This document shows positions 1 to 64,000 of a stretch of 64,000 nt of DNA, piece after piece. Position 1 is the first letter of the stretch, and each line of letters starts with the position of its first letter. Under the pieces are notes generated by a model. The model was not told the DNA's origin. It was given only the letters and a program-made list of their open reading frames with translations, and did not search any database. Origin of the DNA: Rhizobium sp. SG_E_25_P2. Its GTDB lineage: Bacteria > Pseudomonadota > Alphaproteobacteria > Rhizobiales > Rhizobiaceae. Location: NCBI RefSeq assembly GCF_029892285.1, contig NZ_JARXVM010000014.1, positions 1-64,000 on the forward strand, written 5' to 3'. Position numbers and translations under genes: made by a program.

Positions 1-60
1 CCGCACAATCTAACGGTCCAAGCCAGAGGTCTCTCAACTACTATGTAGAACTCGTCCAGT

Positions 61-86
61 CCTCCACCGTAGGTGGAGGTTTATTT
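61..86 (+). terminator. Hairpin terminator of a gene upstream of the window
   Basis: An 8-bp perfect stem (CCTCCACC / GGTGGAGG, loop GTA) at 61-79 is followed by a T-rich tract on the plus strand. It would end a plus-strand transcript entering from the left and lies back to back with the porin terminator. The gene it serves is outside the window. Confidence 0.5.
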
Positions 87-95
87 ACTTCATAA

Positions 96-123
96 CAAAA
101 ACCCCCGGCGTGAGCCGAGGGTT
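96..123 (-). terminator. Rho-independent terminator of the porin gene
   Basis: Read on the minus strand, a 10-bp GC-rich stem (100-109 with 114-123, one G-T pair, 4-nt loop) is followed by a run of five T. It lies about 50 bp beyond the porin stop codon, where an intrinsic terminator is expected. Confidence 0.8.
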
Positions 124-169
124 CCGAGACCGACCTTACGATCAGCCTGAAAGTCCAATCCCGTAAGGA

Positions 170-1288
170 TTAGAACGTGCGCTGGAAGCGGAGCATGCCG
201 TTCCACTGGTCGCCGTCGGCAATCTTGTTGTCGAAGGTCGTGTAGGTGACTTCCGGCTGGATCAGGAGACCAGCAACCGGGTTCCACTTGACGTTGGCGG
301 CGACAGCGAGCGTGTCGTTGTCGGTGCCAGCGATCTGAGCGTTGAAGCCGAGGTTGTCAGCGGCCTTGTAGCCAACGCCGGCCCAAGCAGCCCAGTCACC
401 CCAAGCAGCGCCGGAAGCATCGCCCGGTGCGTAGTTGTTGGTCTTGTTGCCAGAAGAAGACCATGCAGCCATCGCGAAGGCAGAGAAGGCGCCGAAGTTG
501 CCGTCAACGCGACCCTTGATCGCACCTTCATCGAGACGCTCGTCGTAGCCGCCGACCACGGCAACGCCGAAGGAACCAGCGGTGTAGCCAATGCCACCGG
601 TGACGTTCGGGATATAGTCCTCACCGTTGGAAACAACAGTCGTGTCAACCCAACCGCCAACATCGCCGTTGGCCTTCACGAAGGTCGGATCGAAGCGGCG
701 AGCGTCGCGTTCAATATCGTCAGCTTCGAGACCGAGACCGACCTTGAGGCCAGCGCCGTTGTCGTAGACGTAGTTGATCTGGTTCACTTCGAACTGGCCG
801 TAGGAGACCACGTCGTCGTTGATGATGTCGCCAGCGTAGTTGGTCATCGTCGTGAACAGCGAGTCGGTCAGACCAACGGTGAAGCCGGCGATCGAGATGT
901 TGGCGGCGACGAGGCTGGTGTTGGTGCCTTCGCCGTCGTTGTAGGTGCCGTTGAAGTCAAGGCGACCAACGAACTGCGTCTTCAGCGGGCCGTATTCGGT
1001 GTCCGAAGCGGAGTCCATGTAGATCTCGGCGCGGGACTTCGTACGCCAGCCGTTGTCACTGTTCAGAGCGTAGGAATTAGCACCCTGCAGGTCGAAACGA
1101 ACGCGACCGCCGATCTTGAGGCAGGTTTCGGTGCCGGGGATGTAGAAGTAGCCGGTGCCGTATGCGTCGCAGACCTTGACATATTCCATGGGTTCCGGTT
1201 CGGCGGCGACAACAGCGTCGGCAGCCTGAGCGCCGGAAACAACTGCCAGAGCAGCTGCGGAGCCGAGAAGAAGGCTCTTAATGTTCAT
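170..1288 (-). CDS. Outer-membrane porin, Porin_2 / Omp2b family
   Basis: A 372-residue trimeric-type general diffusion porin for small hydrophilic solutes. The start at 1288 is chosen because GGAGGT precedes it at good spacing; a longer in-frame ATG at 1315 lacks a ribosome site. The N-terminus (MNIKSLLLGSAAALAVVSGAQA) is a classical signal peptide cleaved after AQA. The mature protein opens with a family-typical region: two Cys that may pair, and the KIGGRVRFDL first strand. It ends in an aromatic residue (RTF), the usual C-terminal barrel signature. Porin_2 proteins of this sort are abundant in Brucella and rhizobia. It is monocistronic with its own terminator. I see no confident promoter in the upstream sequence. 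Assignment to the family is firm; solute specificity is unknown. Confidence 0.92.
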   Translation of the reverse strand: MNIKSLLLGSAAALAVVSGAQAADAVVAAEPEPMEYVKVCDAYGTGYFYIPGTETCLKIGGRVRFDLQGANSYALNSDNGWRTKSRAEIYMDSASDTEYGPLKTQFVGRLDFNGTYNDGEGTNTSLVAANISIAGFTVGLTDSLFTTMTNYAGDIINDDVVSYGQFEVNQINYVYDNGAGLKVGLGLEADDIERDARRFDPTFVKANGDVGGWVDTTVVSNGEDYIPNVTGGIGYTAGSFGVAVVGGYDERLDEGAIKGRVDGNFGAFSAFAMAAWSSSGNKTNNYAPGDASGAAWGDWAAWAGVGYKAADNLGFNAQIAGTDNDTLAVAANVKWNPVAGLLIQPEVTYTTFDNKIADGDQWNGMLRFQRTF

Positions 1289-1883
1289 TTCTGACCTCCA
1301 GTCAAAATGTTTCATTCGGGTGTGGGTTCTTTCGCCTGAGGCGTTCCCTGCCCCACTCCCATTCAGAAGACATCGGGCATCCCCGCCGCTTCGAGGGTGA
1401 TCATAGACACAGGCGCCGATGACGCAATCGGGAAACGCCCCGACAGATGTTTAATCACTCGCGTTCAAATTCGGTTGTTACAGAAAAGACACACATTCGC
1501 TTCCGCCACCGTCATAAATGCATAAGATTTTAACGAACCTTACTCAAACATTAACAAAGTCAGTGACATAGGGGAGCCTCCACAGGCTGCGGCGCACAGG
1601 TTGGCGCCCTATTGCCGGCGCCGAAAGGCCGGTTTCTTCGGCGCACTCTCTATAGAGCCACAATCGCCATGACTTCATTCGCGCTGGCGTCCCGGCCCCG
1701 CCGAGCGCGCGCCAACCCGTTTCGGGACAGAATCACGCCCGTGGCCGCCGCGCCGATTCCCGGCGTCGCCGGTCCGGTTTCGCCATCTCCACGGATAATG
1801 CGCGCGGAAATGGGAAAAAAATGTGAGACAAGACGGAATACGGCTTGATCCCACCCATCATTGTGAGTATCCACGCCCTCAAC
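1289..1883. other. Intergenic stretch between porin and tRNA-Ser
   Basis: About 600 bp with no gene I can support. It must contain the porin promoter (minus strand) and the tRNA promoter (plus strand), but no pair of hexamers stands out. Around 1595-1645 there are GC-rich inverted repeats (GGCGC...GCGCC and a GCCGGCGCC/GGCGC type hairpin) that could be a terminator or an RNA structure. Open frames here overlap the tRNA or lack ribosome sites. Confidence 0.5.
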
Positions 1884-1973
1884 GGAGAGGTGGCCGAGTG
1901 GTCGAAGGCGCTCCCCTGCTAAGGGAGTATACCCGGAAGGGTATCGTGGGTTCGAATCCCATCTTCTCCGCCA
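1884..1973 (+). tRNA. tRNA-Ser (anticodon GCU)
   Basis: The 90-nt sequence folds into a class II tRNA: a 7-bp acceptor stem (GGAGAGG with CTTCTCC, one G-T), a D-arm, a 5-bp anticodon stem CTCCC/GGGAG with loop CTGCTAA (anticodon GCT at 1918-1920), a long variable arm, T-loop TTCGAAT, discriminator G and encoded CCA. It reads serine AGU/AGC codons. The gene is intact although an element is integrated at its 3' end, because the element carries a copy of that end. Confidence 0.96.
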
Positions 1974-1975
1974 TT
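1957..1975 (+). repeat. attL core (19-bp direct repeat, copy 1)
   Basis: TCCCATCTTCTCCGCCATT spans the T-arm and acceptor 3' end of tRNA-Ser plus two bases beyond CCA. An identical copy lies at 20241-20259. A tRNA 3' end is the typical target of phage-type tyrosine integrases. Confidence 0.93.
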
Positions 1976-2026
1976 GCCTTCGCAAAGCCCTGACATCCTC
2001 GCAACACCTTGCACTTCTCGGCTTCC

Positions 2027-2062
2027 TGCTACAAACCTTGCTACAAAATCTGCTACAAAACG
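2027..2062 (+). repeat. Three tandem 12-bp repeats, probable integrase arm-type sites
   Basis: TGCTACAAA occurs at 2027, 2039 and 2051, an exact 12-bp period, between attL and the integrase start. The same sequence (TGCTACAAAA) recurs at 20171 near attR, about 60 bp inside the other end. Short repeats at both ends of an integrated element are characteristic of integrase arm-binding sites. The repeats lie upstream of the chosen int start, so they may also act in autoregulation. Confidence 0.6.
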
Positions 2063-2074
2063 GATCAGCAAGGC

Positions 2075-3706
2075 ATGAAGAAGCTCGGCAAAAACATCCA
2101 TTTCTATCGTGGTCAGTGGCGCGCCCGTATCGTGGTGCCAGAAGAACTGCGCGCCATCATCGGCAAGACTCAGCTTGAAGAGCCTCTCGGCGCCGATCCG
2201 AAGATCGCTGAAAAGCGCTCACATGCCGTTCTCGCCGCCTTTCATGACAAACTCGACTTAGCCCGCGCTCACCTTGAGGCATCCCGGCCCACGGTCGCAA
2301 GCGCAGCAAAGGCCACGTTTGCCGCCGAACTCGAATTTGATCTCATGGAACGCGCCGCCGGGCCGCGCAAGACGCTTCGCAATCAAGACCGCATCTATGG
2401 CGACAAGCTCCGGTTAGTCGCGGCTGGCATCATCACAGGCGAAGAAGCTGAAGCCCTCATCGGCTACGCAGCCGACGACCTCATCGCGCGCGGCTTGGCG
2501 GACGCCTCGACGCCGACGAAGCGCGCCAAACTTCTCAAGGTGCTGGCAAGCGTCCGCCTCGACGCCTTGGCCGCCTCGCAGAGCCGCGACAAGGGCGAAG
2601 TCTATCCGCCCGACGCCAGAACCCCGGAGCTACTGCAGCCCGATCCGGAGCCGTTGCCGCCGATCGCGCAACAGCCGGCGAAGAAGCAAGACGGACTCAC
2701 CTTGGCGCAATTGCTCACAAAGTTCCACGGCGAGCGGCAGGGTGGATCGGACAAGACGAAGAAAGAGCATGAAGTCGCGATTCGCATGCTCTCGGGTTTT
2801 GTCGGCAAAGATCGCAGCATTCGGCAGATCACGCGCGCCGACATTCTGGCATATAAAGACGCTCTCAAGCTGACCCCGGCGAACAGTCAGCAGCGCTTCC
2901 CCGGCATGACCATCGTTCAGGCGGCAAAGGCGAACGCCAAGCGTTCGGAGCCTTACCCGGTCTTGAACCCGGCGACCATCAACGGGAAATGGCTCATGCA
3001 CCTGAACAACGTGTTCAATTGGGCCGTCAAGAATGACCTCATGAGCGACAACCCGGCCAAAGGAATCAAGATCGACACCGGCAAGGGCTTCAAGGAGCCG
3101 ACGCGCGTCCCGTTCTCGAACGACGACCTGAAGGCCATTTTTACGAACCCGTTCTTCAAGGAAGCCAAGACCTTCGAAGATCGGCATTGGGCCATCTTGC
3201 TGGCACTCTATACCGGCGCGCGCTCATCAAGCGAGATTCGGCGCGTCAAGCTCGCCGACATCTACGAGGAACAAGGGATTCTCGTCATCGATCTTATTGA
3301 GGCGTCCAAGAATGTTCAGTCGAAACGCGTCGTGCCTGTTCACAAAGACCTCATCGACCTGGGATTCGTCGAGCACGTCGAAAAGCTGCGCAAAGATGGC
3401 AAGACGAAGCTGTTTCCGTCATGGGAGCCGGAGGGCAAAATCAATCGTTGGTTTCTTCGAACCTACAAGCAGGAATGCGGCATCAATGATTCTCGCAAGG
3501 TTTTCCATTCCTTCCGGCACTCATTGAAGACCGCCCTCGCCCGCTACGGCGTCAACCGCGACGTGTCCGACCTGATCACCGGCCACAAAGATCAGTCAGT
3601 CGGCGGTATCTATATCAGCCAACAAGCGCTCACGATGGTTCAGGCTATGAGCGATGGAATCGACCGTGTCGACTTCGGCGTGAAGGGCTACCTCGACCGA
3701 AAATGA
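2075..3706 (+). CDS. Phage-type tyrosine site-specific integrase
   Basis: A 543-residue recombinase that would integrate and excise the element at tRNA-Ser. The N-terminus (KKLGKNIHFYRGQWRARIVVPEELR) is the DUF6538-type arm-binding start seen in proteobacterial phage integrases. A SAM-like core-binding domain lies near residues 215-340 and the catalytic domain after about residue 370: first Arg in LALYTGARSSSEIRR, the HSFRHS box, GHKD, and catalytic Tyr in the region GGIYIS. The start at 2075 matches this domain. An in-frame ATG at 2009 would add a repetitive CYKxCYK stretch encoded by the arm-type repeats and is probably not used. It is adjacent to attL, as expected. Confidence 0.92.
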   Translation: MKKLGKNIHFYRGQWRARIVVPEELRAIIGKTQLEEPLGADPKIAEKRSHAVLAAFHDKLDLARAHLEASRPTVASAAKATFAAELEFDLMERAAGPRKTLRNQDRIYGDKLRLVAAGIITGEEAEALIGYAADDLIARGLADASTPTKRAKLLKVLASVRLDALAASQSRDKGEVYPPDARTPELLQPDPEPLPPIAQQPAKKQDGLTLAQLLTKFHGERQGGSDKTKKEHEVAIRMLSGFVGKDRSIRQITRADILAYKDALKLTPANSQQRFPGMTIVQAAKANAKRSEPYPVLNPATINGKWLMHLNNVFNWAVKNDLMSDNPAKGIKIDTGKGFKEPTRVPFSNDDLKAIFTNPFFKEAKTFEDRHWAILLALYTGARSSSEIRRVKLADIYEEQGILVIDLIEASKNVQSKRVVPVHKDLIDLGFVEHVEKLRKDGKTKLFPSWEPEGKINRWFLRTYKQECGINDSRKVFHSFRHSLKTALARYGVNRDVSDLITGHKDQSVGGIYISQQALTMVQAMSDGIDRVDFGVKGYLDRK

Positions 3707-3736
3707 AATATTCATTCCATATGGAATATTTATTTC
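3705..3736. promoter_or_regulatory. Palindrome between integrase and portal genes
   Basis: ATTCCATATGGAAT is a perfect 14-bp palindrome at 3714-3727, flanked by a second matching arm pair GAAATA (3705-3710) and TATTTC (3731-3736). It begins at the integrase stop codon. It could be an operator controlling the head operon or a weak terminator hairpin; there is no T-run. Function is inferred only from symmetry and position. Confidence 0.4.
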
Positions 3737-3807
3737 AAATAAGGGATTGACCGCCCCGAATCACCCATGGGACAATGTTGCCAAGTTGATAAACAGGCTT
3801 GGCAAAT

Positions 3808-5028
3808 ATGGCGTCTTCACTTCTCAATATCGGAAAACTCTTCGGTCGAAACGCCGAAGTGAAAAAGGCCGTCATCCTGACGGACCCCGAAGCATTCGAT
3901 ATTTTCAACGTCATCCCGACCGTCTCTAATGTTCGCGTCACCGTCGCGAGCGCCATGAAGGTTCCAGCCGTTGCTCACGCGGTCAAGTTGATCGCTGGAA
4001 AGATCGGCGATCTTCCTGCGAAACTCTATAAGACAGGCACGAAAGAGACCGAACGCCAGCACCCGGCCTTCAAGCTCATTCACGGCGAGGCGAACGGCTG
4101 GACAAGCGCCGCACAGCTTCGCGTCGATCTCACAATCGACGCCCTGCTTCATGGCAACGGTTACGCCGTGGTCAACCGCGCCAGCGACGGCCGGCCGCTC
4201 GAACTGCTTCGCGTCGACCCGGCCAAGGTTCAATTCAAACAGGAAGACGACGGCACACCTTTCTACATCGTGTCGGAAGAGCGCGGCCAAGTCCGTTTCG
4301 AGTATCCGGACATTCTGCATATTCAGCCGATCGGCGGCGTCTCGCCGATCAAGCTTCACCGTGAAGCGATCGCCCTGGCTATCTCAGCCGAGAAGCACCT
4401 CGCCACCTACTACGCCAACGGCGGCCGGCCGTCCGTCGTGGTCATGACCGACAAATTCATGACACCGGAAGGCAAGCGCAACTTCATGAGCGCATGGCAC
4501 GAACAGCACTCCGGCGATAACGCGAACGGCGTCGCCATCCTCGACGAGAAGATGACGGCGCAACAGTTGGCGAACACATTCGCCGATGCGCAGTTCGCCG
4601 AGAACCGCCTTGAACAGATTCGCGAAGTTGCCCGCGCCTTCGGCATCCCGCCGACCATGCTCTTCGAACTCACGCGCGGCACGTGGTCGAACACCGAAGA
4701 AATGTCGCGCCAGTTCTACACCATGACCCTTGAGCCGTGGCTTACGGCATGGGCTTGGGCCTATGCGCGTTGCCTTCTCACGCCCGAAGAGCGCGACCGC
4801 CTCTATATCGAATTCGTCACCGACGACCTTCTCACCGCCGACTTCGCCAAGAAGGCGACTGCGCTCGGACAGTATCGCAGCATGGGCGCGCTCACCGGCA
4901 ACGAAGTTCGCAGCATGCTGAACATGCCGGCGCACCCTGAAGGCGACAGCCTTGCAAACCCTCATATCACCACGACGCCGGCCGCACCCTCGCCGACCGA
5001 TCCCGAACAACCGGAGGAATCCGCATGA
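3808..5028 (+). CDS. HK97-family phage portal protein
   Basis: 406 residues. It forms the dodecameric DNA-entry ring of the capsid vertex. Family traits include a conserved N-terminal block (VPAVAHAVKLIAGKIGDLPAKLY), the segment DALLHGNGYAVVNR, and FGIPPTMLFE...TWSNTEEMSRQFYTMTLEPWL near residues 285-320. The C-terminal tail is Pro-rich. ATG at 3808 with upstream CAGG is chosen; TTG at 3799 would add three residues. It opens the structural operon directly after the integrase, an unusual position since TerS/TerL normally precede it. The stop overlaps the next start (ATGA). Confidence 0.93.
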   Translation: MASSLLNIGKLFGRNAEVKKAVILTDPEAFDIFNVIPTVSNVRVTVASAMKVPAVAHAVKLIAGKIGDLPAKLYKTGTKETERQHPAFKLIHGEANGWTSAAQLRVDLTIDALLHGNGYAVVNRASDGRPLELLRVDPAKVQFKQEDDGTPFYIVSEERGQVRFEYPDILHIQPIGGVSPIKLHREAIALAISAEKHLATYYANGGRPSVVVMTDKFMTPEGKRNFMSAWHEQHSGDNANGVAILDEKMTAQQLANTFADAQFAENRLEQIREVARAFGIPPTMLFELTRGTWSNTEEMSRQFYTMTLEPWLTAWAWAYARCLLTPEERDRLYIEFVTDDLLTADFAKKATALGQYRSMGALTGNEVRSMLNMPAHPEGDSLANPHITTTPAAPSPTDPEQPEESA

Positions 5029-5171
5029 CCAATCCTAAAATTTCCAAGCCCATGCCGATCACGATCGCAGGCGATAATGACGCAGTGAACGCATTGATTG
5101 CGCAGGCGCTCATGAAGTCGGCTCTTCAAAGCTACATCGACGGCGGCTTCATCGGAGTGCGCACGAAGTGA
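5025..5171 (+). CDS. 48-residue protein of unknown function in the head operon
   Basis: A short gene opening with an ideal GGAGGAAT ribosome site and overlapping the portal stop by 4 nt (ATGA). It ends overlapping the next gene (GTGA). The product starts MTNPKISKPMPITIAG and is mostly a single amphipathic helix followed by SYIDGGFIGVRTK. Translational coupling on both sides makes it a real gene. GTAs and related phages often carry a small gene after portal, but I cannot assign a function. Confidence 0.7.
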   Translation: MTNPKISKPMPITIAGDNDAVNALIAQALMKSALQSYIDGGFIGVRTK

Positions 5172-5563
5172 AGCACACCGCCTTTTTCGGTGACGCGACC
5201 TATACCTTCGCGCTCAGCGACACCACGACCACCGAACTTGAGCGACTGACCGGCGTCGGCGTCGGCGCGCTCTATCTCCGCATGGTCAATTCGCAGTTCC
5301 ACGTTTCCGACATGACGCAGATCATCCGGCTTGGATTGATCGGCGGCGGCGTCTCGCCTGAGAAGGCGCACACCCTTGTCGAGACCTATGTGAAGGATCG
5401 ACCATTCGCCGAGATCGTCCCGCTTGCGCTCGATATCCTCGACGCCCGCTGGAACGGCTCGCCGGAACGTGTCGAGCCGGCCGTCTGGATCAATGAGGAC
5501 GATTTGCGTCACGCCGCAACTACCGGCGACCTTGCCGCAGCGCTCAATGAGGCAGCGGCATGA
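5168..5563 (+). CDS. Tail assembly chaperone-like protein, GTA-gp10 / Phage_TAC_11 type
   Basis: 131 residues, GTG start at 5168 overlapping the preceding stop. The pattern FFGDATYTFALS...LERLTGVGVGALYLRM...QIIRLGLIGGG...AHTLVETYV..RPFAEIVPLALDIL matches what I recall of the family that includes gp10 of the Rhodobacter gene transfer agent, considered a tail-assembly chaperone. The odd feature is its place, between portal and capsid, with no tail tube gene nearby. A second chaperone-like gene follows the capsid. Family call is good; role in this element is inferred. Confidence 0.78.
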   Translation: MKHTAFFGDATYTFALSDTTTTELERLTGVGVGALYLRMVNSQFHVSDMTQIIRLGLIGGGVSPEKAHTLVETYVKDRPFAEIVPLALDILDARWNGSPERVEPAVWINEDDLRHAATTGDLAAALNEAAA

Positions 5564-7119
5564 GCGACACCGAAAACCTCGAAATCAAAGCCGAGATCTC
5601 TATCGACGACGCCGGCACCGTGACCGGCCTTGCTTGGCCGTTTGGCGCGCCTGACAGCGTCGGCGACGTGATCGAAAAGGGAGCCTTCGGCTATGCCAAC
5701 ACCATGCCCATGCTCATGGAACATGAGCAAGGCAAGGGAGCAATCGGCGTTTGGGAATCCTTCGCCGAGACCGACAAGGGGCTTGAAGTCAAAGGCCGCT
5801 TGTTTCTGGAAGGCGTCAGCCCCGCCCGCGATGCACACCGCGCCCTGAAGCTCGGCACCATCACCGGCTTGTCGATCGGCTTCCGACACAACGGCTTCGA
5901 AGAGCGTCCCGAAGGTGGCCGTGTCTTCAAGTCAATCACCGTCAACGAAATCAGCCTGTGCCGCCGTCCGGTTCATCCCGGCGCGCGCGTCACCGTCGTT
6001 AAATCTCTAATTGAGGAACCCAAAATGCACACCGAAGAAATGAAGAACGAACCGGAAACCAAAAGCGATCCGGTGATCAGCGTCGAAGAATTCAAGGCCG
6101 TGAAGGCCCGCCTCGACGCCGTCGAAGCCAAGTCGAACCGCCTTCGCGGCGCGAACAACAATCAGCCGGCCGGCGACAACGAGAACGGCGAGATCAAGAA
6201 GGCCTTCGAAGGCTTCCTTCGCCATGGCGTTGAACGTATCTCGCCCGAACTGCAGAAGGCCCTGACCGTGTCCGTCGATGCAAACGGCGGCTATCTCGCA
6301 CCGGAAGCCTTCGGCGACGAGATCCTGAAGAAGATCGTCGAATTCTCGCCGATCCGCCAGTATGCCAAGGTCACGACGATTTCGGCTTCCGAAGTCAAGT
6401 ATCCGCGCAAGCTCACCGGCTCGGCGGCGACCTGGGTCTCGGAAATCGGCGCACGCACCGAATCCGGCATGACCTTCGAACAGGCGACGTTCACGCCTTA
6501 CGAAATGTCCACCTTCGTCCCGGTCTCGCGCCAGCTTCTCGAAGATAACGCCTATGGCCTTGAGGCCGAACTTGTCGCCGACTTCGGCGAGAGCTTCGCC
6601 AAGGCCGAAGGCGCTGCATTCACGAATGGCGATGGCGTCGGCAAGCCGAAGGGCCTTCTCACCGCATCCGGCATCACCGAAGTGAAGACCGGCAACGCCG
6701 CCACCCTCGGCACCGACCCGGCCGCGACCATCATCGGCATGTTCCATTCGGTCCCGTCTGTCATCGCACAGAACGGCGTTTGGATCATGAACCGCAAGAC
6801 GCTCGGCGCGCTTCGCACCCTGAAGGACGGCACCGGCCGCTTCATCATGCTCGATCCGATCACGACCGGCGCACCGGCAACCTTGCTCGGCCGTCCGATC
6901 GTCGAAGCGATCGACATGCCCGACGTTGCCGCCAACGCGTTCCCGATCCTGTTCGGCGACCTCTCCGGTTATCGCATCGTCGATCGCATCGGCCTTTCGA
7001 TCCTTCGCGACCCTTACACCCTCTCCGGCACCGGACAGGTGAAGTTCACGGCTTACAAGCGCACAGGTGGCGACGTGTCTCACGCCGACCGCTTCATCAA
7101 GCTGAAGGTCGCCGCCTAA
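5560..7119 (+). CDS. Fused HK97-type prohead protease and major capsid protein
   Basis: 519 residues joining two normally separate proteins. Residues 1-150 are a U35-type prohead protease: FGAPDSVGDVIEKGAF, the His in LMEHEQ and the catalytic-type Ser in TGLSIGF. Residues 156-519 are an HK97-fold capsid: a charged delta-like segment, then SVDANGGYLAPEAFGDEI, LEDNAYGLEAELVADFGESFAKAEGAAFTNGDG and KPKGLL. The junction still looks like an old gene boundary: TTGAGGAA lies 7-9 nt before an in-frame ATG at 6025, so free capsid may also be made. Start overlaps the previous gene by 4 nt. Capsid shell and its maturation are therefore encoded here. Confidence 0.93.
   Translation: MSDTENLEIKAEISIDDAGTVTGLAWPFGAPDSVGDVIEKGAFGYANTMPMLMEHEQGKGAIGVWESFAETDKGLEVKGRLFLEGVSPARDAHRALKLGTITGLSIGFRHNGFEERPEGGRVFKSITVNEISLCRRPVHPGARVTVVKSLIEEPKMHTEEMKNEPETKSDPVISVEEFKAVKARLDAVEAKSNRLRGANNNQPAGDNENGEIKKAFEGFLRHGVERISPELQKALTVSVDANGGYLAPEAFGDEILKKIVEFSPIRQYAKVTTISASEVKYPRKLTGSAATWVSEIGARTESGMTFEQATFTPYEMSTFVPVSRQLLEDNAYGLEAELVADFGESFAKAEGAAFTNGDGVGKPKGLLTASGITEVKTGNAATLGTDPAATIIGMFHSVPSVIAQNGVWIMNRKTLGALRTLKDGTGRFIMLDPITTGAPATLLGRPIVEAIDMPDVAANAFPILFGDLSGYRIVDRIGLSILRDPYTLSGTGQVKFTAYKRTGGDVSHADRFIKLKVAA
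6011..6027 (+). promoter_or_regulatory. Internal ribosome site and start for the capsid part of the fusion
   Basis: TTGAGGAA (6011-6018) precedes ATG at 6025 inside the fused gene, exactly at the protease/capsid junction (residue 156). Usage would give a 364-residue capsid protein without the protease. Seen: motif and spacing. Inferred: real initiation. Confidence 0.5.
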
Positions 7120-7682
7120 TGTCTTCCCGGCTCGCATTCAACCCGATTCAGATCTCGGCCGGTGACATCACCGTCCGTCTGCGTCCGTCTTTGCGGGCCG
7201 GCTTGCTCATCGCGCAGCAATACAGCCTCGACGAACTCCGGCAAAATCTCGACGAATGTCACCTTGGCGCAATCTCGCATCTCATCGCGATTGGATGCGA
7301 TGACACCACCCGAACCTGTGAATTGATCGCGGCCAAGACCGAACGAAATGGCCTGTGCCTGATTCAGGATTTTACGCCGGCCATCGTTGAATTCGTGAAG
7401 CATTCGATCGGCTGGACAGACGACGCGCCCGAACAGGCCGCGCCGTCATCCAAGCCTTTCGTGCTCACAGATCACCTCACCGAACTCTTTGAGTTTGCGG
7501 CTGGCGTCCTGCAATGGTCGCCGGCCGATACCTGGGCCGCAACGCCCGCCGAGATCCGTCATGCTTGGAAAGGCTATGATAAAATGCGTGGCAGCGCCGA
7601 TGATCCGCGCAACCTTCCTTCCGAAGCAGAGATCAAAGAAGGCCTTGCGACTCTCCGCGACCTCTCAGGCGAGGCCGCATAA
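7119..7682 (+). CDS. Second tail chaperone-like protein (TAC_11-like N-terminus, TAC_6-like C-terminus)
   Basis: 187 residues, start overlapping the capsid stop by one base. The N-terminal half (ISAGDITVRLRPSLRAGLLIAQQYSLDELRQNL) resembles the GTA-gp10 chaperone fold. The C-terminal part (FEFAAGVLQWSPADTWAATPAEIRHAWKGYDKMRG) matches the short gp10.1/Phage_TAC_6 pattern, in which a Trp and a TP-E-I-R motif are conserved. In GTA-like tails these two proteins are separate and follow the tail tube gene; here they appear fused and the tube gene is absent. Recognition is by pattern and moderately certain. Confidence 0.6.
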   Translation: MSSRLAFNPIQISAGDITVRLRPSLRAGLLIAQQYSLDELRQNLDECHLGAISHLIAIGCDDTTRTCELIAAKTERNGLCLIQDFTPAIVEFVKHSIGWTDDAPEQAAPSSKPFVLTDHLTELFEFAAGVLQWSPADTWAATPAEIRHAWKGYDKMRGSADDPRNLPSEAEIKEGLATLRDLSGEAA

Positions 7683-8032
7683 TGCGCCCGCCTCGCCTGT
7701 GCCAGTGCGGCAACATCGTCCCGGCCGGCATCCGTTGCGCCTGTCAGCAAAAGCAGGACCGCGAACGCAAAGCTCGCCATGACGCTCGCCGTCCTTCAGC
7801 CCGTCAACGCGGCTACACAAGCGAATGGGACAAAGCCCGGCGTGAATACCTCGCCGCGCATCCCCATTGCCGCCTGTGCGCAGCTATGGGCCGTATCACA
7901 CCGGCCAACGTTGTCGATCATATCAAGCCGCATCGCGGTGACATGCGCCTGTTCTGGACAAGAGCCAACTGGCAGCCCCTTTGCACGCCTTGCCATAGCA
8001 GCGTGAAGCAGAAGCAGGAGCGCAGCCGATGA
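7682..8032 (+). CDS. HNH endonuclease
   Basis: 116 residues. Cys pairs (CQCG...CAC, CRLC...CTPC) form zinc sites around the HNH core VVDHIKPHRGD...NWQPLCTPCHSSVKQKQ. In HK97-like cos phages a small HNH protein works with the large terminase in cutting genome ends, so a packaging role is likely. Start overlaps the previous stop (TAATG) and its end overlaps the next gene by 4 nt. Confidence 0.88.
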   Translation: MRPPRLCQCGNIVPAGIRCACQQKQDRERKARHDARRPSARQRGYTSEWDKARREYLAAHPHCRLCAAMGRITPANVVDHIKPHRGDMRLFWTRANWQPLCTPCHSSVKQKQERSR

Positions 8033-8880
8033 GCAAGGCCGAACGCGCTCGCCAGATCGACGCCGAAGAATTCCGCCAAGACAGCAAGCAAGCCCTTGCC
8101 CGCGCACTCGCCTATTCCAGACGGAAGCAGGAAGAACGCCGTCGCCAGTTCCTGACCTTTGCCTTCGGCGAAGAAGGCAACGCCATGGCGCTCGACAAGC
8201 ACCACGCACCGACCAACACCAACCGTTCACCCGTCACGCTCTTCACCTTCGGCAAGCAATCCCTCAGCGCGCCACAATGGGCGCACCGGCTCGGCATCGA
8301 ACCCGACACCCTCTTCCGCCATGCGCGCGAACATGGATCGATGGAAGCCGCAATCGCCTTCTGTCTGAAGCACCGTCGCAAGCGCACCGGCAAGCCTGCC
8401 AAGATCCACGAATGCAATGGCCTGAAGCTCACGCGGCATCAATGGGCCAAACGCCTCGGCATCGCTTTGGGCACCTTCGACACGCGCGTGAAGAAATACG
8501 GCCTTCAGTCCGCCATCGCCATGGGTAGCAAAATCACACCCGGTCAGCACACGCCCTACAAGGCCAGTCCGCTCACCGCCGACGACCTGACGCTTCCCCG
8601 GCGCGAATGGGCAAAGCGCCTCGGCATTGCTTACACGTCATTCTGTGGTCGCGTCACGCGCCTTGGCATCGAAGCCGCAATCGCCATGGGCGGACCGAAC
8701 CCGCGCGGCGGACATCGTCGACCGTCCAATGACAACGGACAGGCCAATGAAGGCGCACAGGCCAACAACGACGCACCGGGGGTGGTTGACGACTTTTCCG
8801 AGTGCTTAGGGACCGGCGGCGGGAGTCACGCGCAAGAGACGCCCAAAATAAGTTTTTCAGGAAAGACGACCCAAGAATGA
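8029..8880 (+). CDS. Protein with three helix-turn-helix-like repeats, unknown function
   Basis: 283 residues. A basic N-terminal helix (residues 1-45) is followed by three related modules at about 79-112, 134-166 and 189-221, each of the form L-x-R-x-x-WAKRLGI-x-x-x-(T/S)-(L/F)-x-x-R-V-...-G-(L/I)-x-x-AIAMG, spaced about 55 residues apart. The pattern resembles a sigma/recombinase-type helix-turn-helix and suggests binding to three successive DNA sites. The tail is Gly/Asn-rich, then acidic, ending after GTGGGS. Lying between HNH nuclease and connector genes, it could be a packaging-site recognition factor or a regulator. I do not recognise the family. Confidence 0.7.
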   Translation: MSKAERARQIDAEEFRQDSKQALARALAYSRRKQEERRRQFLTFAFGEEGNAMALDKHHAPTNTNRSPVTLFTFGKQSLSAPQWAHRLGIEPDTLFRHAREHGSMEAAIAFCLKHRRKRTGKPAKIHECNGLKLTRHQWAKRLGIALGTFDTRVKKYGLQSAIAMGSKITPGQHTPYKASPLTADDLTLPRREWAKRLGIAYTSFCGRVTRLGIEAAIAMGGPNPRGGHRRPSNDNGQANEGAQANNDAPGVVDDFSECLGTGGGSHAQETPKISFSGKTTQE

Positions 8881-9218
8881 CCAGCATCATCAGCCTTGCG
8901 CTCTTCAAAGCGCACATTGGCAGCGACGAATTGATCGATCCCGGCGCGCTCGGCAACCTCGCCAGCGGCACCGACGAGTTGCTTCAGCACTACATCGAAG
9001 CCGCCGAAGCCCGCGCCGCTGCAATGCTCGGCAAGCCCCTGTCCGACTTCACGCCGGTTCCGATCGACATCAAACAGGCCATCTTGCAGCTTGCCGCGCA
9101 CTTCTACGCCAACCGCGAAGCCGTCCTTGTCGGCACAAGCGGCAGCGAAATCCCCTATGGCGTCGCCGATTTGCTTCGTCCGTATCGTGTTGAGGTGACT
9201 GGCCTTGTCCGATCGTAA
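8877..9218 (+). CDS. Head-tail connector, HK97 gp6-like
   Basis: 113 residues. It has the usual pattern of gp6-type adaptors that dock under the portal: an N-terminal LALFKAHIG segment, a helix LLQHYIEAAEARAAAMLGKPL, and IDIKQAILQLAAHFYANREA with a C-terminal YGVADLLRPYRV. Start overlaps the preceding gene by 4 nt (ATGA). Confidence 0.85.
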   Translation: MTSIISLALFKAHIGSDELIDPGALGNLASGTDELLQHYIEAAEARAAAMLGKPLSDFTPVPIDIKQAILQLAAHFYANREAVLVGTSGSEIPYGVADLLRPYRVEVTGLVRS

Positions 9219-9636
9219 GTCACTCACCGAACAATCCCGCGACCTTGAGCAGCGCTTGAACGCTATCCCGGCCGCGATCTTGGAAGCCCTTCGCCCGGCG
9301 CTCATGCGCAGCGGCGAGGAAGTCGCGCGGAACATGCGCGCCTTGGTTCCCGAAGACACCGGCAACCTCAAAGAGTCGATCACCGTCACCGGCCCCGGCG
9401 AGACGACGCCGCCCTATGCGGCCAACGGCGGCAAGCGCACGGCCGGCCCTAATCAGGTGCTCGTCACCGTCGGCGATTCAGACGCGCGGTATGGTCACAT
9501 GCTCGAATTCGGGACCGTGAAGATGGAAGCACAGCCGTTCGTTCGTCCTAGCTGGCGCTTGGCGCGAACCCGCGTCGATCGCCGCCTCAAGGCCGCGATC
9601 ACGTCCGCAATCAAGAAGGCGGCGAAGAATGCTTGA
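9205..9636 (+). CDS. HK97 gp10-type head-tail joining / tail completion protein
   Basis: 143 residues. TTG at 9205 is the only sensible start and has GAGGTG upstream. The pattern RNMRALVPEDTGNLKESI...YGHMLEFGT...AQPFVRPSW is diagnostic for the HK97-gp10 family, which sits between connector and tail terminator. The start overlaps the gp6-like gene by 14 nt. Confidence 0.88.
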   Translation: MSDRKSLTEQSRDLEQRLNAIPAAILEALRPALMRSGEEVARNMRALVPEDTGNLKESITVTGPGETTPPYAANGGKRTAGPNQVLVTVGDSDARYGHMLEFGTVKMEAQPFVRPSWRLARTRVDRRLKAAITSAIKKAAKNA

Positions 9637-10042
9637 GCCGACCCTTGCACTTCAGACAGCCATTCGCGCCGCCCTGATCGCCTCGCCGGCCGTGACAGCG
9701 CTTGTCCCGGCCGATCATATCCGCTCTGGCAGCACCCGGCCCGACAAGACGCCGACCATCATCATGAGCGGCGGCCAAACCATCTTGCACGGCCATGACT
9801 ACGCGGCACAGCGCGCCGCGTGGGTGTATCTCGACTTGCATGTTTGGACGCTCAACGAAGGCGAACAGCGCGCCAAGGAAATCGCCTTCGCGGTGACACA
9901 GGCGCTCGACATGCCCATGACCATCCAAGGCGGCTTGTGCGATCATTTCGAAGTCACCGGCTGCGTTTATCCGCGCGACCCCGACCCGGCATATGGTCAC
10001 GGCGTCCTGTCCGTCGAAGCCCTCATTCGGTGGGTGATTTGA
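9629..10042 (+). CDS. DUF3168-type tail terminator protein
   Basis: 137 residues. DUF3168 proteins (lambda gpU-like, gp8 of gene transfer agents) cap the tail tube end that docks on the head. Seen here: LQTAIRAALIASPAVTALV at the N-terminus, HVWTLNEGEQRAKEIAFAVTQAL in the centre, and a strand-rich C-terminus. It is kept although no tube gene is found, which suggests that a tail, possibly foreign, is attached. Confidence 0.8.
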   Translation: MLEPTLALQTAIRAALIASPAVTALVPADHIRSGSTRPDKTPTIIMSGGQTILHGHDYAAQRAAWVYLDLHVWTLNEGEQRAKEIAFAVTQALDMPMTIQGGLCDHFEVTGCVYPRDPDPAYGHGVLSVEALIRWVI

Positions 10043-10356
10043 TGCAGAGCGGCAAACGAAATCGCGTGATCTTCATCGAGCGCGAAGTCTCGACCATCAA
10101 CGCGGCCGGCTATTCCGAAAGCACCTGGGCGACAGTCGGCACCGTTCGCGCCGAAGTCGCGCGCCAGTCGATCGACGAGGCGGCGACCGGCTTTGGCGAG
10201 GCTGGAACCGATCGCGTCACCTTCCGCACGAAATATTTCACCGGCCTGACCACGGCCGATCGCATCCGTTTCTTGGGCCGCGCCTTCAATGTGAAGAGCA
10301 TCCTCGATCTCGGCGTTCGCGACGGTCTCGAAATCACAGGCGAGGCCAGCGAATGA
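10042..10356 (+). CDS. Phage head closure / head-tail adaptor protein (Phage_H_T_join)
   Basis: 104 residues, TGATG overlap with the preceding gene. The sequence IFIEREVSTINAAGYSESTWATVGTVRAEV...TFRTKYFTGLTTADRIRFLGRAFNVKSILD follows the SPP1 gp16 / lambda FII-like family that plugs the connector after packaging. Confidence 0.87.
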   Translation: MQSGKRNRVIFIEREVSTINAAGYSESTWATVGTVRAEVARQSIDEAATGFGEAGTDRVTFRTKYFTGLTTADRIRFLGRAFNVKSILDLGVRDGLEITGEASE

Positions 10357-10742
10357 CGCATCTTCGCGGCATCAAGCCGACCTTGTCGCCGGATAGTGAT
10401 GCACTCACCAAAGCGCCGCTTGCGCCGAAGCGCATGAACGAGCACGCGCGCGCCGAGTGGAAGCGCATCATGCCGGACGTGATCGCCCGCCGCATCATTA
10501 CGAAAAGCAACCTCGCCGGCATCGAGAATTATTGCATGGCGATCGGCGCTTCGAACCAGATCGCCGAACTTATGGCGACCATGCCCATTCCCGACCTGAA
10601 GCTCGCCGGCCTGCAAATCCGCTACATGCAGACAGCGCGCCAGCTTGCGGCCGAATACGGTCTTACGCCGACTTCGCGCGCCCGTATCGGCAGCAACGCG
10701 CCGGCCGACGATGACGACGACAACCCGCTTTCGGTGACGTGA
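10353..10742 (+). CDS. Terminase small subunit, P27 family
   Basis: 129 residues. Opens with a short basic region, then LAPKRMNEHARAEWKRIMPDVIARRIITKSNLAGIENYCMAIG, the typical P27-family helical core that recognises the packaging site. It ends in an acidic DDDDDNP tail. It is coupled to TerL by overlap, but both sit after the head genes instead of before the portal. Confidence 0.9.
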   Translation: MTHLRGIKPTLSPDSDALTKAPLAPKRMNEHARAEWKRIMPDVIARRIITKSNLAGIENYCMAIGASNQIAELMATMPIPDLKLAGLQIRYMQTARQLAAEYGLTPTSRARIGSNAPADDDDDNPLSVT

Positions 10743-12361
10743 TGGCGAGTGCGTTCCCGGCTTGGATCTATGACGGCAGCGAGATCGACGACCCGCTCGG
10801 CTTCGGCGAACGGGCCGTGAAATTCTTGCGCCGCCTGAAGCACCCGGCGAGCACCGCGCCGAAGAGTGCCTTCCAGCTTTACCCTTGGCTTGAGCGCATC
10901 GTTCGCCGCATTTATGGGCCACGGCACCCGGACGAGCGGCGTATCGTCAAGACAGTCTTCCTCATGCTTCCCCGCGGCAACCGTAAGACCAGCCTCGCCG
11001 CGGCGCTGGCGCTCTTGCACTTGTTCGGCCCCGAGTCCGTTCCGGCCGGCCAAGTCATCTTTGCCGCGTCCGATCGCGAACAGGCCGGCATCGGCTTCAC
11101 CGAAGCGGCGAACATCGTCCGCATGGATGCGCGCCTCGCCGCCGCGACCAAGATTTACGACGCACACAACTCGGCAAAGAAGATCGTCTTCCCGGCGAAC
11201 GGCAGTTCATTGCAGGCTGTTTCCAGCGACGGCAGAGCGCAGCACGGCAAGACGCCGACGTTTGTTCTTGTCGACGAAATCCACGCTTGGCAGGGCCGCG
11301 ACCTTTGGGAAGCCATTCGCTCCGGCATGGGCAAACGTCCCGGCTCGCTCATGGTGATTGCGACCACGGCCGGCCGTGGTAACGAAAACCTCGGCTACGA
11401 CCAATACAGCTACGCGCGGCGTGTCGCGACCGGCGAAATCGTAAACCCGGAATTCCTGCCCATCATCTTCGAAGCTGAATCCGATGACGACTGGCAGGAT
11501 GAAAGCGTTTGGCAGAAGGTCAATCCCGGCCTGAAACATGGCTTCCCCGACCTCGACGGTTTGCGCACCATGGCGACCGAAGCGCAGCACCGGCCGGCCG
11601 AACGCTTCGCTTTCCAGCAATTCCACCTCAATGTGTGGATGGCCGCGTCCCGCGATCCCCTCTTCGATATGTCCGTCTATGACGCCGGCCATGATCCGCA
11701 CTTCGACCTAGCCGACCTCGAAGAGGTTCCGTGCTGGCTCGGCGTGGATTTGTCACGCTCCGGTGACTTGACCGCGATCGTCGCCGCATGGGCGCATGAC
11801 GATGGCCGCGTTTCCGTGCATCCGTGGTTTTTCCTTCCGTCCGAAGGCTTGGGCGAGAAAGCGCGCCTTGAGCAAGTCCCATATCCACGTTGGCGCGACG
11901 AAAGATTCTTGAACGTGATCGACGGGCCTGTGATCGAACCGGACGTGATCGCCGACAAGATTATCGACCTTTGCGGCACCTACGACGTTCGCGAAGTCGC
12001 GTTCGACCCTGCCCTCGCCGGCCCGATCATGTCGAAGCTCATGGAAGCCGGCATCAATGTTCTTCAGATCCCGCAGCGCCCGTCAACGATGCACGGGCCG
12101 ATTTGCGATCTTGAGCGCATCGTCAACGGCCGGCGCATCCGGCACGCCGCGCACCCGATCCTTCGCAACCACTTCGAAAGCGTCGTGGTCAAGCGCGCGA
12201 CCAATGCCGGCGAGTTGACCACGATGCACAAGGGCACCTCGCACAGCAACCATATCGACGGCGCTATCGCGTCCGCGCTTGCGGTTTCGCGCGCCGTGTC
12301 CGGTGAAGACAACCGATCCCGATACAACGACCCCGACGGCGAGGGTATTTTTACATTTTGA
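10742..12361 (+). CDS. Terminase large subunit (DNA-packaging ATPase/nuclease)
   Basis: 539 residues. Walker A-type motif LPRGNRKTS near residue 77 and Walker B with catalytic Glu in FVLVDEIHAW near residue 175 form the packaging motor. The RNase H-like nuclease domain supplies acidic residues in LGVDLSRSGDLTAI, VAFDPALAGPIM and NHIDGAIASALA. It is of the Terminase_1 (YmfN/HK97-like) group. ATG at 10742 overlaps the TerS stop (TGATG); GTG at 10739 is an alternative. Together with TerS and HNH it makes the element competent to package its own DNA. Confidence 0.93.
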   Translation: MASAFPAWIYDGSEIDDPLGFGERAVKFLRRLKHPASTAPKSAFQLYPWLERIVRRIYGPRHPDERRIVKTVFLMLPRGNRKTSLAAALALLHLFGPESVPAGQVIFAASDREQAGIGFTEAANIVRMDARLAAATKIYDAHNSAKKIVFPANGSSLQAVSSDGRAQHGKTPTFVLVDEIHAWQGRDLWEAIRSGMGKRPGSLMVIATTAGRGNENLGYDQYSYARRVATGEIVNPEFLPIIFEAESDDDWQDESVWQKVNPGLKHGFPDLDGLRTMATEAQHRPAERFAFQQFHLNVWMAASRDPLFDMSVYDAGHDPHFDLADLEEVPCWLGVDLSRSGDLTAIVAAWAHDDGRVSVHPWFFLPSEGLGEKARLEQVPYPRWRDERFLNVIDGPVIEPDVIADKIIDLCGTYDVREVAFDPALAGPIMSKLMEAGINVLQIPQRPSTMHGPICDLERIVNGRRIRHAAHPILRNHFESVVVKRATNAGELTTMHKGTSHSNHIDGAIASALAVSRAVSGEDNRSRYNDPDGEGIFTF

Positions 12362-12370
12362 GGAATTCCA

Positions 12371-15070
12371 GTGGCGAATGAAGCAGCACTTCCCGGCCTT
12401 GTGGTCGACATCGAAGCCCGTATCGACAAGCTCGAAAAGGGCATTGCCAAAGCGAACGCAATCCAGAAACGCGGCGCGACCGACATGGAAAACCGCGCCC
12501 GGCAATCGGCGCGAAAGATCGAAGACACCTATTCGCGGTCATATGACCGCATCGGCAAGACCATCGAGAACGGCTTCGCAGCCTTCAGCCGAAGCAGCGC
12601 GGCGGTTGCTGGCGCTGGCGCGTTGTTGATCGCCCTTAATCAGATCACCGATTCCGTCGCCGAAGTCGATCGCGAGGCCCGCAAGGCTGGCGTCTCGACG
12701 AAGGTTTGGCAGCAATGGAGCCATGTCGCCAAGGCGACCGGCGCCAGCGTTGACGGCGTGACTGACGCCCTGAAGGAACTGAACATTCGCGGCGATGAAT
12801 TCGCCCGAAACGGCAAAGGCGGCGGCGCGGAATGGTTCACTCGCTTCGGTTATTCCGCTGAAGAGGTTGGCCGCAAGCTTCGCGAGCCGAACGCCTTCCT
12901 CGACGAGTTGATCGGCAAGATCAAGGAGCTTGATCAGGCGGGCCAGACGCGCGCCCTCGACGAACTGTTCGGCGGAACCGGCGCGGAAGAGCTTGCGAAG
13001 ACGCTCGGCTTGTCCGTCGAGCAAATCCAGAAGCTCCGCAGTGAGGCGGCGACCTTCAGCAAGGAACAGATCGAAGCCGCCAAGCGCATCAACGCCGAAT
13101 GGGAAACCATGTGGTCGAACTTTACCGTTCGGGCCAAGGCCGCAGCCATCGACGGCGCGAACGTCGCCGCCTCGATTGCACAGGCCATCCGCGACGCAGG
13201 CGCAAGCGTCGGCGCTGATAAATGGCTCGACGGCACCCGACTTGCACCCGGCGCGCTGGACAATGCCCGCCGCGACTATGATCAGCGCCAAGAGCTTTCC
13301 GAACTCAATGACCTTCTGAAGCGCCGCGCCGAACTCATGGCAGAGCTTGACGGCATGTCGCCGGTTGCTCGCTCGCTCGGCTTTGACGAGAGCGTCAAGG
13401 CCAACCTTCGCGACGTGGATGCGCGCATCCGCGAAGTGCAGCAGGCGCTTCAGGACACCCGCCCGGCGCTCGACGGCGTCAAGGATTCCAGCGAACAGCT
13501 TTCGCCGGCCTTCGACCGGAACGCCACGGCGGCGAGCAACTTTAAAGCCGCCCTGGCTGAACTGAAGGCCATGGTTCCCGGCCTGAAGGCGGACCTCGAC
13601 GCGCTGGCACAGTCCGACGCCCTGAACACCGCATACGTGAACGCCGCGCGCAACGCCCGCTCTATGGGCGAACTCATGCAGGCGACGGACCTCGCCAACC
13701 GCGCCCGATCGGTCGCGACCTATGGTCAGCACGACAATATTCTCGACTTGATCGGCGCGGCCGAAGGCAACGACAGAGGGCGCGGCTATAACGAGACGCT
13801 CGGCTATGGCGCATACACAGGCGGCGCGCAAAACCTCACCGGCATGACCCTTGATCAGGTGCGAGAGCTTCAGCGGCAAATGCTGGCGCATCCTGCCAAC
13901 ACGTTCAATTCGTCCGCTGTGGGCCGCTACCAGATCACCGGCCGCACCCTCGACAGCTTGCGCGACGAACTTGGTCTCTCCGGCGATCGGCTCTTCGATC
14001 AGGCGACACAGGACGAGCTTGCGCGCGCCCTCTTGCGTCGGCGCGGCAATGACCCGACGGCGCTTCGCAATGAGTGGGAAGGTTTGCGCCGCGTGGATGA
14101 TTCCACCATCCGCAACGCCTACGCCGGCACACCGACCGGACAACAGCAGCTTGACCCGTCGCCAGCACAGGAACGCCAGACCGAACTTTTGCAGCGCCAG
14201 ACCGACGCCCGCCGCAACCTCAATCAGGCGATAGAAGAGGGCTTGAGCCGCGCCCGCTTCGAACAGTCCCTCGCCGGCATGTCGGAGAACTCCAAGCGGA
14301 CAGAGCTTGAGCTTTACGACCGCCTTGCGCAGTTGAAGCGCGACGGCGTCACGTTGTCCGATCAGGAAATCGCCAAACTTCGCGAGAAGATCGCCATGAC
14401 GGGCCAGCTCAACGCCCAAAATCAACAGGTCGCGACATCGACCGAAGGCTTGCGGAGCGCACAGACGTATTTCGCCGAGAGCTTCACGTCGTCGCTTTCC
14501 GGCTTGCTGACCGGCACACAGACATTGAACGGCGCGCTGCAAAACCTTCTCAGCAACCTTGTGGACGCCACGCTTCAGGCCGCATTGCTTGGCAAGGGTC
14601 CGCTCGGCGGATTGTTCGGCGGCGGCGCTGGCATCTTCGGCGCGCTGTTCGGCTTCAGCGGCGGCGGCTATACCGGCGACGGCGGAAAGTATCAGCCGGC
14701 CGGCGTCGTGCATCGCGGCGAATTCGTCATGAGCGCCCAAGCTGTCCGCCGCATCGGCGTCGGCAACCTTGAGGCCGCACACCGCTCGGCGCTCAAGGGC
14801 TTCGCATCGGGCGGCTATGTCGGCAGCAATCCGCCTTATCAGATGGACAGGTTCACCGGCGGCTCAAGTTCATCCGGCAACGGCGGCGCGGCGCAGAACG
14901 TCAGCATCAATGCGCCCATCACTGTCAACGCCAACGGCGGAACACCGGAACAGAACACCGACCTCGCCAAGCGTGTTCGGAAAGAGATGGAAGGCACCAT
15001 GCGCGGCGTCGTGGTCGATGAGCTTCGGAAACAGATGCGCGTCGGCAACCTCTTGGGGAACAGGCGATAA
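12371..15070 (+). CDS. Tape-measure protein with internal muramidase-like domain
   Basis: 899 residues, GTG start with GAGGA 6 nt upstream. The N-terminal 250 residues are helical and coiled (DIEARIDKLEKGIAKANAI). A lysozyme-like insert spans about residues 455-575: catalytic-type Glu in IGAAEGNDRG, then LGYGAYTGG and SAVGRYQITGRTL. A hydrophobic Gly-rich stretch (LGGLFGGGAGIFGALFGFSGGG) and AGVVHRGEFVMSAQAVRRIG near 780-800 are hallmarks of tape measures. If tail length follows tape length, about 1.5 angstrom per residue would give a tail of some 130 nm. No tube, distal tail or baseplate gene follows; the structural operon stops here. Confidence 0.85.
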   Translation: MANEAALPGLVVDIEARIDKLEKGIAKANAIQKRGATDMENRARQSARKIEDTYSRSYDRIGKTIENGFAAFSRSSAAVAGAGALLIALNQITDSVAEVDREARKAGVSTKVWQQWSHVAKATGASVDGVTDALKELNIRGDEFARNGKGGGAEWFTRFGYSAEEVGRKLREPNAFLDELIGKIKELDQAGQTRALDELFGGTGAEELAKTLGLSVEQIQKLRSEAATFSKEQIEAAKRINAEWETMWSNFTVRAKAAAIDGANVAASIAQAIRDAGASVGADKWLDGTRLAPGALDNARRDYDQRQELSELNDLLKRRAELMAELDGMSPVARSLGFDESVKANLRDVDARIREVQQALQDTRPALDGVKDSSEQLSPAFDRNATAASNFKAALAELKAMVPGLKADLDALAQSDALNTAYVNAARNARSMGELMQATDLANRARSVATYGQHDNILDLIGAAEGNDRGRGYNETLGYGAYTGGAQNLTGMTLDQVRELQRQMLAHPANTFNSSAVGRYQITGRTLDSLRDELGLSGDRLFDQATQDELARALLRRRGNDPTALRNEWEGLRRVDDSTIRNAYAGTPTGQQQLDPSPAQERQTELLQRQTDARRNLNQAIEEGLSRARFEQSLAGMSENSKRTELELYDRLAQLKRDGVTLSDQEIAKLREKIAMTGQLNAQNQQVATSTEGLRSAQTYFAESFTSSLSGLLTGTQTLNGALQNLLSNLVDATLQAALLGKGPLGGLFGGGAGIFGALFGFSGGGYTGDGGKYQPAGVVHRGEFVMSAQAVRRIGVGNLEAAHRSALKGFASGGYVGSNPPYQMDRFTGGSSSSGNGGAAQNVSINAPITVNANGGTPEQNTDLAKRVRKEMEGTMRGVVVDELRKQMRVGNLLGNRR

Positions 15071-15075
15071 TGCAA

Positions 15076-15110
15076 AACGCCTGCAAGGCGGGGCTTTCCT
15101 TGCAGGCGTT
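15076..15110. terminator. Strong hairpin closing the structural operon
   Basis: A 13-bp perfect stem (15076-15088 with 15098-15110) with a 9-nt loop begins 5 bp after the tape-measure stop. The plus strand has only GTT after the stem and the minus strand has TTTTG, so termination may be imperfect or bidirectional. It marks the end of the morphogenesis operon. Confidence 0.65.
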
Positions 15111-15259
15111 CTGATCAATACGACCGGAGAAGCAAGGGAATTCCTCGCCTTTGGTTGTGCGTATATTCTACGATCATTCCGCATAGTCAACAATATAGAA
15201 TCGACATGAATTAGTGTTCAGTGATTTATTTTCACATGATTACTAAACGAAATGAGTTG

Positions 15260-15288
15260 TTGCACCATAAAAAGCACGGGTCTATAAT
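15260..15288 (+). promoter_or_regulatory. Sigma-70-like promoter
   Basis: TTGCAC (15260-15265), a 17-nt spacer, then a perfect TATAAT (15283-15288). It is the best promoter match I see in the element. Transcription would begin near 15295, immediately in front of a hairpin with a T8 run, and no protein gene follows for over 1 kb on this strand, pointing to a regulated leader or a non-coding RNA. Confidence 0.6.
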
Positions 15289-15293
15289 CGACC

Positions 15294-15339
15294 TCACCGG
15301 CAAAAAAAGGGCCGGCCTGATTTTTTTTGGAAGCCGGCC
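15294..15339 (+). terminator. Leader terminator overlapping an alternative hairpin
   Basis: Stem CCGGC/GCCGG (15297-15301 with 15311-15315, extended by TCA/TGA across a bulge) is followed by T8 at 15321-15328, a good intrinsic terminator. A second stem GGCCGGC/GCCGGCC (15310-15316 with 15333-15339) uses the same bases and would exclude the first. This is the architecture of an attenuator. Confidence 0.5.
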
Positions 15340-15710
15340 AGCCCTTTCGCCTTGAACGATGAAAGTAAGATAAGTTTTTACTCTCAATCAGTCAAGGCTT
15401 TTGCTTACATTTCTTGGTTGTCAGACCGGAAGTGCGATACTGGCCTTGAACGATACGGCGCTAAAAAGGGACTCTAGACCGGCGCTATGAGCTTGCCAGA
15501 AGCGAACAGAACGACAGCGCTGCGAAGACTGTCAAAAGACGGACGCTCTGTGCATGGTCACAACGTCCGGTCACATGGCTGTTGAGTGATATGCAGCATG
15601 TGGCGCGCACCGAGAGGTGTAACCGCTTAATCGAAAGATTGGATTCGGAACTAATGCGAGGGCAATGGAAGCCTCCTCGCCGGCCTGACAGCCTTTGTTC
15701 TTTACCTACC

Positions 15711-15728
15711 TGTTGAACGGTGTCAACA
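15711..15728. promoter_or_regulatory. Operator-like inverted repeat
   Basis: TGTTGA-N6-TCAACA, a perfect 6-bp inverted repeat directly beside the long hairpin. A dimeric regulator could bind here; no regulator gene of the element is recognised. Confidence 0.35.
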
Positions 15729-15732
15729 GACA

Positions 15733-15800
15733 ATCCCCCGCCTGATAGACTCACGAGACTGAAACACTGTCTCTTGCATGTGTTCTATCAGGCGGGGGAT
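15733..15800. other. Long hairpin: 17-bp perfect inverted repeat with nested stem
   Basis: Arms at 15733-15749 and 15784-15800 match over 17 bp without error. The 34-nt loop contains a second stem GAGAC/GTCTC (15755-15759 with 15769-15773). This is too long and too GC-rich for chance. It could be the end of a non-coding RNA, a replication or transfer signal, or a strong bidirectional terminator. Confidence 0.6.
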
Positions 15801-15964
15801 AGACCTATTCCCGGTGGTAGTATGAAGGAAGAGTCAAACACACTTCCCGGCGAGCAACCATAGACGACCGACCGGAATGAGCGAAGCGAGTGAAGGGCGG
15901 CCAAGCCCAAAGGGCGCGGAGGCGAGCGAAGCGAGCGCTTGCACTCTGCTTCTTCGCTTACCGC

Positions 15965-16255
15965 TCAAGGATCAAAATGCGCCATCAACAGAATTAAGTA
16001 GCCAACAACAATAGCAACCAAGGATAGGGGCGTTACCGAAAACACATAGTGCAAACCCTGCCATGTCTCCGGACTGGCGACCCAATCCTGCATTGACTGT
16101 TTCTTGTTGTAAACCGCTCCTACAAAATCGAGAAAAGAGAGAGACCACCACAGGCCATAACGTAAAAATCGATAGATCTGGTATAGTATTATGCCCCACC
16201 CGCACAGAAATATGAACATTCCCGTCAGCCAATGGCCACTTTCATAATGACGCAC
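15965..16255 (-). CDS. Small membrane protein of unknown function
   Basis: 96 residues. GTG at 16255 is chosen because TAGGAGGTA lies 6 nt upstream; a longer ATG at 16300 lacks one. Two to three membrane segments are visible: LTGMFIFLCGWGIILYQIY, LWWSLSFLDFVGAVY (weak) and the C-terminal PLSLVAIVVGYLILLMAHF. It is the only gene of the element besides two others on the minus strand. A holin-like or superinfection-exclusion role is possible but unsupported by recognisable homology. Confidence 0.6.
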   Translation of the reverse strand: MRHYESGHWLTGMFIFLCGWGIILYQIYRFLRYGLWWSLSFLDFVGAVYNKKQSMQDWVASPETWQGLHYVFSVTPLSLVAIVVGYLILLMAHFDP

Positions 16256-16398
16256 GCTGTTACCTCCTACGGCAAAACGCTCTAAACCGTCAAAACGCAT
16301 GGACCGACATAAACCGTCAATCCAAATCTTGGTCGGACTACATCTCGAACTGCTATTGATTGCGGACGAATTCAGAGATCAAGGACTTGCTCGCCGAC

Positions 16399-16575
16399 TT
16401 ATAGCCGCCAAGTCGTTACGAGCGAGCTCAGCCATTCCCACAAGTCCCATATCCGGCACACAATACGCAGGATATCGAAAAACAACTTGAGGAGTTCAAG
16501 AGGATTGGAGGACCGGCGGGATTTAGTATTGATCTTTGCGCGCCCGTTTTTTCGCCTGTGCCTGCGAGAAGACAT
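16399..16575 (-). CDS. Small basic protein with a hydrophobic C-terminus, unknown
   Basis: 58 residues from ATG 16575, preceded by AAGGA at 7-nt spacing. The N-terminus is very basic (SSRRHRRKNGRAKINTKSRR), followed by a hydrophobic aromatic helix (LLKLFFDILRIVCRIWDLWEWL). The frame stays open upstream to 17010 but that part overlaps a better plus-strand gene. Ribosome site and composition support it only moderately. Confidence 0.4.
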   Translation of the reverse strand: MSSRRHRRKNGRAKINTKSRRSSNPLELLKLFFDILRIVCRIWDLWEWLSSLVTTWRL

Positions 16576-16773
16576 TGTTGTGTCCTTGCTGCCAGCACTC
16601 TTGCGCGTCCGCAATAGTTTATCCCACGCCGTCGCTTCACGCAACAGCGGACAAGCCCGAGAGTGATCAGTCAATATTGACTGATCTAACCCATTGATAT
16701 TTATGTTTAATATCTCTTGACGCCGACTCCCAAATGATTCAGATCTTGTGCCGCAACCACGAAAGGCGAACAC

Positions 16774-16944
16774 ATGACTGCGATCTACATGAACGACGAA
16801 GACCATTCCCGGTATGTCGATTCGATCCTCGACAGCTTCCTCGGCGGAATCCTGAAAGACCGTATCCGGGACGACGTTGTCTTGGCGCTCGGCGAGCACC
16901 TTGGCATTTGGCCGGAGAGCAGCCGTTCGGACGATGAGGAGTGA
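16774..16944 (+). CDS. 56-residue acidic protein, unknown
   Basis: A small gene with AAAGGCGA upstream of ATG 16774. The product (start MTAIYMNDEDHSRYVDSILD) is acidic, predicted helical, and ends SSRSDDEE. It opens a plus-strand run of small genes in the right half of the element. Not recognised. Confidence 0.5.
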   Translation: MTAIYMNDEDHSRYVDSILDSFLGGILKDRIRDDVVLALGEHLGIWPESSRSDDEE

Positions 16945-17069
16945 TCGCCAGCATCTGGTTTCAAGGCCAAAATCTGCAAAACGTCGCTTATAGATTAATA
17001 CATGCCGCATAGAAGACAGCCATCTAACGTTTTCATGATATTAAAAAGCAGAGATAAGGATGGTGACTT

Positions 17070-17579
17070 ATGAAGACTTCTGCGGACTATCAGCGTGAGT
17101 ATCGGCAAAGGAAAAAGAAGGAGGACAGCCGGAAGGCCGACGCCGCAAACCCTGTGTTCCGCCGCCCGTTTAACGAGTATTATGATTGGCAGGACACCAC
17201 TGGCGTGGATATCCCATTTGACGTGATGGGAGTTGACTGGCTGACATTTGATGATGACAGCGGACCCAAGCCTAAGACTGATCAGATCGACCCGGAAGAA
17301 TTTGCGGAAGACTACGCGGCTTTCAAGGGCTCTTTGGGTCGCGCTGAATTGACAATCGGCTGCCTCTTGGACGCTGCCGTTGCATTGGCAGAAATTGTCA
17401 ACGCCTACAAAACGGAAGAGATCGCAGCACGCATCGCTGAAATCGAAGCGGCCGATCTCACCAACCCGGCCATCAAGAAACAAGCGCTGGCGGATATCGC
17501 CAAGCTGACCAGATACCGCGACGAACTTTCGAAGTCAGTCCGGTGGACCCTTCCACAATGGAAGGTCAAGGGCGAATAG
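17070..17579 (+). CDS. 169-residue protein of unknown function
   Basis: ATG 17070 with AAGGA 9 nt upstream. The N-terminus (SADYQREYRQRKKKEDSRKA) is basic and helical, of a kind seen in small phage DNA-binding proteins. The middle is acidic (FDDDSGPKPKTDQIDPEEFAEDY), and the rest is helical, ending in SKSVRWTLPQWKVKGE. Typical accessory phage gene by size, composition and context; function not recognised. Confidence 0.65.
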   Translation: MKTSADYQREYRQRKKKEDSRKADAANPVFRRPFNEYYDWQDTTGVDIPFDVMGVDWLTFDDDSGPKPKTDQIDPEEFAEDYAAFKGSLGRAELTIGCLLDAAVALAEIVNAYKTEEIAARIAEIEAADLTNPAIKKQALADIAKLTRYRDELSKSVRWTLPQWKVKGE

Positions 17580-17592
17580 CCCTTTCAAGAGC

Positions 17593-17625
17593 GCCTATCG
17601 GGACGGGGCCAACCGCCCGATAGGC
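17593..17625 (+). terminator. 10-bp perfect hairpin after the 169-residue gene
   Basis: GCCTATCGGG (17593-17602) pairs fully with CCCGATAGGC (17616-17625) across a 13-nt loop. It has no T-run, so it may be a processing or attenuation structure. A second hairpin CGCCCC-GA-GGGGCG (17656-17669) follows just before the next ribosome site, giving the downstream genes a structured leader. Confidence 0.5.
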
Positions 17626-17687
17626 ATAGAATGCCGACTACCAATCAACATTCAACGCCCCGAGGGGCGCAGCACAAGGACAATATC

Positions 17688-17981
17688 ATGACTACACCAT
17701 CTATCGCAACGCGCTCGAATGAGAAGTGCGCCGAACGCATGAGCCGGAAGCAGTTTAACGGCTTCCTCTATGACCTCTTTGAGTGCAAGGGTGACAACAG
17801 CGTTACGGCAGACGCCCTCTACGAGGCCGAAGATTTCTATGTTGAAGTTTTCGCGAACTCGCCGGCCGGCTTGATGATTGCCGTGCATCACGGCTTCGCC
17901 GGCTTCAATTATCAGACCGTCGATGTTTATCGACCGGCGACAGACAAGCCGTTTCAGGTTGTCTCGCAGGAGGCTGCATAA
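17688..17981 (+). CDS. 97-residue protein of unknown function
   Basis: ATG 17688 is chosen for its AAGGA at 7-nt spacing; an upstream ATG at 17631 would translate through a hairpin. The product is alpha/beta, with SNEKCAERMSRKQFNGFLYDLFECKGDNSVTADALYEAEDFYVEVF and a strand-rich end. It overlaps the next gene by one base (TAATG), forming an operon of three to four small genes. Not recognised. Confidence 0.6.
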   Translation: MTTPSIATRSNEKCAERMSRKQFNGFLYDLFECKGDNSVTADALYEAEDFYVEVFANSPAGLMIAVHHGFAGFNYQTVDVYRPATDKPFQVVSQEAA

Positions 17982-18214
17982 TGGCTAAGGGCAAGTTTCT
18001 CCGCACCGTCACGCGCACCATCAACGGCGAGGAATTCACCTTCCACGCCTTCACCAACCACGCGATGATGCATGTCTATGGCCGTGGTGACGCACGACCT
18101 GAAAGCACAGGTAGGCTCTATTTGGACGATCCCGGCAACGTGGTGATTGGCAGTTTGATCAATAATCTTCGGGAACGCGGCACCGTGCAACCCGGCGCAT
18201 GGGGAGCCGCGTAA
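17981..18214 (+). CDS. 77-residue protein of unknown function
   Basis: Coupled to the previous gene through a one-base overlap. Contains KFLRTVTRTINGEEFTFHAFTNHAMMHVYGRGDAR, a small beta-rich sequence with several His. Ends one base before the next gene. No family recognised. Confidence 0.6.
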   Translation: MAKGKFLRTVTRTINGEEFTFHAFTNHAMMHVYGRGDARPESTGRLYLDDPGNVVIGSLINNLRERGTVQPGAWGAA

Positions 18215-18215
18215 C

Positions 18216-18464
18216 ATGACCAATCTTAAACAGTCGATCGAACGCGAACTTTCTAAAGTTCAGCGGTTCGCCGCAACCATTGAGCACCACGCCGCGAACG
18301 GCACCCTTCTCGACATGATCCTTCCCAATGGCAAGCGCTTGGGGGATTGCACAGGCGAGGAAGTCGGCGAGATCGGCGCTCGGATGACCGAAATCAGCAA
18401 GCTTCTCGGATCTCAGGACCAGAAGCCGCGCGTCCGCGTGAAAGCGCTCAGCCGCGCAGCGTAG
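18216..18464 (+). CDS. 82-residue helical protein of unknown function
   Basis: Starts one base after the preceding stop. Helical start (LKQSIERELSKVQRFAATIEHHAANGTLLDMIL) followed by GKRLGDCTGEEVGEIGARMTEISKLL and a basic end. Resembles small accessory proteins of rhizobial phages in size and style only. Confidence 0.6.
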   Translation: MTNLKQSIERELSKVQRFAATIEHHAANGTLLDMILPNGKRLGDCTGEEVGEIGARMTEISKLLGSQDQKPRVRVKALSRAA

Positions 18465-18477
18465 TCGATCAAGTTTG

Positions 18478-18693
18478 ATGACATACGCTCTGCACAGTCC
18501 AAGCTCGGCGGCGGGCCGCGCCGGTTATCTTGTTGCCGCCCGCCAGCATTGGGAGCACTTCGAATATGTGACGACCTGGGCGAACGCGCGTCACTTCAAT
18601 AGCATTGATGAGGCCGCGTTCGCCGCGACAAGTTCCCGACACCATGTCGTTCCGATCAGTGAGCGGGATTGGCGCGACCTTCATTCGATCTGA
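18478..18693 (+). CDS. 71-residue protein of unknown function
   Basis: Last gene of the small-gene run, ATG 18478 (TTG at 18475 also possible). The product has YLVAARQHWEHFEYVTTWANARHFNSIDEAAFAATSSRHHVVPISERDW. No strong ribosome site is visible, so translation may depend on coupling with the gene 14 bp upstream. Confidence 0.45.
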   Translation: MTYALHSPSSAAGRAGYLVAARQHWEHFEYVTTWANARHFNSIDEAAFAATSSRHHVVPISERDWRDLHSI

Positions 18694-18699
18694 CAACCA

Positions 18700-18771
18700 A
18701 GCCCGCCGGTGAAGATCGGCGGGCTCGAACTGTTGTAACGCTGCAATGCTCCGGCCGTATGGCCCGGAGGC
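18700..18771. terminator. Hairpins between converging small-gene operon and AIPR gene
   Basis: Stem GCCCGCCG/CGGCGGGC (18701-18708 with 18717-18724, 8-nt loop) lies 7 bp after the plus-strand stop. A second hairpin CTCCGG...CCGGAG (18749-18769) lies directly at the AIPR stop. Neither has a good T-run. Their position between converging genes supports a termination role. Confidence 0.5.
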
Positions 18772-19947
18772 TCAGACACGTCCTCTTAGCTTGGCGTAGA
18801 TCGAAGTGATTCGAAGTAGAGACGTGTAGCAGGCTTTATTTTTACCCATCGTCTGAGGGTTGCTGTTCGCAATCTCTTGATAGACTTGCGCCGCCGCTTC
18901 GATGAGTTCTTTGTCGGTGAAAGATGACGGAACATCGAGCGACCACGTTCCATTCTTGTCCTCGCGCACGAACGCCGAGTGAGCTGCAAGGATAGGAAAT
19001 ATAATGCCATCGGGCACTTGAACTATCGCCCTAGCCTCTCGTTCGATGGACCGCAGACGGGTTCCCTTGAAGCCCTGGTGCCCCTTCCACCGCTCGTAGA
19101 GATTCCATGCGGGGCCGGCCAGATCCAGAAAACAATCCAGCACTTCGGATTGAACCATTTCCTCGACCCGCTGGAACAGCTTCAGGCACTTGGTCTTCTT
19201 GCTGTAGGTAAAGGCTTTGTTAACGCCATCCGCGCCATCGGCAGACGTAACGACGCGCTTCAAAACATCCACGGGCATTAGAGCGAAAGTGACCTGGATC
19301 AGCTTTTCTGTGTCGAGGTATCCTTCCTCGTCGTTCGTAATCAGATCGGTTTCACGTTTGCGCAGCTTGGCGTTCGGGACATGACGGCGGACCGAGGTTT
19401 CCAGCTCGTCCAACTGGCCCTTGCGACCAGCTATCGAGATCGCCCGAACGTCGTTCTGGAAATTTCGGGCAATCGAGATATCTGCGACCAAGTCAGGATC
19501 GTTGGTGACTATGATCTCATAACGGATGCTAGGTTCAAAATCGGGATTGTTGGAATTCTGATCGAAGAAGCGCTGCAATTCGCCCTGAGTCTGCGAACCG
19601 TTTATGATGCTCGCATCGGTAAGCTGCATTCGCTTGTTTTTGTCATCGACTGCGGCATGAGACGCCACAATCACCATGCCACCGTTTAGGATGCTGAACA
19701 GATCGGGCGTGTCTACGAGGGTCTTGCGGATTGCCTGGTGCACAAGCGTTGGCGATCGTTTCTGCTTGCCCTTTGCATCGACAAGATATTCGCGAACGTT
19801 CTCGTTGTCATCCAATTGGAGAACAGATGAACTCGGTGCGTAGCCAGCATAGACCTTACGATCTTCGTGCTCATCTTCGGGAGAACTAATATTACGGCAG
19901 GTATGATACGCGAACGAAATCGTCGCGCCTTTGAGGCTCGTAGCCAT
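18772..19947 (-). CDS. AIPR-family abortive infection phage-resistance protein
   Basis: 391 residues, ATG 19947 with AAGGAAG upstream. The segment LFSILNGGMVIVASHAAVDDKNKRMQLTDASIINGSQTQGEL matches the AIPR signature (NNG...IVNGxQT), the region that defines PF10592. Members are linked to abortive infection in lactococci and to defence islands; their biochemistry is poorly known. Here the gene is solitary, on the opposite strand to all packaging genes, and next to attR, the usual place for cargo in phages and satellites. It probably protects the lysogen against competing phages. Family call is good; activity is inferred. Confidence 0.8.
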   Translation of the reverse strand: MATSLKGATISFAYHTCRNISSPEDEHEDRKVYAGYAPSSSVLQLDDNENVREYLVDAKGKQKRSPTLVHQAIRKTLVDTPDLFSILNGGMVIVASHAAVDDKNKRMQLTDASIINGSQTQGELQRFFDQNSNNPDFEPSIRYEIIVTNDPDLVADISIARNFQNDVRAISIAGRKGQLDELETSVRRHVPNAKLRKRETDLITNDEEGYLDTEKLIQVTFALMPVDVLKRVVTSADGADGVNKAFTYSKKTKCLKLFQRVEEMVQSEVLDCFLDLAGPAWNLYERWKGHQGFKGTRLRSIEREARAIVQVPDGIIFPILAAHSAFVREDKNGTWSLDVPSSFTDKELIEAAAQVYQEIANSNPQTMGKNKACYTSLLRITSIYAKLRGRV

Positions 19948-20152
19948 TTTTTGCTTCCTTTTCCACCGGCCGCAACTTTAAAGACGCATCCACCTGGATG
20001 ATCCATGCGAGCCGATGCGTGGATGCTGCATATACCTTCTCGGCCTGTCAAGGGCCTTCGGCCTTTCTTGAGGCGTTTTCCCCAAATGATGATGGTTGCC
20101 TAAAGCCGGCGGTTTGTCACATTTTTCTAGCGCTATGTCTGACGATGGAGAG

Positions 20153-20161
20153 TTATCCACA
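20153..20161 (+). promoter_or_regulatory. Perfect DnaA-box sequence near attR
   Basis: TTATCCACA matches the strict DnaA consensus and lies 10 bp from the right-hand integrase-type repeat. One box does not make an origin; it may be chance or play a role in element replication or excision. Confidence 0.3.
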
Positions 20162-20170
20162 GACAATCTC

Positions 20171-20200
20171 TGCTACAAAACAGCACACAAATCTGCTATC
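20171..20200 (+). repeat. Right-end integrase arm-type site
   Basis: TGCTACAAAA at 20171-20180 is identical to the left-end repeats at 2039 and 2051; a degenerate TGCTATCAA follows at 20194, two 12-bp turns further on. Position about 60 bp inside attR fits an arm site. Confidence 0.55.
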
Positions 20201-20240
20201 AATTAACTGATTTCATTGGCTATTTTTTGGAACCCCCGTT

Positions 20241-20259
20241 TCCCATCTTCTCCGCCATT
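20241..20259 (+). repeat. attR core (19-bp direct repeat, copy 2)
   Basis: Identical to 1957-1975. It is the right border of the element; chromosomal sequence resumes at 20260. Confidence 0.93.
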
Positions 20260-20421
20260 TCATGGCTGTCGATCTACCCAATTCCCCAACATCTTTGACA
20301 CAGTGATTTGCGGCCATAAGCCGCGAACTCTTGTGCTGGCCGTGCTCGTCAGGAACCTGGGCCGCCCAATGGCGTTAGGCCGTCATTACGGTCCTGTGGC
20401 GCGCTGGGAGTTTGAACGGGG

Positions 20422-21501
20422 ATGGAAAAGCGGGCCTCTCTTGTGATTTTCGGAGTCGGCCTGGCCGTTCTGACGGTTCTTGCGCCGAGTGCGATGTTTC
20501 TGGTGTTCGCTGGCATTCTTCTCGCGATCCTTTTTCGCGCCTGCGGCGATGGGTTGGCGGAAGCCGCGCGCGTCAAGCCGGTCTATGGCTTGGTGTTTTT
20601 TCTCGTTTTGCTGGCGAGTTTCGTGGTTCTCGCCGTCATGGCCGCTGCTCCGGCGATATCGGAGCAGATCACCGCCATTACAAAAGCGCTGCCCAAGGGG
20701 CTGGCCAAACTGAAGGAATGGATCGACGGGTTCGGCTGGGGGCAACGATTGCTCAATCGTGATTTTTCCGAAGCGATTCGCTGGCCCGCCGCGACCAATG
20801 TCACCACCGGGGTGTTGTCGTCGACATTCGGAGCGCTCGGGGATTTCGTGATCATCCTGTTCATCGGTCTTTACGGCGCTTTTGATCCGACGCGCTACAA
20901 GAAAGGGATCATCCTGCTGTTCGCGCCGTCGATCCGGCTCGAGGCCGAGGAGGTTCTGGCCAAATCAGTGGCTTCGCTGCGCGACTGGATCGTGGGCCAG
21001 TTGATCGCCATGGCGCTGATCGGGCTGCTGACCGGTCTCGGCTTGTGGATTATCGATATGCCGCTGGCTTTGCTGCTTGGGCTCATCGCCGCCATTCTCG
21101 CCTTCATTCCGAATATCGGCCCGGTGCTCGCCGCCATTCCGGGCGTGTTGATCGCCCTGCCGGACGGCATGAACAAGGCGCTGCTGGTCATCGCGATTTA
21201 TGCCGGCGTCCAGACATTGGAGAGTTATGTGGTGACGCCGCTCATTCAGAGGCAAAGAGTGAAGTTGCAGCCGGCTTTCGTGATTTCCACGCAGATCCTG
21301 TTCGGAGCGCTGTTTGGACTGATCGGCCTGGCCATCGCCACGCCATTCGCCGCCCTCGCCAAGACGCTGGCGCTCGAGCTTTATGTGAAGCGATATCTGG
21401 AACGTGAAGACGCAATGTCCGATAGCAGGGCGAGAGACAGGGACGAATCCGGCGCGTCGATGCCGACTTACGGCGCGGCGCGCAAGGCGTCAAACCCCTG
21501 A
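20422..21501 (+). CDS. AI-2E family transporter (PerM-like permease)
   Basis: 359-residue inner-membrane protein of about eight membrane segments. Family traits: N-terminal helix pair, a soluble middle section (ITKALPKGLAKLKEWI), then SLRDWIVGQLIAMALIGLLTGLGLW and the loop FIPNIGPVLAAIPGVLIAL, which is the signature of PF01594. Members export autoinducer-2 or act as Na+/H+ antiporters; the substrate here is unknown. A promoter-like TTGACA with CATAAG lies near 20294-20322, just outside attR. First chromosomal gene right of the element. Confidence 0.85.
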   Translation: MEKRASLVIFGVGLAVLTVLAPSAMFLVFAGILLAILFRACGDGLAEAARVKPVYGLVFFLVLLASFVVLAVMAAAPAISEQITAITKALPKGLAKLKEWIDGFGWGQRLLNRDFSEAIRWPAATNVTTGVLSSTFGALGDFVIILFIGLYGAFDPTRYKKGIILLFAPSIRLEAEEVLAKSVASLRDWIVGQLIAMALIGLLTGLGLWIIDMPLALLLGLIAAILAFIPNIGPVLAAIPGVLIALPDGMNKALLVIAIYAGVQTLESYVVTPLIQRQRVKLQPAFVISTQILFGALFGLIGLAIATPFAALAKTLALELYVKRYLEREDAMSDSRARDRDESGASMPTYGAARKASNP

Positions 21502-21767
21502 TTGCGGCCTTGCTCTTTTCTTCGCGAGCGCAAATGATTGATGGAAACGCCCAGGTGGATGCGCTTTCGGCGCCGGAGCCGAAAAGTACCCGGCATCGCT
21601 CCGTCGAGACAACGATTGGCCGAACCACACGCCGCACTTCATCCGTTATCGTCACAAACCTGCCGAATCAAACGCCAAAAAAGCGGTTACATTAGCTTTC
21701 CCGGATTTTCTTAAGGGCCTTTTAGCGACCGCGCCTCATAGTTTCCCAGGATTTTTCGGAAACCGCC

Positions 21768-23576
21768 ATGCTGCAATCGCTACAAAACACAATCCTGGAA
21801 TTGATCGCGATCGGGGAGCCGCTCAAGCCCACGCTCGATAGGCTCTGCTCGATGGTCGAAGACATCATTCCAGATATTGTATGCTCGGTCCTGGAAGTGG
21901 ATGCGCAAGGGCGCCTGCACCCGCTATCCGCGCCCTCCCTGCCGGCCTATTACTGCGACGCGCTTGAGGGATTGGCGATCGGCCCCAAAGTCGGCTCCTG
22001 CGGCACGGCGGCTTTTCTCGGCAAACCGGTGATCGTCACCGACATCGCCAATGATCCGCTCTGGGAAGACTACAAGTCGTTGCCGCTGCCGCTCGGTCTT
22101 CGAGCCTGCTGGTCCACGCCGATCATCAGCCAAGGCGTGGTGATCGGCACATTCGGCTTCTATTTCAGCGAAACGCGCGGACCGACCGAGTTCGAGACAA
22201 AAATCGTCGCCGCCAGCACGCATCTCACGGCAATCGCCTTGGAGCGCGAGGCGCGCGTGCGGGAGCGCCAACGTCTGGCCTTCACCGATTCCCTGACAGG
22301 CCTGCCCAACCGGGCCTGTTTCAATTCGCGCTTCGATGAGATTCTCGCCCAAGGCGATCTGGACTGGGGATTGATCCTGGTCGATCTCGACAATCTCAAA
22401 CTCGTCAACGACACGTTCGGGCATGGGGCGGGCGACGCCCTGATCTGCGCGGTGGCCTCGCGCATCACGCCCATTGTCGATGGCGACCGACTGTTCCGTC
22501 TCGGGGGCGACGAATTCGCGTTGATCGCCCCGCTCGACGGCGACGGAAGCCTTCAGAGCGCGGCCCGCGCCATCGGCCAGGCCATGGAAGCGCCTTGCGA
22601 CTGCGCCGGAAACGTGGTGCATCCCTCGGCCACCATGGGCGGCGCGGTAATCCAGCCGGGCCAATCATCCGAAGCTATCCGGCAAAGCGCCGACCTCGCG
22701 CTCTACCATGCCAAGGAGCGGGCGCGGGGCGGCTTCGTCACCTATCAGGACGGGATGGGAACGGCGATCAGCGAGCGTTACCGCGCCATTCGCGAAGTGA
22801 CGCTCGCCCTGTCGGAGCAACGCATCGAGGCGTTCTACCAACCGATCATCAACATGCGAACTGGCGCCGTCATTGGACTGGAGGCATTGTGCCGCATGCG
22901 CAATCCTGACGGCTCGGTCACGCCGGCCGCAGCTTTTCACGAGGCCACGAAAGATGCGCGCGTCGCCGCAAAGTTGACGCGGGTCATGCTTGACAAGGTC
23001 GCCGGCGACATGGCGCGGTGGAGCGCGATGGGGCTCGGCGGCTTCCATGTCGGTGTCAATGTATCGAGCGCCGACTTCCACAACGGCAATCTGCGCGAGG
23101 GCCTGGACGAGACATTCGCGCGCCAGGGAGTCCCGCGAGACCGGCTGATGATCGAGGTGACGGAATCCGTTTATCTCGATCAGCGCGACCGAGCGATCGC
23201 CGACGAGATCGGTCGCCTGCGGAGCCAGGGCATAAAGGTCGCGCTCGATGACTTCGGGACCGGCTTTGCGTCTCTCACGCATCTGATGACCATTCCCATC
23301 GATGCGATCAAAATCGATAAATCCTTCACCCGCGGCGTGACCGAGCCCGGACCAAGTCGCATCATCATGGAGGGCATCGTCCAAATCGCCCAGAGACTGG
23401 GTCTGACTGTTATCGCCGAAGGCGTCGAAACTGCCGAACAGGCGACAGAATGCTGCCGGATCGGCTGCAATGTCGGACAGGGATATCTTTATGCACGGGC
23501 CGCGCCGTTCGGCGTGGTGACGGACATGATCCGCGACAAGGCCGTCGACCTGTCGATTTTTCAACGCAGCGCCTAG
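21768..23576 (+). CDS. GAF-GGDEF-EAL cyclic-di-GMP signalling protein
   Basis: 602 residues, cytoplasmic. Residues about 10-165 are a GAF domain (VGSCGTAAFLGKPVIVTDI, LRACWSTPIIS...GTFGFYF). A diguanylate cyclase domain follows with an intact GGDEF motif at 246-250, and a phosphodiesterase domain with the EAL motif at 372-374 (IGLEALCRM) and DDFGTGFASL. All catalytic motifs are complete, so either or both activities may operate, controlled by the GAF ligand or redox state. Stands alone with about 270 bp of non-coding sequence before it. Confidence 0.92.
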   Translation: MLQSLQNTILELIAIGEPLKPTLDRLCSMVEDIIPDIVCSVLEVDAQGRLHPLSAPSLPAYYCDALEGLAIGPKVGSCGTAAFLGKPVIVTDIANDPLWEDYKSLPLPLGLRACWSTPIISQGVVIGTFGFYFSETRGPTEFETKIVAASTHLTAIALEREARVRERQRLAFTDSLTGLPNRACFNSRFDEILAQGDLDWGLILVDLDNLKLVNDTFGHGAGDALICAVASRITPIVDGDRLFRLGGDEFALIAPLDGDGSLQSAARAIGQAMEAPCDCAGNVVHPSATMGGAVIQPGQSSEAIRQSADLALYHAKERARGGFVTYQDGMGTAISERYRAIREVTLALSEQRIEAFYQPIINMRTGAVIGLEALCRMRNPDGSVTPAAAFHEATKDARVAAKLTRVMLDKVAGDMARWSAMGLGGFHVGVNVSSADFHNGNLREGLDETFARQGVPRDRLMIEVTESVYLDQRDRAIADEIGRLRSQGIKVALDDFGTGFASLTHLMTIPIDAIKIDKSFTRGVTEPGPSRIIMEGIVQIAQRLGLTVIAEGVETAEQATECCRIGCNVGQGYLYARAAPFGVVTDMIRDKAVDLSIFQRSA

Positions 23577-23680
23577 AATTTCGCGCGACAATTCCTCGTT
23601 TTGGAGGTTACGCATCAGGCTAAGCTCGCGCTCCGCCCAAGGGCGGACGCCGGCGCCGGATCTATCCGATTGCGAGGAGC

Positions 23681-24790
23681 ATGATGAAAGCGTTCGTCAG
23701 AGAAGAATTTATCCTCAGTCTGCCGTTGGTTGCCGGTGTTTTGGCCTTCTCCGGCGAGAGTTGGATTCTCGGTCTCGGTCAGGCGGCGAGCCTCATGGCG
23801 GCGGCGGCCATCGTGGCGGCGATCGTCATGGCCTCGGTGCGCGTCGCCAAACATGCCGAACATCTCGCCATCCGCGTTGGCGATCCCTATGGCACGATGA
23901 TCCTGACGCTGTCGGCGGTGGCGGTCGAGGTGATCATTCTCGCCATCCTGATGCTCGATTCGGAGTCGACGACGCTTGTCCGGGACACGATCTATTCGGC
24001 GGTCATGCTGGATATCAACGGCATTCTCGGTCTCGCCGCGCTGCTGGGCGGCCTTCGCTTCGGCGAGCAGCCCTACAACAATGATTCCGGCCGCACCTAT
24101 AGCGTGATGATCCTGACCGCCATGGGCATTTCCATGGTGGTGCCGGAATTTATCCCGGCGGCCAAATGGCATTATTATTCGGCCTTCACCATCTTCGCGA
24201 TGGTGACGCTCTATGCGCTTTTTCTGCGCATGCAGGTCGGCCAGCACTCCTATTTCTTCAGCTACGCCTACACATCGTCGGACCGCAAACAGGCGCAGCC
24301 GCACGAAGAGGAAGACGGGCATGAGGACGAAGGCGTGCCGATGGCGTTTTCCATCGGCGTGATCATTCTCGGCGTCGTGCTGATCGGCGGGCTCGCAGAG
24401 GTCATGTCCGCCTTCCTCGATCACGGGCTCGAGGGCACGGGCGCGCCGCCGGCGCTGATGGCGGTGCTGGTTGCGGCGATTTCGGCTGCGCCGGAGATCC
24501 TGACCGCGCTTCGGGCGGCCTTGCGCAACCGCATGCAGGCGGTGGTCAACATTGCCATGGGCGCCTCGCTCTCCACGGTCATTCTCACCGTCCCCGTCAT
24601 GGAGGCGATCGCGCTGTTCAACGGCCAGCCGCTCACCATGGCGATGACGCCTGTGCAGACGGTGATGGTGACGATCACGCTGATCGCCGCCGCCATCAAT
24701 CTCAATGACGGCGAGACCAACGCCATTGAGGGCATGACGCATTTCGTGCTGTTCGGCGCCTTCGTGATGCTGACCATGCTGGGGCTGTAA
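23681..24790 (+). CDS. Calcium/cation:proton antiporter, ChaA type
   Basis: 369 residues, about eleven membrane segments in two homologous halves (CaCA superfamily). The repeat motifs are visible as AVEVIILAILMLDSE in the first half and LVAAISAAPEILTALRAALRN in the second. A cytoplasmic acidic linker (HEEEDGHEDEG, residues about 207-217) is typical of the ChaA/y4hA branch. It exports Ca2+ or Na+/K+ in exchange for protons. Start at ATG ATG with GAGGAG before it. Confidence 0.88.
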   Translation: MMKAFVREEFILSLPLVAGVLAFSGESWILGLGQAASLMAAAAIVAAIVMASVRVAKHAEHLAIRVGDPYGTMILTLSAVAVEVIILAILMLDSESTTLVRDTIYSAVMLDINGILGLAALLGGLRFGEQPYNNDSGRTYSVMILTAMGISMVVPEFIPAAKWHYYSAFTIFAMVTLYALFLRMQVGQHSYFFSYAYTSSDRKQAQPHEEEDGHEDEGVPMAFSIGVIILGVVLIGGLAEVMSAFLDHGLEGTGAPPALMAVLVAAISAAPEILTALRAALRNRMQAVVNIAMGASLSTVILTVPVMEAIALFNGQPLTMAMTPVQTVMVTITLIAAAINLNDGETNAIEGMTHFVLFGAFVMLTMLGL

Positions 24791-24869
24791 GGGACAGGAA
24801 AGCGCTTGCGCCGGAAACATCGCGCGCCCATTTGTGTTCTGTCAGTTCCCGAGACTTGAAAGCCGTCCC

Positions 24870-26336
24870 ATGCTCGATTTCGTCAACACCTATGCCGCCC
24901 TGCCCGACCGGTTTTACGCCCGGGTTCATCCCTCCGGCGCGCCGAGCCCGCGGCTGATCGCCTATAACCGCGATCTCGCCCGCGAACTCGGCCCCTCCTG
25001 GGTAGCGGTCGATGACGGGACGGCGGCGGCGGTGTTTTCCGGCAATCAGGTGCCGGATGGATCGATCCCGATCGCCATGGCCTATGCCGGCCATCAATTC
25101 GGCGGCTTCTCGCCCCAGCTCGGCGACGGCCGCGCGATCCTTCTCGGCGAGACTGTGGACCGTGACGGCGTCAGGCGCGACATCCAGCTCAAGGGCGCGG
25201 GCCGCACGCCCTATTCGCGCGGCGGCGATGGCCGGGCCGCACTCGGCCCTGTCATCCGCGAATATATCGTCAGCGAAGCCATGCATGCGCTGGGACTGCC
25301 GACGACGCGGGCGCTGGCGGCTGTCGCCACCGGCGATCAGGTCTATCGCGAGACGTCGCTGCCCGGCGCCGTGCTGACGCGGGTGGCGAAAAGCCATGTG
25401 CGGGTCGGCACCTTCCAGTTTTTCGCCGCGCGCGGCGACACGGACGGCGTCAGGGCGCTGGCCGATTATGTGATCGAGCGGCTCTATCCCGATCTCGCCA
25501 GCGAAGCCAATCCCTATCTCGGATTGCTCCGGCGCGTCGCCGAGCGGCAGAGCGCGCTGGTGGCGCGCTGGATGCAGATCGGCTTCATCCATGGGGTGAT
25601 GAACACCGACAATTCCTCGATTTCAGGCGAAACGATCGATTTCGGCCCCTGCGCCTTCATGGAAGCCTATGACCCGGCCACCGTGTTCAGCTCCATCGAC
25701 CGGAACGGCCGCTACGCCTATCACAATCAGGCCGGCATCGCCCAGTGGAACCTCGCAAGGCTGGCCGAGACGCTGCTGCCGCTGCTCGCCGATGAGCTCG
25801 ACGCCGCCGTCGAAATGGCCAATGCGGAGGTGCAGCGCTTCGGCCCGCTCTTCACCGGCCATTGGGTGACGGGGCTGAGGCGCAAGCTGGGTTTAACGAC
25901 CGAGCGCGACGGCGACGAGCCGCTGATCCAGGGTTTCCTCGATCTGCTGCAGGCCGGGGAAGTGGATTTCACCCGCGGCTTCCGCCTGCTGGCGGATGCC
26001 GCCGAGGGCAATGACGGCCCCTTGCTCTCGCTCTTCGTCGATCCGGATCCTGTCACAGCTTGGTTAAAAGAGTGGCGGCAGCGTCATGAGGGCGAGGAGA
26101 TCACGGCTGCAGAGCGCGCCGCGGCGATGCGGGCGGTCAATCCCGTCTATATTCCCCGCAACCACCTGATCGAGGAGGCCATCGTGGCGGCGACGGAGCG
26201 GGAGGATTTTGGCCCCTTCGAGAGGCTGCATGCGGTGCTGGCTGAGCCCTATGTGCAGCGCGCCGATGTTGCCGCGCGCTATGAACTGCCGGCCGAGCCC
26301 GATGAGCGGGTGCTCCGCACCTTCTGCGGCACCTGA
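24870..26336 (+). CDS. selO: Protein adenylyltransferase SelO (YdiU/UPF0061)
   Basis: 488 residues. A pseudokinase-fold enzyme that transfers AMP to Ser/Thr/Tyr of target proteins in the oxidative stress response. Visible motifs: the nucleotide-binding KGAGRTPYSRGGDGRAALGPVIREYI, the Mg-binding-type MNTDNSSISGETIDFGPCAFM, and a C-terminal CGT where other members have a Cys or selenocysteine. ATG 24870 starts the conserved MLDFVNTYAALP; a start at 24834 would add an atypical leader. Length is normal for the family. Confidence 0.92.
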   Translation: MLDFVNTYAALPDRFYARVHPSGAPSPRLIAYNRDLARELGPSWVAVDDGTAAAVFSGNQVPDGSIPIAMAYAGHQFGGFSPQLGDGRAILLGETVDRDGVRRDIQLKGAGRTPYSRGGDGRAALGPVIREYIVSEAMHALGLPTTRALAAVATGDQVYRETSLPGAVLTRVAKSHVRVGTFQFFAARGDTDGVRALADYVIERLYPDLASEANPYLGLLRRVAERQSALVARWMQIGFIHGVMNTDNSSISGETIDFGPCAFMEAYDPATVFSSIDRNGRYAYHNQAGIAQWNLARLAETLLPLLADELDAAVEMANAEVQRFGPLFTGHWVTGLRRKLGLTTERDGDEPLIQGFLDLLQAGEVDFTRGFRLLADAAEGNDGPLLSLFVDPDPVTAWLKEWRQRHEGEEITAAERAAAMRAVNPVYIPRNHLIEEAIVAATEREDFGPFERLHAVLAEPYVQRADVAARYELPAEPDERVLRTFCGT

Positions 26337-26399
26337 ACTGACGGGAACTTCCCTGCACTGCCCAACGTTGATGTGACGAACCGAACAGGAGGTTTTCAC

Positions 26400-26774
26400 A
26401 TGGACAATGTCGAATCGCAGGTCATTCCCGAACGGGGCGGCAAGCAGGGCTTTACGGTCGAATTCGTCAGCCCGGGCGGCGACATCATTTCGGTTTTCAT
26501 GCCGAAGGGCGATGACGCGGACTTGAACCGGCTGAATGCCGAAACCCGCGCCCGCCAGCTGATGGCCGATATTGTCGGCATGGACGCGAGCCAGCTGCGC
26601 GACGTGACCGACATCCCAGCTTCCCAGCGGCGATCGGCGCGTCAGGCCGGCGACACCGGCGAACTCGAAGACCAGCTGCAGGAAGGCTTGGAAGGGTCTT
26701 TCCCGGCCAGCGATCCGGTTTCGGCCACCAGCAGCACCGTATCGGGCAGCGGGCCGAAATCCAAGGCCGCCTGA
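26400..26774 (+). CDS. Small conserved protein with GSFPASDPVS tail
   Basis: 124 residues with AGGAGG 7 nt upstream of ATG 26400. The C-terminal motif LEDQLQEGLEGSFPASDPVSATSS recurs in many small alphaproteobacterial proteins of unknown function. The N-terminal half is beta-rich (GFTVEFVSPGGDIISVFM). It converges with the cyd operon, whose last gene ends at the adjacent base. Confidence 0.7.
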   Translation: MDNVESQVIPERGGKQGFTVEFVSPGGDIISVFMPKGDDADLNRLNAETRARQLMADIVGMDASQLRDVTDIPASQRRSARQAGDTGELEDQLQEGLEGSFPASDPVSATSSTVSGSGPKSKAA

Positions 26775-26909
26775 TCAGAGCAGGATTGCCCTGATCGCCA
26801 GACCCACCACGCTGACGGCGGCGACGCCGGCGACCCAGAGGCCGACGAACCAGAGGAGGCGCTTCCCCGCGGAAGCGCCTCCGTCCTTGTTTTCCACTCG
26901 GTCACCCAT
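26775..26909 (-). CDS. DUF2474 small subunit of cyanide-insensitive oxidase
   Basis: 44 residues with a single membrane helix (LLWFVGLWVAGVAAVSVVGLAI). Genes of this type follow cydB/cioB in many proteobacteria and are thought to be CydX-like accessory subunits. It overlaps the cydB stop by one base (TGATG), so it is translated with it. It is too short for most ORF callers. Confidence 0.8.
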   Translation of the reverse strand: MGDRVENKDGGASAGKRLLWFVGLWVAGVAAVSVVGLAIRAILL

Positions 26910-27913
26910 CAGTGATATCCTTCTTCCGGATCCACCTTACCGCGGAACACCCAATAGGAATAGGCGGTGTAGCAGAGGATCATCGGCACCAGCACCAGCG
27001 CGCCGACCAGCAGGAAGGCGAGGCTCGAATCCGGCGCCGCCGCATCCCAGATCGTCAGCGAAGGCGGCACGATATAGGGATAGAAGGAGATGCCGATGCC
27101 GGCATAGCCGAGGATGAACAGGCCGAGCGCCGCCAGAAACGGCAGCGTGTCGCGATGCGCCTTCAGCCCGTAGAGCATCAGCGCGAAGCAACCCGCCACC
27201 AGCACCGGCACGATGACGCTGAAGATGGCGGTCGGCCATGCGAACCAGCGGCTGAGATAGACGTCGCTGAGGAACGGCGTCCACAGGCTGACGGCGCCCA
27301 TGGCGACGAGCGTGGCGACCGCCGAGAGAGAGGCCAGCCGCCGGGCTTTGACGCCGAGTTCGCCCTGCGTCTTCATCACCAGCCAGGTGGAGCCGAGCAG
27401 CGCGTAACCGATGACCACGGCGATGCCGGTGGCGATGGAGAACGGCGTCAGCCAATCCCACCAGCCGCCGGCATAAGCGCGGTTTTCGATGCGGATGCCC
27501 TGCACCAGCGCGCCGAGCGCAATGCCCTGGCAGAGCGCCGCCGTGAAGGAACCGGCGAAGAAAGCCTTGTTCCAGAAGCCCTGCCAGCGATGGGTGCGCC
27601 AACGGAACTCGAAGGCGACGCCGCGGAAGATCAGCCCCAAGAGCATCAGAATGATCGGCATATAGAGCGCCGGCAGGATGGTGGCGTAGGCGAGCGGGAA
27701 GACGGCGAGAAGGCCGCCTCCCCCCAGCACCAGCCAGGTCTCGTTGCCATCCCAGACCGGGGCGACCGAGTTCATCATCACATCCTTGTCGTGCTTCTCC
27801 GGAAACAGCGGATAGAGGATGCCGATGCCGAGATCGAAGCCATCAAGGATCACATAGGCGAGCACGGCAAAGGCGATGATGGCGGCCCAGATGAACGGAT
27901 AATCAATGAGCAT
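26909..27913 (-). CDS. cydB: Cytochrome bd-type (cyanide-insensitive) quinol oxidase subunit II
   Basis: 334 residues, about eight membrane segments. N-terminal LAYVILDGFDLGIGILYP and MMNSVAPVWDGNETWLVLGGGGLLAVFPLAYATIL are diagnostic for CydB/CioB. With subunit I it oxidises ubiquinol and reduces O2 to water in the inner membrane without proton pumping. Its start lies inside the end of cydA (11-nt overlap). Confidence 0.95.
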   Translation of the reverse strand: MLIDYPFIWAAIIAFAVLAYVILDGFDLGIGILYPLFPEKHDKDVMMNSVAPVWDGNETWLVLGGGGLLAVFPLAYATILPALYMPIILMLLGLIFRGVAFEFRWRTHRWQGFWNKAFFAGSFTAALCQGIALGALVQGIRIENRAYAGGWWDWLTPFSIATGIAVVIGYALLGSTWLVMKTQGELGVKARRLASLSAVATLVAMGAVSLWTPFLSDVYLSRWFAWPTAIFSVIVPVLVAGCFALMLYGLKAHRDTLPFLAALGLFILGYAGIGISFYPYIVPPSLTIWDAAAPDSSLAFLLVGALVLVPMILCYTAYSYWVFRGKVDPEEGYH

Positions 27914-29312
27914 GGGCGTTCTCCTTCATCTGCGCCGGGCCGGGATGGATGCCGGCGGAACGGATCGGCCCGCCGCCGAGATCCGGCATGGGATCGCGCG
28001 GCAGACGATGCATCAGCCGGAGGATGTAGAAGACGCCGGCGCCGAAGACGAAGAAATAGACCACGATGAAAGCGATCAGCGACGCCGCCACCGCCGGCGC
28101 GGCGATCGGCGAATGCGATTGAGCGGTGAGAAGATGGCCATAGACCGTATAGGGCTGGCGACCGACTTCAGTGGTGACCCAGCCGGCGAGCACGGCGACG
28201 AAGCCCATGGGACCCATGGCCAGCGCATAGCGCAGGAACCAGCGGTGGGTGGCGAAATCGCCCTTCCAGCGACGCCACAGGCTGAACAAGGCCAGCCCCA
28301 GCATGGCGAAGCCGAGCGCCACCATCACCCGGAACGACCAGAACACCACCGCCACCGGCGGCTGGCGATCGCGCGGGATCGTGTCCAAGCCGGCAAGCGG
28401 CGCATTGAGATCATGCTTGAGGATCAGGCTCGACAGTTTGGGGATCTGGACGGCGTAGTCGACCCGCTGCTCATCCTGATTGGGCAGGCCGAACAGGATC
28501 AGCGGCGCGCCCTCGGGATGGCTTTCGAAATGGCCTTCCATGGCCATGACCTTGGCCGGCTGATGCTCCAGCGTGTTCAGCCCATGGGCATCGCCGGCGA
28601 GGATCTGCAAAGGCGCGACCACGGTGATCATGCCCATGGCCATGGACAGCATTTTGCGCGAGCGGATCGGCGCATGCCGCCGGAGCAGATGCCAAGCGCC
28701 GACCGCGCCGACCACCAGCGCCGTGGTGAGATAGGCGGCGAGCACCATATGGGTGAGCCGGTAGGGGAAGGACGGATTGAAGACGATGGCCCACCAGTCG
28801 GTCGGGATGAACTGGCCCTCGTCATTGATGGCGAAGCCCTGCGGCGTCTGCATCCAGGAATTCACCGCCAGAATCCAGGTGGCCGAGATCAGCGTGCCCA
28901 CCGCCACCATCAGCGTGGCGAAGAAATGCAGCCCCGGCCCGACCTTGTTGCGGCCAAACAGCATGACGCCGAGAAAGCCCGCCTCAAGGAAGAAGGCGGT
29001 CAGCACCTCATAGCCCATCAAGGGACCAATCACCGGGCCGGCCTTGTCTGAGAACACCGACCAGTTGGTGCCGAACTGGTAGGACATGACAATGCCCGAG
29101 ACCACGCCCATGGCGAAGGCGATGGCGAAGATGGTCTTCCAGAAATCGAAGAGTTCGAGATAGACCCGGTCCTTCTTCCACAGCCACAGGCCTTCGAGCA
29201 CGGCGAGATAACTCGCCAGTCCGATCGAAAAGGCCGGGAAGATGATGTGGAAGGACACGGTGAAGGCGAATTGCATGCGCGCGAGAAGAACCGCGTCGAA
29301 TTGGTCAAACAT
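27903..29312 (-). CDS. cydA: Cytochrome bd-type (cyanide-insensitive) quinol oxidase subunit I
   Basis: 469 residues. N-terminal haem-ligand region FTVSFHIIFPAFSIG, GTNWSVFSDKAGPVIGPLMGYEVLTAFFLEAGFLGVMLFG, and a short Q-loop mark it as the CIO branch rather than the long-Q-loop E. coli type. It binds haems b558, b595 and d. First gene of a three-gene minus-strand operon (cydA-cydB-DUF2474). I see no clear FNR or FixK site upstream. Confidence 0.93.
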   Translation of the reverse strand: MFDQFDAVLLARMQFAFTVSFHIIFPAFSIGLASYLAVLEGLWLWKKDRVYLELFDFWKTIFAIAFAMGVVSGIVMSYQFGTNWSVFSDKAGPVIGPLMGYEVLTAFFLEAGFLGVMLFGRNKVGPGLHFFATLMVAVGTLISATWILAVNSWMQTPQGFAINDEGQFIPTDWWAIVFNPSFPYRLTHMVLAAYLTTALVVGAVGAWHLLRRHAPIRSRKMLSMAMGMITVVAPLQILAGDAHGLNTLEHQPAKVMAMEGHFESHPEGAPLILFGLPNQDEQRVDYAVQIPKLSSLILKHDLNAPLAGLDTIPRDRQPPVAVVFWSFRVMVALGFAMLGLALFSLWRRWKGDFATHRWFLRYALAMGPMGFVAVLAGWVTTEVGRQPYTVYGHLLTAQSHSPIAAPAVAASLIAFIVVYFFVFGAGVFYILRLMHRLPRDPMPDLGGGPIRSAGIHPGPAQMKENAHAH

Positions 29313-29750
29313 GGCGCCAACTCCCTTTTTGTCGCGCCCCTCAAGACGGGCGCATTCATATTACGCTGGCGTCAAGACATCTGGATGTGCGGCTGACTTT
29401 TCTCAATTGGACAAGACGCCACGCGGTGTGTCGCCGCAGGCGGAACCGGAGGGAGTGGGGATTGTTCCGGGGGGATTACCTCGGATTCGATATCAGCCAC
29501 TATTCAGACAGCGCGGCGATCAAATGCGGCCCTCGCCGCATAGGGAGAAACGCCGGCAGCAATGACCGAGGTTAGCGTGAGCGCCCTTAGGTTGCTATTC
29601 ATCCGAAATAATTACATAAAATTGCAATGTCTCGATATAAAACGGTTTGAAAGAGTAGCAATTTCTCGCAAAAATTGTGGATTTCGTTTCCGGGAGCTGC
29701 CAACGAATCGTTACCTTACTTAAAGGTTTACAGACAACAGAGGTGAGCAA
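29313..29750. other. Divergent intergenic region with a GC shift
   Basis: About 440 bp without a gene. It holds the cydA promoter (minus) and that of the AAA/TOPRIM gene (plus). From about 29590 rightward base composition turns markedly AT-rich (ATAATTACATAAAATTGC and similar), marking the left edge of a probable insertion. No exact repeat border was found. Confidence 0.5.
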
Positions 29751-31448
29751 ATGATTAAAGCAATCCGCGTTCAAAATTTTCAGCGAATTGATGCAGCTCT
29801 AAAGCTGGAGCTAGCCCCTGTGACTGTCTTGGTGGGTGAGAACGGCTCCGGAAAGTCTTCATTCTTGAAAGCAATACACTGGGCTATAAGGTGCGCAACA
29901 TTAGCTGATGCTGGAAAAGTAACACTTGAACAAATGGATTACGTTCCAAGCAAGGATTTTCTTGACCTCGCGCACAAGCTCAAACTTCAGAACAGCTCTA
30001 CGGGTCGTAAAATCTCGGTCACTCTAATTTCGGATGAAGACAAAGAAACCTCGATTTCTATTAGTGCCGCGCGCAACAATGCGGGCGTCAATATCTCAAT
30101 ACAAGGATCAATGGCACTAGAATTAACGGCCAACGATAAGCCTAGTACCGCCTACATTCCAGGAATAGCCGGGGCGGCGGAAGAAGAAACCATATTGGCA
30201 GTCCCTATCATGCACCGGAAGGCTGCATCCGGAGAGGGCGGTTCAGTTCTTCGTCAAATAGTCCTTGCATATGCCGTGGGTGGTGAAGGAACGGGGCAAC
30301 AGCACCAACAGTTGGACGAACTATCAAAGTGGGTATCACTGGTGTTGCCAGAGACAACATTCTGGATAAAATTTGATCGGTTGCGTGACCGAAACATCGA
30401 CCTGAAGTTTCTAACGTCCGATATGAAGGTTCAAGGGCAGAGCCACACTGTTGCCTGGAAGTCAATTGACATGGCTGGCACTGGCTTCCTTCAGGTTGTG
30501 CAAATTTTTGCTTATCTCTTATATTTTAGACCGAAGTTATTGCTGATTGATGAGCCGGACGCGCATCTACATCCGGGAAGGCAACAACGCCTTATCAAAG
30601 CTTTAGAGTTAGCATCTAAAAATTTTCCTGGCACTCAGATCGTTATTTCCACCCATTCCCCACATTTAGTCCGCGCCCTCTCTGAAGATTCTTGCATCCA
30701 CTGGCTAGAAAATGGTTCAGCAAAAGCCAATGGGGATGTAGTTCGACAAAGAATGGGATGGAGTATTTTAGACAAGGAGCTCATTATTTTTACAGAGGAT
30801 GGAAATACTGAAAAGTTACAGAATATTCTAAATCAGTGGCCGACACTCGCGCAAAAATGCGCGATTTGGCCCACCTTTGGCAAAGATAGCTTGCCCAACG
30901 GCCCTAAGGCGGTGACGCTTATGAATAAAATGAGGATCAAAATCCTTATCCATAGGGACAGAGACTTCATGTCCGATGCTGATGCAGCAGCCTGGTCAGC
31001 ACTGAAAGATTACACTGCAAAAAATGTTCCAGTCTGGTTTACTGAGGGCTCGGACATTGAAAGCCATTTTTGCAAAATTGAACATGTTGCCAAGGTATTG
31101 GATGTAACAGCTGACGTGGCGAAAGAGATATTTGATGATGCACTTGCGAGCTTCGACCAAGGCGAGTGCATGCAGTACTTCTCCAGCGGCTACAACGAGG
31201 CAGTCAATAAATTACAAGCAGATCCCGATCGCAATCCAATCGCACGTTGGGAGGCGCTTGGGGGGTATAGTCCCGCGACAATAAAGGGTAAGAAATTTTT
31301 GACCCTTTTGGCAAAATCATGTCTGACGGTGTTGCCGGAACATGGGCTAGGGCGAAAGATCGGACTCCGCGCGAATCTGGGTAAGCCGGCAGAAGGTATT
31401 CCTATTTGTTCAGATCTTCGACAGACGATTGTTAGCATTTTGAAATGA
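29751..31448 (+). CDS. OLD-like AAA ATPase with C-terminal TOPRIM-type nuclease, probable defence gene
   Basis: 565 residues, GAGGTGAG ribosome site. The N-terminal ABC-type ATPase has Walker A GENGSGKSS near residue 34, Walker B LLLIDEPDAHLHPGRQ near 265 and the His switch in VISTHSPHLVRAL. The C-terminal part looks like a TOPRIM fold: Glu in IIFTEDGNTEKL and acidic IHRDRDF. This arrangement is that of OLD-family nucleases, including GajA and retron- or phage-exclusion effectors. No helicase partner is adjacent, so it is nearest to stand-alone (class 1) OLD proteins. Coding is AT-rich and unlike its neighbours, a sign of recent transfer. Anti-phage role is inferred. Confidence 0.75.
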   Translation: MIKAIRVQNFQRIDAALKLELAPVTVLVGENGSGKSSFLKAIHWAIRCATLADAGKVTLEQMDYVPSKDFLDLAHKLKLQNSSTGRKISVTLISDEDKETSISISAARNNAGVNISIQGSMALELTANDKPSTAYIPGIAGAAEEETILAVPIMHRKAASGEGGSVLRQIVLAYAVGGEGTGQQHQQLDELSKWVSLVLPETTFWIKFDRLRDRNIDLKFLTSDMKVQGQSHTVAWKSIDMAGTGFLQVVQIFAYLLYFRPKLLLIDEPDAHLHPGRQQRLIKALELASKNFPGTQIVISTHSPHLVRALSEDSCIHWLENGSAKANGDVVRQRMGWSILDKELIIFTEDGNTEKLQNILNQWPTLAQKCAIWPTFGKDSLPNGPKAVTLMNKMRIKILIHRDRDFMSDADAAAWSALKDYTAKNVPVWFTEGSDIESHFCKIEHVAKVLDVTADVAKEIFDDALASFDQGECMQYFSSGYNEAVNKLQADPDRNPIARWEALGGYSPATIKGKKFLTLLAKSCLTVLPEHGLGRKIGLRANLGKPAEGIPICSDLRQTIVSILK

Positions 31449-31645
31449 CCTTGTGAGGCGCTTTTCGTATGCGACATGGGTCCGCGAGGCGTTTTTTTTA
31501 AGCCACATGATTTCGGCGTGGGCGATCTTTCTTGCGACATGAAGGATCGGCATATTTTGCGCCACCATCCTCGAGATGTAATGACTGCACGGAGAATAAT
31601 CCGTCCACTGACATCGCGTATAAAAGGACATCATCGACGTTCCCC
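31449..31645. other. AT-rich border between OLD-like gene and dnaE2 fragment
   Basis: About 200 bp with no gene. Two short GAGGCG-T-run repeats (near 31456 and 31487) follow the stop codon, the second with T8, and may terminate the OLD-like gene. Normal GC resumes at the dnaE2 fragment. Confidence 0.4.
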
Positions 31646-32068
31646 TCAATGAAAATTCCGCCCCAACGGCCTCACCTTCCGCGCCATCTCCGCCTGCCGC
31701 TTTAAATCCTCCTTCAGCTCCGGCATGTCCTTGAACAGCGCGGTCACGGCGGCGCCAGGTTTGGCGCGGGTGCGGCTTTCGAGGACGGGGCGGCGGACTT
31801 CGTCGGCGTTGGCGAGGCTTTCGATCAGGCGTCCGTCGTCTGCGAGTTTGGCGAGATGGTCGTTGAGGTTTTCCACGCTTTCGGCCACGATATGGATGAC
31901 GCCATCGGCCTTTTGCAGGCGGCCGCGCACGGCGACCAGCCGCGCGCCCATGACGATGGGCCGGTAGGCTTCGAAGACTTTTGGCCAGACGATGGCGTTG
32001 GCCACGCCCGTCTCGTCCTCGATGGTCATGAAGATCACGCCCTTGGCCGAGCTCGCGCGTCCCGCCAA
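31646..32068 (-). pseudogene. dnaE2 3'-terminal fragment (about 136 codons)
   Basis: The reading frame matches the last 136 residues of the intact dnaE2 at 34729, with about eight differences, from [15 protein letters not shown] to the final GRNFH. Both copies align without gaps over 407 bp (31646-32052 with 34729-35135). Beyond 32052 the match stops and an unrelated short leader supplies an ATG at 32068. The fragment carries only the C-terminal OB-fold-like part and cannot be a polymerase. It is likely a recombination relic, perhaps from a second, diverged dnaE2 copy. Confidence 0.85.
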
Positions 32069-32087
32069 AACGCCCGCTCCTTCACAC

Positions 32088-33167
32088 CTACCGCCTCTTC
32101 AGCGACCGCTGGAAATCCTTCACTTCGGTGCGATAGAGCCAGGCGTCGTCATAGCCGATATGGCCAGAGGTTTCGGGGCCCGCGGGCGTGTTGTCCGTGG
32201 CGCGGAAGCGCTGGCGGTATTGGCTGGGGGTGATGCCCAGCCGGGTCATGAACACTTTGCGGAGATTGGTTTCGCTTCCCAGCCCCGACAGGCTTGCGAC
32301 TTCCTTCTGCTCGCGATCGGTGTCTTCGAGCAGGCTGCAGGCATGGCGAAGCCGCGTTTCGGCGACAAATTTACCCAGCGTCAGGCCGGTCTGCTCCTTG
32401 AAGACGCGTAGCAGGCTGCGCGAGCTCATCGCAGCGCGCGCCGCCAGCGTTTCGACGCGCAGGTCGGATTGCGGATTGTCGATGATCCATTGCTGCAGCC
32501 GGCTGATGGCCGGCAGGTCGGAAAACTGCGCCTTGAGATGCATGCTGAATTGCGACTGACCGCCGGAGCGACGGAGATAGAGCACCATGTGGCGGGCGAC
32601 TTCCATGGCGAGGGTGCGTCCGCAATCCTCCTCGATCAGCGCCAGCGCCAGATCCATGCCCGAGGTCATGCCGCCCGAGGACCAGACCTTGCCGCTGCGC
32701 ACATAGATGGCGTCGTGGTCGACATCGACATCGGGATGCAGCCGCGCCAGCTGATCGGTGAACAGCCAGTGGGTGGCGAGCTTGCCCTGATCTGCTGCGC
32801 CGAGCGCCGCCAGCACGAAAGCGCCGTTGCAGATCGAGCCGACCCTCGCCGCCTTTTCCGCCCGGCGGCGCAGCCAGGCGATGATCTCGCTGTCTTGCGA
32901 CAGGGCGAAGGCGGCGGGGCCGCCGGGGATCAGCAGCGTGTCGACATTCTCGGGCAAACTGTCGAAACTGTGGTTCGGCTGCAGCGTCAGCCAGGAGCCC
33001 GCCGCCTCCACCGGCGCGCCGTCGGATGAAAATGTGCTCAGCGTATAGATGCCGTTGCCCGAGATGTAATTGGCGAGCCCGAAGCATTCCATCGGCCCCG
33101 CGACATCGCTGGCCGACACGCCCGGATAGAGCAGCATGGCGACGGAGTGCTTTGGATGCTGCTTCAT
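32088..33167 (-). CDS. GlxA-family transcriptional regulator (DJ-1/PfpI-like plus AraC HTH)
   Basis: 359 residues. ATG 33167 has AGGAGA 6 nt upstream, preferred to 33203. Residues about 5-190 are a class I glutamine-amidotransferase-like/DJ-1 domain with the elbow GSICNGAFVLAALGAAD. Residues about 215-320 are an AraC double helix-turn-helix (LRVETLAARAAMSSRSLLRVFKEQTG...ETNLRKVFMTRLGITPSQYRQRF). Such regulators often control amine or quaternary-ammonium catabolism; no target operon is adjacent. It lies between the two dnaE2 repeat copies. Confidence 0.88.
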   Translation of the reverse strand: MKQHPKHSVAMLLYPGVSASDVAGPMECFGLANYISGNGIYTLSTFSSDGAPVEAAGSWLTLQPNHSFDSLPENVDTLLIPGGPAAFALSQDSEIIAWLRRRAEKAARVGSICNGAFVLAALGAADQGKLATHWLFTDQLARLHPDVDVDHDAIYVRSGKVWSSGGMTSGMDLALALIEEDCGRTLAMEVARHMVLYLRRSGGQSQFSMHLKAQFSDLPAISRLQQWIIDNPQSDLRVETLAARAAMSSRSLLRVFKEQTGLTLGKFVAETRLRHACSLLEDTDREQKEVASLSGLGSETNLRKVFMTRLGITPSQYRQRFRATDNTPAGPETSGHIGYDDAWLYRTEVKDFQRSLKRR

Positions 33168-33423
33168 GATGTCTCCTGCGCGGTCCTGGATCCGGTTAGA
33201 CACGATTTGACCATCCGGCGAAAGTCACAAGACTGTTTGCGCGCGATCCTGCCAATCTTCGCAACGATCCCGCCAAACTGCCTGTCGGCGACTGTGAGCC
33301 GCTTCCAGTCGGAACCGCTCGGGCCTAAGCTTTTCAGCAACATAACATCAGGTGAACGGCAAAGCGGCGTGGGCGACAGTGTTCGCACCGAACTCGGCTG
33401 CGCCTGAAGACCGTGGGATTGTC

Positions 33424-34650
33424 ATGAAGAAATACGCGCTCAACAGCAATATCGCCAACCAGGTCGACATCGCCGAATCCGGCGCGCAATGGACCGTCGC
33501 CAAGGGCGTGACGGTGTCGGCGGGCAGCGGCTTTTACGGCATCTATGAATCCAGCGGCTATGAGAACAACTCCTTTATCATCAAGGGTGTGGTGACGAGC
33601 GCCCAGCAGACGGGCGGCGGCCTCTATCTGGGCGGCGCGGGCGATGTGGTGACCGTGGCCAGCACCGGCGTCGTCAAGGGTTCGGTCAGCATTTCGCTCC
33701 AGGGCGATAACCAGACGATCAACAATGACGGCCTGCTGAACGGCCAGATCTCGCTGGGCGCCGGTCATTACGAGATCAACAATACCGGCACGATCAAATC
33801 GAGCTATGCGGGCGTGATCTGGAGCGGCAACAATGTCGACTTCCACAATGATGGCGTGATCAAGGCGGATATGACTGCCGTCCTACTGACCAATGTCGCC
33901 ACGACGATCTCGCTCGGCGACACAAGCGTGATTTCGGGCAAATACGGTTTCAGCCGACAGAACGACGCCGGACTGGACTCAAAAACCATCAACAATGGCT
34001 CGCTGACCGGCACAACGCTGTCCTTCAGCGGCGACGCCGGCAACGAGACGCTGATCAATCACGGCAAGATGTCGGGAGAGATCCGTCTTTATGAGGGCGA
34101 TGACGTGTTCGACACGCGCGGCGGCGCCTTTGCCGGCGTGGTGTCGGGCGGGGACGGCGACGATAAATTCTATGTCAACAGCCAGAAAATTGCCGTCGTG
34201 GAATACACGAACGCTCCTGATGACGACGTCGACACGGTCTATGCAAGCGTCAGCTATGCGCTCAACACCGCCTATGGCGTGGAGAAACTCAATCTGCTGG
34301 GAAGCAAGAACATCAATGGCGCGGGCGACAACACCGACAACGCCATTTCCGGAAACAGCGGCCGAAACCGCCTGTCCGGCCTTCAGGGCGACGATACGCT
34401 GACCGGCAAAGGCGGCGCGGACATATTCGTGTTCTCCGACAGTTTCGGCGATGACACGGTCACCGACTTCAAGAATGGCGCAGACAAGATCGACCTGTCC
34501 GGCTGCTCCAACTTCGAGAGCTTCAAAGCATTGAAATCAGGTCATCTGACATTCGAGAAGGGCGGCGCACTGATTTCCAATGACGGCGATACGCTGTTCA
34601 TCGCCAATCTCACCAAAGCGCAGTTGGACGCGTCCGATTTCATTTTCTGA
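33424..34650 (+). CDS. RTX-type secreted protein with hemolysin-type calcium-binding end
   Basis: 408 residues from ATG 33424. No signal peptide. The first 280 residues are repetitive beta-helix-like (TINNDGLLNGQISLG, INNTGTIKSSYAG, FHNDGVIKADM), resembling adhesin or autotransporter strands. The end has RTX-like repeats (GNSGRNRLSGLQGDDTLTGKGGADIFVFSDSFGDDTVTDF) and a C-terminal aspartate-rich/hydrophobic tail (LDASDFIF), the export signal of type I secretion substrates. Probably a surface or biofilm protein. Confidence 0.75.
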   Translation: MKKYALNSNIANQVDIAESGAQWTVAKGVTVSAGSGFYGIYESSGYENNSFIIKGVVTSAQQTGGGLYLGGAGDVVTVASTGVVKGSVSISLQGDNQTINNDGLLNGQISLGAGHYEINNTGTIKSSYAGVIWSGNNVDFHNDGVIKADMTAVLLTNVATTISLGDTSVISGKYGFSRQNDAGLDSKTINNGSLTGTTLSFSGDAGNETLINHGKMSGEIRLYEGDDVFDTRGGAFAGVVSGGDGDDKFYVNSQKIAVVEYTNAPDDDVDTVYASVSYALNTAYGVEKLNLLGSKNINGAGDNTDNAISGNSGRNRLSGLQGDDTLTGKGGADIFVFSDSFGDDTVTDFKNGADKIDLSGCSNFESFKALKSGHLTFEKGGALISNDGDTLFIANLTKAQLDASDFIF

Positions 34651-34696
34651 GACCCCGCGGCGGCGGCGTCCTCTTGCCCGGATGCTGTCGCCAAAC

Positions 34697-34720
34697 CGGC
34701 AGGCGCGAAAGCGCCTGCCG
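34697..34720. terminator. GAAA-loop hairpin between converging genes
   Basis: A 10-bp perfect stem CGGCAGGCGC/GCGCCTGCCG closed by a GAAA tetraloop, 46 bp after the RTX stop and 8 bp before the dnaE2 stop (minus strand). T-runs are poor on both sides, but location and stability suit a shared bidirectional terminator. Confidence 0.6.
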
Positions 34721-34728
34721 TTGTCGCC

Positions 34729-37700
34729 TCAATGAAAATTCCGCCCCGACGGCATCACTTTGCGCGCCAGTTCCGCCTGCCGCTTTAAATCCTCCTTCAG
34801 CTCCGGCATTTCCTTGAACAGCGCGGTCACGGCGGCGCCCGGCTTGGCGCGTGTGCGGCTTTCGGGCACGGGGCGGCGGACCTCGTCGGCATTGGCGAGG
34901 CTTTCGATCAGGCGTCCGTCGTCCGAGAGCTTGGCGAGATGGTCGGTGAGGTTTTCCACGCTTTCGGCCACGACATGGATGACGCCGTCGGCCTTTTGCA
35001 GGCGGCCGCGCACAGCCACCAGCCGCGCGCCCATGACGATAGGCCGGTAGGCTTCGAATACCTTTGGCCAGACAATGGCGTTGGCGACGCCCGTCTCGTC
35101 CTCGATGGTCATGAAGATCACGCCTTTGGCCGAGCCCGGCCGCTGTCGCACCAGCACCAGGCCCGCCACGCCGACGCGCACGCCATTCCTGACATGATCG
35201 AGATCCATGGATCTGAGCAGGCCGAGGCGTTCGAAATCTTGTCTCAGGAAGGAGACGGGATGCGCCTTCAGCGACAGCGACTGGGTGCGGTAATCATGGA
35301 TGACATGCTCGCCCTCGGCCATTTTGGGCAGGCGCACCGGCTGCTCGTGTTCGAGAAGATCGGCGCCCTTGTTCTCGAACAGCGGCAGGCGTTCGGCCGC
35401 GCTCTTTTCATCCAGCGCGCGGACGGCCCAGAGCGCGGCGCGGCGGTCGAGCCCCAGTGAGCGGAAGCAATCGGCATCCGCCAGTCTTTCGATCACGGCG
35501 CGGCTCAGGCCTGAGCGCAGCCAGAGATCGCGCACCGACGCATAACCCTCGCCCCGCCGCTCGACCAGCCTGACCATATCGGCCTCCGCCAGCCCCTTGA
35601 CCTGGTGAAAGCCGAGCCGGACGGCGAAGCGCGTGCGGATGACGCCGGCCATGGAGCGGTGGCGCGGATGGATGCGGGCGAGATCGAAGGCCTGCGGCTC
35701 GAGATCGCTCGCCCAGCCGGAATGGTTCACATCGGGCTCGCGCACCTCCACCCCATGTTCGCGGGCGTCGCGCACCAGCTGCGCCGGCGCATAAAAGCCC
35801 ATCGGCTGGGAATTGAGGATGGCGGCGCAAAACACATCCGGATGCCGCGCCTTCAGCCAGCAGGAGGCGTAGACCAGGAGCGCGAAGGACGCAGCATGGC
35901 TTTCGGGAAAGCCATATTCGCCAAAACCCTCGATCTGCTTGAAGCAGCGCTCGGCGAAATCGGCCTGATAGCCGCGCGCGACCATGCCCTCGACCATCTT
36001 CTTCTGGAATGTGTGGATGGTGCCGACGCGGCGGAAGGTGGCCATGGCGCGGCGGAGCTTGTCGGCTTCGGACGGGGTGAAGCCGGCGGCGACAATGGCG
36101 ATCTTCATCGCCTGTTCCTGAAACAGCGGCACGCCGAGCGTGCGGCCGAGCACGTCTTCCAACTCCTTGCTGGGATAGGCGACCGGCTCCTTGCCCTGAC
36201 GGCGGCGCAGATAGGGATGGACCATATCGCCCTGGATCGGGCCGGGCCGGACGATCGCCACTTCGATGACGAGATCGTAGAAGGTTTGCGGGCGCAGCCT
36301 CGGCAGCATGCTCATCTGCGCCCGGCTCTCGATCTGGAACACGCCGAGCGTATCGGCGCGGCAGATCATGTCATAGACCTCGTAGCGCTCCTTGGGGATC
36401 GAAGCGAGCGTCAGCTCCCCCTGGTAATGGCGCTTGATCAGGCCGAAGGCCTTGGCGATGCAGGTGAGCATGCCCAGAGCGAGAATGTCGATCTTGAGGA
36501 TTCCCAGCGCATCGAGATCGTCCTTGTCCCACTCCACCTGCGAACGGCCCTCCATGGCGGTGGGGGTGACGGGGACCACCTCGTCCAGCCGGTCGCGGGT
36601 GATGACGAAGCCGCCGACATGCTGGGAGAGATGGCGAGGAAAGCCCATCAGCACCGAGGCGTAATCCAGCACGCGGCGGGTGGTCGGATCAGATGTGTCG
36701 AGGCCGGCGGCGCGCGCCTCGCGCTCGTCAAGCGCTGATGACGACCAGCCCCAGACCGCGCCCGACAGCGCTGATTGCTGGTCTTCCGACAGGCCAAACG
36801 CCTTGGCCGTCTCGCGGCCGGCGGAGCGGGCGCGATAGCTGGTGACGGTGGCGGCGATGCCGGCATGGTCGCGGCCATATTTGCCGTAGATATACTGGAT
36901 CACCTCCTCGCGCCGCTCATGCTCGAAATCGACATCGATATCGGGCGGCTCGCGTCGTTCGGGCGAAATGAAGCGCTCGAACAGAAGATCGGTCAGCGCC
37001 GGGTCGACCTCGGTGATGCCGATGCAGAAGCAGACGGTGGAATTGGCCGCAGATCCCCGCCCCTGGCAGAGAATGCCTTGCGAGCGGGCGAAACGGACAA
37101 TGTCCCAGACGGTGAGAAAATAAGGCTCATATTCGAGTTCACGGATCAGCTTCAGCTCATATTCGATCTGGCCGCGCACCTTGTCGGACACGCCATCCGG
37201 ATAGCGCTGGGCGGCGCCCTCATAGGCCAGCCGCCGCAGCGTCTCTTCGGGCGTCTCGCCCGGCACGGCCTCGTCGGGATATTGATATTTCAACTCGTCG
37301 AGCGAAAACGTGAGCGCGTCGAAAAAGGCGTTGGCGTTGGCGATCGCTTCGGGATGGCGGCGCAGCAGCCGGGCGATTTCAGCCGGCGATTTCAGATGGC
37401 GCTCGGCATGGGCGGCGAGCCGGAAGCCGGCGGCCTGCACCGTGACATGCTCGCGAATGGCGGTGACGACATCGGCGAGCGACCGCCGGTCCGCCTCATG
37501 CATCAGCGCGTCATTGGTGGCCAGGAGTTTCGCGCCGGTCTGGCGGGCGATATCGGCGAGCGCATGGTGATGGCGGCGGTCGAAGCCGTCGTAACGCGGC
37601 GTCAGCCCGAGATGGACATGATCGGCGAAAGCCTCGCGCAGGCGGGCGAGCAGATCCGGCAGGCGCTCGAAATCGGTGAGGCCCGGCATGACCGCGAGCA

Positions 37701-38061
37701 TCATCCCCTCGCCCCAGTCGAGGAGATCGGCCTCGTGCAGCAGGCAATTGGCCTTGCCGCCGCGCTGGTTGCCGAGGCTCAGCAACCGGCAAAGCCTGCC
37801 CCAGGCGCGGCGATCGCGCGGATAGGCGAGAATGTCGGGGGTGGCGTCGGCGAAGGACAGGCGCGCGCCGGGGTGATAGGGCAGGCTCGCCTCCCTGGCC
37901 GCGAGATGCAGCCGCACCACGCCCGCCACCGTGTTGCGGTCGGCCAAGCCGATGCCCGACAGGCCCAGCCGGGAGGCGGCTACGGCGATTTCCTCCGGAT
38001 GGGAAGCCCCTTCCAGAAAGGAAAAATTGCTGCGAAGGCCGAGTTCGCAGAAGCGGATCAT
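34729..38061 (-). CDS. dnaE2: Error-prone DNA polymerase III alpha subunit DnaE2 (ImuC)
   Basis: 1110 residues. PHP domain at the N-terminus ([17 protein letters not shown]), catalytic palm with [20 protein letters not shown], finger/thumb and C-terminal OB-fold ([20 protein letters not shown]). In the SOS response it copies damaged DNA and is the catalytic partner of ImuB and ImuA in induced mutagenesis. It is last in the imuA-imuB-dnaE2 operon; its ATG overlaps the imuB stop (TGATG). Its last 407 bp are repeated at 31646-32052. Confidence 0.96.
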
Positions 38062-39662
38062 CAGGCGAAGACTCCCTGGATGAACCAGCGCGGATCGTGA
38101 TTGTCGCGCTCATAGAGGCCCTCGCGATAAAGCCAGTAGCGGCGGCCCGCCTCGTCCTCGATGCGGAAATAATCGCGCGACGGCGCGGTCTCGCCGTCGA
38201 TCCACCATTCCGGCGCGATGCGTTCAGGCCCCTCGGCGCGGGCGACGCGGAAGAAGCTCTTGCGCCAGCGGAAGGTTTTCGGCGGCCCATCCGGCACTTC
38301 CGCCGTCGTCTCCACCGGCTCGGGATAGGTCAGCATGCGCAGGGGACGCGCGGGCCGATCAGTGGGCCAGACGGAGGCCGGCCTCTCCTCCACAGCGAGC
38401 GCCGGCATGAAGCGGCCGGCGCGTTCGGGCATATGGCTTTCAAACAGCGCGGGCCGCGTGATGAGATCGGGGCCGAAGCGGGCGGCCATCTGGTCGATAA
38501 ACTCCGTGAGACTGTCATCCGTGCGGCCACGGCCGTCGAAATCCGGCTGCGCCTGATCAAACGGCGCAGACGTCAGCACATTGAGCCGCAGTGTCTCGAA
38601 GCCATAGCCGGCGTCGAGATCGTCCTGGGCGGCAGCCAGCCGGGCGCGAAACAGGGCGGCGATGCGGGCGGGGTCGCGAATGGGCAGGGCCGCGCCGGCG
38701 CGGATGGGGAAGACGCGACCATCGACGCGAAACAGCAGCAATTCGAATAGCTTGCCGCCCTCGCCGCGCGCTTCGAACAGGCTTTTGAGACTGTCGCCGA
38801 GATGGCGGAGCATAGCGAGAATGGCGTCCTCGTCGCCGATCGGCTCAGCGAGACGCCGCTCCGCCGACAGCGCCGCCACCGGCCGGCGCGGCGAGATCGG
38901 CTCCTCCTCAAGCCCGAGCGCCTGATCGAGCCTGAGCAGCAACCGCGGACCAAAACGGCGGGCGAGCGGCGCGCGCGGCTGGCCGATGAGATCCGTCGCC
39001 TGTTTCAGCCCGGCCTTGATGAGCAGCGCCACCGTCTCCTCCGGCAGGCGCAGCGCCCTGACCGGCAAGGGCGCCAGCGCCTCCTCCATGGCCTCAGGCA
39101 TGACGATGTCGCGGCGGCTGTAACGGCAGAGCGCCGAGGACAGGCCGGGCGCTGACGAGATCGCCGCCCGCGCCTCGAAGCCCATATGGAAGAGCCGCGA
39201 CAGCAGATCGTCGAGCAGCGCTTTTTCGCCGCCGAACAGATGCGACGAGCCGGTGATGTCGAGAAACAGGCCATCGGCGCCGTCCAGCGCCACCAGCGGC
39301 GTATAGCGGTCGCACCAGTCGGCCACCGCCTCGATCAGCGCGCGGTCGGCGGCGGGATCGGCCTCAACCACGTCGAGATCGGGGATCATAGCGCGCGCCT
39401 CGGCCGCGCCCTGGCCGGGCTTCAGCCCCATCAGGCGCGCCTCTTCATCCACCGCCGTCAGTCGCACGGCGTTGCGCTGCAGCGCTGCGCAGACGACGGG
39501 CGGATGCTCAGGACGCCCGTGAGAACGCCACAACCTGCCCCATCTGATCCGGGCGAGCCGATCGGTCGCCAGGCAGGGAAACCAGAGCGCCAGGATCCGC
39601 TGGCCGGTCTGCGGGCCGAACAGCGATCCGGCCGGGCTCGATTGCGCGAAAGAGACAGTCAT
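38061..39662 (-). CDS. imuB: ImuB, Y-family-like translesion protein
   Basis: 533 residues. Related to DinB/Y-family polymerases ([51 protein letters not shown]) but members lack polymerase activity and act as an adaptor between ImuA, DnaE2 and the beta clamp. ATG 39662 is the only reasonable start and gives a 155-nt overlap with imuA, longer than usual. The C-terminal DUF6504-like part has [24 protein letters not shown]. Confidence 0.93.
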
Positions 39663-40431
39663 CGGCGTTCCACTCCAGGTAAAAGTCGGGCGACAGGGGA
39701 TTGCGGCTCTTTTCGAGCGTCACATGGAAAACGGGCCGGCCGAGCCCGGCCTCATAGGTCCGGCCACTGGGCATGCGCACAGGCGAAGACGGCGCGGGGC
39801 GCACGAGCAGCCGGCTTTCGGCGCTGGAGGCCTCCTCCCCGCCCCGCTCGCGCAGCAGGAAGACCGGCTTTTTGTGCGCCTTGGCGCGCAGGCTGATGCG
39901 GCGGCTTTCGGTGAGGCCGAAGCGGGCGGGATTGCCATAGACTTCGAAGACGACGGCGGCGAAGGAGGAGACGGTGAGCGCGGCTTCGGCCACCATCAGC
40001 GCATCCTTGAGCTTGCGCGGCGCGGCATGCAGCAGGCCTGCGGACGGCAGGCCATGCGACATAAGGCCGGGCGCATAGAGCCTTCCGCTTTCGCGCGCGC
40101 CCATGGGATCGGCGATCCAGAGAATGAGGCCCGGCCCGCGCCCCAGCGCCAGCCGCGACAGCGCCAGCGCAAAGCCGCTGGCCGCGCCATTGTCGGCGGT
40201 CGCCTCGGTGCGGATCTCATGCAGCGCCGCCCGCGCCAGCCCGCCGCCGAGCGCTGTGTCGAAGGGTTCGGCACCGGTTTCCACTCTCTCGTGAACGGCG
40301 GCTGTGGCCGCCCGATCCCAAGCCTGGCCGCGCGCCATCCGTCCCAGAGTCGAGACATCGGCGCTTTCCAGTCGTTCGATCTCGCTTCGCAGGGCGCACA
40401 GGTCCTCGCGCGCCAAAGCCGGCTCCGCCAT
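39508..40431 (-). CDS. imuA: ImuA, RecA-like mutagenesis cofactor
   Basis: 307 residues with a degenerate RecA/SulA-like core (GAEPFDTALGGGLARAALHEI, GPGLILWIADP). First gene of the SOS mutagenesis cassette. Its C-terminal end is read through the imuB start in another frame. A LexA-type site lies 21-35 bp upstream of the start. Confidence 0.92.
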   Translation of the reverse strand: MAEPALAREDLCALRSEIERLESADVSTLGRMARGQAWDRAATAAVHERVETGAEPFDTALGGGLARAALHEIRTEATADNGAASGFALALSRLALGRGPGLILWIADPMGARESGRLYAPGLMSHGLPSAGLLHAAPRKLKDALMVAEAALTVSSFAAVVFEVYGNPARFGLTESRRISLRAKAHKKPVFLLRERGGEEASSAESRLLVRPAPSSPVRMPSGRTYEAGLGRPVFHVTLEKSRNPLSPDFYLEWNADDCLFRAIEPGRIAVRPADRPADPGALVSLPGDRSARPDQMGQVVAFSRAS

Positions 40432-40451
40432 GGCGTTGCATCCTCGTTTTT

Positions 40452-40466
40452 GTTCTTGTTATGTTC
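40452..40466 (-). promoter_or_regulatory. Alphaproteobacterial SOS (LexA) box of imuA
   Basis: GTTC-N7-GTTC, matching the direct-repeat LexA box of alphaproteobacteria (GAAC-N7-GAAC on the coding strand). Placed 21 bp upstream of imuA, it would repress the cassette until DNA damage. Confidence 0.9.
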
Positions 40467-40573
40467 CTATTGAATCCAGAAAATGGGACGAGAGTCAACG
40501 GTCCTAGGCTTCAGACAAGGAGAGATTATTTTCCTAGACTAAATTGATATTTGGAAGAAACGATCAAGACCGG

Positions 40574-41077
40574 TCAGACCGTTGGAATGGATCGCGCCAA
40601 AGGCAGAACCAGACAGCGCCGAAGCGTGGGCAGGCTCGCAAAGCCGAAATGACGATAAAAGGCTTCCGCCCGTTCATCCTTGGCGTCAACCACCAGACCA
40701 TAGACCATCAGTTCCGAACGGCTTGCCCGCATGATCGCGTCCCAGAGCAAGGCCGCGCCCAATTGCTGGCCACGATAGTGTAGGTCGACGGCCAGCCTGC
40801 CGATCCTTGCTACGGGAACCAGAGGATAGCGTGGCAATTTTCTCGCAAGATGGTCAGGCAAATCGGGAAGCGGCACGCTGGAGGCGGCGAGCGTGTAAAA
40901 ACCTGCGGTGCGCCCCTCCGCCAGATCTTTGGCGACGAAGCAAGCCGTGACCCGGCGTTTTATGTCCTGCGTGACATAAGAGCGAAAATAGCGGTCGAGA
41001 ACCTCAACGCCGCATGAGAAGGACGCTCTCTCCTCCGATAGCGCCAGCGCCTCGATGGAGAAGCGCGGCTCTGTCAT
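40574..41077 (-). CDS. GNAT acetyltransferase toxin (TacT/AtaT type)
   Basis: 167 residues. GNAT core with acetyl-CoA loop region IGRLAVDLHYRGQQLGAALLWDAI and C-terminal VDAKDERAEAFYRHFGFASLP, both hallmarks of toxins that acetylate aminoacyl-tRNA. It overlaps the DUF1778 antitoxin gene by 4 nt. Together they form a type II toxin-antitoxin module. Confidence 0.9.
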   Translation of the reverse strand: MTEPRFSIEALALSEERASFSCGVEVLDRYFRSYVTQDIKRRVTACFVAKDLAEGRTAGFYTLAASSVPLPDLPDHLARKLPRYPLVPVARIGRLAVDLHYRGQQLGAALLWDAIMRASRSELMVYGLVVDAKDERAEAFYRHFGFASLPTLRRCLVLPLARSIPTV

Positions 41078-41358
41078 GAGGAGACGATCAGACGCTCATG
41101 CGCCGCCCGCGCCCGATCAAGCGTTGCAGACGGTTCGGGAGGATTGATCAGCAGTTCGGCGAAACGCATCTGGTCTTCCACGGCCAACACGAGAAGATGC
41201 TGGTCTTCGATGACGCGCATGGCCGCCGTCTCGGCTGCGGCAACAACGAAATCGCTGAGGGAGCGGCCTTGAATTTCAGCTGCCCGTTTCACCAACGTCA
41301 ATGTATCGGGATGAAGCCGGGCTTCGATGCGTCGGGCGCGTTTGGTGGAAGAGGTCAT
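41074..41358 (-). CDS. DUF1778 antitoxin (ribbon-helix-helix)
   Basis: 94 residues. The N-terminal RHH motif (RARRIEARLHPDTLTLVKRAAEIQGRSLSDFVVAAA) binds DNA as a dimer and the C-terminal helix neutralises the GNAT toxin. Upstream palindrome at 41383-41405 is the likely autoregulatory operator. Confidence 0.9.
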   Translation of the reverse strand: MTSSTKRARRIEARLHPDTLTLVKRAAEIQGRSLSDFVVAAAETAAMRVIEDQHLLVLAVEDQMRFAELLINPPEPSATLDRARAAHERLIVSS

Positions 41359-41382
41359 GGCGCACCTTTCAGTTGACTCAGA

Positions 41383-41405
41383 GTGTACGGCGTTTTGCCG
41401 GACAC
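41383..41405. promoter_or_regulatory. Operator palindrome of the GNAT/DUF1778 pair
   Basis: GTGTACGGC-N5-GCCGGACAC, a 9-bp inverted repeat with one mismatch, 25 bp upstream of the antitoxin start. RHH antitoxins bind such repeats to repress their own operon. Confidence 0.6.
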
Positions 41406-41423
41406 ATCAAGACGCGGGTCTCG

Positions 41424-41927
41424 TTACGATCGCCCGTCCCCGCCTTCGGCCTCAATCTGCCGATGGCCATGCTCCAGCCGGCCAATGACATAGAGCACGA
41501 AGAAGGCGGCGAGAGTGACAAACAGGCCGATCATCCAATGGCCGAAGCCGAGCGCGAGCCCGATGGCGCCCGAGAGCCAGAGGCTGGCGCCGGTCGTCAG
41601 CCCCTTCACCTCGCCCTTGCTGAGCACGATCGTGCCGGCGGCGAGAAAGGCGACGCCGGCGGTCACCGCCTCGACCACGCGCAAGGGATCGATGCGCACC
41701 GCCTCCTGGTCGAGGCCAGGCATATGCACGCTTTCGATGGAGATGATGGCGAAGAGCGAGGCGGCGAGAGACACCATGATATGGGTCTTCAAGCCGGCCG
41801 GCCGCTCCTTACGCTCGCGCTCCAACCCGATCACCGCGCCAAAGACGATGGCGCCGAGAAAACGGGCGAAGATCACCGGATAGGCGATCTGGGTGGGCGG
41901 AAACATGTCGGCGACGATCTGGTCCAT
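41424..41927 (-). CDS. MgtC/SapB-family membrane protein
   Basis: 167 residues with about five membrane segments. FLGAIVFGAVIGLERERKERPAGLKTHIMVSLAASLFAIIS and GVAFLAAGTIVLSKGEVKGLTTGASLWLSGAIGLALGFG are the family core. MgtC proteins support growth at low magnesium and modulate ATP synthase or potassium uptake in some bacteria. ATG 41927 is chosen; a TTG at 41990 would add 21 residues. It is short for MgtC proteins with the C-terminal ACT-like domain and so belongs to the SapB-type group. Confidence 0.82.
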   Translation of the reverse strand: MDQIVADMFPPTQIAYPVIFARFLGAIVFGAVIGLERERKERPAGLKTHIMVSLAASLFAIISIESVHMPGLDQEAVRIDPLRVVEAVTAGVAFLAAGTIVLSKGEVKGLTTGASLWLSGAIGLALGFGHWMIGLFVTLAAFFVLYVIGRLEHGHRQIEAEGGDGRS

Positions 41928-42249
41928 GGCCCATAAAAAACCCGAAAACGGATTTCGTTCCGTCACGCCCAGGTCCAAATTCGCCTTCAAACCGTTCCGT
42001 GTCGCCTATTGGTGCTCGTGGGGGACCATCGCAAGCTCGATGGAACAACCACCGCCACCGTGACTTATAGGCGACGGCAGGGCCTCGCCAAGATGAACGC
42101 CGGATTAACACGCTTTTCAGAGGCGGTTCAGTCCGGCGCCATTACAAAACCCTCATACGGGGATAAAGGGAGAAATCCGGATCTCCAGATGAAATTTCTC
42201 ACGCTTCCAGCATGGAAACGGAGACGGGATTACAAGGAAGGACAGAAAT

Positions 42250-43245
42250 ATGGCCTATATTTATTACGGCGACAACGGTCGCGACGACGTCAGCCAGAGC
42301 GCCAATCGTCCCTATGACGCGATCTACACATATGCAGGCAATGACAGCATCCACCTGAAGGCCAACAACACCGATGTCGAAGCCGGCGCCGGCAACGATT
42401 ATGTCCACAGCACCATCGAATGGGGCAATGACGTTGACCTCGGCGATGGAAACGACACTTATGTCGGCATTGGCTTTTCGAGCGACAGCGACCTTTATGA
42501 CCGCGTCTGGGGCGGCAATGGCGCCGACACTTTCAGGATTTCGACCTGGCGTTCCGACTATTATGGCGAGACCGGCAACGACACTTTCTATTCGATCGGC
42601 TTCTACAATCTGATTTCCGGCGGCTCGGGAACCGATACGGTCGACTATTCCCGCCAGAACGATGATCCCGATCTGGCCGGCGCCGGCATCCTGGTCGACC
42701 TTTCCCAGGAATACGCCACCTCGGGCGACGGCACGGAAGAGGTTCTGTATTCGATCGAAAACGCCAAGGGCACCAATTACAAGGACACGCTGATCGGCGA
42801 TTCCGGCGTCAACAACCTGTGGGGCCAGAATGGCGACGACATCCTCAAGGGTCTTGACGGCAATGACAAGCTCTATGGCGGCTCGGGCAATGACGATCTC
42901 TATGGCGGCAAGGGCCTCGACCGGCTGACAGGCAATGACGGCTCGGACTTTTTCATCTTCCAGTCGACGTCCGAAAGCCCCAACAGCTCCAGCCGCGACG
43001 TGATCACCGATTTCAGCCGCTCGCAGGAGGACCAGATCGACCTCGCAGATATCGACGCCGTCAAGTCCAGCAGTGCGGACAACGCCTTTGATTTCATCGG
43101 CAATTCCGCCTTCTCCGACACGGCCGGCGAGTTGCGTTATTCCGGCGGCATCATCCGCGGCGACGTCAATGGCGATGGCCGCGCCGATTTCTCGATCGAA
43201 GTCGAAAACATGGCGTCGCTGCGCGCCAGCGACTTCATTCTCTGA
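42250..43245 (+). CDS. RTX hemolysin-type calcium-binding protein, secreted
   Basis: 331 residues, strong AAGGAAGGA ribosome site. Nearly the whole length is RTX-like: early repeats (YAGNDSIHLK, GAGNDYVHS, GDGNDTYVG, GGNGADTFRI), then GLDGNDKLYGGSGNDDLYGGKGLDRLTGNDGSDFFIF. The C-terminus (DINGDG-like Ca loop GDVNGDGRADFSIEV, then LRASDFIL) matches type I secretion substrates. No catalytic domain is visible, so a structural or matrix role is likely. A good terminator follows. Confidence 0.88.
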   Translation: MAYIYYGDNGRDDVSQSANRPYDAIYTYAGNDSIHLKANNTDVEAGAGNDYVHSTIEWGNDVDLGDGNDTYVGIGFSSDSDLYDRVWGGNGADTFRISTWRSDYYGETGNDTFYSIGFYNLISGGSGTDTVDYSRQNDDPDLAGAGILVDLSQEYATSGDGTEEVLYSIENAKGTNYKDTLIGDSGVNNLWGQNGDDILKGLDGNDKLYGGSGNDDLYGGKGLDRLTGNDGSDFFIFQSTSESPNSSSRDVITDFSRSQEDQIDLADIDAVKSSSADNAFDFIGNSAFSDTAGELRYSGGIIRGDVNGDGRADFSIEVENMASLRASDFIL

Positions 43246-43278
43246 CCTCAGTCGACTTGGCGCCATCGCCAACAAGAG

Positions 43279-43304
43279 ACGCCCGCCACATCGGCGGGCG
43301 TTTT
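43279..43304 (+). terminator. Rho-independent terminator of the RTX gene
   Basis: 9-bp stem ACGCCCGCC/GGCGGGCGT with a 5-nt loop followed by TTTT, 34 bp after the stop. Confidence 0.85.
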
Positions 43305-43329
43305 CGTGTCGAAAGACTCTAGGAAAACG

Positions 43330-46300
43330 TCACTGCTCCGGTGCGCTGGCCGCCAATTTGTCCACCGCCCGCGCAGTCGTGCCGCCGAACACGCCGTCGA
43401 CGGGACCGGAATAAAGCCCGCGCGACTTCAGCTCTTTCTGCAGGCCGCGCCGAAAATCGACGGAAAAATCAGTGGCGCCGGCCTTCACGTCGCGAATGAA
43501 ATCCGCTTCGCCCGCCGAAATACTGGCGACGGCGAGTTCGACCGCCCGGTCAGCGTCCTTGTCGACGCCGAGACCCTGGTCGTAGAGACGCGAGAGATTG
43601 CCCTGGGCGTAGGAGCTGCCGGCCTCGGCGGCCTTTTCATACCACTCAGCCGCAAGCTTATAATCCTGTTCGACGCCCTCGCCCGCTTCATAAAGCCAGG
43701 CGAGCGAACCCATGCAATAGGCGTCGCCACGCTCGGCGCCGGCTTCGTACCAGCGCTTGGCTTCCGCGATATCGGCGTCGGTTCCGACGCCATTCTGAAG
43801 CGCATAACCGAGCGAACCGATCGCATTGATTTCGCCCAGTTCGGCGGCGCGGCGATAGGCGCGCAGCGATTCCTTCTCGTTGCGCGCCACACCCAATCCT
43901 TCGCGATAAAGCCAGCCCATGGCGGAGAGCGCGTCGGGATTGTCCTGCGCGGCGGCTTTACGGTACCATTCGACAGCGGTTCGGTAGTTCTGCGCCACCG
44001 AGCCATAGCCCTCGCGATAGAGCCAGCCGAGCGAGGCCTGGGCGGCGGAATTGCCTTCGGCGGCGGCGGCCTTCAACATCTCCAGTCCCTTGTCGACGTC
44101 CTGATCCTCCCCCTTGCCCAAAATAGACAATTCGGCGCGGTTGACGGCGGCGAAGGCGTTGCCCATGCCGGCGGCCTTGTCATAGGCCTCACGGGCGGCG
44201 GCGTAATCCTCGCCCGCGTCATGGGCGCGACCAAGCATGTTGAGCAGCATGGAATCGTCGGGCGACGTGGCGACGGCGCGGCTGCAGGCGTCGGTCGCGG
44301 CGTCGACATCGATTTCGGCCAAGTCGACGCCGCCGAAATTCGGCTTGGATCCCGGCTCTCCCGCAAGGTCATAACATTTGGCGGAGAGAGACGCAGCCTC
44401 GGCCGATGGGTCGCCTGAGGCCTCGGCGTCGGTTTCCGCACGCGCGCTCTGCATCAGATTGCCGAGCTTGCCCGTTGCGCTGTTCTGCTGCTCGCTGGCG
44501 TTGGGGCTCACGTCTTGCTTGGTCTCTTCGCTCGCAGCCTCCTGTGTGTCCGCTGCGGTTTTGCCGGCGGCGAGGTCATCGATCGCCTTCAACGTGTCTT
44601 CGCCGAACTCGCCGTCCGCTGCGCCCGTGAACACGCCCTGCTCTTTCAAGGCCTCCTGAAAGCCTTTTCGGAACAGCGGAGAAAAACTGTCGGGCGAGGT
44701 CTTGAGTTCGCCGATCTTGGCGCTGTCGCCGCGCGAGACGGCGGCGATCGCCCAGCGCACCGCCTCGTCGGGATCCACCGCCGTGCCAAGCCCCTGGTCA
44801 TAGAGACGGGCGAGATTCCCCATGGCATAGGCGCTGCCTTCATTGGCGGCCTTTTCATACCAGTAGCGCGCCTCGACATAATCCTGCTTCACGCCGGCGC
44901 CGGTGTCATAGAGAAAACCGAGCGAGGCCATGGAATAGGCGTCGCCGGCATTGGCGCCCTTCTCATACCATAAGCGCGCTTCCTCATCATCGCGAGCCAT
45001 GCCGATACCGTTTTGCGCCGCGTAACCCAGGGCGGCGATCGAGGCCATGTCGCCTGCTTCCGCGCCACGCCGGTAGTAATCGACAGAACGAGCGTAATCC
45101 TGCGACACCGTCACGCCTTCGCGATAGAACCAGCCGAGATTGCCAAGCGCATAGGCGTTGCCCTTGTCGGCCGCCTGGCGATACCAGTCGAAGGATTTGG
45201 CGTAATCCTGCGCCTGCCCGGCAATCCCGTCGCGATAGACTTGGCCGAGCGAGGCCTGGGCGAAATGATTGCCGGCGCGGGCAGCGGTCTCGAAGGCTTC
45301 GAGGCCCTTGGCCGGATCGGCGTCGGCGACGGAGCCGTTGATCTCGAGCCAGCCGAGATTGGCGAGGCCGAACATGTCGCCGAGATCGGCCGCCTCGCGA
45401 TAACGCTTCGCCGCTTCGACGAAATTCTTGTCGGCTTCATAAGCGCGGCCGAGCAGATTGATATAAAGGCCTGACGACGGTTTTTCATTGACGGCTTGAG
45501 CGCAGGCCGTCAGCGCCCGCTTGGCGTCGATGCGGTCGAGATAGACGCCGGCAAAACCGCTGACGCCCTGCAACTCGCCGGCCAGCAATTGGCAATCACG
45601 CTCCGACGCCGACAGCGTGTCGGCAGCCGAGGCAACCGCAGACGGTGAGAGCGCGGCAAGCGCGGCTTCCGCCTCGCGCCGGAACGGGCTTTGAGGATAG
45701 CGTTCGACAAAGCGCTTGAGCGCTGCGGGATCGGTCGATCCTTTCAGCGCCTCCCAGGCGATCTGATCGGCGGCGGCCTCGGTCTTGGCCTGGGTCGCCT
45801 GCAATTGCTTGATCTTCTTCTCCGCCAGCATGCGATAGACGGGATCGCCGCCATGCTTGGAGATGAAGGCCTCCAGCAATTCCTTGTCGGCGAGATCCTT
45901 GATGTTCTGCCAGTCGGCGGCGGCCGAGGCCGTCTCGATGCTCTCCGTGTCCTGAACCGGACCGGTATTGATGGTGATGTCGATCTGTTTGATCGACAGG
46001 AAGATCTGCGCGCCGCCGAGCGAGCCATAAACGAAGGGCTCCTGCTGGCGATCGGTGGCTTTCATCACCGCGTCACGCACCTGGCCAAGCGCAATGCGAA
46101 TATCGACGCCGGGCTGGGTGATGTAGCGCGCCAGGGCTTCGGCGAACGGACTGTTGCCGCCCGCGCCATCCAGCGCCACGGTGCCGGCGCGCGAGGCGTA
46201 GGCGACCAGCGTGTCGACGCTTTGCGGCTCGACGCGGGCAAGACCGCGCGACACAGCACGCGAACCGACCGAGCGCGTCATCGTCTCAAGAAAGGGATTG

Positions 46301-46773
46301 TTGCGGCAGGCGTCGAGGATCATCAGCTTCAGCCGCGTCGCGCCGTTGAGCGAGCGTTCGGCGCGCGACAGCGACAGCGCCTCATCTTCGACATCCTTGT
46401 CGGAGGCGAGCACGGCGTCGATGGGGATGAGATAGTTCTCGCCGTTCATCTCCATGCCGTGGCCGGAATAATAGAGGACTGCGACCTCAGCCCCTTCAGC
46501 CTTGTTCTCGAAAGTCCTGAGCGCCTTGCGCATGGCGGCGAGATCAACGTCCTTGACCACCATGACATCGTCGAAACCGGCTTCTGTCAGCGTGTTGCGC
46601 ATCAGCTCGACGTCATTGGCGGGATTGCGCAGCGGCGTCGTCTGCTCATAATTCTGGTTGCCGATCAGAAGCGCGACGCGCCGGGCGGCTTCCGCCGGTC
46701 CTTCTGTCGCAATCAGAAAGACGGCCAGACACAGCCCGTAAAACCACCAGCCCCTCGCCCGAAACCCCGCCAT
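43330..46773 (-). CDS. Exported caspase-like (peptidase C14) protein with duplicated Sel1 and peptidoglycan-binding-like modules
   Basis: 1147 residues from ATG 46773 (AAGGGGA upstream; ATG 46857 rejected). A signal peptide (WFYGLCLAVFLIATEGPAEA) leads to a caspase domain with the His/Cys dyad in YYSGHGME (His105) and LDACRNNP (Cys156). After a helical linker come Sel1-like repeats (for example DYARSVDYYRRGAEAGDMASIAALGY) in two blocks. Each block ends in an analogous segment, FSPLFRKGFQEALKEQGVFTG-DGEFG and FSVDFRRGLQKELKSRGLYSG-DGVFG, which resemble peptidoglycan-binding motifs. An Asp/Ser/Glu-rich linker joins the blocks. A periplasmic protease or signalling hub is plausible; substrate unknown. 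Confidence 0.85.
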   Translation of the reverse strand: MAGFRARGWWFYGLCLAVFLIATEGPAEAARRVALLIGNQNYEQTTPLRNPANDVELMRNTLTEAGFDDVMVVKDVDLAAMRKALRTFENKAEGAEVAVLYYSGHGMEMNGENYLIPIDAVLASDKDVEDEALSLSRAERSLNGATRLKLMILDACRNNPFLETMTRSVGSRAVSRGLARVEPQSVDTLVAYASRAGTVALDGAGGNSPFAEALARYITQPGVDIRIALGQVRDAVMKATDRQQEPFVYGSLGGAQIFLSIKQIDITINTGPVQDTESIETASAAADWQNIKDLADKELLEAFISKHGGDPVYRMLAEKKIKQLQATQAKTEAAADQIAWEALKGSTDPAALKRFVERYPQSPFRREAEAALAALSPSAVASAADTLSASERDCQLLAGELQGVSGFAGVYLDRIDAKRALTACAQAVNEKPSSGLYINLLGRAYEADKNFVEAAKRYREAADLGDMFGLANLGWLEINGSVADADPAKGLEAFETAARAGNHFAQASLGQVYRDGIAGQAQDYAKSFDWYRQAADKGNAYALGNLGWFYREGVTVSQDYARSVDYYRRGAEAGDMASIAALGYAAQNGIGMARDDEEARLWYEKGANAGDAYSMASLGFLYDTGAGVKQDYVEARYWYEKAANEGSAYAMGNLARLYDQGLGTAVDPDEAVRWAIAAVSRGDSAKIGELKTSPDSFSPLFRKGFQEALKEQGVFTGAADGEFGEDTLKAIDDLAAGKTAADTQEAASEETKQDVSPNASEQQNSATGKLGNLMQSARAETDAEASGDPSAEAASLSAKCYDLAGEPGSKPNFGGVDLAEIDVDAATDACSRAVATSPDDSMLLNMLGRAHDAGEDYAAAREAYDKAAGMGNAFAAVNRAELSILGKGEDQDVDKGLEMLKAAAAEGNSAAQASLGWLYREGYGSVAQNYRTAVEWYRKAAAQDNPDALSAMGWLYREGLGVARNEKESLRAYRRAAELGEINAIGSLGYALQNGVGTDADIAEAKRWYEAGAERGDAYCMGSLAWLYEAGEGVEQDYKLAAEWYEKAAEAGSSYAQGNLSRLYDQGLGVDKDADRAVELAVASISAGEADFIRDVKAGATDFSVDFRRGLQKELKSRGLYSGPVDGVFGGTTARAVDKLAASAPEQ

Positions 46774-46892
46774 TTTCGTCCCCTTGCAACCGCCGCCGGG
46801 ACTATTACGAATGAGCGGCCCGCTTTCAATGCACCAAGTTTGGTTTTTTCTCTTCATTTCGCGGCAGCCGTCATCGACGCCATCGCTGAAAC

Positions 46893-46906
46893 AGAATATT
46901 CATTCC
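46893..46906. promoter_or_regulatory. IolR-type operator in front of the regulator gene
   Basis: AGAA-N6-TTCC, one mismatch from GGAA-N6-TTCC, 35 bp upstream of the RpiR gene. Same spacing as two sites between the regulator and iolC, suggesting autoregulation. Confidence 0.5.
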
Positions 46907-46940
46907 ATTATTCGCATTTGGTGAAACGACAGGATGATGT

Positions 46941-47810
46941 ATGGACGAGGCAGGCAAGGCTCCGCCCCCACGGGATTTCGAAGCGCTGCGCAATGTGATG
47001 ATCGAGCGCAAGGGCGACATGCCCAAGCGGCTTGCGCAGATCGCCGCCTATTGCCTTGCCAATCCCGACGAGATCGCCTTCGGCACGGCCGCGAGCATTG
47101 CAGCCGCAGCCATCGTGCAGCCCTCGACGCTGGTGCGGCTCGCCCATCATCTCGGCTATGGCGGCTTCTCCGATCTGCAGCGGATCTTTCGCGAGCGGCT
47201 CAAGGAAAAGACGCTGTCCTATGAGGAGCGGCTCAACATTCTCGAGCAGAACAATGCCCAGGTGGCCGAAGCCGAAGTGCTGGGCGGCTTTCTCAACGCC
47301 GCAAGTCAATCGATCAACCGTTTTGCCGCAAGCGTCGAACCCGACCGGCTGGCGCTGGCCACCGACATACTGGCGCGGGCCGAAACCATCTATCTCATCG
47401 CCAAACGCCGCTCCTATCCGCTCACTGCGCATATGGCCTATGCCTTCGGCAAGCTCGGCATCCGCTATGTGATGGTCGCCACGCCCAATGGCGTCGAGGC
47501 CGAGATGGCGCGTTTCGCCGGACCGCGCGACGCGGCGTTCGCCGTGAGTTTCTCGCCCTATGCCGCCGATACGATCGCCCAAGCGCAATCGTTCGCCGAG
47601 CGCGGGACCCCCATCATTTCCGTCACCGACTCGGTGTTTTCTCCGCTGGCGGCCTTTTCCGCCTGCTGGTTTGAAGTGGTGGAATCGGATTTCGCCGGTT
47701 TTCGCTCGCTGTCTGCCTCGATGGCGCTGGCCATGGCGCTGCCGGTGGCGGTGGCGGAGAAGAGGCGGCGGATGGAACGCGAAAGGGATGGATATTCCAA
47801 AACGGAATAG
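46941..47810 (+). CDS. iolR: RpiR-family regulator of inositol catabolism (IolR-like)
   Basis: 289 residues. N-terminal RpiR helix-turn-helix (MPKRLAQIAAYCLANPDEIAFGTAASIAAAAIVQPSTLVRLAHHLGYGGFSDLQRIF) and a C-terminal SIS sugar-phosphate-binding domain (AETIYLIAKRRSYPLTAHMAYAFGKLG...DTIAQAQSFAERGTPIISVTDS). It directly precedes iolC and most likely represses the operon until an inositol breakdown intermediate binds the SIS domain. Operator-like sites flank it. Confidence 0.88.
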   Translation: MDEAGKAPPPRDFEALRNVMIERKGDMPKRLAQIAAYCLANPDEIAFGTAASIAAAAIVQPSTLVRLAHHLGYGGFSDLQRIFRERLKEKTLSYEERLNILEQNNAQVAEAEVLGGFLNAASQSINRFAASVEPDRLALATDILARAETIYLIAKRRSYPLTAHMAYAFGKLGIRYVMVATPNGVEAEMARFAGPRDAAFAVSFSPYAADTIAQAQSFAERGTPIISVTDSVFSPLAAFSACWFEVVESDFAGFRSLSASMALAMALPVAVAEKRRRMERERDGYSKTE

Positions 47811-47851
47811 AAATTCCATTTGACTTTCATTTGAAATCGTTGTTTCAAATG
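47804..47851. promoter_or_regulatory. Two IolR-type operators in front of iolC
   Basis: GGAA-N6-TTCC at 47804-47817 overlaps the regulator stop codon, and a 9-bp inverted repeat with the same 6-bp spacer (TTTGAAA-N6-TTTCAAA core) lies at 47828-47851. I recall GGAA-N6-TTCC as the motif proposed for IolR in rhizobia. Both lie within 85 bp of the iolC start. Confidence 0.7.
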
Positions 47852-47885
47852 CAGCGAAATTGGACCATGGAAGCGGGAGAGAGAC

Positions 47886-49802
47886 ATGGCTGCTACGGAT
47901 GCCAAGACGTTGGACGTGATCACCATTGGGCGGTCTTCCGTCGATCTCTACGGCCAGCAATCCGGCTCGCGGCTGGAGGATATCGCCTCCTTCGCCAAAT
48001 CGGTCGGCGGCTGCCCGACCAATATTTCCGTCGGCTCCGCCCGTCTCGGGCTGAAATCGGCGCTGATCACCCGGGTCGGCGACGAGCAGATGGGGCGCTT
48101 CATCCGTGAACAGCTTGAGCGCGAAGGCGTGGCGACCGACGGCATCGTGGCCGACAAGGATCGGCTGACGGCGCTGGTGCTGCTGTCGGTGGAATCCGAA
48201 GGCGTGTCGCCGATGATCTTCGTGCGCACCGATTGCGCCGATATGGCGCTTTGCGAAGACGATATCGACGAAGCTTTCGTCGCCTCCTCGCGCGCTGTTC
48301 TCGTCTCCGGCACGCATTTCTCCAAGCCCAACACCGAGGCCGCGCAGCGCAAGGCGATCCGCATCGCCAAGGCCAATGGCGGCAAGGTGATTTTCGACAT
48401 CGACTACCGCCCCAATCTCTGGGGTCTTGCCGGCCATGCCGAAGGTTTCGAGCGCTATGTGAAATCCGACCGCGTGTCATCGCTGATGAAATCGGTGCTG
48501 CCGGATTGCGACCTGATCGTCGGCACGGAAGAAGAAATCATGATCGCCTCGGGCGCCGACAGCGTGCTCGCCTCGCTCAAAGCAATCCGCGCGCTCAGCC
48601 CCGCCACCATCGTGCTCAAGCGCGGCGCCATGGGTTGCGTAGTCTATGATGGCCCGATCAGCGACGATCTCGAAGACGGCATTGTCGGCCAGGGTTTCCC
48701 GATCGAGGTCTATAATGTGCTCGGCGCCGGCGACGCCTTCATGTCGGGCTTCTTGCGCGGCTGGCTGAAGGGCGAGAGCCACAAGACCTCGGCCACCTGG
48801 GCCAATGCCTGCGGCGCTTTCGCCGTGTCGCGCCTGCTCTGCGCGCCCGAATATCCCACCTGGGAAGAACTCAGCTATTTCCTCAAGAACGGCTCAAAAT
48901 TCAAGGCGCTGCGCAAGGACGAAGATATCAGCCATATCCATTGGGCCACGACGCGGCGCAAGGAGATCCCGCTTTTGATGGCGCTCGCCATCGACCATCG
49001 CTCGCAGCTCACCGACATTGCCGACCAGCATAATGCGCCGCATGCCAAGATCAACGCCTTCAAGCGCCTCGCCGTCGCTGCCGCCGCGCGCGTCAGCCAG
49101 GGCCGCGAAGGGTACGGCATGCTGATCGACGAGCGTTTCGGCCGCGAGGCTTTCTTCGACGCCGCCAAGAAGGATTTCTCCTGGATCGGCCGGCCGGTGG
49201 AACTGCCGGGCTCGCGTCCCCTGCGGTTTGAATTCTCCCAAGACATCGGCTCGCAGCTGGTGGAATGGCCTGTCGACCATTGCATCAAATGCCTGTGCTT
49301 CTATCATCCCGATGATCCCGAGGCTTTGAAGAAGGAGCAGCAGCAGAAGCTGCGCGCGCTCTATGACGCCGCCCGCAAAGTGGGCCGCGAGCTTCTGGTG
49401 GAAATCATCGCCGGCAAGCATGGCCCGCTCGACGACACGACGATTTCCCGCGCCATGACCGAGCTTTATGCGCTCGGTATCCGCCCAGACTGGTGGAAGC
49501 TCGAGCCGCAGCATTCGGCGACGGCCTGGAAGAATATCGAGGCGGTGATTGCCGAAAATGACGCCTATTGCCGGGGCATCGTGCTGCTCGGCCTAGAGGC
49601 TCCGGCCGCCGATCTCGAAAAGGCTTTCGCAGCGACGCGGGTGGCCCCGATGGTCAAGGGCTTTGCCGTCGGCCGCACCATTTTCGCCCATGCCGCCAAC
49701 CAGTGGCTGGGCGGACGCATGACGGACGAAGAGGCGATTGCCGATATGGCGGCGCGCTTTGGCGAACTCACCAAGGCCTGGCTGCGCACGCGCGGGCTCT
49801 GA
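47886..49802 (+). CDS. iolC: 5-dehydro-2-deoxygluconokinase fused to DUF2090
   Basis: 638 residues. The PfkB-type kinase (residues about 10-330: VGGCPTNISVGSARLGLKSALITRVGDEQMG, and the catalytic NVLGAGDAFMSGFLRG) phosphorylates 5-dehydro-2-deoxy-D-gluconate in myo-inositol breakdown. The C-terminal half (about 340-638, MALAIDHRSQLTDIADQ...) is a DUF2090 TIM-barrel-type domain, which resembles class I aldolases and may carry the next step. This fused form is common in alphaproteobacteria. GGGAGAGAG precedes the ATG. Confidence 0.93.
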   Translation: MAATDAKTLDVITIGRSSVDLYGQQSGSRLEDIASFAKSVGGCPTNISVGSARLGLKSALITRVGDEQMGRFIREQLEREGVATDGIVADKDRLTALVLLSVESEGVSPMIFVRTDCADMALCEDDIDEAFVASSRAVLVSGTHFSKPNTEAAQRKAIRIAKANGGKVIFDIDYRPNLWGLAGHAEGFERYVKSDRVSSLMKSVLPDCDLIVGTEEEIMIASGADSVLASLKAIRALSPATIVLKRGAMGCVVYDGPISDDLEDGIVGQGFPIEVYNVLGAGDAFMSGFLRGWLKGESHKTSATWANACGAFAVSRLLCAPEYPTWEELSYFLKNGSKFKALRKDEDISHIHWATTRRKEIPLLMALAIDHRSQLTDIADQHNAPHAKINAFKRLAVAAAARVSQGREGYGMLIDERFGREAFFDAAKKDFSWIGRPVELPGSRPLRFEFSQDIGSQLVEWPVDHCIKCLCFYHPDDPEALKKEQQQKLRALYDAARKVGRELLVEIIAGKHGPLDDTTISRAMTELYALGIRPDWWKLEPQHSATAWKNIEAVIAENDAYCRGIVLLGLEAPAADLEKAFAATRVAPMVKGFAVGRTIFAHAANQWLGGRMTDEEAIADMAARFGELTKAWLRTRGL

Positions 49803-49881
49803 CCTGTTGTCGCACATTGCCAACATGGCTTGGGCTTGAGGCTTAACACCGATAGAACGACAAGGACTGCGGGAGGAAGAT

Positions 49882-51729
49882 ATGGGCAAGACGATCCGGC
49901 TGACGATGGCGCAGGCCCTCGTGCATTTCATGAAGGCGCAAAAGACCGTCATCGACGGCGAGACCCTGCCGATCTTCGGCGGCGTCTGGGCGATTTTCGG
50001 CCATGGCAATGTCGCGGGCATGGGCGAAGCGCTCTACCAGGTGCGCGAAGCGCTTCCGACCTATCGAGCCCATAATGAACAGGGCATGGCGCATGCCGCC
50101 GTCGCCTATGCCAAGGCAAGCTTCCGCCAGCGCTTCATGGCCTGCACCACCTCGATCGGCCCCGGCGCGCTCAATATGGTAACCGCCGCCGGCGTGGCCC
50201 ATGTCAACCGCCTGCCGGTTCTGTTCCTGCCCGGCGACGTGTTCGCCAATCGCGCGCCCGATCCTGTGCTGCAGCAGATCGAGAATTTCGGCGACGGCAC
50301 GCTGACGGCCAATGACGCCTTCCGCCCGCTGTCGCGCTATTTCGACCGGATTACCCGCCCGGAACAGATCATGCCGGCGCTGAAGCGCGCCATGCAGGTG
50401 CTGACCGATCCGGTCGATTGCGGCCCGGTGACGCTCTCGCTCTGCCAGGATGTGCAGGCTGAAGCCTTCGATTATCCCGAAAGCTTCTTTGCCGAGAAGG
50501 TCTGGAGCTTCCGCCGGCCGCAGCCGGACACGGATGAACTGGCCGCCGCCATCGCTGCGATCAAATCCGCCAGGTCTCCGGTGATCATCGCCGGCGGCGG
50601 CGTGCTCTATTCGCGCGCCACAGAAGAGCTCAAGGCTTTCGCCGAGAAGACCGGCATTCCCGTGACCGTCACCCAGGCCGGCAAGTCATCGATCGATGAG
50701 CGCCATCCTCTGTCGATGGGCTCTGTTGGCGTGACCGGTACGTCCGCCTCCAACGCGCTGGCCGAAGCCGCCGATCTGGTGATTGCGGTGGGCACGCGCA
50801 TGCAGGATTTCACCACCGGCTCCTGGGCGCTGTTCAAGGGTGACGGCGTGCGTTTCCTTGGCATCAACACAGCCAGCTTCGACGCCGCCAAGCACAATGC
50901 GCTGCCGCTGGTGGCCGACGCCAAGGTTGCGCTCACAGCCATCACCGCCGCACTTTCCGGCTGGTCTGCGCCGGCTGATGTCAAGACAAAGGCTGAAAGC
51001 CTGAAGGCAGAGTGGATGCAGGCGGCGAACAAGGCCATGGCGCCCACCAACGCCCTGCCCTCGGATGCCCAAGTGATCGGCGCCGTTGCGCGCAATCGCG
51101 CCAATGACAACTCGGTGCTGCTCTGCGCTGCGGGCGGCCTGCCCGGCGAATTGCACAAACTGTGGCCCGCCACCAGCCCCGGCAGCTACCATATGGAATA
51201 TGGCTTCTCCTGCATGGGCTATGAGATCGCCGGCGGTCTGGGCGTGAAGATGGCGCGGCCCGACGCCGATGTCGTGGTCATGGTCGGCGACGGCTCCTAT
51301 ATGATGCTCAACCAGGAACTGGCGACCTCGGTGATGATCGGCAAGAAGATCACCGTCGTTTTGCTCGACAACCGGGGCTATGGCTGTATCAACCGGCTGC
51401 AGATGGGCACAGGCGGCGCGAACTTCAACAATCTGCTCAAGGACTCCTATCACGAGGTGATGCCGGAGATCGATTTCGCCAAGCATGCCGAGGCCATGGG
51501 CGCCATTGCGCTGAAGGTCGCCTCGATCGCCGAGCTTGAACAGGCGCTTGAACAGACCAAGGCCAATGACCGCACCACGCTGATCGTGATCGACACCGAT
51601 CCATTGATCACCACGCAGGAAGGCGGCCACTGGTGGGATGTCGCCGTGCCGGAAGTCAGCCCGCGCGAAAGCGTCAACGCAGCGCATGAGGCCTATGTCA
51701 AGGCGCTCGCCGCCCAGCAGATCGGCTGA
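49882..51729 (+). CDS. iolD: 3D-(3,5/4)-trihydroxycyclohexane-1,2-dione hydrolase
   Basis: 615 residues, thiamine-diphosphate enzyme. N-terminal ThDP pyrimidine-binding half with HNEQGMAHAAVAYAKA (catalytic-type Glu), a central domain, and C-terminal ThDP motif VVMVGDGSYMMLNQELATSV...LLDNRGYG. It opens the cyclohexane ring of the inositol intermediate. GGGAGGAAG precedes ATG 49882. Confidence 0.95.
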   Translation: MGKTIRLTMAQALVHFMKAQKTVIDGETLPIFGGVWAIFGHGNVAGMGEALYQVREALPTYRAHNEQGMAHAAVAYAKASFRQRFMACTTSIGPGALNMVTAAGVAHVNRLPVLFLPGDVFANRAPDPVLQQIENFGDGTLTANDAFRPLSRYFDRITRPEQIMPALKRAMQVLTDPVDCGPVTLSLCQDVQAEAFDYPESFFAEKVWSFRRPQPDTDELAAAIAAIKSARSPVIIAGGGVLYSRATEELKAFAEKTGIPVTVTQAGKSSIDERHPLSMGSVGVTGTSASNALAEAADLVIAVGTRMQDFTTGSWALFKGDGVRFLGINTASFDAAKHNALPLVADAKVALTAITAALSGWSAPADVKTKAESLKAEWMQAANKAMAPTNALPSDAQVIGAVARNRANDNSVLLCAAGGLPGELHKLWPATSPGSYHMEYGFSCMGYEIAGGLGVKMARPDADVVVMVGDGSYMMLNQELATSVMIGKKITVVLLDNRGYGCINRLQMGTGGANFNNLLKDSYHEVMPEIDFAKHAEAMGAIALKVASIAELEQALEQTKANDRTTLIVIDTDPLITTQEGGHWWDVAVPEVSPRESVNAAHEAYVKALAAQQIG

Positions 51730-51820
51730 CCGGATAAATTGACGAGGCGCGATGAGCGCCTCGCTGCATGTCAATGTTTTCCCGGAAGCCAGACTTCCTG
51801 GATACTCTGAGGAGACCATG

Positions 51821-52738
51821 ATGAAAGCCAAACTCGGCATGTCGCCCATCGCCTGGTGGAATGACGACCTTCCGGATCTCAGCGACGACGTGTCGCTTGA
51901 GGAATGCCTGCGCCAGTCGCGCACCGCCGGCTTCACCGGCATGGAAAAGGGCCGCCGTTTCCCGGATGATCCCGATGTCATGCTGCCGATCCTGCGCGCC
52001 GCGGACGTCACGCTGTGCGGCGGCTGGTTTTCCGGCACGCTGACCATCGAGGATCTCTCGGCGAACAAGGACCGCATCGCGCCGATGATCGAGCTATTCA
52101 AGGCCGTCAACGCGCCTTGCATCGTCTATGGCGAAGTCGGCCTGTCGATCCAAGGCGACCGCTCCAAGCCGCTGGCGACCAAGCCGCGCCTATCTGATGA
52201 CGAGATGAAGGTCTATGCCCGCAAGGTGACCGAATTCGGCGAATGGTGCGCGGAACAGGGTATGCCTCTGTCCTACCATCACCATATGGCGGCCGTGGTC
52301 GAGACGGAGCCGGAACTCGACGCCTTCATGAAGAATTCGGGCGAAGGCATTCCGCTGCTGCTCGACGCCGGCCATCTGGCCTTTGCCGGCGGCGACGTGC
52401 TGCGCGCCATCGACCATCACCATGCCCGCATCACCCATGTGCATGTGAAGGATATCCGCCGCTCTGTCGTCGACAGCCTTGACCGTTCGAAGCAGTCCTT
52501 TCTTGACGCGGTGGCGCTCGGCGCCTTCACCGTGCCGGGCGACGGCTCGCTCGATTTCGGTGCGATCGTCCAGCGCTTTGCCGATTATGGCTATGAGGGC
52601 TGGTTCGTGGTCGAAGCCGAGCAGGATCCGAAGAACGCGCCGCCGCAGAAAATGGCCGAGATTGGTCATGCGGAACTGATGCGCGTGATGACGGCGGCCG
52701 GCTATACGGTGGAAACCGAAGGCTTTCCAAAAGGCTGA
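51821..52738 (+). CDS. iolE: myo-inosose-2 dehydratase
   Basis: 305 residues, AP-endonuclease-2-type TIM barrel. Metal-ligand regions are visible in YHHHMAAVVETE, LLDAGHLAFAGGD and THVHVKDIR. It dehydrates scyllo-inosose to the trihydroxycyclohexanedione, the step before IolD. ATG 51821 fits the GGAGA site best; ATG 51818 is immediately upstream, and a 51752 start would read through the ribosome site. Confidence 0.93.
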   Translation: MKAKLGMSPIAWWNDDLPDLSDDVSLEECLRQSRTAGFTGMEKGRRFPDDPDVMLPILRAADVTLCGGWFSGTLTIEDLSANKDRIAPMIELFKAVNAPCIVYGEVGLSIQGDRSKPLATKPRLSDDEMKVYARKVTEFGEWCAEQGMPLSYHHHMAAVVETEPELDAFMKNSGEGIPLLLDAGHLAFAGGDVLRAIDHHHARITHVHVKDIRRSVVDSLDRSKQSFLDAVALGAFTVPGDGSLDFGAIVQRFADYGYEGWFVVEAEQDPKNAPPQKMAEIGHAELMRVMTAAGYTVETEGFPKG

Positions 52739-52774
52739 GCCCCTCGCCCGATCTGACAGACAGGAGTTATGACC

Positions 52775-53572
52775 ATGCCTAAACTGCTGGTGAAACCCAA
52801 GGCAAGCCACGGCCTCATCCATGATGTGACGCCCGAAAGCGCGGGCTGGACCTATGTCGGCTTTTCGGTCTACCGGCTGAAGGCGGGCGAAACCGTCACA
52901 GAGCAAACCGGCGACCGCGAGGCCTGCCTCGTCTGGTTGACCGGCAAGGGCAAGGCGTCCGCCTCGGGCGAAGAGTTCGGCGAGATCGGCGAACGCATGA
53001 GCGTATTCGACGGCGCGCCGCATGCGCTTTATGTGCAGAAGGACTCCTCCTGGTCAGTGACGGCCACCACCGATCTCGAGCTTGCCGTCTGCACGGCGCC
53101 GGGCGGCGAAGGGTTCAAGACCAAACTCATCGCCCCGGGCGTGCATTCGCAATTCACCCGAGGCAAGGGCTCCAATGTCCGCCATGTCACCAATATCATG
53201 CCGGAGGACGACGGTGCAGCCGCCTCGCTTCTGGTGGTGGAAGTGATCACGCCCTCGGGCAACACCTCGTCCTATCCGTCGCACAAGCACGACCAGGACG
53301 ACCTGCCAAACGAGAGCTTTCTCGAGGAAACCTATTACCACCGCCTCAACCCGCCCCAGGGCTTCGCTTTCCAGCGCGTCTATACCGACGACCGCTCGCT
53401 TGACGAAGCCATGGCGGTGGAAAATGGCGATGTGACGCTGGTGCCGAAAGGGTATCACCCCTGCGCCACCATCCACGGCTATGACCTCTATTATCTCAAC
53501 GTCATGGCGGGTCCGAAGCGGGTGTGGAAACTCCACAACGCCAAGGAGCATGAATGGCTGCTCGCCACCTGA
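52775..53572 (+). CDS. iolB: 5-deoxy-glucuronate isomerase
   Basis: 265 residues, double cupin. Metal-type ligands appear in SYPSHKHDQDDLPNESFLEETYYHR and VPKGYHPCATIHGYDLYYLNVMAG. Converts 5-deoxy-glucuronate to 5-dehydro-2-deoxygluconate, the substrate of IolC. ATG 52775 has AGGAG at 8 nt; ATG 52769 is too close. Last gene of the local operon; iolG and iolA are not in this window. Confidence 0.94.
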   Translation: MPKLLVKPKASHGLIHDVTPESAGWTYVGFSVYRLKAGETVTEQTGDREACLVWLTGKGKASASGEEFGEIGERMSVFDGAPHALYVQKDSSWSVTATTDLELAVCTAPGGEGFKTKLIAPGVHSQFTRGKGSNVRHVTNIMPEDDGAAASLLVVEVITPSGNTSSYPSHKHDQDDLPNESFLEETYYHRLNPPQGFAFQRVYTDDRSLDEAMAVENGDVTLVPKGYHPCATIHGYDLYYLNVMAGPKRVWKLHNAKEHEWLLAT

Positions 53573-53573
53573 C

Positions 53574-53602
53574 TTGACATTCCGCCTCCTTGGCTCATCT
53601 TT
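53574..53602 (+). promoter_or_regulatory. Possible promoter of the Phd/VapC pair
   Basis: TTGACA (53574-53579), 17-nt spacer, weak ATCTTT. It starts next to the iolB stop and 20 bp before the antitoxin gene's start. Confidence 0.35.
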
Positions 53603-53621
53603 ATGGGCAAGGAGACCGGAC

Positions 53622-53858
53622 ATGAAGGTGACGATCGAACAGGCGCAGACCGACCTCGCCCGCCTCATCGAAGAGGCGGCAGAGACGGGACAGGATGTGA
53701 CCATCGCGGACGGCGACAGGCCGGTCGCGACGATCGTGCCTTGGCCGAAGAAGCGGAAGTTCCAGCTGGGCATTCTCAAAGATCAGCTCAAAGGCGACGC
53801 GCCGGACTTTCTTGAGCCAATGAGCGAAGAAGAGTTGAGGCTCTGGGAAGGCGGTTGA
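53622..53858 (+). CDS. Phd/YefM-type antitoxin
   Basis: 78 residues. MKVTIEQAQTDLARLIEEAAETGQDVTIADGDRPVATIVP is the Phd/YefM DNA-binding fold; the C-terminus (FLEPMSEEELRLWEGG) should occlude the toxin. AAGGAGA precedes ATG 53622. The end overlaps the toxin start (TGATG). Confidence 0.88.
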   Translation: MKVTIEQAQTDLARLIEEAAETGQDVTIADGDRPVATIVPWPKKRKFQLGILKDQLKGDAPDFLEPMSEEELRLWEGG

Positions 53859-54259
53859 TGGCGTCTTACCTGCTGGATACCCATGTGTGGGCATGGACCA
53901 TCAATCTGGATCGGCGGTTACCGGGCAATATCGCAGCTATTATTCTGGACGCTGATATTATTTATGTCAGCGCGATTTCCGTCTACGAAATCTGCCAGAA
54001 AGTTCGAATCGGAAAATGGCCTGAGATGGAGCCGTTCACCGACCGTCTCTCGGAGCTTGCCGTCAATCAGGGCGGACGGATTATTGACCTCAATCCCAGC
54101 ATTGCTCGAAGCGCCGGTCTGCTCGATTGGGATCACCGCGACCCGTTCGATCGCATGCTCGCCGCGACGGCGCTGGAGATGGGACTGCCCATCCTGTCCG
54201 CCGACAGCGCATTCGACGGACTTTCTGGGCGGCCAGCCTGGCCGGGGCGGGTGTGGTAA
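53858..54259 (+). CDS. PIN-domain toxin, VapC family
   Basis: 133 residues. YLLDTHVWAWTI supplies the first catalytic Asp, ISVYEICQKV the Glu, and DHRDPFDRMLAATALEMGLPILSAD the remaining acidic residues of a PIN ribonuclease. Translationally coupled to the antitoxin. Confidence 0.9.
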   Translation: MASYLLDTHVWAWTINLDRRLPGNIAAIILDADIIYVSAISVYEICQKVRIGKWPEMEPFTDRLSELAVNQGGRIIDLNPSIARSAGLLDWDHRDPFDRMLAATALEMGLPILSADSAFDGLSGRPAWPGRVW

Positions 54260-54410
54260 AGTCTTGTCAACCATCATGGACTTGGAACCTGTCCCGCAAT
54301 GGCCCAGTTGTCTTGAAAATCACGCGTTTCGGTAAAATTGTAGCGATCCGTTTGAACCTCGGTCAACCTGCCGGTGCTAGTGTCGTCTTCAACCAGAAAG
54401 GAGGATGACC

Positions 54411-54782
54411 ATGCAGCTCCGGGAATTCAAGAATTTCAATGATGTGCTGATGATCCAGAATCCGAAGCGCAGCTTCAAGATGCATAAGATCGACCGGCCG
54501 GGCACCATTATTCCCGTAGCGCCGCATCTGCAGATCAAGAAGAAATACAACACCTTGATCGAGAGCATCTCCTGCGGCGGCGCGCTTTTGAATTTCAGCC
54601 CCTATATCGACCTGCCGCGCAACTTCTTCCTGGTGATCATGGGATCGTCGGAGGAAATCGGCTCGACGTTGGTGCGCCGCGAAAAAGATCGCATGATGAT
54701 CAAGTTCAACATGTTCCTCGACGCCGGCTATCTGCAGACGCTCGTCGGGGCAGCCTCGCTCGAAGAACTCGAAGCAATCTGA
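54411..54782 (+). CDS. PilZ-like domain protein
   Basis: 123 residues. ATG 54411 is 6 nt after AAAGGAGG; ATG 54405 abuts that site. The pattern ...IESISCGGALLNFSPYIDLPRNFFLVI resembles the second PilZ half (D/N-x-S-x-x-G), but the first RxxxR motif is not obvious, so c-di-GMP binding is uncertain. Such short proteins are common in rhizobia. Confidence 0.65.
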   Translation: MQLREFKNFNDVLMIQNPKRSFKMHKIDRPGTIIPVAPHLQIKKKYNTLIESISCGGALLNFSPYIDLPRNFFLVIMGSSEEIGSTLVRREKDRMMIKFNMFLDAGYLQTLVGAASLEELEAI

Positions 54783-54989
54783 GCGATTCCGACATGCTTT
54801 TCGCTGGGCCGCCTCGTGCGGCCCTTTGTCGTTCTGGACGACGTAAATTCGTTGCATTTTCGCCCAACGCTCCCGAAACCGTACAGCAGCCATCGCCAAA
54901 AGCTGGAATCGTTAAAATTCTAATACCCCCCTTGAGGCGGATTAAACATTTGAAGGGGATTGTGGGTCATGGAAACAAGGAGTGTGTCC

Positions 54990-55382
54990 ATGGCTGTAGG
55001 CGCAGAAGCGACGATCAGCACTGTTCATGTAGAGCAGGGCCTGGAAGCTAAGAAATTCGAACGGTTTGTCGTCAACAGACCCGGCGTGGTCTATTCGGTC
55101 CTTCCCGGACTGGCGGGGCTATCCCCGCGATCCTGTCAGGTGGTGGACATTTCACGCGGCGGCGCTTGCCTGCAGATGTTCACGACGATCGGCCTTCCCG
55201 ATCATTACTATCTCTCATTCGCCGGACTGGCGGTCCGCATTGGTTGCGCCGAAATCCATCGGCTCGACGGACGCGTCGGCGTGCGCTTCATCAAGCTCCT
55301 GCCGGAAGGCCTGCTGTCGAAGATCGTGCGCGGCGACTTCATGGCCGGCGACAATCTTCCCGGACGCGTCCGTTTTCAATAG
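54990..55382 (+). CDS. PilZ-like domain protein
   Basis: 130 residues from ATG 54990 (AAGGAG at 7 nt; ATG 54969 also in frame). KKFERFVVNRPGVVYSV and CQVVDISRGGACLQM form a recognisable PilZ pattern (DxSxxG), with GRVGVRFIKL at the end. Follows another PilZ-like gene after about 200 bp. Possibly two c-di-GMP responders of unknown output. Confidence 0.7.
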   Translation: MAVGAEATISTVHVEQGLEAKKFERFVVNRPGVVYSVLPGLAGLSPRSCQVVDISRGGACLQMFTTIGLPDHYYLSFAGLAVRIGCAEIHRLDGRVGVRFIKLLPEGLLSKIVRGDFMAGDNLPGRVRFQ

Positions 55383-55418
55383 GGTGCCTCCCGAGACTGA
55401 ATCGGGAACCCTAAACGC

Positions 55419-56531
55419 ATGTCGACCTTCGAACATTTCACGCCGCTTGTTCGCGACCTTCCGGCCTCCATTCCATTTGTGGGGCCGGAGGCGATCGAAC
55501 GAAACCGAAATCTCCTCGTCAAGGCGCGGATCGGCGCCAATGAAAACGGATTTGGGCCCTCGCCGCGCGTCAAGGCGGCGATGGCGGCGGCGATCGAAGA
55601 AAGCTGGAAATATTCGGACCCCGAAAACTTCGCGCTGCGCGACGCACTCGCCAACCATCTCGGGGTGGACCGTCACGAGATCAATGTCGGAGAAGGCATT
55701 GACGGGCTGCTCGGCGAGATCGTGCGGATGACCATCGAAAAGGGCATGCCCGTCGTCACCTCGCTCGGCGGCTATCCGACCTTCAACTATCATGTGAACG
55801 GTTATGGCGGCCGGTTGGTCACGGCGCCCTACAAAGACGACAAGGAGGATCTCGACGGTCTTCTCGAGGCGGTGAAGCGCGAGAAAGCGTCGCTGGTCTA
55901 TTTCGCCAATCCCGACAATCCCATGGGCAGCTGGCACGATGCCGAGGCCGTCCTCGCCTTCGCCCGCGCCATTCCCGAGCAGACGCTGCTGATCCTCGAC
56001 GAGGCCTATGGCGAAACCGCGCCCGACGGCGTGATGCCGGCCAACAACGCCCTGCTCGACCGTCAGAACGTGATCCGCACGCGCACATTTTCCAAAGCCT
56101 ATGGATTGGCAGGCGCCCGCATCGGCTATGTCATCGCCGCGCGCGGCACGGCGCAAGCCTTCGACAAGATCCGCAATCACTTCGGCATGAACAGGGTTGG
56201 CGTGTCAGGCGCGATCGCCGCGCTCGCGGATCGGGACTATCTCGCCGAAACGCTGGCGAAGATCGCCGGGGCAAGAGCGCGGATCGGCGCGATCGCCCGG
56301 GCCAATGGGCTTTCTCCCCTGCCCTCCGCGACCAATTTCGTTGCGATCGACTGCCTGAGCGACGGCGCCTATGCCCGCGCTATTGTCGATGGTTTGATGG
56401 AAGAAGGCGTGTTCATCCGCATGCCCGGTGTCGCCCCGCTCAACCGTTGCATCCGCGTCAGCGTCGGACCTGATGCCGATCTCGATCTCTTTGAACAGGC
56501 GCTGCCGAAAGTGCTCAAGAAAATCGGCTGA
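55419..56531 (+). CDS. HisC-type histidinol-phosphate aminotransferase / PLP aminotransferase
   Basis: 370 residues, fold-type I PLP enzyme. ANENGFGPSPRVKAAM, YFANPDNPMGSW, LILDEAYGE and the PLP-lysine motif RTFSKAYGLAGARIGY follow the HisC subgroup. Alphaproteobacteria often carry a second HisC-like enzyme acting on aromatic or other amino acids, and this copy has no his neighbours, so the substrate is uncertain. Confidence 0.85.
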   Translation: MSTFEHFTPLVRDLPASIPFVGPEAIERNRNLLVKARIGANENGFGPSPRVKAAMAAAIEESWKYSDPENFALRDALANHLGVDRHEINVGEGIDGLLGEIVRMTIEKGMPVVTSLGGYPTFNYHVNGYGGRLVTAPYKDDKEDLDGLLEAVKREKASLVYFANPDNPMGSWHDAEAVLAFARAIPEQTLLILDEAYGETAPDGVMPANNALLDRQNVIRTRTFSKAYGLAGARIGYVIAARGTAQAFDKIRNHFGMNRVGVSGAIAALADRDYLAETLAKIAGARARIGAIARANGLSPLPSATNFVAIDCLSDGAYARAIVDGLMEEGVFIRMPGVAPLNRCIRVSVGPDADLDLFEQALPKVLKKIG

Positions 56532-56543
56532 TAAGAAAGGCAA

Positions 56544-56580
56544 AGAAAAAGCCGCGGCGCTGAGTGAGCGATCGCGGCTT
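56544..56580 (-). terminator. Terminator of the small Sel1 gene, possibly shared
   Basis: 8-bp stem AAGCCGCG/CGCGGCTT (56549-56556 with 56573-56580). On the minus strand it is followed by TTTTTCTTT, a good intrinsic terminator 70 bp after the stop of the gene at 56651. Confidence 0.75.
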
Positions 56581-56650
56581 CAAAATCCTGCTGCGTGGAC
56601 CGCAGTCTTAGTCTTCACGTCTTTTGTAATGAGCGGCATACGGATAACGA

Positions 56651-56914
56651 TCAGTGCATCGTCATCCATTCGCGGGCGGCGCGAAGAGCGCGGGCCAGTT
56701 CCATCTTGGTCATGGTTGGGGTGAGTTCGGCGCGCAGCATGGCGGCGCGTTCGGAGCCCTTGATCGCGGCGATGTTGAGCCATTTGTGGGCGGACACCAG
56801 ATCGATATCGCAGCCCTGGCCCGTGGCGTACATCAGGCCCATGTCGCAGAAGATGTCAGCCTGGCTCTCGCCGCCCATGGCCGAATTCGAGATGTTCATT
56901 TCATAACGCGCCAT
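56651..56914 (-). CDS. Small Sel1-repeat protein
   Basis: 87 residues. A single Sel1-type unit (ADIFCDMGLMYATGQGCDIDLVSAHKWLNIAAIKGSERAAMLRAEL) followed by a helix ending AREWMTMH. Conserved in this form across Rhizobiales; function unknown. Monocistronic with its own terminator. Confidence 0.85.
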   Translation of the reverse strand: MARYEMNISNSAMGGESQADIFCDMGLMYATGQGCDIDLVSAHKWLNIAAIKGSERAAMLRAELTPTMTKMELARALRAAREWMTMH

Positions 56915-57362
56915 TGTCTTTGTCCCTGTTCGTGACGTTGTTTTCTTTTCACCCTGTTTTGCCTTGCATGAAGGCCGGACCGCGCTTGCCTATTCTTTCC
57001 GATTGCTCGGCGCTTTCCGTTTTTCGGCGGCGTTTACTGCCGTCCTTGTTATGGCTCTACTATGCCGGACGGCCTTGAAAATTCGCCTAAAATGCATCCT
57101 TAATTTGCAGCAAACGAAATCCGAACAGCTGGTAAACTTATGTTTTCTTTAAGTATCCAACCGCCTGCCCTTCTCGGCGAATGCGGAAAACTTTACGAAA
57201 ATTTCAGCCTGTGGTTTTAATCGACCCGTAACCATGCAAAACGATCGCCGGCCTGGCAGCGATACGATCGATGCTCAGATTCCTGTTTCCTTGCGGCAAA
57301 ATCGACGTTACGAATTTCAATCACGAGGCCCATGGGACGGCTTCGCAGCCTGGGAGGACGAG
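56915..57362. other. Divergent intergenic region
   Basis: About 450 bp between the Sel1 gene and the DUF2147 gene. It must hold both promoters. I see no confident hexamer pair. Open frames at 56964-57152 and upstream in-frame extension from 57234 lack ribosome sites. Confidence 0.45.
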
Positions 57363-57698
57363 ATGCGCAAGATTTTGACGGCTTTTTTCATCGTCGCTTC
57401 GGCGGGTGTGGCGTTTTGCGCCGAACCGATCGAAGGCAACTGGAAAACCAAGAGCGGCGAGACGGCCGCGATCGCCAAATGCGGCGGCGCTTATTGCGTG
57501 ACGCTGAAGTCGGGAAAATATTCCGGCAAACGGATCGGCAAAATGTCGGGCGCTGGCGGCGAATATGAAGGCGAGATCACCGATCCCGCCGACGACAAGA
57601 CCTATTCCGGCTATGCAACCGTGTCGGGCGCGTCGATGAAACTGAAGGGCTGCGTGATGGGCGTGTTCTGCAAGTCGCAGACCTGGACCAGGCTCTGA
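57363..57698 (+). CDS. DUF2147-family exported protein
   Basis: 111 residues, GGAGGACG upstream of ATG 57363. Signal peptide (KILTAFFIVASAGVAFCAEP), then PIEGNWKTKSGETAAIAKCGGAYCVTLKSG...AGGEYEGEITDPADDKTYSGYATVSG and four Cys that may form disulphides. A small periplasmic beta protein of unknown function. Confidence 0.85.
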   Translation: MRKILTAFFIVASAGVAFCAEPIEGNWKTKSGETAAIAKCGGAYCVTLKSGKYSGKRIGKMSGAGGEYEGEITDPADDKTYSGYATVSGASMKLKGCVMGVFCKSQTWTRL

Positions 57699-57720
57699 TC
57701 GAGCAACGCCCGAACGATGG

Positions 57721-57750
57721 AAGGCGGCCCCATCTGGGAGCCGCCTTTTT
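57721..57750 (+). terminator. Rho-independent terminator of the DUF2147 gene
   Basis: 8-bp stem AAGGCGGC/GCCGCCTT, 11-nt loop, then TTT, 23 bp after the stop. Confidence 0.85.
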
Positions 57751-57755
57751 CATGG

Positions 57756-58457
57756 TCAGCGGGCGCGCTGGCCGAACAGAACCTTCTGGGCTTCCTTATC
57801 GTCGGCGAGATTGGCCTGGCGCTCCCGCTCTTCCTTGCCGACCGCGATCCCCTTCAGGACGGCCGGGCGCTGATGCAGGCGCTCGAACCATGCCTTCAGA
57901 TTCGGAAAGTCATCGAGATCCTGGCCCTGGTTCTTGTGCGGGATCACCCAGCCGATACAGGCCATGTCGGCGATCGAATAGTCGCCGGCGAGGTAATCGC
58001 GGTCGGCGAGACGCTTGTTCATCACGCCATAGAGCCGGTTGACCTCATTGGTGTAGCGGTCGATGCCGTATTGGATCTTTTCGGGCGCGTAATTGCGGAA
58101 ATGATGCGCCTGACCGGCCATGGGGCCGAGCCCGCCCATCTGCCAGAACAGCCATTGCTCGACCTCAACGCGGGCGCGTTCATCGGCGGGATAGAACTTA
58201 CCGAACTTCCGGCCGAGATATTGCAGGATGGCGCCGGACTCGAACACCGAGATCGGCGCGCCGCCCGGACCATCGGGATCGACGATCGCCGGCATGCGAT
58301 TGTTGGGCGCGATGGCCAGGAAGGACGGTTCGAACTGCTCGCCCTTGGAAATATTGATGTATTTGATCTGGTAGGGCGTTTCGAGCTCCTCCAGCATGAT
58401 GGTGATCTTCCAACCGTTGGGGGTGGGCCAGTAGTAAAGGTCGATGGGCGCGGACAT
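57756..58457 (-). CDS. Glutathione S-transferase, YfcG/YghU (nu) type
   Basis: 233 residues. The thioredoxin-like N-terminal domain (IDLYYWPTPNGWKITIMLEELETPY, then NNRMPAIVDPDG) and C-terminal helical domain with LFWQMGGLGPMAGQAHHFRNYAPEKIQYG are characteristic of nu-class transferases that reduce disulphides and peroxides using glutathione. The TPNGWK segment replaces a catalytic Cys/Ser, as in this class. Confidence 0.92.
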   Translation of the reverse strand: MSAPIDLYYWPTPNGWKITIMLEELETPYQIKYINISKGEQFEPSFLAIAPNNRMPAIVDPDGPGGAPISVFESGAILQYLGRKFGKFYPADERARVEVEQWLFWQMGGLGPMAGQAHHFRNYAPEKIQYGIDRYTNEVNRLYGVMNKRLADRDYLAGDYSIADMACIGWVIPHKNQGQDLDDFPNLKAWFERLHQRPAVLKGIAVGKEERERQANLADDKEAQKVLFGQRAR

Positions 58458-58609
58458 GGGCGTCTCCTTGCTGTAGCTGACGGAAGGTAGTGCCTGGGTT
58501 AACGACCGGCAACCACTCTGAACCGAAAATGAATACCGAGGTCAGCGCCGGTTCAGTCACATCTGATTAGACATGTGTCCATCGAAACCGCCATGGGGAA
58601 AAGCCTGAC

Positions 58610-58777
58610 ATGAATGCGATCATGATGCGCCGCTTCGCGATCATCTGCCTCGGGGCCGCGGTGTTTGCCGTGGGGTTGCAGGTCGCCGTTGAAAATCATT
58701 CGCGCGCGCCGCATTTCGCCCAGTTCGATCGTCATGCCTGCAGCAACCCCATGAACATCAGCTGCGGCATTCAGTGA
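58610..58777 (+). CDS. 55-residue membrane-anchored protein, unknown
   Basis: A short gene starting MNAIMMRRFAIICLGAAVFA, a membrane helix or signal peptide, then a short exported region with two Cys (ACSNP, SCGIQ). GGGGAAAAG lies upstream. Open frame, codon bias and a signal-like start support it, but I do not recognise a family. Confidence 0.45.
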   Translation: MNAIMMRRFAIICLGAAVFAVGLQVAVENHSRAPHFAQFDRHACSNPMNISCGIQ

Positions 58778-58883
58778 TCGCCAGCGCGCGGCGCCGATCC
58801 TGCTGCGGCGCAGCGCGAAAATTTCGCGGGAATGCGCCCTTCGGGACTGTTCAACTGTCACAAAGCGGCTTCTATTATGGCCC

Positions 58884-60386
58884 ATGGCCAAACGAATCCT
58901 ATCTTCCTCCATCCTGAACGTCATTTCCCCCGAGCCCTTCGAGCCAGCGTCCTTTACGACGCCCGATGAGGCGGTCGAAGCGATCGCAGCGCTTTACGAG
59001 CGCAACACGTCGTTTCTCAGGTCCGCCTTCGAGAAGATCATTCAGGGCGGGGCCGCTGAGGGCCGTTACCGCGCCTTCTATCCCGAGATCAGGCTCGGAA
59101 CGGTTCGATATGACCATGTCGATTCCCGCCTGCCCTATGGCTTCCTGAGCGAACCCGGCGAATATTCCACCACCATCACCCGGCCCGTGCTGTTCAAGCA
59201 TTATCTCAAGACGCAGATCGGTCAGCTTCTCAAGAACCACGGCCTGCCGGTGGTGGTCGCTGAATCCTCAACGCCCATTCCGCTGCATTTCGCCTTTGGC
59301 GAAGGCGCGCATATCGAAGCGTCGGTCGGCAGCACCATCGAAGCGCCGTTGCGCGACCTGTTCGATACGCCCGATCTTTCAACCACCGACGACGAAATCG
59401 CCAATGGCGAGTATGAGCCGCCGCCGGGCACGCCCAAGCCGCTTGCGCCCTTCACCGCCCAGCGCATCGATTACTCGCTGGCCCGTCTCAGCCATTACAC
59501 GGCGACGAAGGCCGAGCATTTCCAGAATTTCGTGCTGTTCACGAACTACCAGTTCTATATCGACGAATTCTGCGCCTGGGCGCGCCAGCAAATGGCCGAA
59601 GGCGGCAATGGCTACACGGCCTTCGTCGAGCCCGGCAACCTCATTACCTATCCGGGCGAGGACGCGCCAAGCGAAGGCTCGCCCGCGCAGCGCCTGCCGC
59701 AGATGCCGACCTATCACATCAAGCGCAAGGGCCATGCCGGGATCACTATGGTTAATATCGGCGTCGGCCCCTCCAACGCCAAGACCATCACCGACCATAT
59801 CGCCGTTCTCAGGCCGCATGCCTGGCTGATGCTCGGCCATTGCGCCGGACTGCGCAATTCCCAACGTCTCGGCGATTACGTACTCGCGCATGCCTATATG
59901 CGCGAGGATCATGTGCTGGACGACGACCTGCCGGTCTGGGTGCCGATCCCGGCGCTGGCTGAAATCCAGCAGGCGCTTCAGGATGCCGTGGCCGAGGTCA
60001 CCGGCTATGATGGCTATGAGCTCAAGCGCATCATGCGCACCGGCACAGTGGCGACGATCGACAATCGCAACTGGGAACTTCGCGACCAGTCCGGCCCCGT
60101 CAAGCGGCTGTCGCAGGCCCGCGCGATCGCGCTCGACATGGAATCGGCCACCATCGCCGCCAATGGCTTCCGCTTCCGCGTGCCCTATGGAACGCTGCTC
60201 TGCGTGTCCGACAAGCCGCTGCATGGCGAATTGAAGCTGCCGGGCATGGCGACCGCCTTCTACAAGAGCCAAGTCAGCCAGCATTTGAAGATCGGCCTGC
60301 TCGCTTTGGAAAAACTCTCGGCCATGTCGCCGGAAAAACTGCATTCCCGTAAATTGCGCAGCTTCTTCGAAACGGCCTTCCAGTGA
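58884..60386 (+). CDS. amn: AMP nucleosidase
   Basis: 500 residues. Hydrolyses AMP to adenine and ribose 5-phosphate. N-terminal regulatory half (TPDEAVEAIAALYERNTSFLRSAFE) and C-terminal purine-phosphorylase-like domain (TMVNIGVGPSNAKTITDHIAVLRPHAWLMLGHCAGLR, and DMESATIAANGFRFRVPYGTLLCVSDKPLHGE). Normal length. Its stop overlaps a downstream methyltransferase gene by 4 nt. Confidence 0.95.
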   Translation: MAKRILSSSILNVISPEPFEPASFTTPDEAVEAIAALYERNTSFLRSAFEKIIQGGAAEGRYRAFYPEIRLGTVRYDHVDSRLPYGFLSEPGEYSTTITRPVLFKHYLKTQIGQLLKNHGLPVVVAESSTPIPLHFAFGEGAHIEASVGSTIEAPLRDLFDTPDLSTTDDEIANGEYEPPPGTPKPLAPFTAQRIDYSLARLSHYTATKAEHFQNFVLFTNYQFYIDEFCAWARQQMAEGGNGYTAFVEPGNLITYPGEDAPSEGSPAQRLPQMPTYHIKRKGHAGITMVNIGVGPSNAKTITDHIAVLRPHAWLMLGHCAGLRNSQRLGDYVLAHAYMREDHVLDDDLPVWVPIPALAEIQQALQDAVAEVTGYDGYELKRIMRTGTVATIDNRNWELRDQSGPVKRLSQARAIALDMESATIAANGFRFRVPYGTLLCVSDKPLHGELKLPGMATAFYKSQVSQHLKIGLLALEKLSAMSPEKLHSRKLRSFFETAFQ

Positions 60387-61129
60387 CCGGGCAGGAAGAC
60401 GACCGGCTCTACAGCGATCCGCGGCTGGTCGACTTCTATGATCTCGAAAACGGCTGGGGGCCCGATACGCGCTATTGCGCGGAACTCGCCCGCACCGCTG
60501 GCTCCGTGCTCGATTTCGGCTGCGGCACAGGCCTTTTTCTCGCCGGCATCGCCGACGGCAGGCCGATGGTCGGCGTCGATCCGGCTGACGCCATGCTCGA
60601 TGTGGCGCTGCGCCGCGACAAGGGCGATCGTGTCCGCTGGGTTAATGGCGACATACGCAATATCCGCCTCGGAGAGCGTTTCGATCTCGTCAGCATGACA
60701 GGTCACGCCTTTCAATGCCTGTTGACTGACGCGGATGTCGCCGCAGCTCTCGACACCATCGCCGCGCATTTGACGCCATCGGGCCAGTTCATTTTCGACA
60801 GCCGCAATCCTGTTCGCCGCGAATGGGAGGGCTGGACGCCAGAGGCGTCGCGACGGATCGTTGCTCATCCCGTTTATGGCGATGTGGAAAGCTGGAACGA
60901 CATCACCTTCGACGAAGACACCGGGATCGTCTGTTATGAGACCGCCTATCGCCTGCCGTCGGGCGAAACGCTGTCGTCCCATTCGTCCATCCGGTTCATC
61001 GACCAGGCGCAGATCGCGGGCCTGATCGCCCGGGCCGGTCTCGTGGTGGATATCTGGCTAGGCGACTGGTCAGGCGCGCCGTTCGAGCCTCAGTCCAAGG
61101 AAATCATACCCTTGGGTCGATTGGCTTGA
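60383..61129 (+). CDS. SAM-dependent class I methyltransferase
   Basis: 248 residues, GTG start overlapping the amn stop (GTGA). The SAM-binding motif VLDFGCGTGLFLAGIA, then GVDPADAMLDVAL and NGDIRNIRL form a Rossmann methyltransferase. The substrate is unknown. Its 3' end overlaps the converging lipid kinase gene by 26 nt. Confidence 0.88.
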   Translation: MTGQEDDRLYSDPRLVDFYDLENGWGPDTRYCAELARTAGSVLDFGCGTGLFLAGIADGRPMVGVDPADAMLDVALRRDKGDRVRWVNGDIRNIRLGERFDLVSMTGHAFQCLLTDADVAAALDTIAAHLTPSGQFIFDSRNPVRREWEGWTPEASRRIVAHPVYGDVESWNDITFDEDTGIVCYETAYRLPSGETLSSHSSIRFIDQAQIAGLIARAGLVVDIWLGDWSGAPFEPQSKEIIPLGRLA

Positions 61130-62033
61130 GGCTGGCGTCCGGCGGAGCGATGACTTTCAACTCGCCGGGATGAAGACGGATTTCAACATCAGCCGGCAGC
61201 CGCATCAACTCTCCATCGAGCACGAAATTGGCGGCGCGATAGAGTTTGGGGAAATGTAGGTCCACCGACTGCGCCTTCATTTCCGTAATGGCGCGATTGG
61301 CCTTCAACCGACCGCGAAACACGTCGACGGCCAGACCTAGCGCCGCAGCCGGATCAAGCGGATCGGCGATGTAGAAACCGAGATGGCCGGCTTTGACATC
61401 CTCGGCCACCAGCAATCCATTTTCACCAAAGGGGTTGTTGGACACCGAAATCGCCGAGACCATGCGATGCTCGCGATGGCCGTCGGCGTCGAATTCGATC
61501 TCGAAACGCGGCGGGTTGAGCACCGCGCCGACCGCAGCGCGGACATTGGCGGCGATCTTGCCGGCCCGCGAGCCATAACTCATCTGATTGCGATAGCGCA
61601 CCATGCGCGCATGCATGCCGGCGGAAAACTGATGCACGAAAGCCCGGCCATTGGCGCTGCCGATATCGGCGTCGTCGATGACGCCATCGGCGAGCACGGG
61701 CAAAACCTGCCAGATGTCGAGCGGCAACCGGAGCGTCCTGGCAAACAGGTTCATCGTTCCGGCCGGGATGACGCCAAGCAGCTTGCCAGCCTTCCAGGCG
61801 ATGCCAGCGGCCGAGGAAATCGTGCCGTCGCCGCCCCCGGCAATGATTGCATCGAGATCGTCGCGCCCCGCCGCCTTTTCGAGCGCCGCGCCGATGTCGG
61901 CGCCTTCGACGACAACCGTCTCGAGCGCATGACCGCGTTCGGCGAAAATCTCCGTCATCTTGGCCTCATACGCCTTCATGTCCGTCGTCCGGAACGTGCC
62001 GCCGTCGCGGTTGAGAATGGCCTTGATCTTCAC
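61104..62033 (-). CDS. Diacylglycerol kinase family lipid kinase
   Basis: 309 residues. The catalytic signature AIIAGGGDGTISSAAGIAWKAGKLLGVIPAGTMNLFARTL is that of DAGK_cat proteins (YegS/BmrU type), which phosphorylate diacylglycerol or related lipids. C-terminal beta domain includes FVLDGELMRLPADVEIRLHPGELKVI. Confidence 0.9.
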   Translation of the reverse strand: MKIKAILNRDGGTFRTTDMKAYEAKMTEIFAERGHALETVVVEGADIGAALEKAAGRDDLDAIIAGGGDGTISSAAGIAWKAGKLLGVIPAGTMNLFARTLRLPLDIWQVLPVLADGVIDDADIGSANGRAFVHQFSAGMHARMVRYRNQMSYGSRAGKIAANVRAAVGAVLNPPRFEIEFDADGHREHRMVSAISVSNNPFGENGLLVAEDVKAGHLGFYIADPLDPAAALGLAVDVFRGRLKANRAITEMKAQSVDLHFPKLYRAANFVLDGELMRLPADVEIRLHPGELKVIAPPDASLKPIDPRV

Positions 62034-62281
62034 CCGTCATCTCCCGTGTTCTCAGCAGCATATAGGCTTTATTCCCGCGATTATTAGGCGCGGCCGGGTC
62101 AGTAACGCGCGGAATGGATTTTTGATCATTATCATTTGCGTTCGCGCCGCAAAATCGCCTTTACCGCAGCGCAATATCCCTATTATAGTACTATAATTCA
62201 TCATCGGACGGCCTGAATCGCCTGCGCCGCTCCCATTCTCGATATCCCGGCTTTCCGAGCCCTTTCAGACGGATCTTCACC

Positions 62282-63499
62282 GTGAGCAACGCTGTTTGCA
62301 CCGATACGACTGCAATTCCCGAAGAAGCCGCGGCGTTGACGCGTTTTCAGATCGCATTGGTGATCCTGGCGCTCGCCTGCGGCGGCTTCGGCATCGGCAC
62401 CGGCGAATTCGCCATCATGGGCTTGTTGCCCGATTTGGCCCGCACTTTCGCGGTGACGACACCGGAAGCCGGTTACGTGATCAGCGCCTATGCGCTGGGC
62501 GTGGTGATCGGCGCGCCGCTGATCGCCATTCTCGGCGCTAAATCCTCGCGTCGGTCATTGCTGCTGGTGCTGATGAGCGTCTTCGCCGCCGGCAATCTCG
62601 CCAGCGCGATTGCCCCTGATTTCTGGAGCTTCACGGCGCTCCGCTTTCTCACGGGCCTGCCGCATGGCGCCTATTTCGGCGTCTCGGCGCTGGTCGCGGC
62701 CTCGCTGGTGCCCCTCTATATGCGCGCTCGCGCCGTTGGCTACGTGATGCTTGGCCTGACGGTGGCGACGCTGGCCGGCACGCCTGTCATGGCGCTGTTC
62801 GGTCAATATCTCTCCTGGCGCGTGCTGTTCTTCGCCGTCGGCGGCATCGGCGCGCTGACCGTCACTCTGATCTGGCTTTACCTGCCGCGCGACAAACCGG
62901 CCCATGGCGCGAGTGTGGCGCGTGAACTGATCGCCTTTACCCATCCGCAGGTGCTTCTGACCCTGACGCTGGCCGCCACCGGCTTCGGCGGCATGTTCTC
63001 GATCTTCAGCTATATCGCCGGCACCGCGACGGAAGTCGCGCTAATGCCCGCCACGATGATTCCGGTGATCATGGTGCTGTTCGGCGTCGGCATGAATGTC
63101 GGCAATGTCGTTGGCTCCAAACTCGCCGACATGTCGCTGATGGGCACGATCGGCGGCATGCTGGTGTTCAATGTCATCGTCATGACCATTTTCGGCCTGA
63201 CGGCCGCCAATCCCTATTTGCTCTGCCTGTCGGTGTTCCTGATCGGATGCACCTTCGCCGCCGGCCCCGCCGTGCAGACGCGCCTGATGGATGTCGCCGC
63301 CGACGGCCAGACTTTGGCCGCCGCCTCGATGCATTCGGCCTTCAATGTCGCCAATGCGCTGGGCGCCTGGCTCGGCGGTCTGGTGATCGCCTATGGCTAC
63401 GGCTATGCCGCCACCGGCTATGTCGGCGCCATCCTGTCCTTTTTCGGCCTGTTCGTGTTCGGCGCGTCCTGGCTTCTGGAAAAGCGGGCGGCGCGCTAA
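62282..63499 (+). CDS. MFS exporter, DHA1 (AraJ/YdhP-like) family
   Basis: 405 residues, GTG start at 62282. Twelve membrane segments. GIGTGEFAIMGLLPDLARTF is the start typical of the AraJ/NepI-like drug-proton antiporter subgroup, with GAPLIAILGAKSSRRSLL as motif A variant. Probably exports small metabolites or drugs. Neighbouring Lrp/AsnC gene converges on it. Confidence 0.9.
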   Translation: MSNAVCTDTTAIPEEAAALTRFQIALVILALACGGFGIGTGEFAIMGLLPDLARTFAVTTPEAGYVISAYALGVVIGAPLIAILGAKSSRRSLLLVLMSVFAAGNLASAIAPDFWSFTALRFLTGLPHGAYFGVSALVAASLVPLYMRARAVGYVMLGLTVATLAGTPVMALFGQYLSWRVLFFAVGGIGALTVTLIWLYLPRDKPAHGASVARELIAFTHPQVLLTLTLAATGFGGMFSIFSYIAGTATEVALMPATMIPVIMVLFGVGMNVGNVVGSKLADMSLMGTIGGMLVFNVIVMTIFGLTAANPYLLCLSVFLIGCTFAAGPAVQTRLMDVAADGQTLAAASMHSAFNVANALGAWLGGLVIAYGYGYAATGYVGAILSFFGLFVFGASWLLEKRAAR

Positions 63500-63508
63500 C
63501 GCGCCGTC

Positions 63509-63979
63509 TCATACGATCGGCAGTTTCAGCGGTCCGTTCGCCTTGACCGTGCGGATCGCAAAATTGGACCTGATGTCGGTGACCTCGGGAAGCGTCAGAA
63601 GCTTCTCGGTCAGCAGCCGTTCATAAGCGGCCAGATCCTCCACCACGACCTCTGCCAGAAAATCCGCCTCGCCCGAGATCATGTGGCAGGCGACGACTTC
63701 AGGCAGCGCCAGAAGCGCATCCTGCAGATTGCCGGCGTTCTCGCGGCTGTGGCGGATCACCTTGAAGAACACGAACACCGTCAGTTCGAGCCCGATATTG
63801 CGCCGGTCGACATCCGCCCTGTAACCGCGGATCACGCCGGCTTTTTCCAGAGCGCGGATGCGCCTGAGACAGGGCGACGGCGAGAGATTGACGCGCGCGG
63901 CGATATCGACATTGCTCATGCGCGCATCCTCCTGCAGCGCATCGATGATCGCGAGATCGAATTCATCCAGTTTTGGCAT
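63509..63979 (-). CDS. Lrp/AsnC-family transcriptional regulator
   Basis: 156 residues. N-terminal winged helix (LDEFDLAIIDALQEDARMSNVDIAARVNLSPSPCLRRIRALEKAGVIRGY) and RAM ligand-binding domain (ELTVFVFFKV...VVACHMISGEADFLAEVVVEDLAAYERLLTEKL). A feast/famine regulator responding to an amino acid; target unknown. Confidence 0.93.
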   Translation of the reverse strand: MPKLDEFDLAIIDALQEDARMSNVDIAARVNLSPSPCLRRIRALEKAGVIRGYRADVDRRNIGLELTVFVFFKVIRHSRENAGNLQDALLALPEVVACHMISGEADFLAEVVVEDLAAYERLLTEKLLTLPEVTDIRSNFAIRTVKANGPLKLPIV

Positions 63980-64000
63980 TACTCACCATTTCATTGTCAT

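Follow-up and report, generated by a model that had tools for sequence, protein, structure and literature searches.

The window analysed in this study is a stretch of 64,000 nucleotides from the soil bacterium Rhizobium sp. SG_E_25_P2, in which a chromosomal element of about 18 kb occupies positions 1957-20259 (Table 1). The element lies between two identical 19-bp direct repeats, the left of which overlaps the 3' end of a tRNA-Ser(GCT) gene. The corresponding empty site was found in a genome of the same genus (G698, locus L257), where the tRNA-Ser(GCT) gene at 1263-1352 is accompanied by a single copy of the repeat at 18/19 bp. G698 displays 91-96% aligned identity to the left flank and 78% identity to the right flank, where the alignment starts only at 1501, about 150 bp further along. 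The exact borders with 19-bp repeats at tRNA-Ser, proposed in an earlier note on this DNA, are thus corroborated both by the identical words at the two ends and by the empty site.

Table 1. Features of the element and its integration target, with positions in the window and the family matches found.
Feature	Position	Strand	Evidence and remarks
tRNA-Ser(GCT), integration target	1884..1973	+	ARAGORN; empty site in G698
attL, 19-bp direct repeat	1957..1975		exact copy at 20241-20259
Tyrosine integrase	2075..3706	+	PF00589 4.4e-11, phrog_1 5.5e-37; ORF open from 2009
Portal	3808..5028	+	PF04860 1.3e-90
GTA-gp10-like tail assembly chaperone (TAC_11)	5168..5563	+	PF11836 6e-25; 'tail tube' in the libraries
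Prohead protease fused to major capsid protein	5560..7119	+	PF04586 and PF05065
Tail assembly chaperone (TAC_6)	7119..7682	+	PF09550 2e-05, narrowly above cut-off
HNH endonuclease	7682..8032	+	PF01844 8.6e-07, phrog_2323 3e-33
Protein with helix-turn-helix-like repeats, variable slot	8029..8880	+	phrog_3377 1.8e-09
gp6-like head-tail connector	8877..9218	+	PF05135 2.4e-11
HK97-gp10-like neck/tail completion protein	9205..9636	+	PF04883 1.5e-09, phrog_5 1.3e-22
gp17-like tail terminator	9629..10042	+	PF11367 9.4e-16, phrog_176 2.2e-06
Head closure protein	10039..10356	+	PF05521 1.4e-14
Terminase small subunit (TerS)	10353..10742	+	PF05119 2.1e-12
Terminase large subunit (TerL)	10739..12361	+	phrog_9 7.3e-132, PF20441, PF03354
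Tape measure, 899 aa	12371..15070	+	phrog_10574 2.7e-76, phrog_430 6.1e-14
Perfect 17-bp inverted repeat, loop 34	15733..15800
56-aa protein without assigned function	16774..16944	+	in 27/31 bounded elements
Protein without family match	17070..17579	+	Pfam and PHROGs; in 11/31 bounded elements
Four small ORFs (17631-17981, 17981-18214, 18216-18464, 18475-18693)	17631..18693	+
AIPR-family protein	18772..19947	-	PF10592 6.8e-21
attR, 19-bp direct repeat	20241..20259		exact copy of attL

Genes for the head, for packaging and for parts of a tail are arrayed in one operon. The tape measure contains a lysozyme-like stretch with lysozyme matches at residues ~450-580, and the variable slot between the HNH and connector genes is filled by HNH or DNA-binding proteins in relatives. 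Pfam and PHROGs searches of the element genes in the window confirmed the gene set seen in the earlier note, with capsid and packaging functions, and matched no tube, distal tail, baseplate, lysis, primase or repressor family. Two local tube profiles (PF06199-like and PF08813-like), run unfiltered on the element ORFs of at least 45 aa, gave zero matches. Profile searches of the small ORFs, as proposed in that note, recognised neither a tube nor a repressor. There is no space for a tube gene between the capsid and TAC_6 genes, as the former ends and the latter starts at 7119.

The right arm, beyond the tape measure, varies between elements except for a Rep protein, the 56-aa protein (dN/dS 0.08 and 0.16) and the 17070-type protein. 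The four small ORFs match no Pfam or PHROGs family at 0.01 or better, and the AIPR protein is probably defence cargo. Hairpins with a stem of at least 16 bp follow the tape measure in 9/16 Rep-less and 2/15 Rep-bearing bounded elements, a comparison on which no claim is based, as the threshold was picked once the list was seen.

The earlier note suggested looking in related genomes for elements of this gene set and length at tRNA-Ser. Many relatives that share gene order and length were found at tRNA genes, and all matches fall within Alphaproteobacteria. A total of 31 such elements, of 15.9-19.2 kb, were bounded at eight kinds of tRNA. All 12 core genes are present in a single order in 29/31 of them; the tape measure is found in 31/31, and the terminator and each of the two chaperones in 30/31. 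One of the 31, G106, is a distant variant with 7/12 core genes. The absence of replication genes noted earlier holds for the window copy but is not general, because 15/31 bounded relatives possess a HUH Rep-like protein. Three pairs yielded dN/dS values for 41 gene comparisons, every one of them below 1. A related portal (E <=1e-60) was detected in 57/394 sampled genomes of the Rhizobiaceae, each portal not necessarily lying within a core-family element.

The bounded elements belong to 71 mapped loci, among which FKL33 is counted twice (L001, G549; once among the 31); the other 40 fell outside the bounded set by the tRNA test, many since the stretch or contig ends first. One portal survey gave 35 places, 13 of them outside the analysis, including G245 (= L186); a second gave 67, of which two in the host and 20 among the best scoring were analysed and 45 were left outside. 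A further set comprised 54 loci, with 24 at <=30% identity and the duplicates L048, L049 and L065 unmapped. The tree label 'notube' also covers L059, L064, L066, L070, G194, G263 and a Roseomonas plasmid, in which the slot is uncovered or of another kind.

It might be supposed that the element is a decaying prophage or a domesticated head module that has lost its mobility, as tail, lysis, replication and repressor genes are missing from the window copy. The recurrence of one gene set, in one order, in 29/31 bounded elements across eight kinds of tRNA contradicts this, as do the dN/dS values below 1, the intact frames, the empty site in the same genus and a circular relative, and we regard decay as most improbable.

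The lack of a recognised tail tube is likewise true of the window copy but not a trait of the family. A tube-like gene lies between the capsid and TAC_6 chaperone genes in 7/71 mapped loci and in the plasmid pMPOP02, and a tube is present in 2/31 bounded elements; a few relatives also encode a lambda gpM-like protein. Since some relatives encode the tube within the operon, its lack marks the clade of the window, and the operon as such belongs with a real tail. Among five tube candidates, G730 and pMPOP02 pass the Pfam cut-off for PF08813, G427 falls just below it, and G142b and G326, suggested by local homology, have no match. As G142b, G326, G427, G637, G730 and pMPOP02 went into the second local tube profile, their own matches to it are not independent; G076 (2.1e-39) and G064 (2e-10), both outside this set, match it as well.

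Two circular molecules annotated as plasmids, unnamed5 of Paracoccus marcusii and pMPOP02 of Methylorubrum populi, share the operon with the element and differ in being extrachromosomal and without an integrase match; records of such elements stand as plasmids or viral contigs. The former (17,494 bp) has all 12 core genes, no tube, a Rep3 initiator and a HUH Rep-like protein, and in the latter a tube and a gpM-like gene are accompanied by a Tn3 element. Judged from gene order, both are members or close relatives of the family, some members of which may persist as circular plasmids.

The product of the TAC_11 gene is described as 'tail tube protein' by both Pfam (PF11836) and PHROGs (phrog_8985), and these labels speak for an autonomous minimal siphophage, in which TAC_11 would be the tube, or the tube, tip and lysis functions would reside in small genes diverged beyond recognition. 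However, a TAC_11 profile from 28 relatives, searched against the PDB, matched no chain of the RcGTA virion, its top match being a lysozyme chain (0.0038). The tube of the host gene transfer agent (GTA) is a different protein, gp9, which matches the RcGTA tail tube Rcc01691 at 1.9e-42, and in the host GTA as well as the resident prophage a PF11836-type homologue (3.6e-05 and 3.5e-09, respectively) adjoins a separate tube gene. Because of the missing virion match and the separate tube genes, we tentatively read this protein as a tail assembly chaperone, contrary to the database label; the earlier note came to the same reading.

The right arms offer the other place for such a phage. In 30 bounded elements, 221 right-arm ORFs of at least 60 aa (113 + 108, chosen longest-first) were searched with Pfam and PHROGs, 25 of the 26 families of one search being listed, and no tube, hub, fibre, lysis or repressor family was recognised; most of the PHROG matches carry no stated function. 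These ORFs did include cargo of defence type and two minor tail proteins resembling gpM. The earlier note considered a complete complement of tail and lysis genes between the tape measure and attR of relatives the sign of a deletion remnant; no relative of this kind was recognised in this set. Neither did 52 ORFs from the HNH-connector slot of relatives give a tube in Pfam or PHROGs. These absences rest on profile searches, which diverged genes may escape: most right-arm ORFs are unmatched, and Pfam is blind to two of the tube candidates mentioned above. Right-arm genes nevertheless differ among elements, as essential tail tip genes would not, and an autonomous siphophage seems unlikely.

A further reading holds that the particles are head-only or short-tailed, with the tape measure as an ejected channel protein that needs no tube and uptake without a siphovirus tail. 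The ubiquity of the tape measure and the rarity of the tube among bounded elements would fit this. The retention of the terminator and chaperones and the tube in some relatives, on the other hand, indicate a real tail, which leaves this reading with very little probability.

Tails might also come from the GTA of the host instead of a phage. Both chaperones bear the names of GTA-related families in Pfam, and PF09550 (TAC_6) is presumably linked to GTA. In the 31 element-bearing genomes, PF06199 tubes were found in 27, most matches being strong and GTA-like, and by-eye comparison placed none of them within element intervals; this survey is blind to the PF08813-like tube type of the tube-bearing relatives. 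Against a GTA source, GTA clusters are common in this bacterial order, the profile of the tape measure has a match in the resident phage (1.4e-28) but none in the GTA region, and tube-bearing relatives have another tube type and a gpM-like protein. We consider GTA tails highly doubtful.

The host carries a resident siphophage prophage at C2:134-155 kb with homologues of the portal, TerL, capsid, connector, neck, terminator, TAC_11 and tape measure, as well as a gene for a tube, and the type of virus behind the machinery of the element is therefore plain. The tubes of the resident phage and the GTA are of the PF06199 type, unlike that of the tube-bearing relatives. No match to PF05939 (gpM) or to PF08813 was found in the host genome, and among 12 element-bearing genomes PF05939 occurs in one and PF08813 in two, the host not being among them. 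G579 has a gpM match and one PF08813 tube match near its second portal. In G641, a PF08813 match lies on C1, outside its mapped element. A shared hairpin did not reveal a helper either: with one mismatch allowed, the window arm was found in the host at its own two arms and once on C7, and the arm read backwards as a control gave as many host matches. A match in the viral contig L261 was discarded, as this contig is unrelated and the match falls inside a coding gene, and the arm of G539 occurs only within its own element and in a viral contig of 17.5 kb that belongs to the family as well. These searches point to no particular phage, which, like the differing tube types, counts against the satellite reading given below.

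We conclude that the element is probably an intact member of an alphaproteobacterial family of capsid-forming satellites, in which a helper supplies lysis, the tail tip and, in most cases, the tube. The earlier proposal is supported in part: the element is distinct, intact and integrating, encodes capsid and packaging proteins, keeps a tape measure and chaperones and has many relatives, but the lack of tube and replication genes noted for this copy is not general in the family. As head, packaging proteins and tape measure are encoded and the remaining tail parts are missing, particles are probably completed with parts of another virus. After excision, DNA would be replicated by a HUH Rep where present, or else with the help of an initiator provided in trans; the satellite would build its own procapsid and package its own DNA by TerS-TerL with the HNH protein. 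Its tape measure and two chaperones would act on the tail tip of a helper siphophage, and tube protein, made by the helper in the clade of the window and by the satellite in a minority, would polymerise to the length of the satellite tape measure. The satellite terminator, neck and connector would then link tail and head, and the helper would lyse the cell. Retention of the tape measure probably reflects its control of tail length and DNA ejection, and the right arm would be exchangeable cargo, here the AIPR protein.

More tentatively, and with somewhat less than even confidence, these may be undescribed satellites whose own head, terminator, chaperones and ruler combine with a helper tube and tip into chimeric tails of satellite-set length and ejection. 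The range from tube-encoding to tube-less members may record a stepwise loss of autonomy within the lineage. Such a family, with ruler, chaperones and terminator retained but without tube or tip, would separate the tail parts that have to match the satellite from those open to sharing. It would also allow a direct test of whether the length of a helper's tube is determined by the tape measure of a satellite. Hyphomicrobiales would gain a common satellite type with defence cargo, judging from the portal survey of Rhizobiaceae.

Titles and abstracts searched, a set without the main cf-PICI paper and one large satellite survey, showed no paper on such a family. The element integrates, is far below phage size and, as far as profile searches can tell, lacks functions required to complete particles and to lyse the cell, as is general for phage satellites. 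PICIs are marked by an AlpA/Stl-type regulator and primase-type replication. No AlpA or primase family was recognised in the window or the 221 accessory ORFs; an AlpA-like sequence was seen by eye beside the unbounded locus G427. The available text of PMC10690885 describes cf-PICIs as encoding capsid, protease, portal, connectors, TerS, TerL and HNH, all shared by the element, and known capsid-forming satellites in general as needing a helper for the entire tail. The element differs in keeping a tape measure and two tail chaperones and in its size, against a cf-PICI average given as 14 kb, and Alphaproteobacteria are absent from the host list in the portion of PMC10803314 available. Membership in cf-PICIs was thus rejected on gene content and published descriptions, and a distinct lineage of capsid-forming satellites is the best reading. 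The Streptomyces satellites MulchRoom and MiniFlayer resemble the element: as far as the accessible parts of PMC10690885 report, they encode capsid and packaging functions and lack a known primase, and the tail length of MulchRoom is that of its helper. They differ in their virulent Streptomyces helpers and direct terminal repeats, and these parts make no mention of a tape measure. RcGTA-type GTAs share a PF11836-type chaperone and HK97-like head genes, but the element has an integrase and att sites and no recognised tube or distal tail genes, and identity with a GTA was rejected. Alphaproteobacterial siphophages such as the resident prophage and locus G243 have homologues of the eight proteins listed above. 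Their genes run from packaging through head to the terminator and TAC_11, with a gap or the tube between these two, whereas in the element the chaperones stand beside the portal and capsid genes and the terminase precedes the tape measure.

The element lies in the 5.56 Mb genome of Rhizobium sp. SG_E_25_P2 and is flanked by two identical copies of a 19-bp repeat, the left one at the 3' end of tRNA-Ser(GCT). In another genome of the genus (G698), 18 of the 19 bp occur once, at this tRNA gene, and right-flank sequence follows about 150 bp further on. The insertion is thus real and precise, and the exact borders claimed in the earlier note hold. Integrase, portal, PF11836-type chaperone (TAC_11), protease-capsid fusion, PF09550-type chaperone (TAC_6) and HNH proteins were recognised by Pfam and PHROGs, together with an HTH-like-repeat protein, connector, HK97-gp10-like neck, gp17-like terminator, head closure, TerS and TerL. 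The tape measure of 899 aa contains a lysozyme-like stretch. Small genes that match no family lie downstream of the operon, as does an AIPR gene in the opposite orientation. No tube, tip, lysis, primase or repressor family was matched among the genes of the element by Pfam or PHROGs, which agrees, by profile, with the original description of a capsid and packaging operon with chaperones and tape measure that lacks tube, lysis and repressor genes; these absences are as seen by profile searches of ORFs of at least 60 aa, picked longest-first, and Pfam missed two tube candidates.

Locations of the element's features and of two further loci
Feature	Location	Remark
Element	1957-20259 of the window	integrated at tRNA-Ser(GCT)
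Left repeat (attL)	1957-1975 of the window	
Right repeat (attR)	20241-20259 of the window	
Perfect hairpin	15733-15800 of the window	between tape measure and 56-aa gene
PF08813 tube match (L279)	G641:C1:99390-99680	outside the mapped element
Short island (L045)	G000:C1 ~762-772 kb	host genome, beside tRNA-Ser(GGA)

A search with the tape measure revealed a second copy in the host genome (77% identity, inserted at tRNA-Gln), a copy in Rhizobium sp. FKL33 (89%; Rhizobiaceae, Hyphomicrobiales) and a viral contig (87%). Further relatives were collected by portal searches, and 71 loci were mapped with local profiles built from those same loci. Portal, TAC_11, capsid and TAC_6 occur together in 60 of the 71, and TerL and tape measure are also present in 41; many of the remaining loci are cut by contig ends. 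Relatives with the same gene set and length, which the earlier note proposed to look for at tRNA-Ser, do exist at tRNA genes: 31 elements of 15.9-19.2 kb are bounded by a repeated tRNA 3' end (tRNA-Gln in 16, tRNA-Ser and tRNA-Val in 4 each, tRNA-Thr in 3, and tRNA-Leu, -Pro, -Gly and -Met once each). The complete set of 12 core genes is present in 29 of them, always in the same order, and the integrase profile matched in 28. The exceptions are G730, without a TerS call, and G106, a distant variant with 7 of the 12 core genes. Related portals were detected at 1e-60 in 31 of 397 genomes of the order sample and 57 of 394 of the family sample, and at 1e-75 in 4 of 367 of the class sample and 3 of 378 of the phylum sample, the host being counted in each of the latter two and the counts being of portal matches in unmapped loci. 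No genome outside the class had a related portal at 1e-75 among the 378 of the phylum sample, and none of 50,697 phage records reached 60% identity to the portal. Each species contributes a single genome to these samples, and these genomes are incomplete.

The element is very unlikely to be a remnant. In every comparison giving a value (14 genes against FKL33, 14 against the relative locus L038 and 13 against the second copy in the host), dN/dS was below 1, ranging from 0.08 to 0.65, with 0.23-0.26 for the tape measure, 0.12-0.32 for the portal, and 0.08 and 0.16 for a 56-aa protein shared by 27 of the 31 bounded elements. Some pairs of close relatives have exchanged segments, in which capsid C-terminus and terminase diverge far beyond the neighbouring genes. 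The window copy shares 89% tape measure but 43% TerL identity with FKL33, and 97% TerL identity with L038, a mosaic exchange affecting the capsid C-terminal half and TerS-TerL. In a circular Paracoccus marcusii plasmid of 17,494 bp the full core set of 12 genes is present, with the tape measure spanning the record start; the plasmid also encodes an HUH Rep-like protein and a Rep3 initiator, and gave no integrase match. A more distant circular Roseomonas mucosa plasmid, pTT14-8 (L271; 16,883 bp), encodes portal, protease, capsid, HNH and TerL and has an IS21 insertion. The order varies in L255 (G095 C30, reverse strand), where the tape measure is ahead of portal, capsid, HNH, connector, head closure and terminase, and a tape measure match directly precedes the portal in G245 C4.

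Right-arm cargo in the relatives includes GmrSD, AIPR, Fic/Doc, DpnI, BglII, HEPN, DUF4747, trypsin-like and other proteins, and PADLOC gave single matches to 14 models among the first 113 right-arm ORFs. Of the 31 bounded elements, 15 encode, 3' of the tape measure, an HUH-like protein with LHxHG and GWxxYxxK motifs; PF23343 was above cut-off in one of nine such candidates run against Pfam. The window element has none, so that the claimed lack of a replication gene stands for this copy but does not extend to its relatives. The region from the tape measure to the 56-aa gene holds perfect hairpins of unrelated sequence (stems of 16-31 bp) in 9 of the 16 bounded elements lacking Rep and in 2 of the 15 that have it; they are possible candidates for an origin or operator. 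In the HNH-connector slot of relatives, 3 of 52 ORFs match phrog_201, 'Panton-Valentine leukocicin', a label that is probably a misnomer here.

The slot between capsid and TAC_6 is empty in most mapped loci. It holds a small protein in G004, G013, G182, G440, G754 and L052, two of which were run against Pfam and gave no family, and a tube-like protein in 7 of the 71 mapped loci (2 of the 31 bounded elements) and in pMPOP02, a circular Methylorubrum populi plasmid with the same operon. Tube absence, as first claimed, is therefore retained for the window copy, in which no tube family was matched, but is not family-wide. GpM-like proteins were found in G332, G175 and pMPOP02, and near a second portal in G579, there with a weak PF08813 match. 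By eye, no obvious tip or fibre gene was seen among the ORFs behind the terminase in the tube-bearing G076, G064, G427 and G326. In a quick portal tree, whose weight is reduced by long branches and by rows in which the slot is not covered, tube-bearing loci are mostly early-branching, a 33-row clade including the window has none, and five label changes are needed; the tree does not distinguish gain of the tube from its loss.

The identity of TAC_11 is the weakest link in the 'no tube' claim. Both PF11836 and phrog_8985 carry a 'tail tube' description, by which this protein would itself be the tube. Searched against the PDB, a profile of 28 family members hit none of the RcGTA virion chains, whereas host GTA gp9 matched the RcGTA tail tube Rcc01691; and the PF11836-type homologue adjoins a separate tube gene in both the host GTA and the resident prophage, a siphophage on contig C2. 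Because of the missing virion match and these neighbouring tubes, the protein of the element is read as a predicted chaperone, not a tube. PF11836 was named for GTA gp10, the RcGTA tube being another protein; the 'tail tube' label may lead to wrong annotation in elements of this kind.

The best explanation as a whole, which we hold to be probable at a confidence lowered by the TAC_11 question, is a satellite with its own head, packaging, chaperones and tape measure that uses tip, tube and lysis of a helper. It would build its own procapsid and package DNA with its own machinery; its chaperones and tape measure would act on the helper's tip and tube, its own terminator and neck would join head to tail, and the helper would supply cell lysis. 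The resident prophage and a locus in G243 encode homologous portal, TerL, terminator, TAC_11 and tape measure, the prophage with its tube gene between terminator and TAC_11; judged from sequence, such phages show the presumptive source of this kind of machinery. The tubes of the prophage and the GTA belong to PF06199, whereas that of tube-bearing relatives is PF08813-like, and because the types differ neither of the two stands out as the helper, which may come from outside the host genome. The PF08813 match of L279 may mark a helper or a second tube-bearing element. The L045 island combines an integrase with genes for an HK97-type capsid and a TAC_11-like protein, has no portal or TerL profile match, and is a remnant or another capsid-bearing element.

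No published description of such a family was found in literature searches by title and abstract. According to the passages cited, cf-PICIs encode capsid and packaging proteins and depend solely on the tails of a helper (PMC10690885), average 14 kb and occur mainly in Enterobacteriaceae, several Firmicutes groups, Pasteurella and Morganellaceae (PMC10803314), and their capsids form three radiations (PMC11389934). The family reported here would work alike, to judge by gene content. Unlike cf-PICIs as described there, it carries tail-building genes, and no AlpA or primase was recognised in it; for these reasons it is classed among capsid-forming satellites as a variant separate from cf-PICIs.
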